The translations under genes and the position numbers were made by a program. Shown piece by piece: positions 1 through 64,000 of a DNA stretch of 64,000 bases. The notes beneath the pieces were generated by a model. It did no database searches. It saw nothing but the letters and a program-made list of their open reading frames with translations, and had not been told where the DNA came from. Within the stretch, counting starts at the first letter, position 1; the number at the start of each line of letters is the position of its first letter. Source of the stretch: Malassezia japonica (Eukaryota > Basidiomycota > Malasseziomycetes > Malasseziales > Malasseziaceae); NCBI RefSeq assembly GCF_029542785.1, contig NC_083377.1, positions 477,330-541,329 of the forward strand, given 5' to 3'.

Positions 1-1758
1 CAGGCCTACAAGACCTATCTGGAAGGCCCAATTGGCGGGCGCAGACTGCCGTATGCCAAGCTGCGTCTGAGCGACCGCGCGGCACTGAAGCGCGGCTTGC
101 AGCGCGGCCTCGCATCGGGCATGGACAACCTCTTGCTCCTTGCCAAGCTGTACCGCCCTGCCGTGCGGCGCCTCGTGAGCCAGGAGCCGCTCGCACTGCA
201 GGATACGCACACGCTAGGTGGCCTGCTCGACGCGTACGAGCACCAAGGCGGCGCGTTCCAAACCGCGCGCCTCTCGTTCCTCGCCCATGCCTTGTACCGC
301 GGCAGTGTCGTCGGCGAGGCCGAGGCGATCGGCGCCGTGAGCCGCGACTTTCGGCGGGCGCACCGCTTTGCGCTCATCGTCGCGGAGCAGCGGTGGCCCG
401 CACCGGTGGCGCTCGAAAACTTTGCGTGGCCGTCGACGCGCCCCGACGGCACGCTCCAGGCGGCATACCGCGCGGCAGAGGTCGAGGAGAGCGTGCGTGT
501 GCACGCGGCGAATAGTGCTGCGCTCCTTGGGCAAATGTACCTGCGTGGCGACGGCGTCGCGCAGGACTTTGTCAAGGCCAAGGTGTGGCTTACGCGTGCG
601 GCGCTCGACGGCAATACGCGCGGCGCTCATGCGCTCGGTCGCATGTTTGAGCACGGCTGGGGCGGCACGCCGGACCTCGAGCGTGCGAGCAAGATCTACG
701 AGTCCGCCAAGGCGAAAGAGTCTGCGCCGGACGTTGCGCTGGAGATGGCCAAGGCGTACATGCATGCACAGCAGCCCGACAAGGCGCTGACGCAGCTCGC
801 GATCGCTGGCAGCGTCTCTGATTTGAAAGATGCGCGCGAGTCGACGCTCCTCGAGACGGGTTTCGAGGTGCAGTACCTCGCCGGCGCGATCCGTGCAGAC
901 TGGGCGTACCACCAAAACCAAAGCGCGACCAACTGCGCGGCGGGCCTCCCGGGCCTGAAACGTGCGGCAGAGCGGGGCGACTGGGACGACCCCATCTTTC
1001 ACCGCGCCGAGGCTGCGCACGTACGCCGCGACGTCGCGACGTCGCTCATGGCGTGGGCGGTGGCGGGGGCATCCGGCATCGAGGAGGCGCAGGACAATAT
1101 CGCGTACGTCCTCGATCCGGTGCGCTCGTACCTGCGTCCTGCGCCGGAGCAGCCGACCGACCGCACGGCGCTTGCATTCTGGGCGAACAGCGCGCTGCAA
1201 GGCAGCCCGCATGCGATGATCAAGCTATGCGACTACCTGCGCCTGGCGCGGGGAACGAATGCGACGGCACACCGCGCCGCACAGTGCTACCTTGCACTGG
1301 TGGACGGCGACGCGAGCCTCGTCGTGCCCCGCTGGCACCTCGCGCAGATGTACGAGAGCGGCGATGGCGTGCTGCAGCCGGACTATCCTCTGGCGAAGCG
1401 GTACTATGACATGGTCGCGGCGCTTGCGCCGACCGATGCGGTGCTTACCGCCTTCCCGGCCCTGATTCGACTGCACGTGAAAGCATTTTGGCGTTTGCTG
1501 AAAGGCGACGACACGGCGCGCCGCCTGCTGCATGCGTATATTGGCGGGAAAAAAGAGGCGCAGCCGCCGGCCAAGGCCAAGGCCAAAACCAAGACGCCGT
1601 CGCTGCCGGACGACGTGTGGCTCGACTGGGCCGTCGACCTTGCCGTGTTTTCGATGGGGATCGTGTGCTTGGTCGTGCTGATGTATGTGCGCAGGGTCGT
1701 GCAGCGCCGCAGAGATGCGGCGAATGTGCAGCTTGCGCAAATGCAGGCGCTGCGCTAG
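1..1758 (+). CDS. HRD3: HRD3/SEL1L-like ERAD adaptor, 5' end outside window
   Basis: The reading frame is open from base 1, so the N-terminus lies outside the window; the stop is TAG at 1756-1758. The visible part is rich in Sel1-type repeats (LGQMYLRGDGVAQDF and LAQMYESGDGVLQPD are clear examples). It ends with one hydrophobic segment just before the C-terminus, followed by a basic tail (RRVVQRRRD). That layout is typical of Hrd3/SEL1L, the ER-membrane partner of the Hrd1 ubiquitin ligase, which presents misfolded lumenal proteins for retrotranslocation. The downstream neighbour LHS1 is also an ER quality-control gene, but nothing shows co-regulation. Other Sel1-repeat proteins are possible; the single C-terminal membrane anchor favours Hrd3. 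Confidence 0.75.
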   Translation, partial: QAYKTYLEGPIGGRRLPYAKLRLSDRAALKRGLQRGLASGMDNLLLLAKLYRPAVRRLVSQEPLALQDTHTLGGLLDAYEHQGGAFQTARLSFLAHALYRGSVVGEAEAIGAVSRDFRRAHRFALIVAEQRWPAPVALENFAWPSTRPDGTLQAAYRAAEVEESVRVHAANSAALLGQMYLRGDGVAQDFVKAKVWLTRAALDGNTRGAHALGRMFEHGWGGTPDLERASKIYESAKAKESAPDVALEMAKAYMHAQQPDKALTQLAIAGSVSDLKDARESTLLETGFEVQYLAGAIRADWAYHQNQSATNCAAGLPGLKRAAERGDWDDPIFHRAEAAHVRRDVATSLMAWAVAGASGIEEAQDNIAYVLDPVRSYLRPAPEQPTDRTALAFWANSALQGSPHAMIKLCDYLRLARGTNATAHRAAQCYLALVDGDASLVVPRWHLAQMYESGDGVLQPDYPLAKRYYDMVAALAPTDAVLTAFPALIRLHVKAFWRLLKGDDTARRLLHAYIGGKKEAQPPAKAKAKTKTPSLPDDVWLDWAVDLAVFSMGIVCLVVLMYVRRVVQRRRDAANVQLAQMQALR

Positions 1759-2043
1759 GGATTGTAGGTGATGTAGATGCGAGCACGGACGACTATGGAT
1801 GGGTGTGGACTATATAGGCTGGGACGTCCTTGGTCGGTGAGACTTGGACATTTCGAGATGCTTCGACTGTTCTGTAGCATCGTTGGGACGCGCTATTCCC
1901 ATGGGATCCGATAATGTGGTATTTCCAGATAGTCACTCGAATTGTGCCTGATTTTGCGCCACGTCTTGCTGCTCCTGCCAAACTTCGTATATCGCATATA
2001 CATTATAGTCACAATCCCTATATATTTCCTTCACTTTTCATTC

Positions 2044-2076
2044 CCCATTCCTTTCCCATTCCTTTCCCATTCCTTT
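2044..2076 (+). repeat. Three perfect 11-bp pyrimidine repeats in the LHS1 leader
   Basis: CCCATTCCTTT occurs three times head to tail, within a longer C/T-rich stretch (about 2030-2090) 130-165 bp upstream of the LHS1 start. Such pyrimidine tracts are common near fungal transcription starts; the role here is inferred. Confidence 0.7.
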
Positions 2077-2207
2077 CCTCCTCTCATTTCTACTACATAC
2101 ACACACCCGCCTTCCCCCCGCCACGCCAGTGTGTTTATCCATTGTGGCCTGTGCGTGTTGTTCTCTCGGCCGAGGTGTCGACGTGGAAGGTGTCTCTCTC
2201 CTTCCAT

Positions 2208-4889
2208 ATGCGCCCCTTCCCCACCGGCGTGCTGACGGTGCTGGTGTACGCCGCCTTTGCGGTGTTCCTTGCACCGCCCGCAGCTGCGATTGGCGTAGTG
2301 AGTATTGACTACGGCACGGAATGGATCAAGGCTGCGCTGGTCAAGCCCGGCATGCCCTTTGATGTTGTGCTGAGCCGCGACTCGAAGCGCAAGGTCCAGG
2401 CGAGCGCCGCCTTCAAAGGCAAGGTGCCTGCCGACGGCAACCTTGCGCGGCAGGAGCGCCTGCTTGGCAGTGATGCGTATGCGTACGCATCGCGCGACCC
2501 CCTGCAGAGTTTCCACGCGGCCAAGCTCCTCCTTGGCCAGTCGTGCAATGCGTCGTTCCCCCGGGCGGTCGAGATGTACCGCGATGTGTTCGGCAACGAC
2601 GTTGTGCCCCTCTCCTGGAACTCGACGGGTTCGTCGTGTGTCCTGCGTCCCTCGCCGGAGAGCGAGGCGTTCTGGCGCCCCGAAGAGATTGTCGGCATGG
2701 AGCTCGACCACATCCGGGAGCTTGCCGAGGACACCGCCGGCGAGATGCTCAGCATCGGCGTCGTGGCCGGTTCGCAGGGCTACTTTGGCGCGCAGCGCGG
2801 CCTCGACACGGTGATCACCGTGCCGATCTTCTTTACGGCGCTCGAGCGCCAAGCGTTGATGGACTCTGCGCTCCTTGCCGGATTCCGCCCCCACATGATC
2901 AGCGACGGTGCGGCGGCGGCCGTGAACTACGTGCAGAGCCGCTCGTTCCCCAAGCCCGAGCGCCACATTTTCTTTGACGTCGGTTCCGGCGCGTCGCGTG
3001 CGTCGCTTGTGGAACTCTCGGAGAAGCCGGCGCCCGAGGCCAAAGGCAAGGTGCTCACCGACGTGCGCGTCGTCGACGCCGCGTGGGAGCGCGAGGCCGG
3101 TGGTCTGGCGCTTGATATGCTCGTGCGCGACCTGCTCGTCGAGCAGTTCGACAAGCAGCACGGTGCTGCGATCCAGGGCTCGGTCAAGAGCGACAAGCGT
3201 GCGATGGCGCGTCTCCTGCGTGAGGCGAACCGCGTGAAGCATGTGCTGTCTGCGAACGCCGCGGCGGTGAGCAACGTCGAGTCGCTTACGCACGACATCG
3301 ACTTCCGTGCGTCGATCGAGCGCGAGGCGTTTGAGGCGGCGATGAAGAGTGCGGGCCTGTTGGACCGCATCACCTCGCCGCTGACCGAGCTGCTGCAGCG
3401 CACGAAGCGTACGATGAACGACATCGACTCGGTGGTGCTCATTGGCGGATCGACGCGTGTCCCGGCGGTGCACGCGGCGCTGCGCGCGGCTGGCATTCCC
3501 GATGCGAAGCTCGCGGTGAATGTCAACGCGGACGAGGCGGCGGTGATGGGTGCGGCCGCGTACGGCGCGACGATGCAGCCGTCGCTGCGTATGAAGCAGG
3601 TGTCGGTCACCGACGGCAACATGTACGCGGTCGACATGAGCGACGTCTCGACGCAGCAGCACACGACCATCTTCCCTGCTGGCCCCCGTGAGCACGAGCA
3701 GTTCCACTACGAGGTCGAGGGTGCGGACGAGGACTTTGGCGTGACGCTGTCGTATGCGCCCGAGTCGCTCGCGCGCCTGCCGAATGGCGAGCAGGGCCCC
3801 CTGATGCATGTCCAGCTCGAAGGCATCAGTGCGGTGCTTGGCGAGCTGCGTGCCGCGAATGAGCTCAAGAACGTCGACGTGCTTGTCAACGCGACGATCT
3901 CCACGTCGCCGCCTGGTGTGTACACCGTGCACAATGCGAACCTCAAGGTGACGCCCAAGACGACCGTCGCCGGAGCGCTGAAGAACTTCTTTAAGCTGTC
4001 GGACGAGCCGGCGGCGAACGCGACGAATGCCACCGAGCCGATTTCCTCCGAAAAGGTCGAGTCGCTGACGCTCGACACGCGCTACCTCACGCGCTCGGTG
4101 CCGCTGGCGGGCACGGACAAGCTCAAGTCGCTCGAGCGCCTGCGCCTGATTGTGCACGAGGCCAAGCAGCGTGTGCTCAAGGACACGGCCTCGAACCAGC
4201 TCGAGGCGACGCTGTACCAGGCGCGCGAGCTGCTCGACGACGCCACGTTTGCGCCGTCCGTCGCCGCGTCCGAGCGCAAGTCGATCCTCGCCGGCGCGGA
4301 CAAGACGGCCGAGTACCTTGCCGGCGCCGTCGAGGACGCGAGTGCCGACGAGGTCCAAAAGCGCCTGCGCGAGCTGCACAAGCTCCTCGAGCCGGCGAAG
4401 CGCCGCGTCGAGCAGGCGGCCAAGCGCCCGGCGGCGACGACGGCGCTGCGTGCGACGCTGGACGAGGGCACGGCGTTCATCCAGGAGGCCAAGGCGAACC
4501 TCACCGAGGCGCTCAAGGCGTCGGCCGCGAGCAAGTACACCGCTGCTGAGCTCGACTCGCTCACCTCGCAGCTCGACAAGGACCGCAAGTGGCTCGACGA
4601 CGGCGAGCGCGCGCAGGCCTCGCGCAAGGCCGACCAGGACGCGGTGCTCCTTGCAGAGGACATGGACCGCCGTGCAAAGAAGGTGCGCGATGCGCTCACG
4701 CGCCTGCGCCGCCGCCGCATTCCCAAGACGCGCCCGAAGAAGAAGGAGAGCGCGAGTGCGAGCGCCACCGAGAGCCCCACCGAGAGCGCCACCGCCACCG
4801 GCAGCGCCACCGAGAGCGCCACCGAGAGCCCCGCCTCCAGCACCTCCACCTCGGCCACGCCCGAGGTGCCGATCCACGAGGATTTGTAG
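2208..4889 (+). CDS. LHS1: LHS1/HYOU1-type ER lumenal Hsp70 (Grp170)
   Basis: A protein of 893 aa starting at ATG 2208. This start puts a signal peptide (MRPFPTGVLTVLVYAAFAVF) directly before the Hsp70 ATPase domain. The frame is open upstream to 1914, but that stretch is low-complexity leader. The ATPase domain has the phosphate-1 motif SIDYGTEWIKAALV and VLIGGSTRVPAVHAAL in subdomain II. It is followed by a beta domain and a long K/E/R-rich helical region, as in Grp170 proteins, and then a low-complexity TES/TAT repeat tail. The last residues are IHEDL, an unusual ER-retention variant. Lhs1 is the nucleotide-exchange factor for BiP/Kar2 and aids protein import into the ER. Only 54 bp separate it from PMR1. 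Confidence 0.92.
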   Translation: MRPFPTGVLTVLVYAAFAVFLAPPAAAIGVVSIDYGTEWIKAALVKPGMPFDVVLSRDSKRKVQASAAFKGKVPADGNLARQERLLGSDAYAYASRDPLQSFHAAKLLLGQSCNASFPRAVEMYRDVFGNDVVPLSWNSTGSSCVLRPSPESEAFWRPEEIVGMELDHIRELAEDTAGEMLSIGVVAGSQGYFGAQRGLDTVITVPIFFTALERQALMDSALLAGFRPHMISDGAAAAVNYVQSRSFPKPERHIFFDVGSGASRASLVELSEKPAPEAKGKVLTDVRVVDAAWEREAGGLALDMLVRDLLVEQFDKQHGAAIQGSVKSDKRAMARLLREANRVKHVLSANAAAVSNVESLTHDIDFRASIEREAFEAAMKSAGLLDRITSPLTELLQRTKRTMNDIDSVVLIGGSTRVPAVHAALRAAGIPDAKLAVNVNADEAAVMGAAAYGATMQPSLRMKQVSVTDGNMYAVDMSDVSTQQHTTIFPAGPREHEQFHYEVEGADEDFGVTLSYAPESLARLPNGEQGPLMHVQLEGISAVLGELRAANELKNVDVLVNATISTSPPGVYTVHNANLKVTPKTTVAGALKNFFKLSDEPAANATNATEPISSEKVESLTLDTRYLTRSVPLAGTDKLKSLERLRLIVHEAKQRVLKDTASNQLEATLYQARELLDDATFAPSVAASERKSILAGADKTAEYLAGAVEDASADEVQKRLRELHKLLEPAKRRVEQAAKRPAATTALRATLDEGTAFIQEAKANLTEALKASAASKYTAAELDSLTSQLDKDRKWLDDGERAQASRKADQDAVLLAEDMDRRAKKVRDALTRLRRRRIPKTRPKKKESASASATESPTESATATGSATESATESPASSTSTSATPEVPIHEDL

Positions 4890-4943
4890 TGGCCCCTGCA
4901 CGTAGCGCACCTCCATTGGACCTGCTGCACACCTCCATCGCGC

Positions 4944-7662
4944 ATGCCGGCGCGAAGCCAAGTCGATAGTGACGGTACGTCCTGCTGCTGACGCAGCGCC
5001 CTATGCGCGGCACGATGCCAAGCCGACGGTGCGCTTCATGCGTATGGATGTCGACGAGACGCTGCGAGCGCTCGAAGTGTCCTCGCTGGAAGAGGGCCTG
5101 TCGGACGCCGCGGCCAAGTCGGTCCGCGCGTCTGTCGGTGCGAACGAGCTTTCGGAAAAGGAGCCCGAGCGCCCGTGGGAGAAGTGGGTGGCGCAGTTTA
5201 AAGAGCCGCTGAATCTGCTGCTGCTCGGCAGTGCGGGCGTGAGTGTGCTGGTGGGCCAGCTCGACGATGCGATCTGCATCACGCTGGCGCTGGCGATTGT
5301 CATTACGGTCGGGATCGTGCAAGAGTACCGCTCGGAAAAGAGTCTCGAGGCGCTGAACCAGCTCGTCCCTCCCCGGTGCCACCTGGTGCGTGGCGGCGAG
5401 TCGGTCACGGTGCTTGCGTCGGAGCTCGTGCCCGGCGACATTGTCACCTTTTCGACCGGCGACCGTGTGCCCGCGGACGTGCGCGTGGCCAAGGCGTCCG
5501 GCCTCGAGGTCGACGAAAGTGCGCTCACCGGCGAGGTGCAGGCGATGCGCAAGACCACGCGCGCGATTCCCGCGGACGACGACGGGGAGCCGTCGATCAA
5601 CGACCGCGAAAACATTGCGTACATGGGCACGCTCGTGCAGCACGGCAGCGGCACCGGGATTGTGGTCGCGACCGGCGCGCGCACCGAGTTCGGGAGCATC
5701 TTTGACATGGTCGACCAGGTGGACGAGCGCCAGACGCCGATGCAGCGCAGCATGGCAGATCTGGCGCAGCGCCTGAGTGTCGGCAGCCTGGCCGTGATTG
5801 GCACGATTATGCTGCTCGGCATCCTGCAGCAGCAGGACCTTCTCGAGATGTTTACCATCGCCGTGTCGCTCGCCGTCGCGGCGATTCCCGAGGGCCTCCC
5901 GATCGTGGTGACGGTCACGCTCGCGCTCGGTGCGCTGCGCATGTCGCACCGCAACGCGATCATCAAGCGCCTGCCGAGCGTCGAGACGCTGGGGTGCGTG
6001 TCGGTGATCTGCTCGGACAAGACGGGGACACTCACCGCGAACGAAATGCGCGTCGTGCAGACATACACTGTCCCAGACGGCGTCCAGGACGTGCCCGAGC
6101 ACGGAAAAGCGTCGGACGCGCTTGCGCGATGCCTCGAGGTGGGCACCCTCTGCAACAACACCGAGACCGGCCCCGACGGGCGCTGGCTGGGTCAGTCGAC
6201 CGAGGTCGCGATGCTCGGCGTGCTCGGCAGCTTTGGGCTGCAGGACAAACGGAAGGAGTGGACGCGCACCGACGAGCAGCCGTTCCGCTCGGATACCAAG
6301 ATGATGACCGTCACCGGCCACTACCAGAACGAGCGCAAGGAGACCATCTTTATGAAGGGCGCGCCGGAAGTCGTCCTGCGCCAGTGCACGCAGTACCAAG
6401 GGCCGGACGGCACGCCGCAGCTCACCGACAAGGTGCGCGACGAGATCCGCGGCGCAATCAAAAGCATGTCCGACCGCGGCCTGCGCGTGCTGGCGTTTGC
6501 CGCGTCGCCCGCATCGCACCGCCCGTCGTATGCGTTCTGCGGCCTGCAGGCGATGCACGACCCGCCGCGCGAAGGCGTCGCGGACGCAATCCGCACGCTG
6601 CACCGCGGCGGCGTCCAGATCGCCATGATCACGGGCGACGCGGAGCCGACGGCGGTCGCCATCGCCCAGGAGCTGGGACTGCTGCAGAGCGGGCGCGCCG
6701 GCGTGCTCACCGGGCCGCAGATCGAGTCGCTGAGCGAGGGACAGCTGCGCGAGCGCGTGCAGTCCATCACGGTCTTTGCGCGCACCGCTCCGGAGCACAA
6801 GCTGCGCATCGTCGCCGCGCTGCAGTCGCACGCGGCCGTCGTCGGCATGACGGGCGACGGCGTGAACGACGCGCCGGCGCTCAAGCTCGCCGACGTCGGC
6901 ATCGCGATGGGCCGCGGCGGGACCGATGTCACGAAAGAGGCCGCCGACGTGATCCTTGTCGACGACAACTTTGCCACGATCCTTTCGGCGGTGCGCGAGG
7001 GGAAGAGCATCTTTTACAACATCCAAAACTTTGTCGCCTTCCAGCTCAGCACCTCTGCCGCGGCGCTCGTGCTGATTGGGCTCAGCACCGTGATGAAGCT
7101 GCGCTTCCCGCTGAACGCGATGCAGATCCTCTTTATCAACATCCTCATGGACGGGCCGCCCAGCCAGAGTCTCGGCGTGGACCCCGCGAGCGAGAGCGTG
7201 ATGCGCCGCCCGCCGCGTGCGAAAGACGCGCCGGTGCTCACGCGCCAGCTGCTCTACCGCGCGCTCTTTTCGACGTCGGTGATTGTCGTCCTGACGCAGT
7301 TCGTCTTCCTGTTCGAGCGCCCGCCCGACGGCGCAGACAAGCGCGACGCGACCATGACCTTTACCTGCTTCGTGTTCCTCGACCTGGTGTCCGTCGTGCA
7401 GAACCGCGGGCTGCTGACCGGCATCGATCAGAACCACATGCTCCTCTGGACGGTCGGCGCGAGCTTCCTCGCACAGCTCCTCCTGGTCTACTTCCCGCCG
7501 CTCCAGCACGTGTTTCTCACCGAGTCGCTCGCGGCCAACGACCTGATGTTTTTGCTGGTCGTCGCGGGCATCGCATTCGGGCTGCACGAGCTGCGCAGGC
7601 ACTATGAACGTGGGCTGCTCGACGAGCACGACAGCCAGACACAGGGTATTCAGAATGTGTAG
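4944..7662 (+). CDS. PMR1: PMR1-type Golgi Ca2+/Mn2+ P-type ATPase
   Basis: Two exons: 4944-4974 and 4997-7662, separated by a 22-nt intron (GTACGT...CTGACGCAG). Splicing joins MPARSQVDSD to APYARHDAKP and gives 898 aa, near the usual length of SPCA pumps. Diagnostic motifs are VQEYRSEKSLEALN, SLAVAAIPEGLPIVVTVTLA (M4), the phosphorylation site CSDKTGTLT, the hinge MTGDGVNDAPALK, and NILMDGPPSQSLGVDP in M6. The pump loads the Golgi with Ca2+ and Mn2+ for glycosylation and sorting. Its TAG stop is immediately followed by the stop codon of the convergent RCC1-PHD gene, with no base between. Confidence 0.95.
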
Positions 7663-9111
7663 CTACCTCCGCCGCCGCTTACGCGGCGCCGACACAACCG
7701 GCGGCCCCGCCGCCGCTGTACCTCCGCACGCATCGCAGAACCACTCGTCGTCGGGGATCGCGGCAAGCTTCGGGCGCAGGCAGCCCAAATGGTAGGGGTT
7801 CTCGCACTTGTCGCACGCAAGCAGCTGCGCCTCGTCGTCCGCGGCGTGGCACACGAGACACGCGTCCGCCGAGTCGACCGCGTGCGGCAGCCGCGGCAGC
7901 TCGCCGTACGCTTTGCCGGGCTCCACGAGCCAGAAACTCGTGTGCGCCGCACTCGCCACGTCGACCACGGCCACCTCGCGGAGCGAGGCGAGGGGCGCAG
8001 GGTCCGCCGGCGCACGGCGCACGCCGAGCTCGCCGTGCGACGCGCCTTGGCCCCATGCGTATGCGCGTGCGCCTTCGCCTTGGGCGCCGGCAGCGCAGTA
8101 CAGGCCGTCGACGCCGAGCGCGGCCTTGTACGTATCGAGCTCCTCGAGCGCCGCAAGGGGCTTGAAGATGTAGTAGCCCTGGCCGAGTCCGCCGTCGCCG
8201 GTGACGCGCGTGCGGCCCGCAATCCAGTAATTCTGCTCCAGGTCCAGACACACGGTCGCGTCGCGCCCTGCGACGACGCGCTGCACACGCGCGTGCTTCG
8301 GCTTGCTGCGTGAGACGGACAACGCACCTTGCAAACTGCTCGACACGCACCGGCGCCATCTGGTCGCGCTGCGTCCCGCACCCGAGGCGTCCAAAGCGGT
8401 TCTCGCCCCAGGTGTACACAAAGTGCTCGGTATCAAGGCTGGGTTAGCGAAAAAGACGTACGCCACGGCATGCGTCGCGCCGCATGCGATCTGGATCACA
8501 TTCTCGAGGGCGAGCGGCACCGGCAGTGCACGCTGGCGGAACTGCCACGCGCTTGCCGAGACGGCCTCGGCCCCGAGCTCGTCTGTGCCGAGCTGCCCGT
8601 AGATGGTCGAGCCCATGGCGTACACCTTGCCCGACTCGCCGAGGATCAGGCCAAAGGTGCGGCCGCAGCCGACCTGCCACGCGCGGTCCTCGCCAAAGGG
8701 CACAGGGTCGAGGCGCGTAAAGGGCGATGCGGTGCGCACGCTTCCAAGGCCGCACTGCCCGTGCGAATTCGAGCCGGTGGCGTACACGTGCCCGTAGGAG
8801 GTTGCGAGGAGCGAGTGCTCCGCGCCGGCCGCGACGTGCACCACCGTCTCGCCTTCGGCGAGCGGCGGGCGAAAGTCGCTCTGGCGGTCGAGCTTGTGCG
8901 GCTCGCTCACCACGGTGCGCGCGTCGAGGCCACACTGCCCCGCGCCGTTCGCGCCGTAGACGTACACGTCGCCGTCGAGCGTCAGAAAGAGCGCGTGTTG
9001 GCTCGAGGCCGACGCGCCGATCTGCTGCACGCGCACATTGCTCAGCCCACGGAGGATCGCTGGCGATGCGATGCTGCGTCAGTTGCGCTACCTACTTTTC
9101 CCACGTTCCAT
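7663..9111 (-). CDS. RCC1-repeat protein with C-terminal PHD finger
   Basis: Four exons on the minus strand: 9111-9096, 9059-8462, 8438-8328 and 8305-7663, giving 455 aa. Introns are 36, 23 and 22 nt. The first exon (MERGK) joins to TILRGLSNVRVQQIG. The middle introns are needed because the frame otherwise loses the RCC1 blade FVYTWGENRFGRLGCG. Several RCC1 blades are visible (VYVYGANGAGQCGL, VYATGSNSHGQCGL, VYAMGSTIYGQLGT, AYAWGQGASHGELG). The C-terminus is a PHD zinc finger (CLVCHAADDE...LLACDKCENPYHLGCL...WFCDAC) and a basic tail. A chromatin-reading role is likely; the specific function is unknown. The acceptor of the first intron is chosen because it alone keeps the frame. Confidence 0.8.
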
Positions 9112-9214
9112 CGGGTGCGGGCACGCTCCCGGTGAGAAGCACTACGTCAGTCGCGTCACGTACCTCGGCCCCACGTCGCCATAAGGAAACGCGTCGCGCC
9201 TGTCACGTGCCTCG
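9112..9214. promoter_or_regulatory. Divergent promoter with CACGTG box
   Basis: 103 bp separate the start codons of the RCC1-PHD gene and POP4. It contains CACGTG at 9204-9209, only 5 bp before the POP4 ATG. The same E-box-like hexamer occurs in two other divergent promoters of this window (20186-20191 and 44285-44290). In other yeasts Cbf1-type bHLH factors bind this hexamer; binding here is inferred. Confidence 0.5.
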
Positions 9215-9922
9215 ATGGACGCTGCGGAGGCCTGGCAGGCGGTCCTCCAGCAGGACGCGGGGACCGCCGCGCACTACGAGAGCCGCGTGCAGGGGCGCCG
9301 CGTGCAGCTCGAGAATGTCGACCGCGCGGCGCCGAAGCCGGCGTCGGAGATGCTCGCGCGCCAGGTGCGGCGTGCAGAAGGGCGCGCACGCCGCGCGGCA
9401 CACATGGCCCAGCGCCGAACGCCGCGGCACGCACACACCGTGCGCCCGAACCAAGTGTCCTACGCGCAGGCCGAGCCGCTGCATGCGCTCTGGACGACCT
9501 ACGCACAGGAGCTGCTGGGGCTGCCCGAGCTGGGCGCAGACGAAAAGGCACTGCGCTCCGCTCTGACGAACACCTCGCATGTGCAAAACATGCAAAACAC
9601 CCTGCTCAAGGCAGACTGGATCGGCGCACACGTCGAGGTCGTGCAGTCGACCAACCCCACCCTCGTCCACCTCGCAGGGATCATTGTACAGGAAACGCAC
9701 GAAGCACTCCACATAGTCGTGCGCGGCGACGCGCGCGTACGCCTCGTCCCGAAACAAAACTCGGTGTTTCGTATGGAGATTGCCGCATCCGACGCGGCCG
9801 ACGCACCGCGCTTGCGGCTGGATTTGTACGGGAACCAGCTGCGTTATACCCTCCCAGCACGTGCCACACGCAAGCACAAGGCGCGCAAGACCATTGAGCT
9901 CGACCGGACCGCGGCGGGGTAG
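9215..9922 (+). CDS. POP4: RNase P/MRP protein subunit POP4 (Rpp29)
   Basis: A single-exon protein of 235 aa. The C-terminal half has the Rpp29 Sm-like fold: LLKADWIGAHVEVVQSTNPT, then LAGIIVQETHEALHIV, then VRLVPKQNSVFRMEI. The N-terminal half is basic and helical. Pop4 is a core protein of ribonuclease P (5' maturation of tRNA) and RNase MRP (rRNA processing) and acts in the nucleus and nucleolus. It shares a short divergent promoter with the RCC1-PHD gene. The identification rests on the whole fold pattern and the length, which suit the family. Confidence 0.85.
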   Translation: MDAAEAWQAVLQQDAGTAAHYESRVQGRRVQLENVDRAAPKPASEMLARQVRRAEGRARRAAHMAQRRTPRHAHTVRPNQVSYAQAEPLHALWTTYAQELLGLPELGADEKALRSALTNTSHVQNMQNTLLKADWIGAHVEVVQSTNPTLVHLAGIIVQETHEALHIVVRGDARVRLVPKQNSVFRMEIAASDAADAPRLRLDLYGNQLRYTLPARATRKHKARKTIELDRTAAG

Positions 9923-10162
9923 CGCACACGCAGAGGCACAGTGCACGCCACGTCTGCGCACGGCGTCGTCCGAGAAGTGCAGGGGCTCGTTGCACGCGAT
10001 GCACACTCTCTGCCTACTCCACATGCTCACCGCGATCGGGCCGATCGTGACTGCAGGGGACTGCAGTGCGTCCATCCTACCCCATTCGGATCGCGACGAG
10101 CCGCCGAACGTGTGGCGGTGCCTCGTAGGCTTCTTCTCATAGATTCCCCGTTCCCCACCATC

Positions 10163-11638
10163 ATGTCTGCTTTGCCGTATGAACGCGATGCGGAAATGGT
10201 CATCAAGCACTTCCTCAAGGAAGTCGCCGACATGCAAAAGACACGCCGCCTCGATGACCATTCCTTCTCTATGTTAGTCAATATCGAAAAAACACTCCTC
10301 TTTAAGCTGTACGTGGACTCGCTCATGCAGCATCGACCGCGTTCGCATCCCGAATGCGAACCAGATCACGTCGCTAGTCACGTCGCTCAACATCACGCTG
10401 GGTCGTAGGATGTACTGCCACCTAATCAAGAGCTTTGTCAGGCGCAAGGGTCCGGGGGCGCTGGGCAAGAAGGGTACGTCGCACCGGCCAACGTAGAACA
10501 TTTTCACCTGCAGCTCCAAGAGGTTATCATTTACAACGCCGAGTTCACGCTCAGCGGGATGGAAAAGAGGGTACGTCGCCACGCTCACCCAGTTCCAAGG
10601 CCACACAGAAAGCCTAGACGACTGGACGACGTCGGTGGATTACATGCGCAAGTTTGAAATCGTCGGCGTTTTCTACCGCGTCAAGGGCTACAACCACCTG
10701 GACGACAGTAACGTGGCCAGGGTGCGAACCCTCAGCGAATCCGAAAAGAAGATGCTCGAGCTCCACTTTGATGCTGTCATGGCACAGAGCGGCTACCAGC
10801 AGTTTCTCGACGCGCTGAACAGTGCTAGGGCTACCAAGCACATCCCGATGCGCGATTTGGCCCGAGAACTGTGCATGAGCCCAGCGCGTATGCAAAAAGT
10901 GTACGTCTCCCTCGCGTGCTGATGCGCAGGTTTCAGGGATTCGAGGACCCCACGGACGACGACATTTTCGATCTCGCCGAGTACTTCAAGCTGTACGAGA
11001 ATCCGGGCGTGGTCGACAACATCGTCTTTCACGCATTCAACTCGACCGCTGCATCATTCAAGCACTATTGCCGTTCGTCGCTAAAGCTCACCCAGACCCC
11101 GTCATGGGCCAGTTTCGCCAGGTCATGAAGCGGGACCTCGACAAGATCTGGGAGGCGTTTCAGCAGATTGTAGGTTGAATGTTGCTCACACCAGTGTCCT
11201 GACTCGATTCTGGGAACCAAGTCCTCGCACACGTTTGTCATGCGGCTGCCGGGGTGGAACACGCCGGGCGTAAAGGTGATGGCCGCCGCACCGTCTCTCA
11301 AGTGCCCTACGGACTTGGGATTCCGCCAGATTGACAACTACACCGGCCCCGTGATCAAGCGGCACCGTACTGAAGAGGAAAAGGGCAAGGACGTCAAGAA
11401 GGAGGAGCCAAATGCTACCAATGCGCTTCCTGTGACTAATCCTGAGTCTATGGAGGTAGAGGAAGTGCCCAGCAATCTCAAGGCCGAGACTAGTGAAGTC
11501 AAGGTGCCCTATGATGTCAAGGAGGAGCCTAGCCAGGTCAACGCGCCGTCTCACGATATCAAGGAAGAAGACGACATCAAAGAGGTCATCAAGAACGAGA
11601 AGGGAGAATCGGTTGAGGTTATCTATATTTCGGATTAG
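10163..11638 (+). CDS. Family A two-module HTH-like protein, GC-rich copy with SUMO-motif tail
   Basis: Seven exons, 443 aa. Introns: 10309-10330, 10474-10496, 10571-10592, 10901-10929, 11073-11095 and 11170-11194, in phases 2,1,0,2,1,0. I do not recognise the protein. It consists of two similar halves; the second HTH-like segment is IPMRDLARELCMSPARMQKV. After the second half a charged tail of about 115 aa carries repeated psi-K-x-E sites (VKKE, VKEE, IKEE, IKNE) and ends VEVIYISD, like a SUMO-interacting motif. Unlike the other copies it has core-like GC content and short, consensus micro-introns. It sits beside POP4, so it may be the founder of the family. A nuclear regulatory role is a guess from the HTH-like and SUMO features. 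Confidence 0.75.
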
Positions 11639-12005
11639 CCTACTGATAGCTTGCGTGGCTCATGGAGCTTGCACGTCCAAGTCTTTTGCTGTCCAATTCG
11701 GCTCGCCCTGGCGTAAAGGCGAGGCCATGTGGACCCACGTGATGGGGATTGTCCAAAATTGGGCCGAATTAGCCAAAAGGTACCTCCACATGTGTCCGTC
11801 GAGAACATGGCGCACCTTGCCCCAGCGCATGATTGGGTACCAAACAACTTTCAAAGCATAATCTGCTCCTGAATCAGACGTTTTCCAATACATACTGGCA
11901 TACGGGTAGCTTTTGAATATATTTGCACAGCACAAGTCAGACCCCAACGCATCCATATGTATATATATAGTCTCTCCCAAGATGTTCCATTTCCTTGTCA
12001 TCATT
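11639..12005. other. Intergenic, A+T-richer spacer
   Basis: No supportable gene. It holds the promoter region of the small gene at 12006, with a TATATATA stretch near 11958-11967. The sudden fall in GC marks the left edge of the first accessory block. Confidence 0.5.
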
Positions 12006-12386
12006 ATGCCTGCCCCTACGAAGGCACCTCTCCACCAAGAACAAAACGATGGACCTGCTTTTGATTTTGAAGGCTCGATTCCACCTGGAGTCGTGGGCCT
12101 TGATTTTGATAATTCAACGTACAACGTGGAGCTCTACATGCAGGATGGCCAAGAAATGATGAGCATTGACGTGACCGTTCCTTATCTCTTTGACAAGAAC
12201 GATGAAAACCGCGCGCCTTCTACGGATGGAGACTCTAGCAGTCGTGGACGCGACACAGGGGGCAACGGATCCCACGACGATTCCGCCAGTGCACAGCAGC
12301 GTGCGGACAGGGGTTCTTCTGCTCCTCGTGTTACCGATGGCAATGATGTGGCTGCTGACTCACCGATGAAGAAGCACACACTCTAA
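12006..12386 (+). CDS. Small acidic protein (family B), unknown function
   Basis: An intronless ORF of 126 aa starting at ATG 12006, after a pyrimidine-rich leader; the open frame runs upstream, but this is the first ATG with a plausible leader. The protein is acidic and low-complexity at the C-terminus (Ser/Asp/Gly-rich). Its one ordered-looking part is a beta-strand-like segment MMSIDVTVPYLFDKN. That segment resembles the C-terminal strand of the family A gene at 34953-36147 (KISITVTIPYSRSN). Similar small proteins lie at 30835-31293 and 53497-53937. There is no signal peptide or membrane segment. A partner or decoy of family A is possible but is only inference. Confidence 0.6.
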   Translation: MPAPTKAPLHQEQNDGPAFDFEGSIPPGVVGLDFDNSTYNVELYMQDGQEMMSIDVTVPYLFDKNDENRAPSTDGDSSSRGRDTGGNGSHDDSASAQQRADRGSSAPRVTDGNDVAADSPMKKHTL

Positions 12387-12639
12387 AATTGTCCGGATCG
12401 GATGTTAGATGGATCAGGTTATGGCGACAAATAGTGTTAACGAGTCAATCGTTCTAATGGAGAGCCTCTGTAGCACTGGAATATCCATGGGAAATTGCGT
12501 CAATAGACCCATGTTACTCTTTTGTGGCGAATTATTGAGCTATAGTAGGGTTCTTCAAATGTAGTCAGTCATAAGGTTTAATATGAGCTTCTCCATTCAT
12601 TTCCTTCCTAGTTTCAAAAACTTGTTCCACTGGTCTACT

Positions 12640-13802
12640 TTAAGGCATCGGTACAAGCTCCCCATGGATCGAGATATTGATCTCATGGCCATCATTACGT
12701 GGTATAATTATGGCCGAAACGTAGTGACAATACATCTCCAAGTATGTATTGGGAGCCTATTGTCAGATATGCCTTAAGTGACGTACATGATGGACGAATT
12801 CATTCCAAAGGTAAATTGCATTCCTCTTCAACACATGACGTAGCTGAATCATAATGGGGTCTGAGTCAGAAGCAGATACATGCCGCAAAATTCATCCATT
12901 GTCTCCTGACAACCCGTGCTAAAGGCATTCATCACACAGTTATCAATTATTGCAGCGTTGTGATGTAGTTGAAAGAAGTCCACCATTTTAGAGATATCAC
13001 TTTCACTGGGACTGTAGGTCCCATCAAGGCTGTTTATAAGTTACTTCTCGGAACCACATACATTTTGGCAAGCGTAGAAACTTCTAGGTTGAGTTCTTTG
13101 GCCATTTTTTCGATTGGAATGTTACTGTCCAGAAAAGCAGTCCTCAGGTTGAGAAAGTATGCAAGGTAGAGCCACCGAGCAGCAGTCTGGTCATACTCAT
13201 GTACAAGGTCAACGGCATCTACTTCTGGGATACAATCCCAGCTGGTATTGCCCCTGTTCACTCCTTGGAATGAGATAGCAAAGACTTGGTTATGTCTCAT
13301 GAAATCGAATTCACATGTCCAATTTTTAAAGAGCTCGTCTTTGTAATTTGACTGTAGTTAAATATACAGTCTGAAACTCACTTGGTCAAGGAGCTGGGTA
13401 ATGATATTTTGAGCACAAACCATCAGGGTGCAGTTCAATTCGATTGAAAGCAATTCTTAAATTAGCAATGAAAAGACGGACCTGGGCCACAGAGTAATAC
13501 TTGTCCACTTCTCTGCACTAGGCTGTTGAAAATGCGACTGATGAAAGCTTCGCTGTACGACAAGTTCAAAGTGTACCATATGTGCTGTCGTTTAGCAAAG
13601 TCGGGGAGGTATTGTCCGACCAATCTAGAAGTAAGCCGCATTGGCTGAGGACTCACATCTCGCTAAGTTCCTGATCGCTGATTCTCAGAAGCTTGCCAAG
13701 ATTATGGTGATCCAGTTTCCTTTTGTGCTGCTCATCTCTGATGGCTTGGACATAGTGCTTGATCGTGTCGCTGGAATCTTGCTCGTACGATGTACTGGTC
13801 AT
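12640..13802 (-). CDS. Family A two-module HTH-like protein
   Basis: Seven exons on the minus strand, 329 aa, ATG at 13802-13800. Introns (plus coordinates): 13625-13656, 13456-13481, 13352-13381, 13030-13061, 12861-12883 and 12757-12786, phases 2,1,0,2,1,0. The fifth is GC-AG (GCATGT donor); a GT donor in frame is not available. The first HTH-like segment is LDHHNLGKLLRISDQELSEM, the second IPIEKMAKELNLEVSTLAKM. Each half ends in a strand, HNQVFAISFQG and HEINISIHGEL respectively. Introns are 23-32 nt, longer and less uniform than in core genes. Every splice keeps the frame, so the gene looks functional. Confidence 0.75.
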
Positions 13803-14143
13803 GAAAGGTAATTTGGTTTAAGGGAAACTCGTCAATTTCATAAAAGAAAGATATGATAACATAGGCACAGCCTCAATAAGGGGCTTCCCTTATGCAGAAA
13901 CCATACTCTTTCTAGGCATACATCTATGCATACCCCTTGCTGTTATTCAGTATGATGTGGAGGCCTCCATAGTTCATTGGACATCACCTGTCTCGCAAGA
14001 TGCTGTCCTCTTACAGCCATGGTTCCGCTGGTCTATTATTTTTTTTTTCGATCCCCACTGTTGAACCACTATGATACCATGTATGATTATGAGTCGTATC
14101 CGCTTCATAGGAAACTCAGAGGTCGGTTGAAACCACGAGTGGT
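13803..14143. other. Intergenic between two family A genes
   Basis: About 340 bp, A+T-rich, upstream of the gene ending at 13802 and downstream of the gene ending at 14144. No gene is supported. It contains CATACATCTATGCATACC near 13916, resembling other ATGCAT-rich family A upstream regions. Confidence 0.4.
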
Positions 14144-15331
14144 TCAATCTAGCACTTTTGTTGAAGGAATATGAGGCAGTTTCTTGAGTTCTCCTTCGAT
14201 GATAATGTTGATCATGCGACCAACAGTATCAGGCACTTGAGTTGCAATAACATGAAGGTCTACCTTCTCCATTCGTGAGTTTGGAACCAGGCATTAGATA
14301 CTCAGTGAGCACTTACAGTTCGAACAAACTCGTCCCAGATGTAATCGACATTCCTCTTTAACGTGTTGCGTAACTGTACCATGACGGGATCTGTGTAAGG
14401 TACGGAAAACGTACGGCAAAAAAAATGGAATAAGTCTCGTTGTCGGTTGTCAAATGCATGAGCAACATAGTTTCCAACGATCGCTGGATTCCGGTTCAGT
14501 TCGAAGAAAGTGACAAGCTTAAATATGTCGCTTTCATTTGGGATCGAAGTGCCATCGATGCTAATGAATGAGCGGCGTGCACAGAGAACGCACATCTTTT
14601 TGAAATAACAACTTTCGAGATCAAGTTCTTTAGCCACCATACCAAGCGTCTTAGCAGTCATGGACAAGCCATTCCTTAGGTTTATGAGAAAAATCCAATA
14701 GAGTATCCGAGAAGTAGCCTTATCATATTCTGCCTTGAGGGTATCATGGTCCATTTCGAGTACGTTTCCACTGTATTCCCCGTTCTTGGTACACCCTTGA
14801 AATAGGATAACAAACATCTGGTCTTGTCGCATGAAATCGATATTGCAGATCCAATTATCTTTGAAATTGTTTTGATCATTTGGCTGGAATGAGCTTTCAC
14901 ACCATGGCGTACCTGCGTATGCACTTGGCACAGTATCTCAGAAGCACGTGTCAAAAACAAGCAGTTGATTTCAGTCAAGAGTAGCTCTGGTGTGAGTCAT
15001 CCATACACGTACCTGGACCACAAAGTGATGCCCTTCCACTGCATTGAACAAAGCTGCTGACCAGCTGACTACAGAATCGATTATCCAAGGATATGCTAAA
15101 CGCGTCGATTGTATGCCGTAGAAGGATGGGGTCGGGGGATGTGGACCCGTCTATTCTACGAGGTAAGCTTGTGCTTTAGACATACATGTTATTCAACGTC
15201 TCCTCATTCATCCTCAGAATCCTGGCCAGTTCCAAGTTACTAATATTTTGTTTTTGCTGTACATCCTTAATGGACTGGAGATAGTGCTGGATAATAACAC
15301 GCGAGCTTTGGCTGTCTGAAGAAAGGACCAT
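14144..15331 (-). CDS. Family A two-module HTH-like protein
   Basis: Seven exons on the minus strand, 331 aa, ATG at 15331. Introns: 15156-15185, 14987-15012, 14884-14912, 14561-14593, 14391-14414 and about 14267-14316, again phases 2,1,0,2,1,0. HTH-like segments are ISNLELARILRMNEETLNNM and AKTLGMVAKELDLESCYFKK. The first half ends with the strand DQMFVILFQG and the second with MINIIIEGELKKLP. The last acceptor could be 3 nt further on without changing the frame. It lies head-to-tail with the copy at 12640-13802, as a tandem duplicate would. It is followed on the right by a gene-free region and the A+T-rich core. Confidence 0.75.
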
Positions 15332-15857
15332 GGATTGAAATAAAGAGTAGGGGAAGACTTCGTTTCAAAGTAACACAAAACCAGAGATTAGGAACACAGC
15401 CATAACGGGACATACTCCCATGCCAGGCAAGCATCCTTCTCAACTTGCATATTTCTGCACGCCCCTTGCTGCTCTCATGTGCTGGTGTGGAGTATGCTCA
15501 AGTTCCTTGGACCCAATACGCTTCGAGTCAAAGTTAGATAAGACGAGCCTTGCGAAACTAACGCCAGCATTGAGGGCATCACTGGTTTATTCGGACAGCT
15601 GCGCTGTACCAAGCATCGCTACGTTGTGGACAAGTTGGCGCCAGATTTTGTTTGCATCAATATCTCGGCCTACAATCGAGTGGAAACTTTCAGTAGTAGT
15701 TCTATATCTTCACTGAAGCACACACTCATACCAGTCTTACACAGAACCCGTTCGGAATTCGTGCAAAGTAGTTGCCTGTACAGACCCTTCATCGTAGAAC
15801 ATGATTACCAATCCAAGAACCAGAAGGGCGACCCTGGACGGACTTCTGACTTTTCAA
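15332..15857. other. Intergenic, no gene supported
   Basis: Upstream region of the family A gene starting at 15331. Short open frames exist (for example 15420-15716), but they lack start context, homology to neighbours or coding-like composition. GC content falls steadily toward the A+T-rich segment to the right. Confidence 0.5.
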
Positions 15858-16326
15858 AAACTTGAATAAATAAACCCCATCAAAGATATTACATTATGTA
15901 AATATATTCATTGACGCATTACAAAAAGAATCTTGAAAACCTCCCGACAATATAAAACAACAAATTTATTATTCAAATTTAACATTTATAAAATACATAT
16001 ACAACATTTTGTTTTCTTTTCAAAATAAAATATATTAAATAACTGATTGTCATGCTTCTAAATTGCAAATACAAATTAAAAGAATTCATAAAATAAAATA
16101 AATTGAATAATTGTGTTGCGATGTATTTATTGATAATCAATATTTACACGAATTTCAAATTAAGTTTTATAATTTTACAATATAATTGCATTAAATTTTG
16201 GAATTATTCTTATCTTAGTGAATTATTACTCGCTTTTGATATGTGTTATTTCACCATGTTGTTGATTAATGATTTAAATAATGCAAAAATGTTATAGAGT
16301 AGATATTTTATGCTCTATTGTGTCTA
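15858..16326. other. Extremely A+T-rich gene-free core, candidate centromere
   Basis: About 470 bp made almost wholly of A and T (for example ATTATGTAAATATATTCATT and AAATTTATTATTCAAATTTA), in a window whose core genes are strongly GC-rich. It contains no supportable gene and abuts the SWI1 stop codon. Published work on Malassezia describes short regional centromeres with a roughly 0.5-kb A+T-rich core; this segment matches in size and character. Its distance of about 48 kb from the chromosome end would make the chromosome acrocentric. An origin of replication or a simple intergenic A+T island is the alternative. Confidence 0.5.
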
Positions 16327-17740
16327 CTACTTTGTACTTAACAGTGCCGAGTCTGACCACCAGTCGCCGTCGCGGCCAGCCTGACGGGTGGAGGTATCTT
16401 CGCGGCTTAGGAATGACGACTGGTCAGATACATTTTTGCCGTCATAGGAAGTGAAGTCCAAAAATTGTACATCCCAATTCTCATTTGGATTGCCATCATT
16501 TTGGACAGAAGAGAGAGCACCTTGCGGCGACTCATACAGACCTTGGACATCTTTCATCCCAAGGTCGAGCATGTCTTGGAAATCGCCCGCAATTCCATAA
16601 GGTGCATTGATCAATGCAAAGACAGCGGCCTCTGTGTTTCCGGATGAAAAGACCGAGTATTCATCCACAAGGCTGCCCTTGGGGCTTGCTTGATTTTCCA
16701 TCGATTTTGACTTGGATGTGTGCTCATCCATAGCGATCAACTCATTCCAAATCTTCTTGACAAATTCGATTGGCGAGTTCTTTGACAGCTCCGTGTATTG
16801 GGCCTGCTCCTGATCAAACTCTTCTTGAGTTCGCTTGAGAGCTTCCGCGAGGTGATCTGGCGAAGTGGTAACCATCGGCGATCCTGTCCTGGTCATAGGC
16901 GTGACTGTCTTTTTGGAATCGACGTCGGGCGTCTCACTGAGTGGCGCTGATGGTGTATCAGTCTGCTTGCCCTTGAAGATCTTCGTCTTGGTCCCACTCT
17001 TGGTACTTTCTGTAGTCTTTGGCGAGCTCGTTCCAGTGATCTCAAAGTCCTCATTAAGATCACCAAGCTTGGCCCGTTTGTTGAGGGGCGATTCGACGTT
17101 GAGCGAGCGCTTCGCAGCTTCCTCTTGAGCCTGCTTGGCGCGCGCAGCCTTTTGCGCCTGTGCCATAGCTTGTGATGCTTTGGCCACAATTTGCTGTGCA
17201 AGGTTGTCGTCGTTCACTCGAACAAAGCCAATGCACCGCGTCATTTGAGTTTTGAGCTTTTCCAAGTCAGTGAGCCGCAAGATACATTGCCGCTTAGGAA
17301 CTAGAGCAAGCTGGTCGTCAAACATGTAAATCATGATCTTGACGCGCTTTGCTGGTTCAATATTACCAGTCATGGCCAAGAAAGCCGGTAACAATGCAAC
17401 AACAGTTGCCTTTAAGGAGACCAGCTTCTTAATCTGCTCCAGAACCTGGGAACGTTCGGTTTCTGACATGCTTTCAATGATAGGAAGTTTTGGTCTTGAA
17501 GAAGCCAAGCTAGCATCCACGCGCTTCAGCACCGTTTCAGCATCTTCCAGCATCTTGGGCGTGACCTTTGTCTGTGTCTGCTGGTTCTTTTCCGGCGAAG
17601 CTGTAGGGGCTTTAGGTGCCACCTGTGGCGGCCGTGCCTGCGCCTGTTGTGCAGCCATCTGTTGTATCGCAGGCCAATTTTGCCCGGCATTCGACTGGGC
17701 CTGTACCGGCATGGCTGTCGCGTTCTGCACAGGCCTTGGC

Positions 17741-17772
<32 letters not shown>

Positions 17773-19416
17773 CTTATGCTGCTGCAAAAGCTGAGCAAGC
17801 TGCTCTGGTTTGAGCTTCAGCTGGGCAAGCTGTTCTGCTGTGATAGGCAAGTCTTGGCGAGTAGCCGAATTCATCGGCTGCGCAGGCCGCTGCTGCATTT
17901 GTGCAAAAGGCTGTCCCTGAACCATGTTGAAGTTGGGCCGGGGAGTTGTATTTTGCATTGCAGCGCCTTGCAAGCTAGGGGGAATCAGCGGGTTATGATC
18001 GCTCCGGCCAGGCATGGAAGTACTGGGTATTGGGTTGTCGCGCTTCACATTAGACATGCTCATCTGATGAAGCATAGCGCGGTTCCACACTTCTTCAAAT
18101 AATTCCAAGAAGGAGCGGTACACCTGCGCAATCTTTTGGGCAGCCATAGTCGCCTGTGGAGACTTGGCCATTGCCAGACCCAGCGTGACGGCGACGGTGG
18201 GCCACGTCCCCTTTTGGGTGACCATCTTGCTTCCTCCCAGTGCCTGCACCACGGTGAATAAATGATAGAGGTCCACTTCGCGCCCATCCACAACGGGATT
18301 CGAGTGGAAAGACTTTCCGTGGTGATTCATCAGATCGGTCAGTGCCCGCTTGAACTGTTCCGGGCTCGGTGTCATTACCGGCGGATTCGACGTATTCTGC
18401 ACAGGCTTTTGCACGCCCATCGATTGATTGAAAGGCTGAGCGCTGAGCGACGGGCTGCTGGTGCCCACCTGGTTTTGATTGTGCATGTTCATCATGGGGT
18501 TCTTGGCTTGCGCACTAAAGTTGACGCCAAAGTTGGGCACATTTTGCTGCACTTGCGGCTGAACCATGCCCATCTGCGGCGAGTTGACCTGCTGCTGAAC
18601 ATTGTTCCGCTGCTGTGCCAGCTTTTGGACCAACGCTGTCTGTACGCGTGTCAGCTCTTGGTGCGCGCGCTGCAGTGCTTGGCGCTCGTTATCAGGGATC
18701 GCCGTAGCCAGCTTCTGTTCCACTTCGCGGATCCGCTGCTGGATCGTGCGAACGAATTGCACACCCTGTGCCATATTAGGCTCTTGTTTCGCTTGTCCCA
18801 TGTTGTCCTGCGTAGGTATCGCATTCATCTGTGGCTGAGGCACCGACGTCGAGGCCGGAGTCTGCATCATCATCGATGGCTGCTGTTGCACCGGCTGCTG
18901 CTGCATGGCCTGCTGCTGCATCGACTGCAAGAGCGCAGCATACTGCGCGTTCGGCACGACGTTCGGCTGTGTCTGGGGCTGTTGTACCGATTGCTGCTGC
19001 TCGATAATCGCACGCAGCTGGACTAGCTGATTGGGCGTGAGCATCCCCGCCTTGGCCTTGGATGCCATATCGGCGAGTATAGCACTCATATTGTTCTGTG
19101 CCGGTGGCCTGACCATGTTGGCGGCGTTCATCGCGTTAGGCATACTCGCCATCGGCGCAGGCTGTGCCTGCTGTGGCTGCAACATCATGTTCTGGGAGAA
19201 CTGATTGGTGGGCATAGGTTGCTGTACAGATGAGTTCTTTTGGTTCAGAAGCGTTTGGAGCTGCTGCGCAGAGAGACTGTTTAGAAAGTCTTGCTGCGAC
19301 TTTGGGAAGGCCTGGACATCGTGCTGCGGCTGCATCGCCTGCTGCTGCTGTAACAGCCGTACGATCTGCTGCTGCACCCCAGGATCAAACTTCCCTCCTG
19401 GCGTAAATCCCGACAT
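16327..19416 (-). CDS. SWI1: SWI1-like ARID subunit of SWI/SNF
   Basis: A single exon of 1029 aa; ATG at 19416 (a GTG codon precedes it). The N-terminal third is rich in Gln, Met and Asn. A clear ARID/BRIGHT domain lies near residues 350-460: PVVDGREVDLYHLF, then VQALGGSKMVTQKGTWPTVA, then VYRSFLELFEEVW. A pure poly-Gln run near residues 545-560 comes from CTG/CAG repeats around 17735-17775. The combination of Gln-rich sequence and ARID fits Swi1/ARID1, the subunit that helps target the SWI/SNF remodeller. MED15 was considered for the Gln-rich part, but it has no ARID. The C-terminal half has charged, helix-rich segments. Confidence 0.8.
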
Positions 19417-19745
19417 CACGGGACGCTTGGGTTCTGGTCCAGCTCAGCGATCTAACGATAGTGCCAATCGCGGTGGTGGCCTGCAGGTCGCTTTTAGAGC
19501 CCTGTGCGGGATACGCAGCTCCACATTGTGTATTTCCACGACAGCCTATGGGGACGGCATGCAGCTATGGCGGGGTATGTCGTCATGCCAGGCAGCATAG
19601 GGAAGGCGCGGCACAAAGAACTAGAAGTAGGTGAAGGAAGAGTGCACAGAGAGCATAGCTTGCGTGGGCCCATAGAGTGTTCGGCATGCCGGGGCGAAAT
19701 CGGCTACGCGGCTGTGACGAAGCGGCCGGCGGATCGTCTGTCTGA
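19417..19745. other. Intergenic between SWI1 promoter and INO80F-like stop
   Basis: About 330 bp containing the SWI1 promoter and 5' leader. I see no further gene or clear element. Confidence 0.4.
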
Positions 19746-20161
19746 TCACACCGTGTTTTCGAGTTCCAGGCCGATATCCATTTCTGGCTCCTCCTCCTTC
19801 GGAGCCGAGGCGGTGCTCGGCGCGGATTCCGTAGCCGGAGGCTTGGCCGTCGTCATCGTCCGCATATCTGCCTCCATGCGCTCATAAAGAATTCTGCGTT
19901 AGCCATTGAACATACGCGCGCTCGAGACGCAGGCGCTGGATGTTGCGCTTGATGCGCAGCGTCGTCACCTGGAGCTTGTCGTTTTCCTGCGTCAGCTGTG
20001 GCACGTACACCCTCGATCTCGCGCACTTTGCGCTTCAGCTCCTTATACTTTTGGCGGTACTTGGTCGCATCGCTCTGGATCGCAACAGACGACAGATACG
20101 CCTTGGACTTTTGCTTCCCGCTCGGCGGGACGCTCTGCATCGGCGGTGCTCCACTCGCCAT
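19746..20161 (-). CDS. INO80 complex subunit F-like coiled-coil protein
   Basis: Three exons on the minus strand, 123 aa, ATG at 20161. The introns are 19987-20008 and 19894-19915, both exactly 22 nt. Splicing assembles a continuous coiled coil: DATKYRQKYKELKRKVREIE, then GENDKLQVTTLRIKRNIQRL, then RLERAILYERMEADMR. The pattern resembles the TFPT/INO80F domain of the INO80 chromatin remodeller. An acidic, Pro/Ala-rich tail follows and ends in LELENTV. Without splicing the frame is lost after REIEG. The subunit assignment is from the motif pattern and length; another short coiled-coil nuclear protein is possible. Only 58 bp separate its ATG from the THS1 ATG. Confidence 0.65.
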
Positions 20162-20219
20162 GGTGAGAGACACGTTCGAAGGTGGCACGTGACTCGACTG
20201 GCGCTTTTGTTCTTCTACG
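20162..20219. promoter_or_regulatory. 58-bp divergent promoter with CACGTG
   Basis: The whole space between the start codons of the INO80F-like gene and THS1. It holds TTCGAA and CACGTG (20186-20191). Two promoters, both leaders and any regulatory sites must fit in it or extend into coding sequence. Confidence 0.5.
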
Positions 20220-22430
20220 ATGGCGAGTCAGAACGAGGCCAAGCCGGTCGCTCCGGAGGAGCTGGCTGAGGGAGTGAAGAAAATCCAGGTGAACGAGAAG
20301 CCCCAAAAGGCGAACAAGAAGGGTGGAAAAGGCGGCGAGAGCTCCGACTCGCCCCTCGAGTTTGAGCCGAAGCCGGCCTACTTCCAGTCTCGCATTGACC
20401 TGTTCAACAAGGTCAAGGCCGAGCACGATGCTGCGCTTGCTGCGAAGCAGCGCGTGCCGATCAAGGTGACGCTCCCCGATGGTGCCGTGCGCGAGGGCAC
20501 CGCGTGGGAGACCTCGCCGATGGACATCGCCAAAGAGATCTCCAAGAGCCTCAGCGAGCGCATCGTCATTTCCAAGGTGAACGGCGACCTGTGGGACTTG
20601 GAGCGTCCGTTCGAGGGCGATGCTACGCTCGAGTTCTTCGACTTTGAGTCGCCAGAAGGCAAGCGCGTCTTTTGGCACTCCTCCGCGCACGTCCTCGGCG
20701 AGGCGGCCGAGCGTCACTTTGGCTGCCACCTGTGCATTGGTCCCCCCACCGACGAGGGCTTCTACTACGAGATGGGTATGGGCGACAGCGGCGAGCGTGT
20801 CGTGCGCCAGGAGGACTTCCCTCCCCTCGAAAAGCTCGTGACAATGGCCGTCAAGGAGAAGCAGCCGTTCGAGCGCCTGACGCTGACCAAGGAGCAGCTG
20901 CTCGAGATGTTCAAGTACAACAAGTACAAGCTGTACATTATCAACTCCAAGATCCCCGACGGTACCTCTACGACCGTGTACCGCTGCGGTCCGATGATCG
21001 ACCTGTGCATGGGCCCCCACGTCCCCAACACGGGCCGCATCAAGAACATGGCCATTCTGAAGAACTCTGCGTCGTACTTCCTCGGTGACCAGGCGAACGA
21101 CTCGCTGCAGCGCCTGTACGGCATTTCGTTCCCCGACAAGAAGCAGATGGTCGAGTACAAGCACTTTTTGGCCGAGGCTGCGAAGCGCGACCACCGCCGC
21201 ATCGGCAAGGAGCAGGAGCTGTTTATGTTCCACGACCTGAGCCCCGGAAGCTGCTTCTGGCTCCCCCACGGTGCGCGTATCTACAACACACTCCAGGACT
21301 TCCTCAAGACCGAGTACCGCAAGCGCGGCTTCCAGGAGGTGATTTCGCCCAACATGTACAACTCCAAGCTGTGGGAGACGTCGGGCCACTGGGCGAACTA
21401 CAAGGACGACATGTTCACGCTGAACGTCGACAAGGAGACCTTTGCGCTGAAGCCCATGAACTGCCCCGGCCACTGTCTCATGTTTGGTGCGCGCGACCGC
21501 TCCTACAAGGAGCTTCCCCTCCGCTTTGCCGACTTTGGTGTGATCCACCGTAACGAGGCGAGTGGTGCGCTGAGTGGTCTTACGCGTGTGCGCCGCTTTG
21601 TCCAGGACGACGCGCACATCTTCTGCCGTACTAGCCAGATTGAGGAGGAGATGGCGAACTGCTTCGACTTTTTGCGCCACGTCTACGGCAACTTTGGCTT
21701 CACCTTCAAGCTGGAGCTCTCGACGCGCCCTGAAAAGTTCCTGGGCGACATTGCGACGTGGGACGAGGCGGAGAAGCGCCTCGGCGCGGCTCTCGACAAG
21801 TTTGTGCCTGGCGAGTGGGAGCTGAACCCCGGCGATGGTGCCTTCTACGGCCCCAAGATCGATATCACGATCAGCGATGCGATGCGCCGCCAGCACCAGT
21901 GCGCCACCATCCAGCTCGACTTCCAGCTGCCGCAGCGCTTTAACCTCGAGTACAAGACGCCACAAGGCTCTGCCGAGGCCGACAAGCATACCGAGCGCCC
22001 GGTCATGATCCACCGCGCGATTGTCGGCTCGCTCGAGCGCTTCATTGCGATTCTCATTGAAAACTTTGCCGGCAAGTGGCCCTTCTGGCTCTCGCCGCGC
22101 CAGGTGCTCGTTGTGCCGGTCACCGGCAGCGTGTACGGCTACGCGGAGAAGGTCCGCGCGAAGCTCTGGGACGCCGGCTTCTTTGCGGACGTCGACCTCT
22201 CTGACAACACGCTCAACAAGAAGATCCGCAACGGCGAGCTCGCGCAGTACAACTTTGTCTTTGTCGTGGGCCACGAGGAGCAGGAGTCGGAGAGCGTCAA
22301 CGTGCGCAACCGCGACACGGACCCCAGCGTCGCCAAGGGCAAGACGGAGACGATCGAGCTCGCCAAGGCCATCGAGCTCCTCCAGAAGCTCAAGGAGTCC
22401 AAGGCGCTTTCCAACCAGCTCTCGCAGTAG
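20220..22430 (+). CDS. THS1: Threonyl-tRNA synthetase
   Basis: A single exon of 736 aa, essentially the length of the cytosolic yeast enzyme. After a Lys-rich N-terminal extension come the TGS domain ([20 protein letters not shown]) and the second additional editing-type domain with [20 protein letters not shown]. The class II catalytic core has [20 protein letters not shown], motif 2 [16 protein letters not shown], and motif 3 near [16 protein letters not shown]. The C-terminal anticodon-binding domain includes [20 protein letters not shown]. It charges tRNA-Thr with threonine. A tRNA-Thr gene lies 22 kb away in this window. The convergent neighbour PTPA ends 6 bp downstream. Confidence 0.96.
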
Positions 22431-22436
22431 ATGTAG

Positions 22437-23681
22437 CTATGGATCCTTTGCCCACGGAGCACGCACCGGAGGCGTCGACGTACGCGAACTCGCCGCGGAC
22501 GCGGCGGTCGTCGCACGGCCGACCGGCGTCGAGGTGCGCGATACGGGTGCGGTCGACACGGCGCGCATCACCCACGGCGACGGCGTCGGTGTCGGCGCGT
22601 GGGTCGGCCACGGATACCCGACGCCGCCAAAGACAAAGTGCTGCACGACCGGGCGCTTGAGTAGGCACTCGGCATCGTACATTTTCAGCATGCCCGTATA
22701 GACTTTGTACCACGACGCGACGTTCGACGAGACATCCGTGAGCAGCGGCGAGTGCTCGGTAAACGGGCCGCGCTTGAGCGAGTGGATGCGTGCGAGGGAC
22801 GAAATGTACAGATTGGGTATCGGCTCGGCACCTGCGACGGGCGGCACGTAGTACAGCGTCTCTTGCACCGAGATCTTGGGGCCCGCGCGCGGCTCCTTCC
22901 AGGACGCATAGGGGTACAGGCTGCGGTTCACCACGCCTTGCGGCGTGAGCGTCTCGGCATGGCGCAGCTGTGCGGCGCCGATAATGTACGGGGCGAACTG
23001 GTAGTCGTCAAGGCCCCACACGCCGTGGCTCCCGGCCGGCTCGAGCGAGTAGTGGTCCTGCAGGTGCCACACGACACGTAGGTACGCAGGGAAGACCTCG
23101 AGCGCAAGCCGCCGCTCGGCCGCCGCAACGTCCGCCGCCTCGTCGGAGCGCACAAAGAGGCGCAGGCGGTGGAGATAGCCGAGCCACGCCAGGAAGTTGA
23201 GCTCGTGTCCGGTGCCGTAGTCGATGCGCACGAACGAGCCAAAGGCCTCCAAGAGGTACGCACGCAGCTCCACGATAAACGGGTGCAGCGCAGGCGGAAG
23301 CAGCGCCTCGTGCAGCGCGTCCAGCTTCTCTTCGAGGCGTGCGCCCCACGTCCGAAACGCGAGGTTGCCAAAGCGCTGGCTCGTCGTGTGCAGTTCGATC
23401 TCGTCTGTCCATGCATCGAGTGTCTGCAAGAGCCCCAGCACACGCTCCACCGCATCGTCCGACGTGCACCGCGCCGCCGCGTCGGTCCATGCGACCTGCT
23501 GCGTAGCGTGCCCGACACTCGCCTCGCCGAGGCGCATCACAAAAAGGACCACGGCATCGTGTGCTGCGCTCTCGCGCCACAAATCCACATCGCTATCTTC
23601 GCGAATACGCCGCTGGGGCGCCGTCAGCGCCCCCACGGCCTCCGCACCAACCCACGCAGGGAGCGGCAACGCCAACGCCAT
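22437..23681 (-). CDS. PTPA/RRD-type PP2A activator (peptidyl-prolyl isomerase)
   Basis: A protein of 414 aa, ATG at 23681 (MALALPLPAWVGAEAVG). The open frame extends upstream into the GatB gene, so the internal ATG is taken. PTPA signatures are FGNLAFRTW, LEAFGSFVRIDYGTGHELNF, GSHGVWGLDDYQFAPYIIGA, SLYPYASW and the C-terminal VVQHFVFGGVGYPWP. These proteins act on PP2A-family phosphatases and catalyse prolyl isomerisation. Fungi have two paralogues, RRD1 and RRD2; the sequence alone does not let me say which this is. The C-terminus is Ser/Thr/Pro-rich. It shares a 28-bp divergent intergenic region with the GatB gene. Confidence 0.88.
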   Translation of the reverse strand: MALALPLPAWVGAEAVGALTAPQRRIREDSDVDLWRESAAHDAVVLFVMRLGEASVGHATQQVAWTDAAARCTSDDAVERVLGLLQTLDAWTDEIELHTTSQRFGNLAFRTWGARLEEKLDALHEALLPPALHPFIVELRAYLLEAFGSFVRIDYGTGHELNFLAWLGYLHRLRLFVRSDEAADVAAAERRLALEVFPAYLRVVWHLQDHYSLEPAGSHGVWGLDDYQFAPYIIGAAQLRHAETLTPQGVVNRSLYPYASWKEPRAGPKISVQETLYYVPPVAGAEPIPNLYISSLARIHSLKRGPFTEHSPLLTDVSSNVASWYKVYTGMLKMYDAECLLKRPVVQHFVFGGVGYPWPTHAPTPTPSPWVMRAVSTAPVSRTSTPVGRATTAASAASSRTSTPPVRAPWAKDP

Positions 23682-23709
23682 CGTGGAGAAGTGGAGGTTC
23701 GCTCCGGCG
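23682..23709. promoter_or_regulatory. 28-bp divergent promoter
   Basis: Only 28 bp lie between the PTPA and GatB start codons, with two GTGGAG hexamers on the plus strand. GTGGAG also occurs in the 42-bp promoter at 27994-28035. Part of the promoter must lie inside coding sequence. Confidence 0.45.
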
Positions 23710-25417
23710 ATGTGGAAATTTGTGCGCCGTGCGCTGAGTACGAGCGCGGTGCGCCGCAAGGGCCATGCGCTGCTCCCCGAAGGCTGGCAGGTGGTGATTG
23801 GAATCGAGTGCCATGCGCAGCTCAAGGTGCCGACCAAGCTCTTTAGTCGTACGTCGCCCGACTCACCCAGCGACCGTGCCACCGTCGGCCCAAACGTCGC
23901 CAAACACGCATGTCTCGGCGTTTGATGCCGGCTTCCCCGGCATGCTCCCCCGCCTGCATAGCTCGACGATCGGTGCGGCAGTGAATGCGGCGCTTGCGCT
24001 GCAGTGCAAGATCGAGAACTACTCGACGTTTGACCGCAAGCACTACTTTTACGCCGACCAGCCGATGGGCTATCAGATCACGCAAAAGCGCAGTACGTCG
24101 CGCGGCTTACCCAGTCCCCTATGCGAAAGAAGGGCGTGTCTCGATCAGGGTCGAAGACGGCTTTCTGAAGAACGAGGCGGATGCGATCGACGTTCCTATC
24201 GAGCAGGTGCAGCTCGAGCAGGATACGGCCAAGTCGGCGTACTATACCGTCGACGGCGAGCGCGCCGGGCGCGTCCAGCTGCTCGACTTTAATCGCGCCG
24301 GCGTCGCGCTGATCGAGATCGTGAGTGCGCCGGCGATGCGCACGCCAGAGCAGGCAGGCGCGTACGTGCGCAAAGTGCGCGACCTGCTGCGGTGCGTCGG
24401 CGCGTCCGACGGCAACATGAACGAGGTAGGTGGCCATGCTTATGCAGGGCTCGCTGCGGTGCGACGTCAACGTGTCCGTGCACAAGTTCGGCACGCCGTT
24501 TGGTGCGCGATGCGAGATCAAGAACCTGAATAGCGTCAAGTTTCTGATGCAGGCCATCGGTACGTCGCTCTACTTACGCAGCGCACGAGGCCCAGCGGCA
24601 GTACGCGGCGCTCGCGGCCGGCGGCGAGGTCGAGCAAGAGTCGCGCGGATTTGACGAGGCCAGCGGCACGACCTACACGATGCGCAAGAAGGAGGATGCG
24701 CCCGACTATCGCTACCTGTACGAGCCGAATATTCCCCCGCTCGAGATCCCGAAAGAGCGCATCAAGGCGCAGATCAAGGAGCTGCCCGAGCTGCCCGATG
24801 CGCGCCATGCGCGCCTGCGCGAGACGTACGGCCTGTCTGTGCGCGACATCAACGTCCTGACGCGCGTCAATGCCGACGACGACGCGACGCCGCCACCGGA
24901 GCGCCACGCGGAGCTCGTGTACTGCCCCAACGCGGTGGACTTTTTCGAGCACCTGGTCGGCGCGGGCGCCGCGCCACAGGCGGCGGTCAACTGGACGATC
25001 CACCACCTGCTCAAGGAGCTAAACGCGGCCGGCGTCCCGTTCCACGCGAGCCCCATCCCCCCGGTCGTCGTTGCGGAGCTGATCAGCCTCGTCGACCAGG
25101 GCACAATCACCGCCAAGACCGCGCACACCCTCCTGCGCGAGATGGTCGATACACGCACGATTCCGTTCGACGGCACGCTCCAGCTGCGCCAGCGCATCGA
25201 CGCCCGCGGCCTCGCGCAGCTGTCGTCCGACGCGGATCTGCGCCCTCTCTGCGAAGAAGTCGTCGCGGAGCTGTCCAAGGATGTCGACGCGGTCCGCGCC
25301 GGCAAGTCCAAGGCCATGATGAAGCTCGTCGGCGCAGTCATGCGCAAGTCGGGCGGCCGCGCCGACGCGGTCGCCGCCACGCGCCTCCTCGAGCGCCTCG
25401 TTGGTACCTCCACATAG
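23710..25417 (+). CDS. PET112: Mitochondrial glutamyl-tRNA(Gln) amidotransferase subunit B
   Basis: Five exons, 539 aa; the introns 23849-23870, 24093-24114, 24426-24447 and 24560-24581 are each exactly 22 nt. The start [17 protein letters not shown] looks like a mitochondrial targeting sequence. GatB motifs appear once spliced: [83 protein letters not shown] and [12 protein letters not shown] tail region with Yqey-like helices follows ([19 protein letters not shown]). The enzyme converts Glu-tRNA(Gln) to Gln-tRNA(Gln) in mitochondria. SEC17 starts only 12 bp after the stop. Confidence 0.93.
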
Positions 25418-25429
25418 ATCCCGTCCACG

Positions 25430-26293
25430 ATGGGCACGTCCGCTGAGGAGCTGCTCCGCAGTGCGGAGAAGAAGGCGTCGTCGACTGGCGGCTGGTTCTC
25501 GTCGTCGTCGAGCAAGCATGAAGAGTCGATTGAGCTCTTTAAAGAGGCTGCGAACAAGTTCCGTGTGGACAACCGCATGACCGAGGCCGGCCAGGCGCTC
25601 GTGCGTGCGGCCGAGATGGAGCTCAAGACGGGCGAGAAGGACTTTGCCTCGAACTCGTACTATGAGGCGAGCAAGTGTTTCCGCATGACGCGTCCCGACC
25701 AGGCGATGATGGCGCTCGACCGCTGCGCCAACCTGCTTGTCGAGCGTGGCCGTTTCCGCCAGGCGGCGGACCGCAAGAAGAACATGGCCGAGCTGTACCG
25801 CGACGACCCCAACCGTCTCGACCAGGGCCTCGCGGCGTACGAGCAGGCGGCGACGTGGTACACTCAGGAAGGCGCGAGCGCCACCGCGTCCGCGTGCAAC
25901 CGCGAGGCGGCGCAGCTCGCGATCCAGCTCGAGCAGTACCCCAAGGCGATCGAGCTGTGGGAGGCGGTCGCGGCCGCGAGCCTCGGCAGCAACCTGACCA
26001 AGTACTCGGTCAAGGAGTACTACCTGAATGCGGGCCTGTGCTACCTCGCGATCCCCGACGTCGGCGCGGCGACGCGTGCGATGGGCTTCTATGCGCAGCA
26101 GGACCCCGGCTTTCCGTCTACGACCGAGGGCCAGTTCCTGCACGGCGTCCTGCAGGCGTGCGAGCACGGCGAGCTCGACGCGTTCGACCAGCGTGTACAA
26201 GAGTTTGACCGTATGAAGCCGATCACCGGATGGCGTGCGACGCTCCTGCAGAGCGTGCGCAAGGCCATTTCCGACGAGCCGGATCTGTCGTAG
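25430..26293 (+). CDS. SEC17: Alpha-SNAP, Sec17
   Basis: A single exon of 287 aa, close to the usual family length. It is made of TPR-like helical hairpins; recognisable stretches are ESIELFKEAANKFR, AAEMELKTGEKDFASNSYYE, and a C-terminal MKPITGWRATLLQSVRKAI. Sec17 binds SNARE complexes and recruits the Sec18/NSF ATPase that disassembles them after membrane fusion. The ATG is fixed by the 12-bp gap to the upstream stop. Its TAG stop is directly followed by the stop codon of the convergent NDUFAF5-like gene (TAGCTA, no gap). Confidence 0.95.
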   Translation: MGTSAEELLRSAEKKASSTGGWFSSSSSKHEESIELFKEAANKFRVDNRMTEAGQALVRAAEMELKTGEKDFASNSYYEASKCFRMTRPDQAMMALDRCANLLVERGRFRQAADRKKNMAELYRDDPNRLDQGLAAYEQAATWYTQEGASATASACNREAAQLAIQLEQYPKAIELWEAVAAASLGSNLTKYSVKEYYLNAGLCYLAIPDVGAATRAMGFYAQQDPGFPSTTEGQFLHGVLQACEHGELDAFDQRVQEFDRMKPITGWRATLLQSVRKAISDEPDLS

Positions 26294-27341
26294 CTACAAA
26301 ACATCCTTGAGCGAGTGCGACGCGCTGCCCCGCTCGAGCGGCTTGCGCTGGTCGGGCGACGGCTTCCACCCGATCATAAAGATCGGCGCATAGGTCGCCG
26401 GGAGGTGGCCTTCCGGCGTGCCGTGCAGCGCCTCGTACGTCGCGGCAGCCGCGAGGAGCGTGTCGCGGCGCAGGTATGCGCGGCGGTTGATCACCGCATT
26501 GCTCTCGCCCATGTCGCGCAGGTCTTCGAGCAGCTCAAAGAGGCCGGGGTAGTGCACCGTCACCTCGTCCAGGTCGACCGTCTGCAGGGTAAAGCCGGCG
26601 CGTGTCAGCAGCGACGACACGTCGCGTGTATCGGTCATGGGCGAGACGTGCACCGAGAGGCCGCCGTGGCGCTCCTGCTCGGCGACCAGCAGGCTCGAGC
26701 GCAGCTCAAAGAGCGTGTCGCCGCCCATCATGTAGCCGAGGAACACGCCGTCAGGCTTGAGCGCACGCTGGATCTGGATCAGCGCGCCAGGCAGGTCGTT
26801 CGTCCAGTGCAGACTCCCGCTCGCAATGATGCAGTCCAGCGAGTTTTCTTCAAAGGGCAGCATCTCCTCGTCCACGACACGCCGCTCGATCGCAAAGGGG
26901 TACTTGGCGTCGTCGTCACGGTCGCGGTTCAGCATATCGGCTGCGTCAGTCGCGCCACGTACCGCTCGTGTCGCACATAATCAGCTTCTCGACGCCCGTG
27001 CCTGGCACGTCCAAAAACTTGCGCAGGTGCCCTGCGCCGGCGCCAAGCTCGACAATCGTGGGATACGCACGCTTGATGTCAAGCAGGCGCTCGGCCAGGC
27101 TCTCTGCGGCCATATCTCGCACATAGTCCGTGAGGCGCGACGGCTCGCCACGCTTTGCCACGTCGAATTGCCCGTGCTCGTTGACCGGCGCACGCACCGC
27201 CGCACGCGAGCGCTGCCGCTCTTTTACGTCGCGGTCAAAGATCAGGTACGGCGAGCTGGCCGGCGCATTCGTCGGCGTCGCACGCGCAAGTACCGCGCTC
27301 GTTCGCAGGCCCCGCGCCATCGGACGCAGCCATCCGTGCAT
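26294..27341 (-). CDS. NDUFAF5-like mitochondrial methyltransferase-fold protein
   Basis: Two exons on the minus strand (27341-26963 and 26940-26294) joined over a 22-nt intron (26941-26962), 341 aa. The N-terminus (MHGWLRPMARGLRTSAVLAR) looks like a mitochondrial presequence. The SAM-binding motif is TIVELGAGAGHLRKFL, and later motifs are LDCIIASGSLHWTNDLPGAL and LKPDGVFLGYMMGGDTLFEL. This pattern is typical of NDUFAF5, a complex I assembly factor that hydroxylates an arginine in NDUFS7. It implies that the organism has respiratory complex I. Other class I methyltransferases are less likely because of the SLHWTND and GDTLFEL segments. Confidence 0.85.
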
Positions 27342-27363
27342 GGTGGAAGTGCTGACTAAGCAT

Positions 27364-27993
27364 CTACAGATGGCGCCGCGCGGCAGCGCGCAGGCGCGTG
27401 TCAAAGGAGGGCGAGCGGATCGGGTCGTTGGGCTCCTGGAAGGGGTTCATCATGACCTGCATTAGGACGAAAACGTACCTTGACCCAGAGCTCCCACACA
27501 TCCATCAAAAAGTTGCGGATGCCTTCCTCGTGTTTGTGCTCGTGGAGAATGATAAACTTGGCGTCTGCGTCAGCAAAGCAACGTACTGCCAGGCACCAGG
27601 AACGCAGAAACGGTCCAGTCGTTGATGCGGTCGAGCGACTTGAGGTAGCTGCGTCAGTAGCGCGACGACGTACACGGAGCTGTCCACAAACTGCTTGTCC
27701 TCCAGCACGTCCAGCGAGCCATGCGCAATCATCTGCAAAATATGGTGCTCGTCCGCAGCCGCGCCGCGGTTGTCCTCGGGGGCAGGGCTGCTCGCCGCAG
27801 GACTCGTCGCGCCTTGGCGCGCTAGCGGCGCGGTCCACGTATTAAAGGCGGTGCTGAATCCAAAAATTCCGCTATTCCGCGACTGCTCACCACTTGGCCG
27901 CGTCGCTGCTGGCGCACTCGGCGCACGCGCGCTCAAGTCCGCCTCGTACAGCAGGTTGTCGCGCGTCCCGACGATGCAGAAGTAGTACGGCAT
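27364..27993 (-). CDS. TRS20: TRAPP subunit Trs20/sedlin (TRAPPC2)
   Basis: Four exons on the minus strand, 186 aa, ATG at 27993. Introns: 27649-27673 (25 nt), 27565-27586 and 27457-27478 (22 nt each). The protein begins MPYYFCIVGTRDNLLYEADL and, after an inserted Pro/Ser-rich loop longer than in yeast or human, continues HHILQMIAHGSLDVLEDKQF, VYLKSLDRINDWTVSAFL, KFIILHEHKHEEGIRNFLMD and NPFQEPNDPIRSPSFD. This is the longin-like sedlin fold. TRAPP complexes act as GEFs for Ypt1/Rab1 in ER-to-Golgi traffic and autophagy. The spliced sequence is needed to recover the conserved core. Confidence 0.92.
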
Positions 27994-28035
27994 CTGGTGG
28001 AGGCGGAGAGGCGGAGGAAAGTGGAGGTGTCTTTG
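27994..28035. promoter_or_regulatory. 42-bp divergent promoter
   Basis: The full gap between the TRS20 and Myb-gene start codons. It is purine-rich on the plus strand, with GTGGAG occurring twice (GGTGGAGGCGGAG and AGTGGAGGTG). Confidence 0.45.
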
Positions 28036-29274
28036 ATGGCACGACCAGCGCCGCCGGCGGGCGAGCTGCCGGCCCTCGAGCGCGTCCAGGTGCAGCTGGG
28101 GACGCTGCAGAGTGCGGGACTCGCGCAGCGAAATGCACAGGAAAAGGTTCTGCACGCTCTCGATACCGAGCAGCAGATGGTCGAAGACGCCCTCGTGCAG
28201 CTCGCCATGAGCGAGCGCCAGGCAGCGAGCGACCGCGAACTCGTCCTGGCGCCGGCTACGCAGCAGGTGCGGTACGCGCTGCCACTGATGAGCCGCGACG
28301 CACTGGCCTCGATGCCGCTCCTGGCGCAGCACGCGGCCCAGCGGCGAGAAACACGCGCACTGCTCTCCACGCCACCGTGGAGCGCCCAAGACACCGAGTG
28401 CCTCCGTATCGCCGCGGAAAACGAGCGGGTGCGCGCCATGGCGCTCCAATCGGATCCCGGCTCGCTCGACTGGGAGCGCATCGCGATGCAGGTCCCATTT
28501 CATACCCCGCTCGACTGCCGCACACGCTGGACATTCTTTGAGCGCCCAGGCATCAACCACTCGCGCTGGAGCACCGGCGAGAAAAAGGCGCTCGCAGAAC
28601 ATGTATCACAGGATAAGGATGTGTCGTGGGAAGAGGCCGCACAGGCGCTCCAGACAGGCAGGTCGGGGTACGCAGCACTCGAGACCTACCAGCGGGGCAT
28701 CAAGCCGGCGATCGACTGGACGCCGGAACGCGACGCGGCGCTCCTCGCCGCTGTCCAGGCCGTGGGGCCGGACTGGAAGGCGGTCGTGCAGCACCTCGGC
28801 TTTCCTGCGTTCTGCGCCTCGTTGTGCCACCAGCGGCACAGCAAGCTCAAGAGCACCGCGCTACGGCTGGGGCGCTGGAGCGCCGAAGAAGATGCGGCAC
28901 TCCGCGCGGCCGTCGGCGAGTACGGCTGCGACTGGAAACGCGTCGAGATCCACGTGCCGGGCCGCAGCGGACAGCAGTGCCGCGAGCGATGGGTGGGGCG
29001 CCTGGCGAATATCCCAGAGGGCGAAACGCAGGCGACACGGCGTGCATGGCTTCCGGAAGAGGACGCTCGGCTGCGTGCCTGCGTGCATTCGTGCAAGACT
29101 TGGGTCCAGGTCGCCGAAAATGTGGGCGGACGCTCGGACAAGATGGTGCGCGAACGCTGGATCCTGCTGCGGCGGCGCGACGAGGACGAGGCGCGGCGAC
29201 AGCGTGGCGAGCCTGTTCCTCCACGCAAAGGGGGGAAGCGGCCAGACGAGCCGCTCGACAAAAAGGGTGCGTAG
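28036..29274 (+). CDS. Multi-Myb-repeat DNA-binding protein, SNAPC4-like
   Basis: A single exon of 412 aa from ATG 28036. The N-terminal part is a helical coiled-coil region. It is followed by at least four SANT/Myb repeats: PWSAQDTECLRIAA..., RWSTGEKKALAEHV..., DWTPERDAALLAAVQAVGPD, RWSAEEDAALRAAVGEYGCD..., and AWLPEEDARLRACVHSCKT. The repeat series and N-terminal helical part resemble SNAPC4 (SNAP190) and related Myb proteins that act on snRNA and Pol III promoters. The tail is basic (PPRKGGKRPDEP). Another Myb-type factor such as a Bas1 or Reb1 relative cannot be excluded. Confidence 0.7.
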   Translation: MARPAPPAGELPALERVQVQLGTLQSAGLAQRNAQEKVLHALDTEQQMVEDALVQLAMSERQAASDRELVLAPATQQVRYALPLMSRDALASMPLLAQHAAQRRETRALLSTPPWSAQDTECLRIAAENERVRAMALQSDPGSLDWERIAMQVPFHTPLDCRTRWTFFERPGINHSRWSTGEKKALAEHVSQDKDVSWEEAAQALQTGRSGYAALETYQRGIKPAIDWTPERDAALLAAVQAVGPDWKAVVQHLGFPAFCASLCHQRHSKLKSTALRLGRWSAEEDAALRAAVGEYGCDWKRVEIHVPGRSGQQCRERWVGRLANIPEGETQATRRAWLPEEDARLRACVHSCKTWVQVAENVGGRSDKMVRERWILLRRRDEDEARRQRGEPVPPRKGGKRPDEPLDKKGA

Positions 29275-29555
29275 ATCTACGTATGGGATACGGAAATGTG
29301 CATTTTGCGGTTCATCCGCGAGGACTACATTGTCGGTGCAAATAGCGCGATGCGTGGCGCCAAATAGCGCGACGTGTGCTCGGTAGAGCCCAAGGAGCGC
29401 AAGCGCCTCCACAATGCCGGCGACGGCAAGGGGTATACGTTAGTATGCATGGGATTGTGGAGTATGCCATAGGCGGTCGACCATTTTCGGTCGCGGCTGT
29501 GCCTAGCGAACCACCTTGTTGTAACACTTTCGTACGGCTGTACCCTTTCACACTC

Positions 29556-30704
29556 ATGCCGCGTACTTCGTATGCACAAGTTGCCCGCGAAATTATCGAA
29601 CAATACCTCAATGCCATACGAGCGGAGCAGCACAAACGCAAGCTCAGCTTTTCTGAGCTGGGCCAGCTTCTCAAGATCAAGGAGAAACGGTTGCAAGATA
29701 TGTACGTCCGAATCTCTGCTAATTTAGAATGGATGGGGCGAGTGCGCCTTCGTTTGAGGAGCAAAAGCGCATATGGGACACGCTCAACTTGGGTCTCGAT
29801 AGCGCCTTTTTCAACCGCATCCTCAGCAGTCATATTCACCGAAGCAAGCAAGCTATACTACGTGGCCAAAGTTGGTACTATCACTCATGTCAGAACTGCC
29901 CTATATCCAGCTGAGCTGGTCGCTCATGCTGTGTGCCCCCTACATTATCCACCAAGTGTATACCCAGGTGTGTTTCAACGGCGCTTACACTAGACCAATC
30001 TGCAGCGTACCTTTCCCGGAAAGTGGACTTGTGACATTGACTTTATGGAGAAAAACCGTACCTATGCCCTCACGTTTCAAGGAACTAGCGCAGACAACAC
30101 TAGCCAAGGCCTTCCAACGGCTGACAATGAAGCCCTCGAGATCGAGTATGATAAAGTTGTGGCCCGGATACTCTACTGGAATTTCTTTGTGAACCTAAAA
30201 GGCGCGTTAGCAGAGTGTACCTTGCCAATGCACCGGGTGGCGAGCAAGCTCGACCTTGAAGTGCCTTCTCTTGCAAAGATGTGCGTAGCCCGAAACTCAT
30301 GTGCAGTATCAATGGCTCACCCAACCCTAGCCGGAGTGACATCTCCAAGCTCGTCTCCTTTTTCTGTCTGAATCGTGAGGAGGCGATCATCAATAACCAC
30401 GTAACTTTTGCCTATTACATCAATCTCGAGCGGTTATTTGAAGAGTTTTGTGGTATGTAATACGTCTCTTATGCATACCCCATCATGATCCAGCTACGCC
30501 GCACACTAAAGAGGAATTCCGGCTACATTTGGAGTCAAGTCTCTCAAAATGTACGTGGAGATGCTTATCTAACACGAGGCACCAGACACTTTCCTTGAGT
30601 CGTCTGAACACTATGTATCGGTCGAAAATGACCCTGATGACGGGATCAAGATCATTATAGAGGGGGAGCTTGAACGACTTCCGCAATGCACCATAGAGGA
30701 ATAA
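29556..30704 (+). CDS. Family A two-module HTH-like protein, one non-canonical acceptor
   Basis: 331 aa if all six introns are removed: 29702-29727, 29871-29893, 29968-29993, 30281-30306, 30453-30476 and 30551-30578 (phases 2,1,0,2,1,0). HTH-like segments are LSFSELGQLLKIKEKRLQDM and LPMHRVASKLDLEVPSLAKM. The strands are NRTYALTFQG and GIKIIIEGELERLP. The fifth intron would need to end in ...TTATGCAT rather than AG, because the next AG breaks the frame. Without splicing, a TAA follows at once. Either this copy is newly broken or the site is a rare GT-AT acceptor. All other exons are intact. It is the first gene of the second accessory block. Confidence 0.65.
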
Positions 30705-30834
30705 TAGCAAGTCTACACACGTCCTAGCCCAAGTGTTGACCGATTTGAAGCTCTATCAAACTACTCAAGAGACAATATCCAATCACCAGCTTGACACTAT
30801 TGCACCTTTCCATTCGTACTCCAGTCGGCGGAAT

Positions 30835-31293
30835 TCAAGGCTTGTTCTTGTTCTCCGATCCATCAGGAACCGCACTCGTGCTCGCACGAGGGGCAGGGTG
30901 GGAGTTGGTCGCGTTCGGCTGCGCAGCGGCAGACGTTTCACAAGCGCTAGTGCCCGAACTAGGATCATGAAAGAGGTTGGTCGCGTCAGGCTTTGCAGAA
31001 GCAGGCTCTCCGCGAGCCTTGTCGCGCTCCGCCAGCCATTCTTCAATACGACGCTTCGTGCGCTCGGCGGTCCGTGCCATGTACGGCCTGCGGAAGCCTG
31101 GGTACCCGCTCCAGAATCCAGGAGGGTACTTGTTAGGCATTTCCATCTCGATGATGTTCACCTCCTCACCATTCTCAATAACGGTTTCTTCTTTGAAGTG
31201 GATTTCGAATCCATCATCATCGTCTGGGTCAGGGAACATCCGGTCCAAGAATTCCCGAGTTTCAAAGTCATGTACGGAAAGTGGGTTTGACAT
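30835..31293 (-). CDS. Small acidic protein (family B), unknown function
   Basis: An intronless ORF of 152 aa on the minus strand, ATG at 31293. The N-terminal half is acidic (DPDDDDGFEIHFKEET), followed by a strand-like EEVNIIEMEMPNKYPPGFW. Then comes a basic helical stretch (RPYMARTAERTKRRIEEWLA) and a Ser/Ala/Pro-rich tail. Size, composition and position next to family A genes match the genes at 12006 and 53497, though sequence identity is weak. There is no signal peptide or membrane segment. A TTTATAAATAAAG-like A+T stretch about 50 bp upstream could be the TATA region. Confidence 0.55.
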   Translation of the reverse strand: MSNPLSVHDFETREFLDRMFPDPDDDDGFEIHFKEETVIENGEEVNIIEMEMPNKYPPGFWSGYPGFRRPYMARTAERTKRRIEEWLAERDKARGEPASAKPDATNLFHDPSSGTSACETSAAAQPNATNSHPAPRASTSAVPDGSENKNKP

Positions 31294-31714
31294 GATAACG
31301 AGGTTGGGGCGGGGGTGAAGACGAGACTGTAGGGCAGTGCTTTATTTATAATGTACAGCAAACATGTCGATGCGTACGTGGTATGACATTCAAGACGAGA
31401 TCATTCTCGGAAAGAATGGGCGTCCAATGAGAGTGAGCCTCCACCATAATAGGGAGCGGCAGGGGTGTACTGCATATCGTAGTAATTTGCTAAAACATGT
31501 ACCCTTTGGGTTAATGAGTGAGCCTCCACATCAATATCTCAAGCCAGTGAATGCGACTGTCTCTTCGACAAACTTGACTCTCGATAGTAAAGAAGAATTA
31601 GCGTTCATGAAACAAGTAACCTTTATTACTGCCGACTTATCCCGGTTTGTCTTGTGTCACATCTGGACAAAGCATTGGACAGCGCTATGAAATGTGTGGC
31701 ACCCAATAAAGAGC

Positions 31715-31823
31715 GAGCCTCCACCTCAACGGAGAGCGCCAGGGACGTACATACATACCTATGCATGCTAACGTGGTGCATGTTCGTAGCAAGTATCCAT
31801 TGAATAGTAGTGGCTGTGCTTCC
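31715..31823 (+). repeat. Dispersed promoter-type repeat, copy 1
   Basis: Shares with 36351-36454, in the same order and orientation, GAGCCTCCAC/CAGCCTCCAC, a GGCAGG/GCCAGG block, the element GCATGCTAACGTGGTGCATG and GTAGTGGCTGTGCTTCC. It lies 60-170 bp upstream of the family A ATG at 31884. Confidence 0.65.
31763..31782. promoter_or_regulatory. GCATGC-AACGTGG-GCATG element upstream of a family A gene
   Basis: GCATGCTAACGTGGTGCATG has near-palindromic GCATG arms around an ACGTGG core. It lies about 100 bp before the ATG at 31884. Related copies are at 33720-33739 and 36395-36414. A regulator binding site is inferred from repetition and position. Confidence 0.5.
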
Positions 31824-31883
31824 GAGCAAATTACAAGCAGAACCCTACCTTCGTTTCTCCCCTCACCTACTGCGCTGTAACCC

Positions 31884-33094
31884 ATGCTCCAGACCCCGTT
31901 CAAAGAAGTCCTTGGCTCCGTTATCGAACACTATCTCAAGGCTATAAAATTTATCCAGCTCCAAAGAAAGCTTAGCAACTTGGAACTTGCAAAGGAACTG
32001 AGAGTCGACGAGGGGTATTTGAGGGGCATGTGCGTTGTTGACTCTCGCTGCTAACCTATAGAATGAGTGGGGCGACACGTCCTGGTCCTGAAGACCTACA
32101 ATGTGTACAGGAGACGCTTGGATTGGCTTTTGATGAAACGTTCCTCAGTCGGCTCATTAGCAGCCATCTTCACTCAAGTGGTGAGATTCTATTTTGCGGG
32201 CAAGGTTCGTACAGTGACAACTGACAACAGAGATGCTTCTCGCCACACTTAGCTGGACATTGCTTAGCTGTGCCTCGGATATTCTTGACCAAGTGCAAAC
32301 CCAAGTAAGTTCTTGTCTTGACACTCATACTAGTCTAAATGCTTAGGTCCACTCCCGGATGCTTGGGTTTGCGACATCGATTTCATGGTGCAAGATCGTA
32401 TGTTTGCCATTGTTTTCCTGGGTGCCTATCATAAGACGGATCGTGATAGTTCAGCTCCCGAAACCGACTACGAATCACTCGAGCTCGAATATGATAAAAT
32501 CAGCGCTCAAATTTTATACTGGGTCTTCTTTATGAACTTGAAAGTTGCCCTTTCTAAGAGCAAAGTGTCGATGGCCAAGATTGCTAGCGATCTAGAATTG
32601 GACTTTCATCGCCTTGAAAAGATGTAAGTTACCTGAAAGCTGCTAATTAGTAGTATTGAAGGTACCACCAAACCGAGTGAAAACGACATCTTGAAGTTGA
32701 TCTCCTTCTTCCGGCTGAACCATGATCAATATATTATCAAAAATAATGTATCGATCGCATACTACATACGCCAATACTGGCCATTTCAAAAATTTTGTGG
32801 CAGGTATTTCATTCCTAACACAGACCCTTTTATTGTTCAGCTACGCCGTACATTGCAAAGGAATGCCAGTTATATCTGGCATGCATTTTCGGAACAGGTT
32901 TGTGTATGCCGAATTTCTGACCTTGGGTTGTGGATGGGCAAATCGAAAAGGGTTCTAACCACGTCTCTGTCGAACAAGTATCCCGTGGAGACGGTCATGG
33001 TATCAAGATTGCGATTGAAGGAGCACTTGTTACAATTCCAAGATGTCCACAAGTAGGCCTTCTTTCAAGTCGATAAAAGTGAAGGTTATATGAT
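31884..33094 (+). CDS. Family A two-module HTH-like protein
   Basis: 339 aa after removing introns 32030-32061, 32205-32230, 32305-32333, 32624-32650, 32800-32823 and 32898-32950 (phases 2,1,0,2,1,0). The fifth intron has a GC donor (GCAGGT), at the same position as the GC-AG intron of the copy at 12640-13802. The sixth, at 53 nt, is the longest intron in the family here. HTH-like segments are LSNLELAKELRVDEGYLRGM and VSMAKIASDLELDFHRLEKM. The strands are DRMFAIVFLG and GIKIAIEGALVTIP. The frame is intact throughout. The 3' end overlaps a weak minus-strand ORF (32995-33198). Confidence 0.72.
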
Positions 33095-33198
33095 TTTGCA
33101 GTCTTAGCGATATAGTCCTCGATATGCCTGCCTTCACGGGAAGGTCCGGCCAAAGGGGAAGGGCGCTGGGGCTCGCGGTTACTCGGGGAGGAACTCAT
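32995..33198 (-). CDS. Short ORF, possible truncated family B gene
   Basis: 67 aa starting MSSSPSNREPQRPSPLAGPS on the minus strand, overlapping the 3' end of the convergent family A gene. Its upstream leader is pyrimidine-rich, as in family B genes, and it lies just beyond the relocated HBS1 tail. The family B gene at 53497 lies in the same relative place beyond the true HBS1 tail. The body is short and unlike the others, so it may be a truncated remnant or chance. Confidence 0.3.
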   Translation of the reverse strand: MSSSPSNREPQRPSPLAGPSREGRHIEDYIAKTAKSYNLHFYRLERRPTCGHLGIVTSAPSIAILIP

Positions 33199-33372
33199 AA
33201 TGGTAAGGAGAGGGAGAGGGATGGGGGGCGTCCTTTTATAACTTTCGTTTCTGCACCTCTTCGCAACGAGCCGAGGCTTCCGTTCCCTGGAACGAGGCCT
33301 GTGCGCTTGTTAGTAACACAGTGGAGATTCACCCAATAATAGCCCACCACCCTCGCTTGCGCACAGACGCGG

Positions 33373-33568
33373 TAGCCAATCCTTGGTATTTTCCGTGTGT
33401 CACAAATTCATATCGACATATGCAAGAGCTACATAGTTTATCCATGGGGTCTGTACGTGGAAATTCTCCGAGGAAATATTTCAGGCATAGAATGTGTCGA
33501 TGTCGCTCGGCGATCGCACAGCCGCACGTGCTAGTGAGCCTCGAGGACAATGCCCGCGGCGACCGTCT
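33373..33568 (-). pseudogene. Transplanted 3' tail of HBS1 plus its flank
   Basis: The reverse complement of this segment aligns almost gap-free with 52974-53167. It starts inside the last codons of HBS1: TVAAGIVLEAH and the stop are identical, differing only at silent sites. It continues through about 155 bp of 3' flank, including the stretch encoding MDRLSS...CRYEF. It is clearly a relic of a segmental copy, in inverted orientation and 20 kb away. Nothing else of HBS1 is present. Confidence 0.85.
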
Positions 33569-33719
33569 TGTCGTGCAGGCAGTGCTCTAATAATGCTTTG
33601 CAAACATGCTAATGCACACTTGGCGTTAGAAATAGGTTTAGACCAAGCTTTGATAGAAGAGACGCCCAATGAGATAGGTACTTCCACGTAGGGATATTGA
33701 AGAGGGCGTGTCTAAATAT

Positions 33720-33739
33720 GCACGCCGACGTGGCGCATG
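33720..33739. promoter_or_regulatory. GCAYGC-ACGTGG-GCATG element upstream of a family A gene
   Basis: GCACGCCGACGTGGCGCATG, a variant of the element at 31763-31782, about 76 bp before the family A ATG at 33816. The core ACGTGG and both GCA/CATG arms are kept while intervening bases change. Confidence 0.5.
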
Positions 33740-33815
33740 CTCAGTAGCTAGGCCTCTTCTCATGTGAATATTGTGACCATACTGCCCTTGGAGTGGACAT
33801 GAAGACTTTACCACG

Positions 33816-34943
33816 ATGATCTACAACCCATGCCATCAAGATGCTCGTGAAATCGTTCATCACTACCTCCAAGCTGTAAAAAAAGAACAGCGCAAAAGAG
33901 GTCTGAGTAACCGCAAGCTGGCCAAGGCGCTTAGAATCAAACTGAAACGACTAAGAGACATGTGAGTCTGAATCAACGTAGCTTACGTTCAGTATGAATG
34001 GCACCGTAGCCCCAGACTTCGATGAACGTGAGCGTTTCTATGACATTTTGGGTTTGTCGTTCAGCAAGGTCTTTTTCAATCGTCTGCTTCGAAGCCATAT
34101 CCAACGAAGCGGTCACATGCCTCTTTGTGGCCCTGAATCACTCTTTGTTGAGCTGAATTGGTCATTGATGACATGCGCTCCCGAGATACTGGCTCAAATG
34201 CGCGCCCAGGCTAATCCACTTTGTACCCACCCGGATGACTGGACGTGTGATATTGATTTTATGGTTCAAGATCACACCTTTGCCATTACATTCCAGGCTA
34301 TCAAGACGGACAGAGTCGGTGCCCCTGTGTCTAACATCAATGGTCTTTTATTCGAGTACGACAAAATCACGGCACAAATGTACTATATGACGTTTCTTTG
34401 GAACTTGAAGAGGGCCTTGTCTAAGACCGGTTTGTCATTGGAGACTGTGGCCAGTGACCTCGAACTCGACGTGGATTCTCTTGCAAACGTGTATGTGCTA
34501 CGAATGTATTACTCATACCTAGTATTAACGGAACGTCAGCGCCAAATCAAGTGGGCATCTCCAAACTCGTCACCTACTTTCAATTAAACGAGAACCGGGC
34601 TCTCATTTCAAACTGTACTGAGCTTGCCTTTGACATACACCAGTACAAGTTGTTCCAAGACTTTTGTGGTATGCTTCACCTCTTACACAGATCCAGTCAT
34701 TGTATCGCTGCGTCGTGCTCTGAGAAAGAATCTTATTTACCTGTGGCATGCATTCGCGGAACTGGTACGTACAGGCTGCGTAACTAAACTCTGGCACCAG
34801 ATGCATATGTGGACAAGGCCATACATTATGTGTGGACAAAGCAGGTCCCTTGTAATGAGGGCAACGAGGTCAAAATTATTATCAAAGGAGATGTTCGGCC
34901 AAAACCACAAACCTGTCCAGTAGATCAACTTTTTAGTATATAA
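33816..34943 (+). CDS. Family A two-module HTH-like protein, two introns lost
   Basis: 337 aa if introns 33962-33992, 34491-34522, 34669-34690 and 34765-34793 are removed. The second and third introns of the usual six are cleanly absent (LCGPESLFVELNWSLM and QMRAQANPLCT read straight through). HTH-like segments are LSNRKLAKALRIKLKRLRDI and LSLETVASDLELDVDSLANV; the first strand is HTFAITFQA. The last intron would have to end in CTCTG, not AG, to give APDAYVDKA...VKIIIKGDV. The next AG (34800) yields another frame that stops at 34923 and loses the conserved strand. The acceptor may therefore be a recent mutation. The stop lies 9 bp from the convergent neighbour's. Confidence 0.65.
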
Positions 34944-34952
34944 ACGTCATGA

Positions 34953-36147
34953 CTAACAAACGGTATGGGATTGGTTTTCCTGCTTAGCCCAGTCGCGCAA
35001 CGTTTGGTCCACTTCCAGAGGAGAGTAACCAGGTGGTGGCTGGGCTAGATGAAGAACCGGTCTCTCGCCTTCATACTTTAGAGCAAGACTAGGACTCACA
35101 GCGTTAGAGCGGCTGTAAGGAATGGTGACAGTGATACTAATCTTGTCCTTGGCAGTCTTCGATAGCCATCGTACCTGCACCCTGGCATTAGCTTGATCAA
35201 ATCCCGTTCGAGGGTTCTTGCTTATATCAGCCCAAAGCATATCCGGATGCCAAATTTTCTCTCGGAGGGAAATGATAATGGGATGCCCCAGTATCATTTC
35301 CTCCTCCAAGCCGACCATATCAGCAAGCACCGTACAAAGGAGGTAAGCCATACCCTTGCTGGAAGTGAACTTCAGAACGTGATCGAGAAGGGCGAGCTCA
35401 TGGTGATCTGGTGCAATTCGGGCAAAACATCTACGTTAGACATGACACGTACATCTCGTAAATCTTGTCAATAGAAAGACCAGTGTCTTGAGCCAGTGCC
35501 TCGGGCGACATACCCTCACTCCTCATGATGTTTCGAAGAGCGTAGGCAAAGGTCTGGAGAAACCTAAGTGCAATACGGCGACTGTAAGACAATATAGCAG
35601 CGATAGCAGGCGAGAGTTCAGGCGTAGTTCGACATCCCGGGCGGTTTGGCACAGTTTTCGCAATGGTATGAAGGACCATACCTTGAGCAGAAAACTTCTT
35701 TTCTACTACCAGTTCTTCATGAGGGATAGTCAGGCTTGCGCCACACTTCTTCCTAACCTTTTCAACAATATCCGACGAAAGCTCCTGGACTACGTCATCC
35801 ATGAGCAAATCATAATGAGATTCAGCTCCGACTGGTGTCAATCCCATCATGGTCCCGCACCAGACAACAAACATGAAGAGGAGCCCAGGAACCCACAGCG
35901 ACTGTGCACAGCTGACTAGGCACTTTACGACGTTGGTACTTTTGGGATTTTCGCCTCGAAGGACCCCCTCGAGCTGCTCATCGGGAACGCCATGAAGGGC
36001 ACCTTGCCTGAGGCGTTCTTCAGCATCAGAGCCAATTTTTCTATTGACTTCCTGTCGAAGGAAGTTTAACTCATCGTTCGCCGCACAGACCTCGGATTCG
36101 AAGGTATATCCCTTCTCTGGACGGGAAATGAGAGCCGAGGAATTCAT
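34953..36147 (-). CDS. Divergent family A member with a single intron
   Basis: Two exons on the minus strand, 390 aa, ATG at 36147; the intron 35431-35452 is exactly 22 nt. It is placed in family A because that intron sits in phase 2 directly after the second HTH-like segment (MSPEALAQDTGLSIDKIYEM). The following part, HPIIISLREKIWHPDMLWAD, matches DPVIVSLRRALRKNLIYLWH of the neighbour. A hydrophobic helix (LWVPGLLFMFVVWCGTMMGL) occupies the place of the helical segment after the first HTH; it could be a membrane segment. The C-terminal strand KISITVTIPYS resembles family B. The GC content is somewhat higher than in neighbouring copies. Confidence 0.65.
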
Positions 36148-36647
36148 GGTGGGATAGAATGCTACCCCTTTTTGTCGATGGCTTATATAAACTACATTTC
36201 TTGAAGCTCTCGTTCAAGATGATGTGGACAGGGGCTCCTACATTACGGTCCGTGCATGCATATGGCCAACCAAGGGCCAGACAATTCTCAAGGGTTCAGT
36301 GGAGAGCCAAATCTCAAGTACCTCTACAGCACTCCTGTGCATAGCGAATTCAGCCTCCACATCAGCTTGAAGTGGCAGGAGTCTGCATACCAACGCATGC
36401 CAACGTGGTGCATGCTTCTAGCGGGAGTCAGCTCTTGGTAGTGGCTGTGCTTCCAAATGTGGTGCAACATAAAAGACTATACTTTGCACGTTTATCTCTT
36501 TCCACCGACTGCACATTAATTCATGATCCATACCCCTGCACTACATTTCCTGCACTCGAATTACCCGTGACATCATCCATATGTTCTCAATCACGTTCTT
36601 GTGACCTCTTTGCGGTCTTACCAAATAAATAATCACTACAATACACT
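36148..36647. other. Intergenic, repeat-bearing spacer at edge of second accessory block
   Basis: 500 bp without a supportable gene. It contains the second copy of the dispersed repeat (36351-36454) and marks the return to core-type sequence at AIM6. Confidence 0.5.
36351..36454 (+). repeat. Dispersed promoter-type repeat, copy 2
   Basis: Same ordered blocks as 31715-31823 (CAGCCTCCACATCA, GGCAGG, GCATGCCAACGTGGTGCATG at 36395-36414, GTAGTGGCTGTGCTTCC). Here no plus-strand family A gene follows, so either a gene was lost or the repeat moves on its own. Confidence 0.65.
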
Positions 36648-37667
36648 CTAGAAACGCGCAATAGCCTCGAGGTCATCAGCGTTGATCCAGTCGCTGTCGA
36701 GTTCCAGCAGCAGCTTGTTCACGCGATCACGCGCATAGACAGGCCACGCCGGCGTGTCCCAGAAGCGCGTCTTGATGCCACGCTTGTGCGCCTCCTTGAT
36801 CAATCCCGAGATCGAGGCATTGACCTTCTTTGACGGTGCGTGAATTCCGGTATAGTTTAGCGCGGCCGGCGTAAAGTCGGTCGAGGCAATCGGGCATAGC
36901 GTCGAGTTCCACTCGTACTGCACGCCATGAATCTTTGGGCCGCCGAGGTGGAGCTTGGTAAGCTCGCAGTCGTAAAACACGTCGCGCTTGTGCTTCGGTG
37001 CGACCTGGTCGATCGGCGTCGCGCCAGTGCCGACGACAATCACTGGCCCCGGAATAATCTTGCCGTTCTCGTAGCGCGTCAGGTAACCCTTCTTGCGCAG
37101 CGGCTCGAGCGCCTCGACGACGTGCGGCCACGATTGGTTGGCGTTGTTCTTAATGTCGACCATGAGCTGGATGGGCTGCGTGTTGCCGACGCCCAGCGAA
37201 TAGTAGCCGTTCCACCACGGCGACTTGTCCGTCTTGACCGACGCCTGGAGGTCGGCAAAGAGCGCCGAGGCGTCATTGTCGACGTGCTTGGCGTTTGCGG
37301 CGTTGGCCTGGTCGATCGCCTTGACCAGCGGCTGGACTGTGAGCGCGTCAAAGGTGCGCTCGCGCGTGAGCGAAAAAGCGTCGTGGCCCACGTAGAGCTT
37401 GTTGTCCTTGGGGTTCAGCCAGACATCCGACTCGATGCTCAGCACACCGTACGACAGCGCCTGGAACACGGGAACCGGGCGCTCGTAGTCGTTGTGCGAA
37501 TGCACAAAGATGGGGTAGGTGTTCCTGTTCCAGTCCGCAGGCGACTGCAGAATGCTCGCGTTCTTGCCGCCGAATGGCGCATAGTCCGGCGTCACTTCAG
37601 GCAGTCTCGGCGCGAGCTTCGCAGCATAGGCAGCACCAATCAGCAGCGGAGCGAAGGGGACGAGCAT
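36648..37667 (-). CDS. AIM6: AIM6-like secreted phosphodiesterase-fold protein
   Basis: 339 aa from ATG 37667, which starts a signal peptide (MLVPFAPLLIGAAYAAKLAP); the open frame continues upstream. The core has IFVHSHNDYERPVPVFQALS, VLSIESDVWLNPKDNKLYVG, HDAFSLTRERTFDALTVQPL, IQLMVDIKNNANQSWP and C-terminal KRGIKTRFWDTPAWPVYARD. These are the features of the Aim6 family, which has a PI-PLC-like TIM barrel. The yeast member was named from a screen for altered mitochondrial inheritance; its biochemical role is not settled. The signal peptide suggests that this protein enters the secretory pathway. Confidence 0.8.
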   Translation of the reverse strand: MLVPFAPLLIGAAYAAKLAPRLPEVTPDYAPFGGKNASILQSPADWNRNTYPIFVHSHNDYERPVPVFQALSYGVLSIESDVWLNPKDNKLYVGHDAFSLTRERTFDALTVQPLVKAIDQANAANAKHVDNDASALFADLQASVKTDKSPWWNGYYSLGVGNTQPIQLMVDIKNNANQSWPHVVEALEPLRKKGYLTRYENGKIIPGPVIVVGTGATPIDQVAPKHKRDVFYDCELTKLHLGGPKIHGVQYEWNSTLCPIASTDFTPAALNYTGIHAPSKKVNASISGLIKEAHKRGIKTRFWDTPAWPVYARDRVNKLLLELDSDWINADDLEAIARF

Positions 37668-38095
37668 GATGAGCGTGGGTGGGCAAAAGGCAAAAGAGAC
37701 GTGTTGTCCAACGGGTGTGCACGCGCCAGGAGAGTTGTCCTCGTGCCATGAAGAGCCAATGAGAGACCACATACGAAATGAGGAGCCGGCCGAGTGCACG
37801 GACCATATCTTCAGACTTGGACGAGGAGCGTTCTGCAAACCTACGTAGCGCCTACATCACCCCTGCACTTGGCATTGTTTCAAAGCACGCGTTCTCCTAG
37901 GGAAAGCGCCGCCCTGCCAATCAAGTTCTCTCTCACTCTACATCTCAGGGCGGGCGTAGAACCGATCGGCCGAACGCAGGGGCCACATCACACCATATCC
38001 CAGCCCCGTTGCGTGAATAAGCTATGGATTTGAAACGCTGGGGGCTAAGATAAAAGAAGCTTTTTATAGTCTCCTGGATAGGCCCATTGCCGGCC
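37668..38095. other. Divergent intergenic region AIM6/MFS
   Basis: 428 bp holding both promoters. A TTTTTATAGT stretch at about 38061-38070 may be the TATA region of the MFS gene. No further gene is seen. Confidence 0.4.
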
Positions 38096-39784
38096 ATGCC
38101 GCGTATACTCCAGCCTGGCGAGTTTGAGCAGTCGCTAGACGAGAGCGACGGCTTTCGGACGGACTCTTCGCTCGATGGCTTGGACGACGAGAAGCGCGAG
38201 AAAGCGAGCGCGGAGCTGTCCGACTTTCACATCTTTCAGAACAATACCCTAGTCGACCACTGGGCTGGTGTCTATGACAAGTCCGAGTACGAAGGGCGGC
38301 ACCGGTTCGACCCCTCCTTTACGTGGACCAAGCAAGAAGAGCGCGAGCTGGTATGGAAATTGGATACGCGGCTGATGCTGCTTGTGTGGGTCATGTTCTT
38401 TTCGCTGGACCTGGTGCGGCACAATCTGAATCGGTCGCTTGCGAGTCGCAGCGAGAAGCACGGGGGAAATATCTTGGAAGAAGTGGGCCTCTCTCAAAAC
38501 GATATCAACCATGGCATGCTGGCGTTTTACCTGTCGTTCCTGTGCATGGAGCTTCCGTCTGGCCTGATTTCCAAGCGGCTCGGTCCCGAGGTATGGGTGC
38601 CTACGCAGATCATTGCGTGGTCCATCGTGTGTGCGTGCCAGTCGGCCATCACGAACAAGGCTGGCTTTTACATTACACGCGTCTTTCTCGGCATCACGCA
38701 GGGCGGTTTTATTCCGGACATGTGCCTGTACCTCACCTACTTTTACACGTCCAAAGAGATGAATGTGCGCATGAGCTTCTTTTATACGGTGCTTGGCGCG
38801 TCGCAAATCATCGGCTCGTTTCTGTCGGTCGGCTTTATGCAGCTGAATGGCCTCAATGGCTGGGCGGGCTGGCGCTACCTCTTTGCGCTGGATTCGGTCA
38901 TTTCCGGCGTGATTGGCCTGCTGGCCATCTTTTTGATGCCAGCGACCATTACGAAGACGACGACGTTTGCGATCCGCAAGCCGTGGTTTACCGACCGCGA
39001 GGAAAAGATCCTCGTGAACCGCCTGCTGCGCGACGACCCCACCAAAGGCGACATGAACAACCACCAGTCGGTCACCTGGCGCGGCCTCTGGAACTGTCTG
39101 AAGGACTACGACGGCTGGGTCATTTACGCACTCGCGTTCCTCGTGCTGATCCCCTACCAGCCCCCCCAGACCTACCTGTCGTATATTCTGAGCGACCTAG
39201 GCTTCAATACGCTGATGAGCAACTTGCTTGCGATCCCCGGCATGGTGCTCTTTATGGCCAACGCGCTGTGGATGGCGCAGCTCGCGACACGCTTCCGCGC
39301 CCGCGCATGGACCTCGGCGCTGACCAACGCGTGGGTATTTCCGTGCCTCGTCGCGCTCCTGTGTATTCCGCAGAAGCAGGACTACTACTGGAACTGGGTG
39401 CGCTACGGCCTCTACAGCCTCGTCACCGCCGTGCCCTATCCCCTGCCGAGCATTGTCGGCTGGGTCTCGGAGAATGCGTACTCTGTGCAGACCCGCACGA
39501 TCTCGCTCTGCTTTCTGAATATCACGGCCCAGATCGGCTCGATCGCAGCGACATTTGTGTACACCGACGGCGACCAGCCGTTCTACCTGCGCGGCAACAC
39601 GGCCATGGCCGTATTGGCCGGCGTCTCGGTCGTGCAGTGCGTGCTGACGCCGCTCTACTTTACCGCGCGGAATCGGTACAAGGCGAAAAAGTGGGCACAG
39701 CTCTCCCCAGACGAGCAGCAGGCCTACGCGGTGCACTCGCGCGACTTTGGGCCCCGCCGCCTCGATACGCGCCTCGCGACATAA
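38096..39784 (+). CDS. MFS permease, allantoate/anion:cation symporter family
   Basis: A single exon of 562 aa from ATG 38096. A long acidic cytosolic N-terminus precedes about 12 membrane segments. The first begins after KLDTRLMLLVWVMFFSLDLV. Family features include HNLNRSLA, GMLAFYLSFLCMELPSGLIS, RVFLGITQGGFIPDMCLYLT and WAGWRYLFALDSVISGVIGL. This is the Dal5/Tna1/Fen2-type branch of the major facilitator superfamily, which moves small carboxylates, vitamins or allantoate with protons. The substrate cannot be read from the sequence. The downstream WD40 gene begins 31 bp after its stop. Confidence 0.85.
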   Translation: MPRILQPGEFEQSLDESDGFRTDSSLDGLDDEKREKASAELSDFHIFQNNTLVDHWAGVYDKSEYEGRHRFDPSFTWTKQEERELVWKLDTRLMLLVWVMFFSLDLVRHNLNRSLASRSEKHGGNILEEVGLSQNDINHGMLAFYLSFLCMELPSGLISKRLGPEVWVPTQIIAWSIVCACQSAITNKAGFYITRVFLGITQGGFIPDMCLYLTYFYTSKEMNVRMSFFYTVLGASQIIGSFLSVGFMQLNGLNGWAGWRYLFALDSVISGVIGLLAIFLMPATITKTTTFAIRKPWFTDREEKILVNRLLRDDPTKGDMNNHQSVTWRGLWNCLKDYDGWVIYALAFLVLIPYQPPQTYLSYILSDLGFNTLMSNLLAIPGMVLFMANALWMAQLATRFRARAWTSALTNAWVFPCLVALLCIPQKQDYYWNWVRYGLYSLVTAVPYPLPSIVGWVSENAYSVQTRTISLCFLNITAQIGSIAATFVYTDGDQPFYLRGNTAMAVLAGVSVVQCVLTPLYFTARNRYKAKKWAQLSPDEQQAYAVHSRDFGPRRLDTRLAT

Positions 39785-39815
39785 ATAGCTGCACGGACTC
39801 TTACCTCCACATAAC

Positions 39816-41469
39816 ATGCCCCGCGTAAAGCGCGAAGGGAGCGAAGAGGCGCGTGCGCCGAAGCGCGTACGGGGCAAGAACCGGACGGGCGGCGATGTCG
39901 CGTCGCTGCTGAAGCTGCATGGCATCCAGGCGCGTGCGGTGGTGAATGTCGCGTGGCCGGAGGCCGGGCGTGCGTCGCTCGTCGAGACCGACGTCGGGCC
40001 CGAGGCCGCGTTTCTGGCACGGACACCGACGCGCGACAAGCTCGTCGACGTGGCGTGGCGCCCTCCGGTGCACTGGAACGCATGGCAGGAGACGCCGGAG
40101 CCGGTGCGGCGGCGCATGGAGCTGCGCAATGCGGCGCCGATCCCGTTATCGGTCGGGAGCGAGGCGGTGCACCTGGCGCCGTACGAGGCCGTGTCGCTGC
40201 GTACGTCGGTCGACCTACTCACCCAGCGGACCCCAAGAGCGACCGAAAAGTGCACTTGCTTGATACCGGCGGGCATATCTACGACATGGCGTGGGCGCCG
40301 CAGGCCGACGCAGACAGTACGTGCTCCAGCTCACCAGACGCCGAATGGCTCGCCATTGCGCGTGCGCCGGACCGCACGACGCGCTCCCTGGTCGACGCGC
40401 CGCTGCTGGGCGGCGACATCCAGATCTGGAAGTTTCCGCTGCACCAGTCGACGCCGACGCTGCATGTCGTGCTCGAGAGCGAGGGCGGCACGCCGCTGCG
40501 CCTCGCTTGGCAGCCCGAACAGACCGGGGGCCTCGGCGTGCTTGCCGCGACGTACGCGGACGGGAGCGTGCGCATTATGCGCGTGCCCGACGAGGAAGCA
40601 CCGACGGGCATCGCTGCGGACGACGTCCGTGTCCTGCGCCTTGCCTCGGCGTGCTTCAGCCTCGACTGGCAAGGCGACCGCCTCGCTACCGGCTGTGTGA
40701 ACGGCGACGTGGCCGTGTGGGACGTCGCGAGCGACCTCCCCCTCGTGCACGCGCCAGTGCACGACACGCTCGTGAGCGCTGTGCGGTGGCAAGCGCTTCC
40801 TCCCGTGACGACGGACGGGATCCCCGACGCTGCGCAGCAGCCGACGACGCTCCTCACGCTCGGGTGGGACGGCACGGAGCTCATCTCTGATGTACACTCG
40901 ATGTACACGCCTGTGCGCCTCGCACACACCCGGGGTACGTTTGCATGCTAATACAGAACCACGGTATGCTGCTGCCTGGGCGCCGTACGGCGGCCTGTTT
41001 GCCGTGGACCTCGGTGACAACCACTTTGGAAGCGTGTCGCTGCGCACGCACGATGTGGGCCAGCATCATGCGCTCGGCTTCCACCACGGGCGCATCACGG
41101 CGCTCGCCGCGTCGTCCTGCCATCCGTACGTCGCGAGCGGCGCGACAGACGGCTCGGTCAAGTTTACCAACGTGCTCGGCGCGGGCAAGCGCAAGACAGA
41201 GGACGGGAGCCGCGTACGTCGACCGACTTACCCAGGCCATGCACAAGAGTTTCCGCCTCTCGTTCAAAGACGCGCGCTACATCCTCGAGGATACCTTTTA
41301 CCCCGAAGGCGTCTGGCCGCAGACCGCGACCAAGACTGCGCCCCCGTTCTGGCACGAGTGGGACGCGTCGGTGGCGATTACCGCGCTGGCGTACAGCCCC
41401 AATCCCGCGCGCGCGCTGCTGCTCGCGAGCGGCACGGCGCTCGGCATGGCCCGCATCGAGTGGATCTAA
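39816..41469 (+). CDS. WD40-repeat protein, TFIIIC Tfc6/Sfc6-like
   Basis: Five exons, 520 aa. Introns: 40201-40226, 40317-40337, 40935-40956 and 41214-41235. The second, at 21 nt, leaves the frame open if retained, so its use is inferred from its consensus GTACGT...CTCACCAG. The N-terminus is basic (MPRVKREGSEEARAPKRVRG). Beta-propeller segments include GHIYDMAWAPQ, GDIQIWKFPLHQSTPTLHVV, FSLDWQGDRLATGCVNGDVA, RITALAASSCHPYVASGATD and SVAITALAYSPNPARALLLA. The arrangement resembles the WD40 subunit of TFIIIC, which binds Pol III promoters; other WD40 proteins are possible. It converges on the coiled-coil gene with 6 bp between stops. Confidence 0.6.
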
Positions 41470-41475
41470 TCTACA

Positions 41476-44214
41476 CTACATACCCATCCGCAGCGCCGCA
41501 CGCACCGCCCACGCCACCGCACGGAAGCGCAGCGTGCGTGGCCGCGGCGGCGCCGCACCGTACTTGCGCAGGACCGGCGCGAGGTGCGTAAACTGCGTGC
41601 ATAGGCGCTCATAGAGCCATTCGTGCGCCCGCAGCGTCTCGCCCAGGTAGGCTTTCTGGCCGACGAGCGCGCGGCTGCGTTTGCGCTCCTGGTCGAGCTC
41701 GGCACGCAGCGCAGCGAGGCGCGGCTTGGCGAGCGCAAGCACCTCGGCACGCACCTCGTCCGCGTGGGTCCGACGCTCGTCCTGGAGGCGGCGCAGGTCT
41801 GCGCCGTACTGCTCCGTGTCGCTGCGCACTTCGCGCAGGTGCTGCTCAAAGTGGTGCACCTGCGCCATAATCTCGCGGCGCTCGTCCCATAGGTGGTCCT
41901 TTTCGCCGCGCAGCTGTGCCACCTCGTCGTTCTTGAGCGCGAGTGCGCTCTGCAGCGCCTCCATCTGCTCGATGCGCGCGTCGAGCTCGGCTTCGCACGC
42001 ATGGCGCGCGTCGCGCGCGACGTCTGCATTCTCGTTCGCCTGCGCGTAGCGCTCGGTCGCGATGCGCAGCTGCTCGCCGAGCACGCGGTGCTGCTGCTCC
42101 ATCTGCAGCTGCTGCATCTCGGCGGCGCGCACGTCCGCCTGCGCCTGCGCGAGCGCCGCTTGGAGCGTGGGGCGGTCGAGCGACGCCTCGTGCACCTCGT
42201 GCATCGCCTTGGTCTTGGCCTCGAGCTTCGCATGAGCGCGCTCGAGCTCGTCGTGCGTCGCCGCAAGCTGCTCCTCGAGGCGGATCTTGCGTACGGACGA
42301 GTCCCGCGAGCGCTGCATCGCCTCGTCGAGCGCCGAGCGTGCGGACTGCAGCTCGTCGGTCAGGGCGTGGACCGTCGCCTGGAGCGGCGCGAGCTCCTCG
42401 AGCGCTTCGTCGGCGTCCATCGAGACGCACGCACGCTGCGACACCGACGCACGCAGCGAGTGCCCAGACGGCAGCGAAGAGCCAAACGCGGTGCGGCTCG
42501 CGTCGTTCAGCGTGTGGCTCGCCTCTGGTCCTGCGCTCGCTTCCGGCACCTTGGCGGGGCGCTCGCGCATCGCATTGATCACGCCGTGCGCCTGGTTCAG
42601 CGCATGCCGCAGCTTGTCGACGCACGCGTCGAGCGCCTCGCCGGATTGCAGCGCACGGTCCACGTCCTCGAGCATCGATTCGTGGCGGTCTTGCAGGGTA
42701 TCGGTCGTGCGGTCGAGCAGTGCGTCGGACGCGCATGGTGTGGGCGGCGCCTGCAGGCGCTGCTGCTGCGCGTCGACAATCGCCTCCAGGTCGCGGATGC
42801 GCCGCTTGAGGTGCGCCTCGGCCGGCGACGACATGGGCTGGGGCGCGGGCGTCGTAGGCGCCTGCTCACTGTGCTGCGAGACGTCCAGCGGGAGTGTGCT
42901 GTGGTCGACGTCGATCTCGTGCGTCTGAATAATGTGAAAGAGCGCGTCGCACTGGCTCTTGAGCGCCTCGTTCTCGGCCGCAAGCTGCTTGTTCAGCTTG
43001 TCCTGGTACACCACAAGCCGCGCAGGGTCGACGTGCGTCCCGATCGGCTCGTCGTACGTGCCGAGCTGGGGCATGGACAGGTTCGCCGCATTCGCATTCG
43101 ACACGACGAGCGGCTCCGACGACGAGCTCGTATCGGACGGCGCGTACGACGTGCGCAGCAGCGATTGCGTGCGCACCGTGTACGGCGTCGAGTGCGTCGA
43201 GCGCGAGGAAAGCAGGGCAGAGCGCTCGGTCGCATTAGACGCGTGCCCTGGCGTGGCGCGCATCGAGCCGTGCGACAGCGAGCGCGAGGTATCGCGGCGC
43301 GAACGCGCCGACACGCGCGACGCGTCGCGCGCCGAGGCCTGCGAGGTATCGTGCGAGCGCTGCGAGCGCATCGAGCGCAGCGACGCGTCGCGCTGCGAGC
43401 GTGCCGAGGCTTTGGAGGTATCGTGCGAGCCACGCGACGTATCCGGGATAGCCTCGGGGCTGGGAGAGACGCGCGGCGCGGCAGGCGGCGCGGCGGCGCG
43501 GTCTTCAGACGCTTCCGAGAGCTCGCTTGCGGACTGCGACATGTCGAGGCTCGAGTCCTCGAGGGATACCATCGGCTGGCGGAACGAGCGCGAACGATCC
43601 ATCGAGCGGCGGTCCATCGACAGGTCCATCGACATGTCGGAGCGCCCCGCGATCGAGCGTGTGCTCCGCTCCGCCTTGATTGGCGACTCTTCGTCGTCTG
43701 CCGACTCGCCCGATGCGTGGACGCGCGGCGGAGAAGAAACAGGCGACGTGCGTTTGTGCATGACGGTCGGCGAGGCGCCCGTTCCCCGCGACGTCGGCGA
43801 GTCCGGCGCAGACGCCTCCGAGGTCGATGCTTCGTCGTCTGCAGCACGCAGCACGCGGCTATCGTCCTCGGCGTCGGCGCTCGCGTCCTGCGAGTCCTGC
43901 GAGGCCTTCATCGAGACGTGCAGCGACTGCGAGTCGTCCAGCATGCGCTCGTTGAGCTCGTCGATATTCACTGCGAGCTCGTCGTGCGTCTCGACCTGCG
44001 GCGGGACCACCGGATCGGCATCCCGGTGCAGCGCCGGCAGCTCACTCACGCTGTCCTGGAAGCTCGAAGCATAGTCGGTTTGGTCGGCGTACGAATTCGC
44101 GTGCGGCGACGCGCGCCGCGCAACGCCGGGGATAGAAAAGTCGTCCGAGTCATCAAACAAGTTCTGGTCAATCCTGTCCTGGACATTCGACGAGACGTCG
44201 ATCCCCAGATCCAT
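41476..44214 (-). CDS. Long coiled-coil protein, spindle-pole-body (Pcp1/Spc110 PACT)-like
   Basis: A single exon of 912 aa. The first ~330 residues are Ser/Asp/Arg-rich and look disordered, with repeated SHDTSKASARSQRDAS-type units. From about residue 390 on there are long heptad-like coiled coils. A short block LNKQLAAENEALKSQCDALF resembles the centrosomin-type motif that binds gamma-tubulin complexes. The C-terminus (KAYLGETLRAHEWLYERLCT ... LRFRAVAWAVRAALRM) resembles the fungal PACT domain that anchors Pcp1/Spc110 to the spindle pole. These assignments are from pattern memory; another structural coiled-coil protein remains possible. Confidence 0.5.
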   Translation of the reverse strand: MDLGIDVSSNVQDRIDQNLFDDSDDFSIPGVARRASPHANSYADQTDYASSFQDSVSELPALHRDADPVVPPQVETHDELAVNIDELNERMLDDSQSLHVSMKASQDSQDASADAEDDSRVLRAADDEASTSEASAPDSPTSRGTGASPTVMHKRTSPVSSPPRVHASGESADDEESPIKAERSTRSIAGRSDMSMDLSMDRRSMDRSRSFRQPMVSLEDSSLDMSQSASELSEASEDRAAAPPAAPRVSPSPEAIPDTSRGSHDTSKASARSQRDASLRSMRSQRSHDTSQASARDASRVSARSRRDTSRSLSHGSMRATPGHASNATERSALLSSRSTHSTPYTVRTQSLLRTSYAPSDTSSSSEPLVVSNANAANLSMPQLGTYDEPIGTHVDPARLVVYQDKLNKQLAAENEALKSQCDALFHIIQTHEIDVDHSTLPLDVSQHSEQAPTTPAPQPMSSPAEAHLKRRIRDLEAIVDAQQQRLQAPPTPCASDALLDRTTDTLQDRHESMLEDVDRALQSGEALDACVDKLRHALNQAHGVINAMRERPAKVPEASAGPEASHTLNDASRTAFGSSLPSGHSLRASVSQRACVSMDADEALEELAPLQATVHALTDELQSARSALDEAMQRSRDSSVRKIRLEEQLAATHDELERAHAKLEAKTKAMHEVHEASLDRPTLQAALAQAQADVRAAEMQQLQMEQQHRVLGEQLRIATERYAQANENADVARDARHACEAELDARIEQMEALQSALALKNDEVAQLRGEKDHLWDERREIMAQVHHFEQHLREVRSDTEQYGADLRRLQDERRTHADEVRAEVLALAKPRLAALRAELDQERKRSRALVGQKAYLGETLRAHEWLYERLCTQFTHLAPVLRKYGAAPPRPRTLRFRAVAWAVRAALRMGM

Positions 44215-44305
44215 GGCCGCTCGTCGCCCCGTCGTAGCGCAACGCCTCCACGAAGTTGACGCGCCTCCCCCGCGACGCGTCTGTCACGTGACATCGACCA
44301 CCACC
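44215..44305. promoter_or_regulatory. 91-bp divergent promoter with TCACGTGA
   Basis: Lies between the coiled-coil gene and the small gene at 44306. It contains the perfect palindrome GTCACGTGAC around 44285-44290, third instance of CACGTG in a divergent promoter of this window. Confidence 0.5.
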
Positions 44306-44724
44306 ATGCCGGCGGTGGCCTGGAGTGCGGATACGCGTGTCGCGGCGCCTGCGCCGGATGCGCCGCTGTCTGGTCCACAAGGAGAGGAAGGCTCTGTCCC
44401 AAATACGCCGACGACGTCTGTGCCGCATGAGTCTGCAGAGAGCACACAGGCCGGCCAAGGCACGTCAGGCGCACAGGCCGCACCAGATGCGCCCCAAGGC
44501 AAGTGGGTCGCAGCCGAGGATGCCGCCGAGTGGAATAGCCTGCTGATATGGGCACGGAGGCAGCGTGGGCCGCAATGGGATACCGGGACGGGCGTGTACG
44601 TTTTTTTAATTTCGGCTGACGCAGTTGGCAAGTGCCGCATGGGAGTGAGCAGTACTATGGGTAGGTTTCTTTTTTTTTCTGACGTAGCTTTTCGATGCGC
44701 GAGCATGGCCAGCCTGAAGTGTAA
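44306..44724 (+). CDS. Small unrecognised protein, three exons
   Basis: 120 aa after removing introns 44596-44624 (29 nt) and 44661-44687 (27 nt); both have GTACGT/GTAGGT donors, T-rich middles and CTGACG(C/T)AG ends. The first half is Ala/Pro/Thr-rich and looks disordered. The second half is ordered: GKWVAAEDAAEWNSLLIWAR, RQRGPQWDTGTGVWQVPHGS and EQYYGFSMREHGQPEV. No signal peptide or membrane segment is seen. I do not recognise the family. Unspliced, the frame also runs to 44773, but then it encodes the T-rich intron, so the spliced form is preferred. Confidence 0.55.
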
Positions 44725-44777
44725 TGTTGCCAAGCCACCTCCAAACGAGTTGGGAACGCATGTACAACAGTAGAAGC

Positions 44778-44785
44778 AAAAAAAA
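44778..44785 (-). terminator. Pol III terminator (T8) of tRNA-Thr
   Basis: Eight T on the minus strand, starting 2 bp after the tRNA 3' end; long enough for RNA polymerase III termination. Confidence 0.8.
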
Positions 44786-44787
44786 GT

Positions 44788-44871
44788 TGCCCGCACCCCG
44801 AGTCGAACGAGGGATCTCTCCATGTACTATGAAATACAAGTGGAGTGCGTTAACCACTGCGCCATACGGGC
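44788..44871 (-). tRNA. tRNA-Thr (anticodon TGT) with 11-nt intron
   Basis: The transcript folds as a complete cloverleaf. The acceptor stem GCCCGTA pairs with TGCGGGC, the discriminator is A, the anticodon stem is CTCCA/TGGAG, and the T arm is CCTCG-TTCGACT-CGGGG. The loop begins C32 T33, then the anticodon TGT at 44838-44836 and A37. An 11-nt intron (about 44834-44824) sits in the canonical place after position 37. The anticodon reads ACA (Thr). Confidence 0.85.
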
Positions 44872-44941
44872 ATAATTGCAGAATTCCTATCGGTTTGTAC
44901 TTACTTCAACAGGGCGACGTTTCCACGCGGTTTCCTCCACC

Positions 44942-45976
44942 ATGCGCGACTGGACGTGGGAGGAGCTGCGCGATGTTTTTCAGGCGCGCGGCTACCACAA
45001 GACGCCGCTGAGCGTCGAGAGACTCGATGAAAAGAACAAGAATGTGCTCCTGCAGATTATGCGCACGCTCATGAACGAGCGCGAGGAAGACGCACAGGTG
45101 CGCGAGCGCCTCCTCGCGCGCAACCAGGAGCTGGAGCGGCGCGTGCAGACGACGCAGCGCACGACCAAGCACGCGTCGGACAAGACACAGAATGTCGAGA
45201 ACCGCTTGCACACGATCGAGTCGCGGCTGCAGTACGTATACTTGCGCTGACCCAGAAACGCACACCGCGCACTGGCCGACGAACAGGCCGCGCACAAAGC
45301 GACGCGCGAGCAGCTCGGCCGCGCACGCAAGCAGATGCTGCAGATGAAGGCGGCTACGGCACAGCACCGCACTGCGACCGACCGCCGCTCGGAGCGCCTG
45401 CGCGAGCGCATGACGACGCTTTCCCTCTCGAACCTCAAGGCGCTCGTGCCGGATATCCGCATCGCGAGCCCCGCGTTTGTCGCGAAATCGACCACGCCCG
45501 AGGCCGAGATTGCCGAGCAGCAGCTCTCGGCCACGGAGCAAAAGAACCTCGCGCTGATGGACGCGACACACGCGCTCAAGAAACTCGCGGCGGATGCGCT
45601 CACGTCGCTGCACCAGGCCGATGTGCGTCTGCAAAAGATTATCGAGGTCGAGGTGCCGCACGAGGCGCGCGGCGCGCGCGAGGGCGGCGAGCCGCAGCTC
45701 GCGCAGCTCTTCCCCCCGCTGCGCCCGCTTGTGGTGGACGATACAGAAGAGACGCATCCTGCACGCAAGCGTCTGCACACCTTGTCGCGTGCGCTGCAAG
45801 AGCACGTTGCTCAGCTGTCCCAGTGGGCTGCGCTGAGCCATGTGCGGAGCGAGTATACCCCCGCGGAGCGCGGCGCGGCGCCCGTGTCGCCGACCCCTGC
45901 GGACCTCGCCGAGGTCCAGCAGGTCGAGGCCGATCTGCTGCTGCCCGGCAAGCGGCGGCGTGTGAGCGAATCGTAG
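44942..45976 (+). CDS. ADIP/SSX2IP-like coiled-coil protein
   Basis: Two exons joined over the 24-nt intron 45232-45255, 336 aa. The N-terminus DWTWEELRDVFQARGYHKTP, then NKNVLLQIMRTLMNEREEDA and a long coiled coil, resembles the ADIP family (afadin- and alpha-actinin-binding protein). Some of its members act at centrosomes or spindle poles. The C-terminal third is helical with a nuclear-signal-like end (LLLPGKRRRVSES). The presence of another spindle-pole-like gene 0.7 kb away is suggestive only. The convergent YPK9 gene ends 10 bp downstream. Assignment is tentative. Confidence 0.5.
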
Positions 45977-45986
45977 ATTCTATAGA

Positions 45987-48900
45987 CTATGCCTCGGCCG
46001 GGTCATTGAGCGAGGAGATGACCGCCTTGTATGTCTTCTGGTTGTGTTTGCGCGACTTGTGGTGGCGGCCGCGGTGGGAAATGCGCTGCACAAACTTGAT
46101 GAATTGCAGGAGCGGTTGCGTAAAGTACGACTCAAAGACGAAGCACGCAATGGTGTTTACGACGACGATCGCAAACAGCTCCCAGTGGAAGGCCATCGGG
46201 AACGGCACGAGGCCGAGCAGATTAAAGAAGAAGCCCGACTGGACAAAGAGGAAAAAGGTCGAGAGCATGCCGAGCACGGTGAGCGACGCAAGGAGCATCG
46301 GGTTTGTATAGATCGGCTTGCGGAACGGCGGCCCGACGCTAAACACGGCCGCGACCGTGATGTACTGGAACGAGGACACGAGGAAGATGGCCGAGTTCTC
46401 TGCATTGACCACGTTCAGCTCGTCGGGGTTCAGCGGGGCGGGCTCGTACCAGTCCTGGCGGCGCGTGAGCCAGAACGTAAAGACCTGCGCAAGCGAGCAG
46501 ATGACGACCTGCCCCATCATCGACAGCAGCACCTTTTTCGAGACGAGGTTCGCTGTCGGCCGCTTGACGTGTAGGGTGGGGTAGGGCAGCGTGCGCGCCA
46601 TCGCCACGGCGACCGGAAGGATGATAAACAGGTCAATGTACAGGAACTGGAAGTCGCCGAGACTGCTTGCGAGGTTGTACAGAATCGTGATCGAGGTGAA
46701 CTGGATCAGACTGTACAGCGCCATGTACTTGAAGCATGAGAAGGATGTGACGAGCGCCGCACGGCCCTCTTTGATCACCTCGATCACGCACGAAATGTCG
46801 GGGCGCGTCGAGGTGAAGGGCGCGGCGACCGACGCCTCGGCCTCGGAGAGCGAGATACCAATATCGGCGGCCTTGAGCGCACCGCAGTCGTTCGCACCGT
46901 CGCCGCACATGCCGACCGTGTAGCCGAGCTCCTGGAGGCGGTCGACCAAGTCGTGTTTCTCGTCGGGCGACATGCGCGCAAAGATGGTGCCCTTGATGAG
47001 CATTCGGCGCACAATCTCGATCGGCGCATAGTCGGTCATCCACCGGAAAACGTCGCCGGTGACCACGAGCTCGTAGTCGAGCACGCTAAAGTCGCCCATC
47101 TCGGTCGAGCTCGGATCGAGATCGCGCGGCTTGAGCGTGTCGGGGTTGAGCTGCGTACGCTCGTCGTCGGTGCTCGTCCAGTCGAGCACGACGTCGTTCG
47201 GCTGCTCGGGCGAGCCGCGCGCAAAGGTGCCGAGGAACGTCGTCGTCGACTGGCCCAGCATGCCGCACTCGCGCGCGACACTCACGGCCGTGCGCGGGTT
47301 GTCGCCCGTCACCATCTTGCAGCCGATATTCGCGTGGCGGAGCGTCGCGATGGCCGGCGCGGAGCCCGGCTTGAGCTTGTTCTCAAAGATGATCAGGCCC
47401 AGGAACTGCAGGTCGCTCTCGGCCTTTTCGCGAGGCATGCGCTGCGCCTCGACCCACGAGAGACCCGGCAGCGACTTGCCCGCGCACGCGATCACGCGGT
47501 AGCCGTGCTGGGTATAGTACGAGAGGAGATCGTCAAAGTCGTCCGGGAGGGACGACTTGTCGCAGATGTCGACGAGCGCTTCCGGCGCGCCCTTGACGTA
47601 GACCTCCATCGTGGGCGAGCGCAGCTGCTTTACAACCACACTCATGCGGCGCAGCGAAGAGACAAAGTCAAAGGTGCGGATCACACCCAGCTCGAGGAAC
47701 GGCTCGGCGTCGGGAAGCGCGCCCGCCTCGAACGCGGGGCCGCCCGACGGGCGCACGACCGTCTGCACGAGCGCAGGCGGGCGCTCCTCGCCGCTCGGCG
47801 CGGCGTCGATCGAGGTCTGGACGTCGTCGCCCTCGTCAATCGCCCAGCCGGTAAATTCAAACATCTTGACGTCGAGCGGGTCGCCAATCACCTCGCCGTT
47901 CACCACCTTTAGCGCGTGGCACGTCGTGAGCGCATGGAGGAGGACGAGCGGACTGTCGCTTGCGGCCGACGTCGGGACCTCGTCGGTGGCCTGGTGCAGC
48001 TCGCTAAACTGGTGCGCGGCATCAATGGTGCGCACGCCGAGCACGTCGAGGCCGTCCTCGGTGAGCGTGCCGGTCTTGTCGAAGCACACGACATTCACCT
48101 TGCCGCCCATGTTGACGCGCGTCGGCGAGATGCAGAACACGCCCTGGCGGCGCAGGCGCACAATCGCAAACGCCGTGCCGATGCTCATCGTCGCCGGCAG
48201 CGCAGGCGGCACGACGACCGTCACGAGATCGAGCACGCGGATGAGCAGCGTGCTCCACGCGATGCCGAGCTTGACAAAGTTGATCGTGTTCAGGCAGAGG
48301 CCCACGGCGGCGATGCATGCAAGGAAGCCAATGAAGCGGAACGAGTCGCGGTAGAACTTGAAGCCCATCGGCTTCGGGAAGAGCATGCCACGCACGAGCG
48401 AGCCCTTGGTCGTCTGGAAGCCGGTGCGCACGACGATCGCCTTGGCGCTCGTCTCCTCCGCGCCGGCGACCGGGCGGATGCGGATGACCTTGGTGCCGGC
48501 AAAGAGAAAGTGGCGCGCGAGGTGCGTCGCGAGGTCGCTGCGCGTCGTCTGCAGCGTGTGCACGGCCGCCTCGGTGATCGGCTGCTTGCTGATCGGCACG
48601 CTCTCGCCGGTGAGCATGCTCTCGTTGACGATCGCGTCGCCAGTGAGCAGCACGCTGTCCGCCGGGAGCACAGAGAGGTTGGCGTCCGCCGCGTCATACA
48701 CGTCGCCCGGCACCAGCTCGCTGCTCTCGACCATCGACCACTGCCCGTCGCGCAGGACGCGCACGTAGCACACGAAGCGGTTCATCTCGCGCATGCGCTT
48801 GATCGTCTTTTTCGTCTCGACGAGCGTCGAAAAGATGCTCCCGACAGAGATGGCTGCGATACAGAACGCATAGTAGTAGTAGTCGTCCAAGCTCCAGAGC

Positions 48901-50405
48901 GCAATCGAGACGATCTGGAAGATGTAGAAGGGATGCAGCACCTCGCCTACCAGCAGCTCCCACGTCGTCTTGCCGGTGATCTCGATCACGTTGGCGCCAA
49001 AGACCGCCGCGCGCTCCTTCTCCAGGTCGGCACGCAGCCCCCTCTGCATCGCCCCCGACGAGGTCCACGCAGTGTCGCGCCAGTCCTTGATCGTGCGGAA
49101 GCGCCCGCTGGGCGGGTGCAGGAGGAAGCGTGTGTAGCGGTACTCAAACATGCGCAGGTCGACGACCTCTTCGGCATCCCCCTCGTCCTCAAGCGGGTCC
49201 TGGAGCATCGCCTGGTACTGCGCGTGGGTGCACGGCGGATCGCGCGACGAGGCGGGGAACACCGCACGGAGCGGGCGCGCAAACGGCACAAGCATAAACG
49301 ACTCCTGGCTGAGGTCGCCCCACTGGTTCTCGACCACGACAAACTCGGCGTGCGCAAAGTCGCACTCGCGCAAGAGGTACTGCAGGCGCCACTTGGGGAA
49401 CCAGAGCACAAGGAGCGCGAGGATGCCGAGCGTGAGCACGCACGCGACGTGGTAGAGGAGCATGCGGTCGGTGCGCACGGTGTAGCCCGTGATGCGGATG
49501 AGCGTGTCCTCGTCCGCAAGGTAGATCTGCTGCTTGTCGCGGCAGGACTTGTCGAGCCACACGCTCTTTTGCGCCTCGTCCTCGACCGGCGCCGGCCCCT
49601 CGTCGAGGAGCGGCGCGGCATCCGGAAAGTCTTTGAGGTGCACCGGCTTGGCGCCGAGCGCGGGATCGTCGAACGGCGCCTCGTTCTCGTCGTGCTCGGC
49701 AAACGGCTCCTCGTACGTGCCAAAGACGTTGGGGATCATGCGGCTCGGCGAGTCGCGGCGGCGCGACGAGGTCGACGAGCGGTCGCTCTCGCCCTCGCTG
49801 TACTCTTCGTCGTCGTCGCTGCGCGGCTCCTCGCTGTACTCGTCGGTAAGCGCCTGCTCGTCCCACGGCTCTTCCTCGCCACGGATCGTCGCAAAGAAGG
49901 AGCCGATAATGCCATTCTGCGCCGGCTCGCCCTGCGCCTCGTCCCGCGGACGGTAGGCGCGCTTGCGGTACGAGATCGCACTCGCCGTGTGCGATGCGTT
50001 CGAGCCGGTACGCTCGCTCGTCGGCGACGGCTCGCGCGAGTGCGCAGCACTGTCCCGGCGACGCCGGCCGCGGCCGCGGCGCTGCCGCCGCGAGTACGTC
50101 TGGAACGACGGGCGCGCCATGACGTGGTGCATACTCGACACAGAGCTCGGCACGCCTTCAGCGGCCGGGCCGTCAAAGATCGCACTGTGGTCGTCATAGC
50201 TGCCCACCTGCGAGTCCCGCCGGCGCCGCCGCATCGGGACGCCGGCCGGCCGCTCCTGCGACGAGGCCCACTCCTGCGCCTCCTGCAGCTCACGCTCGTC
50301 AAAGAACGACATCGAGGATGCTGCACTCGAGGCACGCGCACGGCGCGGCATCGCAAACGGCGCCTGGTACTGCGCCTCGGCCAGCTCCGCGGGTCGGTCG
50401 TCCAT
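45987..50405 (-). CDS. YPK9: P5B-type ATPase Ypk9/ATP13A2-like
   Basis: A single exon of 1472 aa. An unusually long, Ser/Arg/Asp-rich cytosolic N-terminus (about 290 aa) precedes the P5-type N-terminal membrane region. P5B signatures are [20 protein letters not shown] in M4, the phosphorylation site [15 protein letters not shown], FGTKV-type actuator segments with [13 protein letters not shown], and the hinge [20 protein letters not shown]. Known members are late-endosomal or vacuolar polyamine exporters (ATP13A2) and protect against heavy metals. The C-terminal half shows the remaining membrane helices ([20 protein letters not shown] and others). It shares a 39-bp divergent intergenic region with HBS1. 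Confidence 0.93.
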   Translation of the reverse strand: [1472 protein letters not shown]

Positions 50406-50444
50406 GGCGAAGGAGGGTTAGTCAGCACCGGGCTCCTTCTCACC
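50406..50444. promoter_or_regulatory. 39-bp divergent promoter YPK9/HBS1
   Basis: The complete gap between two start codons. It contains TTAGTCAG and a C/T-rich end next to the HBS1 ATG; no classical box fits. Confidence 0.4.
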
Positions 50445-50953
50445 ATGTCGCGCCACCGTGCGGTGCGAAACCTCGATCTGGATGCGGAACTCGCAGAGGA
50501 GTACAGCGATGAGGGCGACTACCTAGGTACGTATCGCGCCTGACGCAGACGACCTCAGTCCGGAGGACCAGGAGGCGATGGAGCAGTCGCTCCACGACCT
50601 GCAGGACGAACTGGGAGGGGCCAACCCTTTCTCGGAGCGCCAGATGCGCGAGGCACTCTACGAGACGTACTTTGACGTGTCCGAGGCCATTGCGTTTCTC
50701 GTGCAGGAGCGCGAGCGCGAGGAGGCGCTCGCGAAGAAGAAGGCAGGTACGTGCGCCGAGGCGGGCAGAGAGGGGGGGAGGTTGGGCGTGCGTGGGCGCG
50801 GAAGAGGGAGAGGGAGAGGGAGAGGAGGAGTAAGCAGGGTTGGAGACAGAGCATGCGAGGGAGGGAGTGCAACCGAGGGGGCACACGGCGGCCACGATGG
50901 CTCGGGGCCGGTGCAAGAGCCAGCCGGCGCTTTTGCCCCCTCGACGCTGGCCT

Positions 50954-51012
<59 letters not shown>

Positions 51013-53011
51013 GCTCCTACTTCTGCAGCACCGACACCCTCGGCGCCTTTAACGGCGTCCCAACCAAAACTCTCGAAACTGCAGCAAAAGATGCAAGCGG
51101 CACGGCTCAAGGGCAAGCCGGCCAAGACGACCGGGACGGGAGCCCAGGCGCCGGCGGCTGCGACGCAAAGCACGCAAAGCACGCCTACGCCCAGCCGGCC
51201 CAGCACCCCGTCGTCCCCGGCGCCCGCCGCCGCTGCCGCCCCGCCTGTCGCCACGGTGCCGTCCGGCGAATCGATCGCGAGGCTCTTCCCTGCACCCGCT
51301 CCTGCACACGGCGCCCCGTCGCCGTTTGTCCAGCTGCTGGAGCGCCCTGTATCGAAGTCCGCGCATCCCTTGCCGAGCGTGAGCGTGTCCGAAGACGAGA
51401 TGCAGAATCTCCGCCAAGTCTTCTCGACGCTCAGCCCCGACGACATCGTGCTGCAGGCGCGGCGCGGCACGCGTCTTGCGCAGTGATGCCCCCGTGTTCA
51501 GGACTTATACAGAAAAAGAAAAGAACCGGCAGCAAGCCCAGGCCAAGAAACCCGCGCCCGGCCCGGTGCAGCAGCTGCGTGGCTCGATCCAAAAGATGGA
51601 CCTCGGCGGGCCAAGTCCGGCGGGCTCGGCTAGCAGCACACGCGCCCACTCGCCTGCGCCGAAGCTCGCCATGCCGCGCGAGCAGGCGCTGAGCGAGTAC
51701 AAGGCGCGCCAGGCGCAAGGCCTGCGTGAAATCGGCCTGGTCGTCGTGGGCCACGTCGACTCGGGCAAGTCGACGCTCATGGGGCGCATGCTCCACGAGC
51801 TCGGCGAGCTCTCGGACCGCGCGCACGAGAAGAATGTGCGGGGCAGCGCCAAGATGGGCAAGGGCTCGTTTGCCTACGCCTGGGCGCTCGACTCGTCGGA
51901 AGAGGAGCGGGCGCGCGGCGTGACGATCGACGTCGCGCAGGATACCTTCCGCACGCCCAGCACGCTCTTTCACCTTCTCGATGCGCCGGGGCACTCGGAC
52001 TTTGTGCCGAACATGATCAGCGGCGCAGCGCAGGCCGACGTGGCGATCCTCGTCATCGACGCGATCCTCGGCGCGTTCGAAGCGGGCTTTGGGCCCCGCG
52101 GCCAGACGCGCGAGCACGCAACGCTCCTGCGCTCGCTGGGTGTGCAGCAACTCGTCGTGGTAATCAACAAGCTGGACGCAGCCGACTATGACCAGGAACG
52201 CTACACGCTGATCCAGACGACCCTCGAGCCGTTCCTCACGCAGAGCGGCTTTGACCTCGGCAAGGTCCAGTTTGTGCCGTGCGCGGCCGCGGCTGGGTGG
52301 AACATTGCCGAGCGCACCGGCGATCATGCGCCGTGGTACTCGGGCAAGACCCTCGCACAGGCGCTCGACGCACTCGAGCCGCCCCAGCGCACGATCGACG
52401 CGCCACTGCGCATGCCGGTCGCCAACGTGTTCCGCAACCAGGCCGCGGGCTCCTCGGGACTCGGCGTCGCGGGGCGCATCGTCTCGGGATTCGTCCAGGT
52501 CGGCGAAGTCCTCGCGGCACTCCCGGGCGACGAGTCGGGGATGGTGCGTGCGATCGAGTGCGACAACGAGCCGGTGATGTGGGCCGCAGCAGGGACCAAC
52601 GCCACGCTCTACCTCTCCCAGCTCGAACAGAACCAGGTGAACGTCGGCAGCGTGCTCTGCCCGCCGGGCCAGCTCGTGCCGCTCTGTAGCGAGGTGCTCG
52701 TGCAGCTGCTCGTCTTCCAGCCGACCTACCCGCTGGTCAAGGGCACGGCGCTCGAAGTGTTCCACCACAGCGCCGACATCCCGGGCGAGCTCGTGGAGCT
52801 CGTCGCGATCCTCGACAAGGCCTCGGGCGACGTCGTGCGCCAAAGGCCCCGCGTACTGCCCCACCATGCGACCGCCACCGCGCGCATCAGCTTGGGGGGT
52901 GGAAAGGGATTCCCGATCGAGACCTTCCGTGCGAACAAGGAGATGGCGCGCCTGCTCTTTCGCATGCACGGCGAGACGGTCGCCGCGGGCATCGTCCTCG
53001 AGGCGCACTAG
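50445..53011 (+). CDS. HBS1: HBS1-type ribosome-rescue GTPase (possibly also SKI7-like isoform)
   Basis: Starts at MSRHRAVRNLDLDAELAEEY. Intron 50527-50548 (22 nt) is clear. GTACGT at 50747 could begin an optional in-phase intron ending at 50923. A frame change near 51473-51512 requires another intron, whose donor (GTCTTG) is weak. The result is about 775-834 aa. Domains: HBS1-N helix (ANPFSERQMREALYETYFDV), a Pro/Ala linker, then an eEF1A-like GTPase: G1 VVGHVDSGKST, G3 DAPGHSDFVP and G4 NKLD, with barrels to IVLEAH. Hbs1 works with Dom34 to rescue stalled ribosomes. SPFVQLLERP and FSTLSPDDIVLQA in the linker recall the exosome-binding part of Ski7. Confidence 0.88.
50955..51008 (+). repeat. 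(TGCTCC)9 microsatellite in HBS1
   Basis: Nine perfect hexamers within the coding frame, giving an alternating Ala-Pro run in the linker. Hexamer slippage would change the linker length without breaking the frame. Confidence 0.85.
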
Positions 53012-53496
53012 CACGTGCGGCTCTGCGGTCGACCAGCGACATCGACATAGGCCGCGCCTGGAATATTCCTCGGGGAATTTTCCCATACGGACCCCATGGA
53101 TAGACTATCTAGCGCATGCACATGTCGATATGAATTTATGGCACACGGAAAATACCGGGGATTGGCTAGGACGACAATGCTGGACGATGCAGTGGTGCAT
53201 CAACACTCGCGTCTCTTGGTCGTTTTCCTTTCATCTTCAGCATCTTGGCCAGCCTGCGGTGGCATCATCACTGCCTCCACACGAGAATACAGCATGCAGG
53301 CCGTTGGCGTACATGGGTAGGGATGAACACGTTGCTTATCCCTCCGGAGAGGTGTTTCACATTGGGCGCCTCTTCTTTCCAAGCCTGATCGCGTCTTGTG
53401 TGTCACATCAAGTACGCATTGACAGGTTTGCTGTCCATTTGAAAAATAGAAAAGCGTAGCCCCCACAACTCTCCTTCCCTCCCATCCCTTACTATC
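53012..53496. other. HBS1 3' flank, source of the transplanted segment
   Basis: The first 156 bp (to 53167) are the part also found inverted at 33373-33568. A short frame at 53096 (MDRLSSACTCRYEFMAHGKY) is conserved in the copy as MDKLCSSCICRYEFVTHGKY, but the changes do not clearly favour silent sites. No gene is asserted. Confidence 0.5.
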
Positions 53497-53937
53497 ATGC
53501 CCGCCCAAATTCCCACCGAGAAACCCAGCATGGAACAGCGCATTGAAGCTGAAAATCTTGCTGAATCCATAATCGACGCTGAAACAAGGCAAGAGTTGGA
53601 AAAGTGGCTTCCTCCTTTGAGGGACGATGCGGGTCTAAATGCTTGGATAACCCGGGTATCCGAATCTGAGAATGGTGGTGAATTTGTGGACAGTGTCGAG
53701 GTCACCATGAGCCTCCCATTCAATCCTGAAGACCGTATCTTGCACCCAGGACCCAGTACGGCATTCAGGCATGCAATCGGCAAGATAGTGGATCGTATCA
53801 TTCAAATTAGGGACGAAAAAGAAGAAAACCCTCTTGAATTCCTTGCTAACAACAAGACGGATCCGAGTCGCGTCCCTGCTCCGCATGACAGCACGGATGC
53901 GACTCCAAGCGAATCGATAAAGCAGGACAAGCCCTAA
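53497..53937 (+). CDS. Small acidic protein (family B), unknown function
   Basis: An intronless ORF of 146 aa; the ATG follows a C/T-rich leader. The N-terminus is helical and acidic (MEQRIEAENLAESIIDAETR). A strand-like DSVEVTMSLPFNPED lies mid-protein, then a helix FRHAIGKIVDRIIQIRDEK and a polar tail. It is similar in size, leader and strand segment to the genes at 12006 and 30835. It stands just beyond the HBS1 flank that was copied to 33.4 kb, where another small ORF also lies. Confidence 0.55.
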   Translation: MPAQIPTEKPSMEQRIEAENLAESIIDAETRQELEKWLPPLRDDAGLNAWITRVSESENGGEFVDSVEVTMSLPFNPEDRILHPGPSTAFRHAIGKIVDRIIQIRDEKEENPLEFLANNKTDPSRVPAPHDSTDATPSESIKQDKP

Positions 53938-54258
53938 GCACGGCCCAGATAGGGCAATGGATGGGCACCAGCCGTGGTGTCAACCTATTGACTAGCAAGA
54001 CCATCGGTCTCCTGAATAGCGTGTATAGATTATCAAGTCCCCCATATCCAAGGGTGCGTCATCACTCGTGAACAAGACGTTACAGAGGCTTTACCCCTGT
54101 GCGCTTGCTAGTCTGGTTTGTGATTAAGAATGCCAGGGCACTACCACACCAGGAGCAAGGCCCACTATGTACTACGTCCGGCAAGCACATGCGTGTACAG
54201 TCTTTGCGGTTCCTTCTAAAGTGGAGGATTGTTCCCATATTGAGGAAAAAGTGCCAAT
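53938..54258. other. Intergenic, nothing recognised
   Basis: 320 bp between the family B gene and the first DUF1772-like gene (its 3' side). No gene or clear element. Confidence 0.4.
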
Positions 54259-54738
54259 TTACTTGGACACGAGACTCACTACGTCGTACAGTCCGATCGC
54301 AGTGGCAAGGCCGGCACACACCGTGCGCAGCAAATGCACTTTGCCCCAGGTGCGCAGCGTCTTGAGCACCTCGTCGTCGCTGAGGACGCCGCCTTTGAGG
54401 TACGACCTCAGCTTGTTCACATAGGGGACGACAAAGGCGACCGTCACGGGCACGAGGGAAAACATCGAGACGGCCGCAGCCGTAGGAAGCGTCTTGTCGC
54501 ATTGGGTATAGTGGGCAGCAACCCCAAAGGTGACCGACGACAGCAAACCGAAGGGCACCCAACGCTGGTCCACGAGGGTGTTGAGGTCATTCCATAGTTC
54601 AACGCGTTGACGAGTAGTAATGTCCTTGTGGCGAAGAAGCATCGGGAGCGTGACGGTAGGAATCGACAGTACCATGCCAAAAAAGGCGCCGCTGCCAAAG
54701 ATGCCAACACCCCGCAGCGCAAAGTCCAGGTACGCCAT
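54259..54738 (-). CDS. DUF1772/anthrone-oxygenase-like four-helix membrane protein, copy 1
   Basis: 159 aa, ATG at 54738 (MAYLDFALRGVGIFGSGAFF). Four hydrophobic segments are visible: GVGIFGSGAFFGMVLSIPTV, VPFGLLSSVTFGVAAHYT, AVSMFSLVPVTVAFVVPYVN, and a final LLRTVCAGLATAIGLYDVVS. Size, the four helices and the polar LRHKDITTRQRVELWNDL loop resemble DUF1772 proteins (noranthrone monooxygenase-like). It is a clear tandem paralogue of the next gene, about 75% identical, so a recent duplication. A catalytic role is not shown; some relatives act in polyketide pathways, but no polyketide synthase is seen nearby. Confidence 0.75.
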   Translation of the reverse strand: MAYLDFALRGVGIFGSGAFFGMVLSIPTVTLPMLLRHKDITTRQRVELWNDLNTLVDQRWVPFGLLSSVTFGVAAHYTQCDKTLPTAAAVSMFSLVPVTVAFVVPYVNKLRSYLKGGVLSDDEVLKTLRTWGKVHLLRTVCAGLATAIGLYDVVSLVSK

Positions 54739-54826
54739 GGGAACGAATCCGTGCGTGGGAAAGTTGCGGGGAAAGTGTGGAGGGAACGCACTTTTCCGCT
54801 TGCCAGGGTGCCCCGCGGACGCTGGC

Positions 54827-54844
54827 TCTCGGCCGCGGACGAGA
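54827..54844. promoter_or_regulatory. 18-bp operator-like element, copy 1
   Basis: TCTCGGCCGCGGACGAGA, with 5-bp inverted arms TCTCG/CGAGA around a GC-rich centre, 89 bp upstream of the ATG at 54738. An identical 18-mer lies 90 bp upstream of the tandem paralogue. Confidence 0.65.
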
Positions 54845-54996
54845 ACCGAGGCAGAGTGGTGGCTACACCCTCAACGTGTCAGTCCAGTGGAGGTGTCCCT
54901 GCTGCGGATGGGCGCGGGAGCAGGCCGTGTGTGTGGCTCAGCGTTTGGAATGTCGAGGCAATCACCGGTTGGTAGAGTGGTGTACATTAGATCTAT

Positions 54997-55476
54997 TTAC
55001 TTGGAAAGAAGTGCCACCAGGTCGTACAGGCCGATCGCAGCGGCAAGGCCGGCACAGATCGTGCGCAGCCAGTGCACGTCGCCCCAGACGCGCAGCGTCT
55101 TGAGCGCCTCGTCGTCACTGGGAAAGTCGCCCTTGAGGAACGACTTGAGCTTGTTCACGTACGGGAAGACGAAGATGAGCGTCGTGGGCATGATGGAGGC
55201 CATGGAAATTGCCGCAGCCACTGGAAGCGACTTGTCTGACTTTGTTGTGTAGGCAGCAACGCCGAAAGCGACGGCCGAAAGCATACCGAACGGCACCCAG
55301 CGCTGCGTCACGAGCGTGTACAGGTCGCTCCACAGCTCGACGCGCTGCCGAGCAGTAATGTCCTTGTGGCGGAAGAGCATGGGAAGAGTCACGGTCGAGA
55401 TCGACAGCGCCATACCGAAAAAGGCGCCGCTGCCAAAGATACCGACACCGCGCAGAGCAAAGTCGAGGTAGGCCAT
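54997..55476 (-). CDS. DUF1772/anthrone-oxygenase-like four-helix membrane protein, copy 2
   Basis: 159 aa, exactly the length of its tandem copy, ATG at 55476. The start MAYLDFALRGVGIFGSGAFF is identical to copy 1. Helices and the loop MLFRHKDITARQRVELWSDL are conserved; the differences are mostly conservative changes in the third helix and the short loop around YTTKSDKSLP. The conserved C-terminus is TICAGLAAAIGLYDLVALLS. The open frame extends upstream but lacks the paralogue's similarity, so this ATG is taken. The two copies probably differ in expression or substrate; no evidence in the sequence decides. Confidence 0.78.
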   Translation of the reverse strand: MAYLDFALRGVGIFGSGAFFGMALSISTVTLPMLFRHKDITARQRVELWSDLYTLVTQRWVPFGMLSAVAFGVAAYTTKSDKSLPVAAAISMASIMPTTLIFVFPYVNKLKSFLKGDFPSDDEALKTLRVWGDVHWLRTICAGLAAAIGLYDLVALLSK

Positions 55477-55565
55477 TGCGAAGGAGAATCCGTGCGTCGG
55501 TTCGTCCCTGTGGAGGGTGCTGCTTTTATGCCCAATGCCCCCCGCGGCGGAGTTAGGTGGAGGTT

Positions 55566-55583
55566 TCTCGGCCGCGGACGAGA
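55566..55583. promoter_or_regulatory. 18-bp operator-like element, copy 2
   Basis: Identical to 54827-54844 and at the same distance (90 bp) from its ATG at 55476, while flanking bases have diverged. That is the pattern expected of a kept binding site. Confidence 0.65.
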
Positions 55584-55795
55584 GCAGCGGGCAGACGCGT
55601 TTCCGCGGAAAAGCCCCAGGGTAGCGCTGTTTCCACGGAGCGATTCGCCGCGGCTCTGCTACCTCGCTTGTTTCGCACACAAATTACACATGATGCATGT
55701 TCGTCCTTGCTTGGCTATGTAGTACCACTCATCTTGATAGTCTCATTTCTGTGGGGTTATCTGTGAGACGTCAAGAGGTTCAGGGTTGTATATAA

Positions 55796-57220
55796 TTACA
55801 TGATCAGAGCACCAACCACAGCAGCCAGGGGCCCAATCACGGGCACAACGAGCGACGCGGCACTGTTCGAGCCTTGGCCCGAGAAGTTGGTCGACTCGTC
55901 CGTAGCATCCGAGGCCGTATCGTTAGTCGAGTCCGAGCTCGTGCTCCTCGCAGAGTGCGACGAAGAGGACGACGACGAAGCGGCGCTCGAGCTGCTCTTG
56001 GAGCTCGCGGCCTTTTGGCCGGGGTGGCCGAAGCCGCCCTTCTCCTGGTCGATCGGGACAGGCTTGAACGATGCAGAGTCGTCGGCCTTGATCTTGTTGC
56101 CGCTCGGCAGACCCTGGTAGTTCATGTTGCCCGAGGTGTACTCGTCAAAGGTGGGGTAGGTAATGTCCTCGGGGTACGGGTTCTGCACACCAGTGCACAC
56201 CGAAACGGGGGCGACGTGCTTGTAGGCCTTCTTCATCTCGGGGTACATCTTGATGAACTCGTTAATCGTGTGCGAGGAGATCTCGTGGGTCAGGACGACG
56301 GGCGACTCCTTGTCCGCCTTGTTAAAGATCTTGCGGTAGTTGCTGTCGACCTTGTCCTCCGTGAGCTCACCCGCGGGCTGGATGTTCCAGTCGTCCGTGT
56401 CCTCCTTCCACATGATCGTGCGGTAGCCAAGAGCCGAGGCAATGTAGCGGACACGGTCATCGACGTCACCTTGCGGGGGGCGCCAGCAGCGGGGGGTCAC
56501 GCCCATGACCTTCTTGATGACCTTGCCAGAGTAGTAGAGCTCAGCAAACACCTGCTCGTTCGAGAGCGTGGTCATCAGACGGTGCGACCACGAGTGGTGG
56601 CAGACGTCGTGGCCATCGACAATCGCGCGCTGGGCCTGGTAGGGGTACTGGAGAACGTTCGAGCCGATGTAGAACATCGTCGCACGGAGCTTCTGCTCCT
56701 GGAGGAAGTTGTACAGCTTGTTGTGGGCACAGAAAGGACCGTCGTCAAAGGTGAGGCCCCAGGTGCTGTCCTCCTTGCACTGAGTCACATCCTGGATGAT
56801 GTTGTCGTGCTTGGGCTTGTTGCAGCCGCTCATCGACCACCAGCAGTCGGGGTCCGACTCGGGGTAGCTGGGCTTGTCCTCGGCAAAGCCGCGGTGGTCC
56901 TTGGTGCCCTTGCGGACATCGGCCTTGGGGATCTTGTCTTTGATCTCGTTGTACAGCGCGTGTGCATCCTTGTCACCGTCGAGGATGCCGGCAATGTGGT
57001 CCGGCTTGGGGAACTCGTTCTGGTTGATCATCTTGGTCACCGTGTCGTCGCCGTACGACTGGCATTCCTGGTGGGCATTGGTCAACTTGGCGAACGAGGC
57101 AGCGTTGGTGGGCGTGTCGCGACGCTGATGCGCGACGTGGTGGTGGCCGAGGTGCACGCGGCCGATCGTGGCCGAGGCACCGGCAATGAATAGACAAATG
57201 GTCAGTTTCTGGACCAGCAT
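55796..57220 (-). CDS. GPI-anchored chitin deacetylase
   Basis: 474 aa, ATG at 57220. A signal peptide (MLVQKLTICLFIAGASATIG) comes first, then a family N-terminal region. Next comes the NodB polysaccharide-deacetylase domain: metal-ligand motif WGLTFDDGPFCAHNKLYNFL, the HSWSH histidines in HDVCHHSWSHRLMTTLSN, RCWRPPQGDVDDRVRYIASA, and a late VVLTHEISSHTINEF. A Ser-rich stalk and a terminal hydrophobic segment (SLVVPVIGPLAAVVGALIM) indicate a GPI anchor. The enzyme converts wall chitin to chitosan. In other basidiomycetes this affects wall integrity and host recognition. It stands among other surface and nutrition genes near the telomere. Confidence 0.9.
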   Translation of the reverse strand: MLVQKLTICLFIAGASATIGRVHLGHHHVAHQRRDTPTNAASFAKLTNAHQECQSYGDDTVTKMINQNEFPKPDHIAGILDGDKDAHALYNEIKDKIPKADVRKGTKDHRGFAEDKPSYPESDPDCWWSMSGCNKPKHDNIIQDVTQCKEDSTWGLTFDDGPFCAHNKLYNFLQEQKLRATMFYIGSNVLQYPYQAQRAIVDGHDVCHHSWSHRLMTTLSNEQVFAELYYSGKVIKKVMGVTPRCWRPPQGDVDDRVRYIASALGYRTIMWKEDTDDWNIQPAGELTEDKVDSNYRKIFNKADKESPVVLTHEISSHTINEFIKMYPEMKKAYKHVAPVSVCTGVQNPYPEDITYPTFDEYTSGNMNYQGLPSGNKIKADDSASFKPVPIDQEKGGFGHPGQKAASSKSSSSAASSSSSSSHSARSTSSDSTNDTASDATDESTNFSGQGSNSAASLVVPVIGPLAAVVGALIM

Positions 57221-58023
57221 GATGGGGGGGGGGTGGGGGCTAGAAACTTCACGAGTGTCCTTCGTTATGTTTTATTTACATCCGACGCGGTAGATACACG
57301 CGCAGAAGCCTGTACGCGTATGCATGTTGGATGGTGGTGTATGCCAAGGATTCGGGGTTATTTTAATTGTATCACGATTTGCGTAATTTCATTGGACCGG
57401 TGGATGTTGTATGCGGCCAATGCAGCACCTGCCGCCTGGTATATGCACCTCATTCCCAGAATGCCGATGAATTTGCACGAGACACTGCAGGGGATAGGGC
57501 TTGGCACAGCGAGAGGGTTCTCATGCCAGCAAGACCTGATCGATTCTCCCGTATGCGTGGGAGCATGGGCCTGCCGATGCTTGCATGGCCGCCGGCCCCT
57601 TGCGTTAATTTGTCACCCTCGCGATCACTGATGTCGTACCCGTCGGAAGGCAAAGACGGGTGCAGTGAGAATGATCAATAGTCATGGGGCCGACAGGAGA
57701 ATGGTACAGCGTCTACGCTATGTACGTGTAGATAAGGCACAGAGCACCCACAGTACCTCACTAGGAAGGTCCACGAGCTGCCGTTTAGTCAGCCGAGGAA
57801 CAATGGCCGGCCTAGGTCAGAGTCCCAAAATTAGACCAATTTCGACAATTCGGCCACGCCATAATAGAACACGTGCGGTTTCTTGGCAAGACTTCGGGAG
57901 TGGGTTGGCATAGCAAAATCCACGTCTAGTAGGGCGTATGACCATTCAAAAAAGAAGAGAAAACTTATGTACAGCTTTGTTAAAACTGCGACAAGACTGC
58001 GATCTTTAACAACAAAAAAGAAT
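57221..58023. other. Intergenic, 800 bp, no gene supported
   Basis: Contains the chitin deacetylase promoter, with a long G-run just upstream of its ATG, and the 3' region of the lipase. Open frames here are short and lack coding features. GTATGCATGTTGGATGGTGGTGTATGCC near 57319 faintly recalls the GCATG elements of the family A blocks. Confidence 0.45.
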
Positions 58024-58920
58024 TTAATGGTTGCCAACTTGAGCTGGGCATCCACCCGGGTTAGGTCCCAGGGCCGTGTGGTAGTAGACCCCTTTATGAT
58101 CGTACAATGAACAGTTTCCGGATTTTATGGTGTTTGCACCAAACACATTTTCCTGCCCAGGATAATACTTCCAGCTTGTCGAGTTCGCAGAATTAATCCA
58201 GACCTGGCCAGAGGGATGCTGGTACCCTTGCTTATGCATGGGAGAATGAGGCACACAATCACGTCCATTTACAGTATAGTAAAATTTCGCGGGGAGCATA
58301 GAGTCAATAGCTTTGGCAAAGGTAGGGTTTCCTGTGCGAGGCAGCCCAAAAGAAAAGGCTTTGAACACGCCGCGATCAAGTGCATGGGTATAGTGCGCTG
58401 CAGCAAGGAGGGCCAAGGCGCCGCCCATCGAGTGACCCGTAACTGTCACACGCGACTCCTTGTTCTTCTTCATCAATTCCTTGACTTTGTCGAGCACAGG
58501 ATCGGCGACAGCAAGATAAGCGTCCTGGAATCCCTCAAAGATTTGCGTACCGGGAGGATAGACAGAACTAAACTTCTCATCCGGATCCACAAGCCTCGTA
58601 TCCGCATCGTGAAGAAGCGAGATTAGACTGCTCGAGTTCGTGCCCTCAAAGGCAACCACGATACCGAGACTATCCGACTTGGCGACGATCGTGCGCTGGA
58701 CAGTGTTGCCATTCCCGTGCGAATACAAGACGTGAGCATCACCAACCCGCTGGTTGGACGGCTGCGAAGTGCAATAGGCCTGCTGAGCCAGACCAGCCGC
58801 CTGACTCATACGGTGCCAGTCCTCGACGAGCGGAATGGGAGGGAGGAACGACAGAGACCCAGTCTTTGAGGATACAGCAGAAATCGCGAATGCAAAAAAA
58901 GCCAGGATAGAAATGAGCAT
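58024..58920 (-). CDS. Secreted class 3 lipase (mono/diacylglycerol lipase type)
   Basis: 298 aa, ATG at 58920, with a signal peptide (MLISILAFFAFAISAVSS). The nucleophile motif is VTVTGHSMGGALALLAAAHY. The oxyanion-hole strand is LGIVVAFEGTNSSSLISLL; EGTN instead of the usual GTx is typical of Malassezia mono/diacylglycerol lipases such as SMG1. The likely catalytic His lies in the C-terminal GVYYHTALGP and the Asp in NGRDCVPHSP. Cysteines at both ends may form disulfides. It would release fatty acids from skin lipids, which Malassezia needs because it lacks fatty-acid synthase. Length agrees with the family. Confidence 0.9.
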   Translation of the reverse strand: MLISILAFFAFAISAVSSKTGSLSFLPPIPLVEDWHRMSQAAGLAQQAYCTSQPSNQRVGDAHVLYSHGNGNTVQRTIVAKSDSLGIVVAFEGTNSSSLISLLHDADTRLVDPDEKFSSVYPPGTQIFEGFQDAYLAVADPVLDKVKELMKKNKESRVTVTGHSMGGALALLAAAHYTHALDRGVFKAFSFGLPRTGNPTFAKAIDSMLPAKFYYTVNGRDCVPHSPMHKQGYQHPSGQVWINSANSTSWKYYPGQENVFGANTIKSGNCSLYDHKGVYYHTALGPNPGGCPAQVGNH

Positions 58921-59510
58921 GCTGAACGAAAACAGGAGTTAGCGCACGAGCGGCCCGTTCATTCAGCCTCGCTATTTGAGGCAATCTGATCGCAGCGGGC
59001 GGTATCGCAAGGGCGCAGTAGATAACTCACAGGGAGTTTATTATCTCGAGGGACAGCAGCGCAGCTCATGTCACGTACCTGCACGACAGCATGGAACGTG
59101 CGAGTCACTGGTCCATGTATGCCAAGTCAATAATCAGCGTCATAATGTTATGCAGCATTTTTTTATCTCGCATTGATTACGCTGCTCCACACCGCAAGAC
59201 CGCCCGCATCAAGGCAGATCATCAAGCACGTTCCACGTGGCCGCCAAATAAAGCTTTCCTTAAGGCGAACGCGGCGTAACATTTACAGTGAACGGGCAGG
59301 GCTTTGGGACCTGGACGGTCAACGCCGACTGGAAAACAAGCTAGCGTCATCGGCGCCCATCGGCGCTCCGAACTCTACGCTAAAATCATTGTTGGAACGA
59401 ACAACACAAACGGCGGAGTATACCTAGATCACACACATACATATGAGGCAGACAATGTTGCTACTTCACACTATACAAGCAATTTAACTTACAACCCATT
59501 TTGCACTCTG
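58921..59510. other. Intergenic, 590 bp, no gene supported
   Basis: Lipase promoter side and 3' region of the permease. No structure beyond short chance ORFs is seen. Confidence 0.45.
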
Positions 59511-60941
59511 TTAGATCGCAACATTGTCGCAGCTGAACGCAGGCTTCGTGCTGCCAGAGTAATCGTCAATAATGGCCTCCACAGCGGCGTACAGACCCGG
59601 ACCAAGGATGAACAATCCACAGGCCATGATAAACGCGTGGATGCAAGTCATAATGGACCTGCTTAGGCCCTTGAAGAGCTGGCGCTTGTGCAGCTGCCAG
59701 TATGCAACGGCAAAGAAAATGAAACCGAAGAAGGAGTCAAAGGCAGCACCGAGAAGGGACAGGAAATCACCCATGCTCGGAACAACCTCGGCGAAGATGA
59801 AGCCCAGGATCCAAATGATGGCCATGACGAGGAACCACACACCCCATCCAATCACCGTGTTGCTGTGAGCGTGTTTGGAGTTCTTCAGCAACTTGTAATA
59901 AATGAACTTGGCGCTAACGTTCGCATAGATCGAGCCAATAATAACAGTAGGCACGATCACAAACGCGAACGACGCTTTCTTGTAATTGAGGTTGCCCAGA
60001 CTGCCGAAAGCAGGCGCGACCGAGTACTGGCCCAGGTACCGGAAGCCAATCGAGGGGGGAACAATAAAGAGGAAGACCGAGATACCAGTCAACACACCGA
60101 GCGACTTGGGGAAGTCTTGCGGCCGCTTCATCTCAGCGATGAACGTAGGGAAAAGGATCTGAGGGACCCAGAGGAAAGTGATGTTCAGCATCGCATTCAT
60201 GCACTGGACCCAGGTGGTGCCAGGCGGAGGGAAGGCATATGTCCGCACGGGCTCACCACTGTAAGGGTACGTCGTATCGGGGTCCACATAGGGATGACCA
60301 CCAATACCGGCAAAGATAACAAACAGCAGGATCGCCATCGCCATGCAGAATGCAGAGAACATCGACATGAAGGAGACATGATGCAAGGTCCTCGGAAGAG
60401 AGAATACAATACCCATGATTGTCGCAATAACGTTGAAGACGACAGTGCACAGAGAGTGCTCCGAGAGCGTGTTCAAGATCCTGGCCGCGGTCAGGATATG
60501 GAAACCGATCAAGATGACGTTGTTGCACATCAGCATGAACGCAGCAAAGTTGTACGCGATGCGGCTCTTGCCGAACGCGTAGTATCCGAAATCGCAGATG
60601 TCCATGATCTGGGGATACTTCATGATAAACTTATGCATGGTCATTGAGGTAATAAAGAATAGAGTACCTGCGAGGAACATGGTGATCAGACCAGGCACCC
60701 AGCCCAGCACAGACAGCGACCACGTCTGCGCCATGACAGCCAGACACACCTGATCGCCAGCCAAAAGCCAGGCTGCTTTTTGCCACGTCATGGTTCTTAG
60801 CTTGATTTCATGATTGTTATCTTCCGACACCAGCGCAGTGATGGCCTCAAGTGTAGAGCCCTCGACGTCAATAACATCGACGTTCACCGAATCCTTGTCA
60901 TCTGGTAGGCCCTTATCCTCAGGGAAATTTATATTAGACAT
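59511..60941 (-). CDS. AAAP-family neutral amino-acid permease (Mtr-like)
   Basis: 476 aa, ATG at 60941 (MSNINFPEDKGLPDDKDS); the frame is open further upstream, but that part lacks the family's features. The cytosolic N-terminus leads into about 11 membrane helices, starting near WQKAAWLLAGDQVCLAVMAQ. Other segments include VLGWVPGLITMFLAGTLFFI, DFGYYAFGKSRIAYNFAAFM, FNVIATIMGIVFSLPRTLHH and FVIVPTVIIGSIYANVSAKF. The order resembles the Neurospora Mtr-type permeases of the AAAP family, which import neutral and aromatic amino acids. Substrate range cannot be read from the sequence. Confidence 0.85.
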   Translation of the reverse strand: MSNINFPEDKGLPDDKDSVNVDVIDVEGSTLEAITALVSEDNNHEIKLRTMTWQKAAWLLAGDQVCLAVMAQTWSLSVLGWVPGLITMFLAGTLFFITSMTMHKFIMKYPQIMDICDFGYYAFGKSRIAYNFAAFMLMCNNVILIGFHILTAARILNTLSEHSLCTVVFNVIATIMGIVFSLPRTLHHVSFMSMFSAFCMAMAILLFVIFAGIGGHPYVDPDTTYPYSGEPVRTYAFPPPGTTWVQCMNAMLNITFLWVPQILFPTFIAEMKRPQDFPKSLGVLTGISVFLFIVPPSIGFRYLGQYSVAPAFGSLGNLNYKKASFAFVIVPTVIIGSIYANVSAKFIYYKLLKNSKHAHSNTVIGWGVWFLVMAIIWILGFIFAEVVPSMGDFLSLLGAAFDSFFGFIFFAVAYWQLHKRQLFKGLSRSIMTCIHAFIMACGLFILGPGLYAAVEAIIDDYSGSTKPAFSCDNVAI

Positions 60942-61526
60942 GATGGTCTTGACTTGATTAACCAACGGTGGAAAGAGTCTATCGTGGAACTGGGCTGGAA
61001 CGAGCGATTTGCCCTGTTCACTGTCAGTTTTAACCATACGCCCACAAAAAGCACGCCATTACAAGCGACCAGTCCAGCAGGGGCTGCCCCCGGGGAATTG
61101 CAACATAGCATGACTAAAGGCGTGACAAAAATTAACAAATGGAAGGATAGAACTCAGCACGCGGCTTACCGGGCCCATAAAGTGGCTGGCGGTGTACCGG
61201 TTTACGTAATATCAGATGCAAGGGTAAAGGGTGGCTTTCAGGGATCCCACATTATAGGTCAAAATCTTGGCACTTTTTGCTGGGAGGAGCTGCGGTAGTG
61301 CCAGGGAAATTAGGGAAATGCTCAGTTCCGAGAGCTGCGCAGAGGAAGGGAGCATCACGCAACCTAAAAATTGGCTCGTATCGCAAGGCCGAGCGCCTGA
61401 TAGGCCGATCTGATAAAAGCCAAGAAATCGTCCGATCGACCTTGTCTTGGCTAAAGGTTCAAGGGCTCAAGGAGTAGGAAATGGAGTATAGTGTTCCGAA
61501 TAGAAATTTGAACAAGAATATCTTGA
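60942..61526. other. Intergenic spacer at the start of the telomeric zone
   Basis: 585 bp holding the permease promoter. No convincing gene; composition falls to A+T-rich toward the right. Confidence 0.4.
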
Positions 61527-62272
61527 GGTTTCAAAGTGTATTCAAGCCTTGCCGAAGGTACGCAGAAGCTTTTTAAAGAGTACTTAGATTTCAATCTAAC
61601 ATACCTCTTGACTACGATAAATTGGGCCAACAGGATGGATAGCGAAGACTACAAAAGGATTAGAAACCTTGCTAAAACTGGATCTTATGGTACATATTTT
61701 AACAAGTCTATATTCAAGCTACCTGAAATGGACTTAAGCGAATTGTACTGTAAGGTACAGTTCTCGATTGATTGGGGTTCCTTACTTGGCGACATCCTTC
61801 GCAATGTTCTTAATAAACTCGTAGTTTTGCCGATGAATGGGTCTTTTTGTACACTATTTCATCTTTGTCTGTGAGCCGACCCGGCATCAAAAGGAATGAT
61901 ACAGAAGACAACGAATTTGTGACGATCTTGAAAGTTGTGTTTAGAAAGCTACATTTGACAACGTCAAAAGCATTTATAAGCCCAGTAATCCATTGGGCCC
62001 GATTTTTGGAGTACATCGAAAAAGAGCGATGGTCCCAGACTCCTTTCAAGGAAGTTACTCAACCATGTCAAGTGGCTAAAGAGCTTGATAATGACATCCC
62101 CTAACACGTCAATATTTATGGAAAGTTGCGGTGCCTGGAAAACGACCCGAAACTATTTCTCGGTCATTATATATTCGGCCTAGATGACCTGATTGCACTA
62201 CACCGAAACGGTAAATATGTATTGCCCGGAAAGCGCATTGACTTTGAAGATCTACAATACGCTGAGGATTAG
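61527..62272 (+). pseudogene. Telomere-associated ORF remnant (X1) with internal stop
   Basis: Open from about 61527 (probably a 3' exon after an acceptor), with a plausible 23-nt intron at 61871-61893. The spliced frame reads LFKEYLDFNLTYLLTTINWA ... FVTILKVVFRKLHLTTSKAF ... WARFLEYIEKERWSQTP to a TAA at 62102. Beyond that stop the same frame stays open (YGKLRCLENDPKLFLGHYIF, LDDLIALHRNGKYVLPGKRI) until a TAG lying inside a short telomeric tract. I do not recognise it; charged helical content suggests a nucleic-acid-linked or structural protein. It looks like a decayed gene once next to a chromosome end. Confidence 0.45.
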
Positions 62273-62280
62273 GATTAGGA
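62265..62280 (+). repeat. Interstitial telomeric tract
   Basis: AGGATTAGGATTAGGA, 16 bp of the same TTAGGA repeat as the terminal array and in the same orientation, 1.2 kb inside. It supplies the last stop codon of the X1 remnant. Confidence 0.8.
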
Positions 62281-62784
62281 CTATAGGATGGGAATAGGCT
62301 ACCATTTTATACATCATGTTATGTACCGTTCGGAAAAACGATGCTCATTTCTTTAAGCCTGCACACATATTATGCGCGTAACTGGAACCAACTTATGGAA
62401 AGTCTTCTACATGAGTCATTTACCGAAACCTGCCCTGAACGCACATTCGAGCACAAATTGCAACACGTGATTGGTCCATCTGCTTTCATATTTTTGATTT
62501 CATGTAGCCAGAGGGTCAAGCGTGGCACTTAACATCCCGAAACTTCGTAAATGATCCTGACACATTGAAAGCTCATTGGACAATTCGCACAATACGCTAG
62601 TTTGTGGCAAGTGACAACAGCCCGTAGTCATGCACTAGTATGTGTGGCAATGCATTCCTATAGACAGGGTGGCAAATGTGAACCAGTGTCAGTTGCATTT
62701 AGTGCACCCTCTATTCTAGTAGCGCACAATATACTATATGCTCTAGTTTACAATTCCATTCATTTGACGTTTTATTATGACTAG
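62281..62784. other. Subtelomeric spacer, upstream part of X2 locus
   Basis: A+T-rich, with no convincing exon. It may hold earlier exons or a promoter of the gene whose last exon begins near 62785. Confidence 0.35.
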
Positions 62785-63468
62785 AACAAGAGGTTTGTAC
62801 TGCGATCGACTTATGAAGAAAGCGAAAAAGCTATTGCAGGGCGTGCACGTAAGGCAGCGGCCGAGGAACGGAAAAAAGAAGAAGAAGCTGCTATTGCGGA
62901 AGCTAAGGAAGATGAATGGTGGAAGCAGGGAGTGAAGGAGCGAACAGTGGCCGATGTGCACAAAGAGGAACAGGAGCAAAAGAGACAAAAAAAAGCGGAA
63001 ATAAAACAGAAAAAAGCGAATAATCTGGCTCGTCATGGTCCGAATGTCCTGGACGTTAAAATTAAGCCCTTTCGTCCGAAGCCAAAACCCGACGGAATAA
63101 AACATCGTTCCTCGCCTGTGTATTCTAAGAAAGCGTGCCGCTTCAACAAATATATTGTTGCTTTGACCACACAGACCTTTGAGGAGGCCGAGAACAAAAT
63201 TAAAAAATTACCAACGTTTCGTGGACATCTTGAACGAGAAAGTGAGGAATTTCTGATTCGGTTACGGAATGCTTTTGTCGAATTTTCAGATCGTGAAGAT
63301 GCGAACGTGCGGAGCATGTTTGAAAATGACAACCCGAAAATCCGAGCAAGGACGTTATGGGAGATGTTTCAGCTTGCACCATCTAATCCTGCAAATGAAG
63401 TGTTTCCATCCGCCGTTGCGCATAAGGAAGAAAAAATACAATTCCTTCAAGAGTTGAGGAACTATTAG
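62785..63468 (+). CDS. Telomere-abutting ORF X2, last exon, stop codon provided by the telomere repeat
   Basis: Open from a TATGACTAG acceptor-like site (exon from 62785) to TAG at 63466-63468, the first telomeric unit. About 227 aa are visible. The first part is a strongly charged helix (AAEERKKEEEAAIAEAKEDE ... QKRQKKAEIKQKKANNLARH), followed by an ordered part (CRFNKYIVALTTQTFEEAEN, RESEEFLIRLRNAFVEFSDR, PKIRARTLWEMFQLAPSN). It ends FLQELRNY. I do not recognise it. The true C-terminus may have been cut off when a telomere was added. No telomere-linked helicase motifs are present. Confidence 0.45.
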   Translation, partial: NKRFVLRSTYEESEKAIAGRARKAAAEERKKEEEAAIAEAKEDEWWKQGVKERTVADVHKEEQEQKRQKKAEIKQKKANNLARHGPNVLDVKIKPFRPKPKPDGIKHRSSPVYSKKACRFNKYIVALTTQTFEEAENKIKKLPTFRGHLERESEEFLIRLRNAFVEFSDREDANVRSMFENDNPKIRARTLWEMFQLAPSNPANEVFPSAVAHKEEKIQFLQELRNY

Positions 63469-64000
63469 GATTAGGATTAGGATTAGGATTAGGATTAGGA
63501 TTAGGATTAGGATTAGGATTAGGATTAGGATTAGGATTAGGATTAGGATTAGGATTAGGATTAGGATTAGGATTAGGATTAGGATTAGGATTAGGATTAG
63601 GATTAGGATTAGGATTAGGATTAGGATTAGGATTAGGATTAGGATTAGGATTAGGATTAGGATTAGGATTAGGATTAGGATTAGGATTAGGATTAGGATT
63701 AGGATTAGGATTAGGATTAGGATTAGGATTAGGATTAGGATTAGGATTAGGATTAGGATTTAGGATTAGGATTAGGATTAGGATTAGGATTAGGATTAGG
63801 ATTAGGATTAGGATTAGGATTAGGATTAGGATTAGGATTAGGATTAGGATTAGGATTAGGATTAGGATTAGGATTAGGATTAGGATTAGGATTAGGATTA
63901 GGATTAGGATTAGGATTAGGATTAGGATTAGGATTAGGATTAGGATTAGGATTAGGATTAGGATTAGGATTAGGATTAGGATTAGGATTAGGATTAGGAT
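63465..64000 (+). repeat. Terminal (TTAGGA)n array, telomere
   Basis: About 89 head-to-tail copies of TTAGGA run to the window end, G-rich strand 5'->3' toward the end, as for a right telomere. Only one unit is irregular (an extra T at about 63759-63761). The unit differs from the common fungal TTAGGG at the last base. Confidence 0.9.

Follow-up and report, generated by a model that had tools for sequence, protein, structure and literature searches.

Two-unit genes in the window

The window, i.e. the whole stretch of 64,000 nucleotides from Malassezia japonica contig C8 analyzed here, contains six clear copies of a gene family. A further full copy, u474, is located upstream on the same contig, and more copies reside on contigs C6, where one adjoins the true cyanase gene, and C7 (Table 1). 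An earlier note on this DNA had described the genes as composed of two homologous units, and this is what we see in six of them. Explicit splicing bore out the boundaries given there for g10163, g12640, g14144 and g33816. Gene g31884 is real as well, but its end lies at position 33076 in the splice model and not at 33094. In the case of g29556, family sequence continues up to the end that had been given and intron 6 and the last exon are recognizable by eye, but intron 5 lacks a frame-preserving AG acceptor and runs into TAA if read through. The gene is therefore possibly a pseudogene. The seventh gene that had been counted as a divergent member, g34953, is retained as tentative: its sequence can be aligned and it has one phase-2 intron, but it is matched by neither the unit-1 nor the unit-2 profile. 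It yields an HTH_31 match below the cut-off and similarity to g33816 at an E-value of 0.31 only. Neither unit profile matched the segment at 61.5-62.3 kb, suspected to hold a decayed copy, at E ≤ 0.5.

Table 1. Family genes and neighboring features (window positions unless stated otherwise)
Feature	Position	Strand	Description
g10163	10163..11638	+	7 exons encoding 443 aa; GT-AG introns throughout, phases 2-1-0/2-1-0; additional tail at the C-terminus
g10163 exons	10163-10308, 10331-10473, 10497-10570, 10593-10900, 10930-11072, 11096-11169, 11195-11638	+	Explicit splicing
g12640	12640..13802	-	7 exons encoding 329 aa; phases 2-1-0/2-1-0, GC donor at intron 5
g14144	14144..15331	-	7 exons encoding 330 aa; GT-AG introns, phases 2-1-0/2-1-0; acceptor of intron 6 displaced by 24 nt
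AT-rich core	15851..16350		About 21% GC over 500 bp; adjoins g14144; resembles predicted M. japonica centromere cores
g29556	29556..30704	+	Introns 1-4 readable (phases 2, 1, 0, 2); possibly pseudogene
g31884	31884..33076	+	7 exons encoding 332 aa; phases 2-1-0/2-1-0, GC donor at intron 5
g33816	33816..34943	+	329 aa; introns 2 and 3 of unit 1 lost with the frame preserved; phases 2-1-0 in unit 2
g34953	34953..36147	-	Tentative, very divergent member of 390 aa; single intron of 22 nt in phase 2
u474	C8:474797-475956		Extra full copy 1.4 kb upstream of the window; six GT-AG introns

The introns of g12640, g14144 and g31884 interrupt codons 49, 97 and 122 (phases 2, 1 and 0) and then codons 218, 267 and 292 (again 2, 1 and 0), while those of g10163 are found at codons 49, 97 and 122 and at 224, 272 and 297. 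Exons 3 and 6 comprise 74 nt in all four genes. Intron lengths in the family regions C8:474-514 kb and C6:246-250 kb range from 22 to 53 nt. Five copies with a full set of introns had been reported to keep this 2-1-0/2-1-0 order; we find it in four genes of the window, two of which require a GC donor, and in the upstream copy, but not in g29556. The two genes concerned are g12640 and g31884, in which intron 5 (23-24 nt) is of phase 1 only when the GC donor is accepted, the GT donor giving a phase-2 intron of 19-20 nt instead. In g31884 and g14144 the frame stays open if intron 5 is read through, but the cyanase gene, g10163, u474 and g33816 all carry a GT-AG intron of phase 1 at this codon, and such models were therefore discarded. 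GT-TG and GT-GG acceptors for intron 6 were likewise discarded for g14144, g31884 and g33816, which share an in-frame AAG acceptor 24 nt downstream of the site used by the other copies.

Relationship to cyanase

M. japonica is a skin yeast, and cyanase (cyanate hydratase, CynS, EC 4.2.1.104, PF02560) is a detoxifying enzyme. The ordinary cyanase gene of M. japonica (product P0002; the spliced sequence is 100% identical to that at NCBI) has three introns of phases 2-1-0 and a third exon of 74 nt. The three introns sit at aligned codons and in phases 2, 1 and 0 in the cyanase gene and in both family units. Three randomly placed introns would fall on the three cyanase sites with a probability of about 6e-8 per unit, and the coincidence is present in both units.

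Unit 2 aligns with a set of 108 cyanases over 128 columns in hhalign (Prob 96.2, E 2.7e-9), with the DP of one placed on the DP of the other. Its C-terminal alpha+beta domain alone still gives an E-value of 1.6e-4 and a score of 26.0, whereas 40 column shuffles reach 16.2 at most. Searched against 120 cyanases, the unit-2 profile detects 56 at E ≤ 0.01 and none of 600 shuffled cyanases, and its top match is the cyanase of M. japonica itself (2.8e-8). Conversely, a whole-cyanase model detects five of the nine family proteins, mainly through the HTH part, with E-values of 0.0075 or lower against 0.25 for the best shuffle; g31884 is the copy closest to the cyanase profile. A HMMER model restricted to the C-terminal part of cyanase placed no family member above shuffles, and PF02560 matched none of five spliced family proteins at E ≤ 10. 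The copy on C6, about 2 kb from the true cyanase gene, has a unit 2 with phases 2-1-0 and FGD preserved after the third intron, and reaches E 6.4e-5 on its own. The earlier note had not recognized the family; with three introns, phases and 74-nt exon identical to those of the fungus's own cyanase gene and the 128-column alignment of unit 2, the unit can now be assigned as cyanase-derived.

In unit 1, the C-terminal domain is unrecognizable by sequence (score 8.7, shuffle mean 10.2). Its assignment rests on intron anchoring, i.e. frame and 74-nt exon, together with a weak gap-free similarity (shuffle fractions of 0.003-0.062 in seven rows). An AlphaFold prediction for a partial chain of exon fragments, partly misaligned, had a mean pLDDT of 64.6 and placed two low-confidence strands at this domain.

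In domain order unit 2, and probably unit 1, resembles cyanases (M. japonica P0002; the fungal structure Tl-Cyn, PDB 6XGT, described in PMC7801690), which consist of an XRE-like N-terminal bundle followed by a helix starting with DP and two strands. The family proteins differ from them in having two units per chain, a replaced catalytic arginine, far-reaching divergence and no match to the Pfam model. An exon-wise Pfam scan of contiguous frames gave nothing above cut-off. In the spliced proteins, HTH_3 or HTH_19/31 exceeds the curated cut-off in three of five, and the hhalign alignments of both units to cyanase cover the bundle. A PCI or winged-helix domain, for which there were weak Pfam PCI matches (E 0.06-0.09), was abandoned as an idea because XRE models score far better.

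These HTH matches could also be read as the signature of a new two-domain XRE-type DNA-binding family that merely has the bundle in common with cyanase, the more so as PF02560 remains silent and the top PDB profile matches are MBF1-like and phage-type HTH proteins. We know of no XRE/Cro regulator or MBF1 protein with a cyanase-like C-terminal domain or matching introns. The likeness to these proteins (HTH_3, HTH_19; PDB 2mez, 1utx) concerns the N-terminal helical bundle of each unit, and the recognition helices of the family, judged by net charge, are mostly not basic. An origin apart from cyanase appears highly improbable in view of the codon and phase match of the three introns, the 74-nt exon, the continuation of unit 2 similarity through the C-terminal domain, the FGD retained in the C6 copy and the preference of the unit-2 profile for the organism's own cyanase.

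A tree built from 80 intron-anchored columns and 23 rows unites the seven unit-1 rows in one clade (support 67) and the nine unit-2 rows in another (support 83). Together with the intron trio in both units, these clades support the earlier proposal that a three-intron unit was duplicated before the family spread. Judged from sequence and gene structure, the two-unit genes are almost certainly cyanase paralogues, formed by tandem fusion from the gene that the fungus itself possesses. The sequences show that a gene of cyanase type, interrupted by three introns of phases 2-1-0, was duplicated head to tail into a single reading frame and that the resulting two-unit gene multiplied, mostly on contig C8. 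Where the proteins have diverged beyond recognizable similarity, the three introns, with phases preserved through internal duplication, can be read as a fossil.

Loss of catalytic residues and evidence for constraint

The catalytic arginine (R96 in E. coli, R101 in Tl-Cyn) is replaced in all 13 readable C8 units, and the glutamate that positions it (E104 in Tl-Cyn) in 12 of 13, unit 1 of g10163 being the only one to keep it. According to PMC7801690, R101K abolishes and E104D reduces the activity of the fungal enzyme. As the arginine is gone from every readable C8 unit, cyanase activity of the C8 copies is very unlikely. The C6 unit 2 has glycine at this position; the C7 unit 2 retains the arginine. 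For the family proteins we consider loss of cyanase activity highly likely, and cyanase origin and loss of activity taken jointly are still very probable. Catalysis of another reaction on a small anion is very improbable: six of seven unit-1 sequences carry cysteine at the position of the catalytic serine when the strand is matched by eye to ..IDF, but this alignment has no statistical support and both the arginine and, with one exception, the glutamate are replaced.

Some observations would fit decaying, functionless pseudogenes in an AT-rich chromosome region. Apart from the defect in g29556, GC3 amounts to 0.45-0.59 in six copies compared to 0.73 in g10163, some copies have lost introns or displaced acceptors, and no family protein was found in the NCBI sets. 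Nevertheless, frames are full across up to seven exons, and displaced acceptors preserve the frame. When seven spliced copies are compared pairwise, pN (0.32-0.56) is lower than the saturated pS (0.73-0.82) in 21 of 21 cases. Moreover, five copies, including a truncated one, have 43 invariant columns in common, and the first exon shows 75% identity to a metagenome relative. General decay is thus quite unlikely. Elsewhere, one homologous protein (P0001) was detected at E ≤ 0.01, and none for g10163 at E ≤ 1. The family genes seem to be absent from public protein sets, and annotation-based studies of this yeast would therefore miss them.

An enzyme fold under constraint that has lost its catalytic residues is also characteristic of pseudoenzymes in general (reviews PMC5106787, PMC10211241). 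No cyanase pseudoenzyme turned up among the literature matches listed. On the sequence evidence, the family probably represents non-enzymatic cyanase paralogues that seem to have multiplied for some other role, and a seemingly orphan family becomes a readable example of enzyme-to-pseudoenzyme evolution.

Possible roles of the fused chains

Cyanase dimers pair via their C-terminal domains, an active site exists only where dimers of the decamer meet, and the decamer of five dimers is considered necessary for activity. Each fused chain may thus be the covalent counterpart of a cyanase dimer. Because of this mode of pairing, it is conceivable that five fused chains, alone, mixed with each other or with true cyanase, form a ring without chemistry that might act as a scaffold, an anion sensor or a regulator of the true enzyme. 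We regard such a scaffold or regulator mechanism as a tentative possibility. A fused inactive dimer could poison, tune or replace the cyanase ring, and the dependence of cyanase on the decamer makes a direct test possible.

The earlier note had deduced DNA binding from the HTH-like segments. This finds no support because cyanases have the same HTH-like bundle; many cyanase records list PF01381 or PF13560. The net charge of the recognition helix, a weak test, is positive in four of 14 family units and zero or negative in ten. Among the matches listed for literature on DNA-binding, POU or HTH proteins there was no mention of cyanase. It is unlikely that the cyanase-derived bundles regained DNA binding and that the proteins are nuclear regulators. 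Each chain does offer two HTH bundles, HTH1 of g33816 has a net charge of +8, and the g10163 tail contains five motifs of the SUMO consensus form [VIL]K.E (shuffle p 0.0002). However, the recognition helix is positive in so few units, the tail is present in one copy only, and cyanases with the same bundle are enzymes.

Very doubtful, too, is the related notion that a self-fused housekeeping enzyme lost its chemistry and became a chromatin protein family in a Malassezia lineage. If true, rings of pseudo-cyanase would be nuclear scaffolds or DNA-binding proteins of a new class. The notion derives from the SUMO-type tail of g10163 and from the vicinity of two genes to a likely centromere core, the AT-rich segment of Table 1, from which g14144 is 0.5 kb and g12640 2 kb away.

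Likeness of the two-unit proteins to cyanase

The proteins of this family, which the earlier note had left unrecognised, start each of their two homologous units with an XRE-type HTH bundle, and HTH_3, HTH_19 or HTH_31 scored above the curated cut-off in three of five spliced proteins. Comparison of the family profile with the PDB retrieved 13 sequences, among them 5uk3 (E 0.0057, alignment confined to the HTH), titled as an uncharacterised protein, which we take to be spider-mite cyanase (CynS, PF02560). When unit 2 from seven copies was aligned by hhalign with 108 cyanases (120 were listed and the 12 with at least 180 residues excluded), a probability of 96.2 and an E-value of 2.7e-9 resulted over 128 columns, extending from the HTH through the final strand, with DP aligned on DP. 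In fungal cyanase the N-terminal domain is helical, and one helix plus two strands come after it (PMC7801690). The C-terminal part of unit 2 alone scored 26.0 against cyanase, with a maximum of 16.2 in 40 column shuffles. At E<=0.01 the unit-2 profile found 56 of the 120 cyanases and none of 600 shuffled sequences, ranking the Malassezia japonica cyanase first; for the unit-1 profile the counts were 30/120 and 0/600.

In the reverse direction, a whole-cyanase model recovered g31884 (4.4e-7), g29556, u474 (a copy upstream of the window), g12640 and g33816 at E<=0.0075, mainly through the HTH part, while g10163, g14144 and the copy on contig C6 (0.2-0.4) did not stand out from the best shuffle out of 540 (0.25) and a C-terminal-only cyanase model found no family members. 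Unit 1 aligns with cyanase in its HTH (E 2.2e-6) and not in its C-terminal domain (score 8.7, shuffle mean 10.2). In gap-free alignment to cyanase exon 3 both units beat most shuffles, which reached the real score in fractions of 0.003 to 0.062 for unit 1 (seven rows) and 0 to 0.033 for unit 2 (six rows). AlphaFold, applied to exon 2 of g33816 only (mean pLDDT 64.6), placed two strands at the expected cyanase S1/S2 positions, followed by the unit 2 helices.

Intron positions and duplication history

A PF02560 search of the M. japonica genome gave two exon matches, both in one gene on contig C6. Its introns (23, 22 and 23 nt) lie at codons 46, 92 and 117 in phases 2, 1 and 0, and its third exon measures 74 nt. 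The spliced product is identical (100% over 156 residues) to the NCBI cyanase of M. japonica, consistent with the explicit splicing used for all gene models here. By this procedure g10163, g12640, g14144 and g31884 have seven exons each, with unit 1 introns at codons 49, 97 and 122 and unit 2 introns at codons 218, 267 and 292 (224, 272 and 297 in g10163), always in phases 2, 1 and 0. Unit 1 exon lengths of 146-143-74 nt recur across copies; 3' of its phase-2 intron, unit 2 has exons of 146-74 nt, or 143-74 nt in g10163. The phase-1 reading of intron 5 requires a GC donor in g12640 and g31884. The full intron order that had been claimed for five copies thus holds for these four, but fails in g29556, where introns 1-4 are present and intron 5 contains an in-frame TAA and lacks a frame-keeping acceptor. 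In g33816 introns 2 and 3 are gone with the frame kept. The 41 tabulated introns of seven copies and the cyanase gene span 22-53 nt (median 26); very short introns in Malassezia genes are noted in a review (PMC7426719). The proposed seventh gene, g34953, can be aligned with the family; however, neither unit profile matches it and its best match elsewhere in the genome reaches only E 0.31, so that we keep its membership as tentative.

Searching the genome with five family queries and cyanase revealed, besides the window copies, at least u474 on the same contig (C8) and one gene each on C6 and C7. The C6 copy, weakly detected (E 0.0135 with the g10163 query), is on the strand opposite to the cyanase gene and some 2 kb away from it. 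Its unit 2 shows phases 2, 1 and 0, has a last exon starting with FGD as in cyanase, and by itself scores E 6.4e-5 (125 columns) against the cyanase profile. In the C7 copy (E 0.0027 with the C6 query), read by eye, the phases are 2 then 1, an HP motif is present and the third intron is absent. A tree built on 80 intron-anchored columns from 23 rows (14 units from the seven C8 copies without g34953, the C6 and C7 copies, seven of the 120 cyanases) united the seven unit-1 rows (support 67) and the nine unit-2 rows (support 83) in separate clades, which bears out the earlier proposal that a three-intron unit was duplicated internally before the family spread. Both clades adjoin the Malassezia cyanases, a placement to which these supports do not apply.

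Catalytic residues, possible role and annotation

One fungal cyanase loses all activity with R101K and 74% of it with E104D (PMC7801690). Among 13 readable C8 units the Arg position holds Q, T, E or S, and Glu is kept in one, g10163 unit 1. Unit 2 of the C6 copy has Gly in place of Arg; that of the C7 copy keeps Arg, with Ala in place of Glu. Judged from these residues, the C8 proteins would lack cyanase activity. Constraint at the protein level persists, with pN 0.32-0.56 versus saturated pS 0.73-0.82 in 21 of 21 pairs.

In the cyanase decamer the active site sits between dimers, which pair via their C-terminal domains (PMC7801690). Head-to-tail fusion might most simply yield a covalent dimer; five fused chains could close into a ring. 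The proteins may act as scaffold, sensor or regulator, perhaps mixing with true cyanase. DNA binding, as suggested before, is possible for single members such as g33816, whose HTH1 carries a net charge of +8, but only 4 of 14 units have a positively charged recognition helix. The E. coli cyanase bundle resembles DNA-binding domains yet is not known to bind DNA.

A protein database search found one relative, P0001, from a metagenome, and none with g10163 under a length limit that would miss gene models much shorter than those here; the genes thus seem unannotated. In the open-licence literature, cyanase together with pseudoenzyme gave no paper, Malassezia with cyanase and cyanase with paralog, fungi and duplication none on this subject by title, and Malassezia with cyanate none by title among the matches listed.

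Further features along the window

Positions of features (window coordinates unless marked C8)
Feature	Position	Observation
u474	C8:474797-475956	1.4 kb upstream of window; same six introns, all GT-AG
g10163 C-terminal tail	11351-11638	five [VIL]K.E motifs within 96 residues, against a shuffle mean of 0.49 (p 0.0002); terminates in VEVIYISD
AT-rich core	15851-16350	21.4% GC over 500 bp in GC-rich chromosome; 0.5 kb from g14144 end
Single 1038-aa frame	16327-19443	ARID and fungal Med15 domains; adjoins AT-rich core
Inverted repeat	33373-33580 / 52962-53168	208 bp, 85% identity, 19.4 kb apart; one arm between g31884 and g33816
g34953	34953-36147	one phase-2 intron
Direct repeat	54257-54756 / 54995-55497	~500 bp, 79% identity, inside coding-like region
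AT-rich segment	61500-62300	short piece TPFKEV...VAKELD similar to family motifs
LSO1/2-like frame	62785-63468	PF22048, E 1.3e-6; directly abuts TTAGGA array
TTAGGA-unit array	63464-64000	not TTAGGG; up to window end = contig C8 end

The motifs in the g10163 tail are presumably SUMO-type. Neither unit profile matches the AT-rich segment near the window end. The AT-rich core is consistent in length and GC with the predictions for nine centromere cores of M. japonica (497-598 bp, 20.3-25.1% GC; PMC7025860), and the terminal array looks like a telomere.
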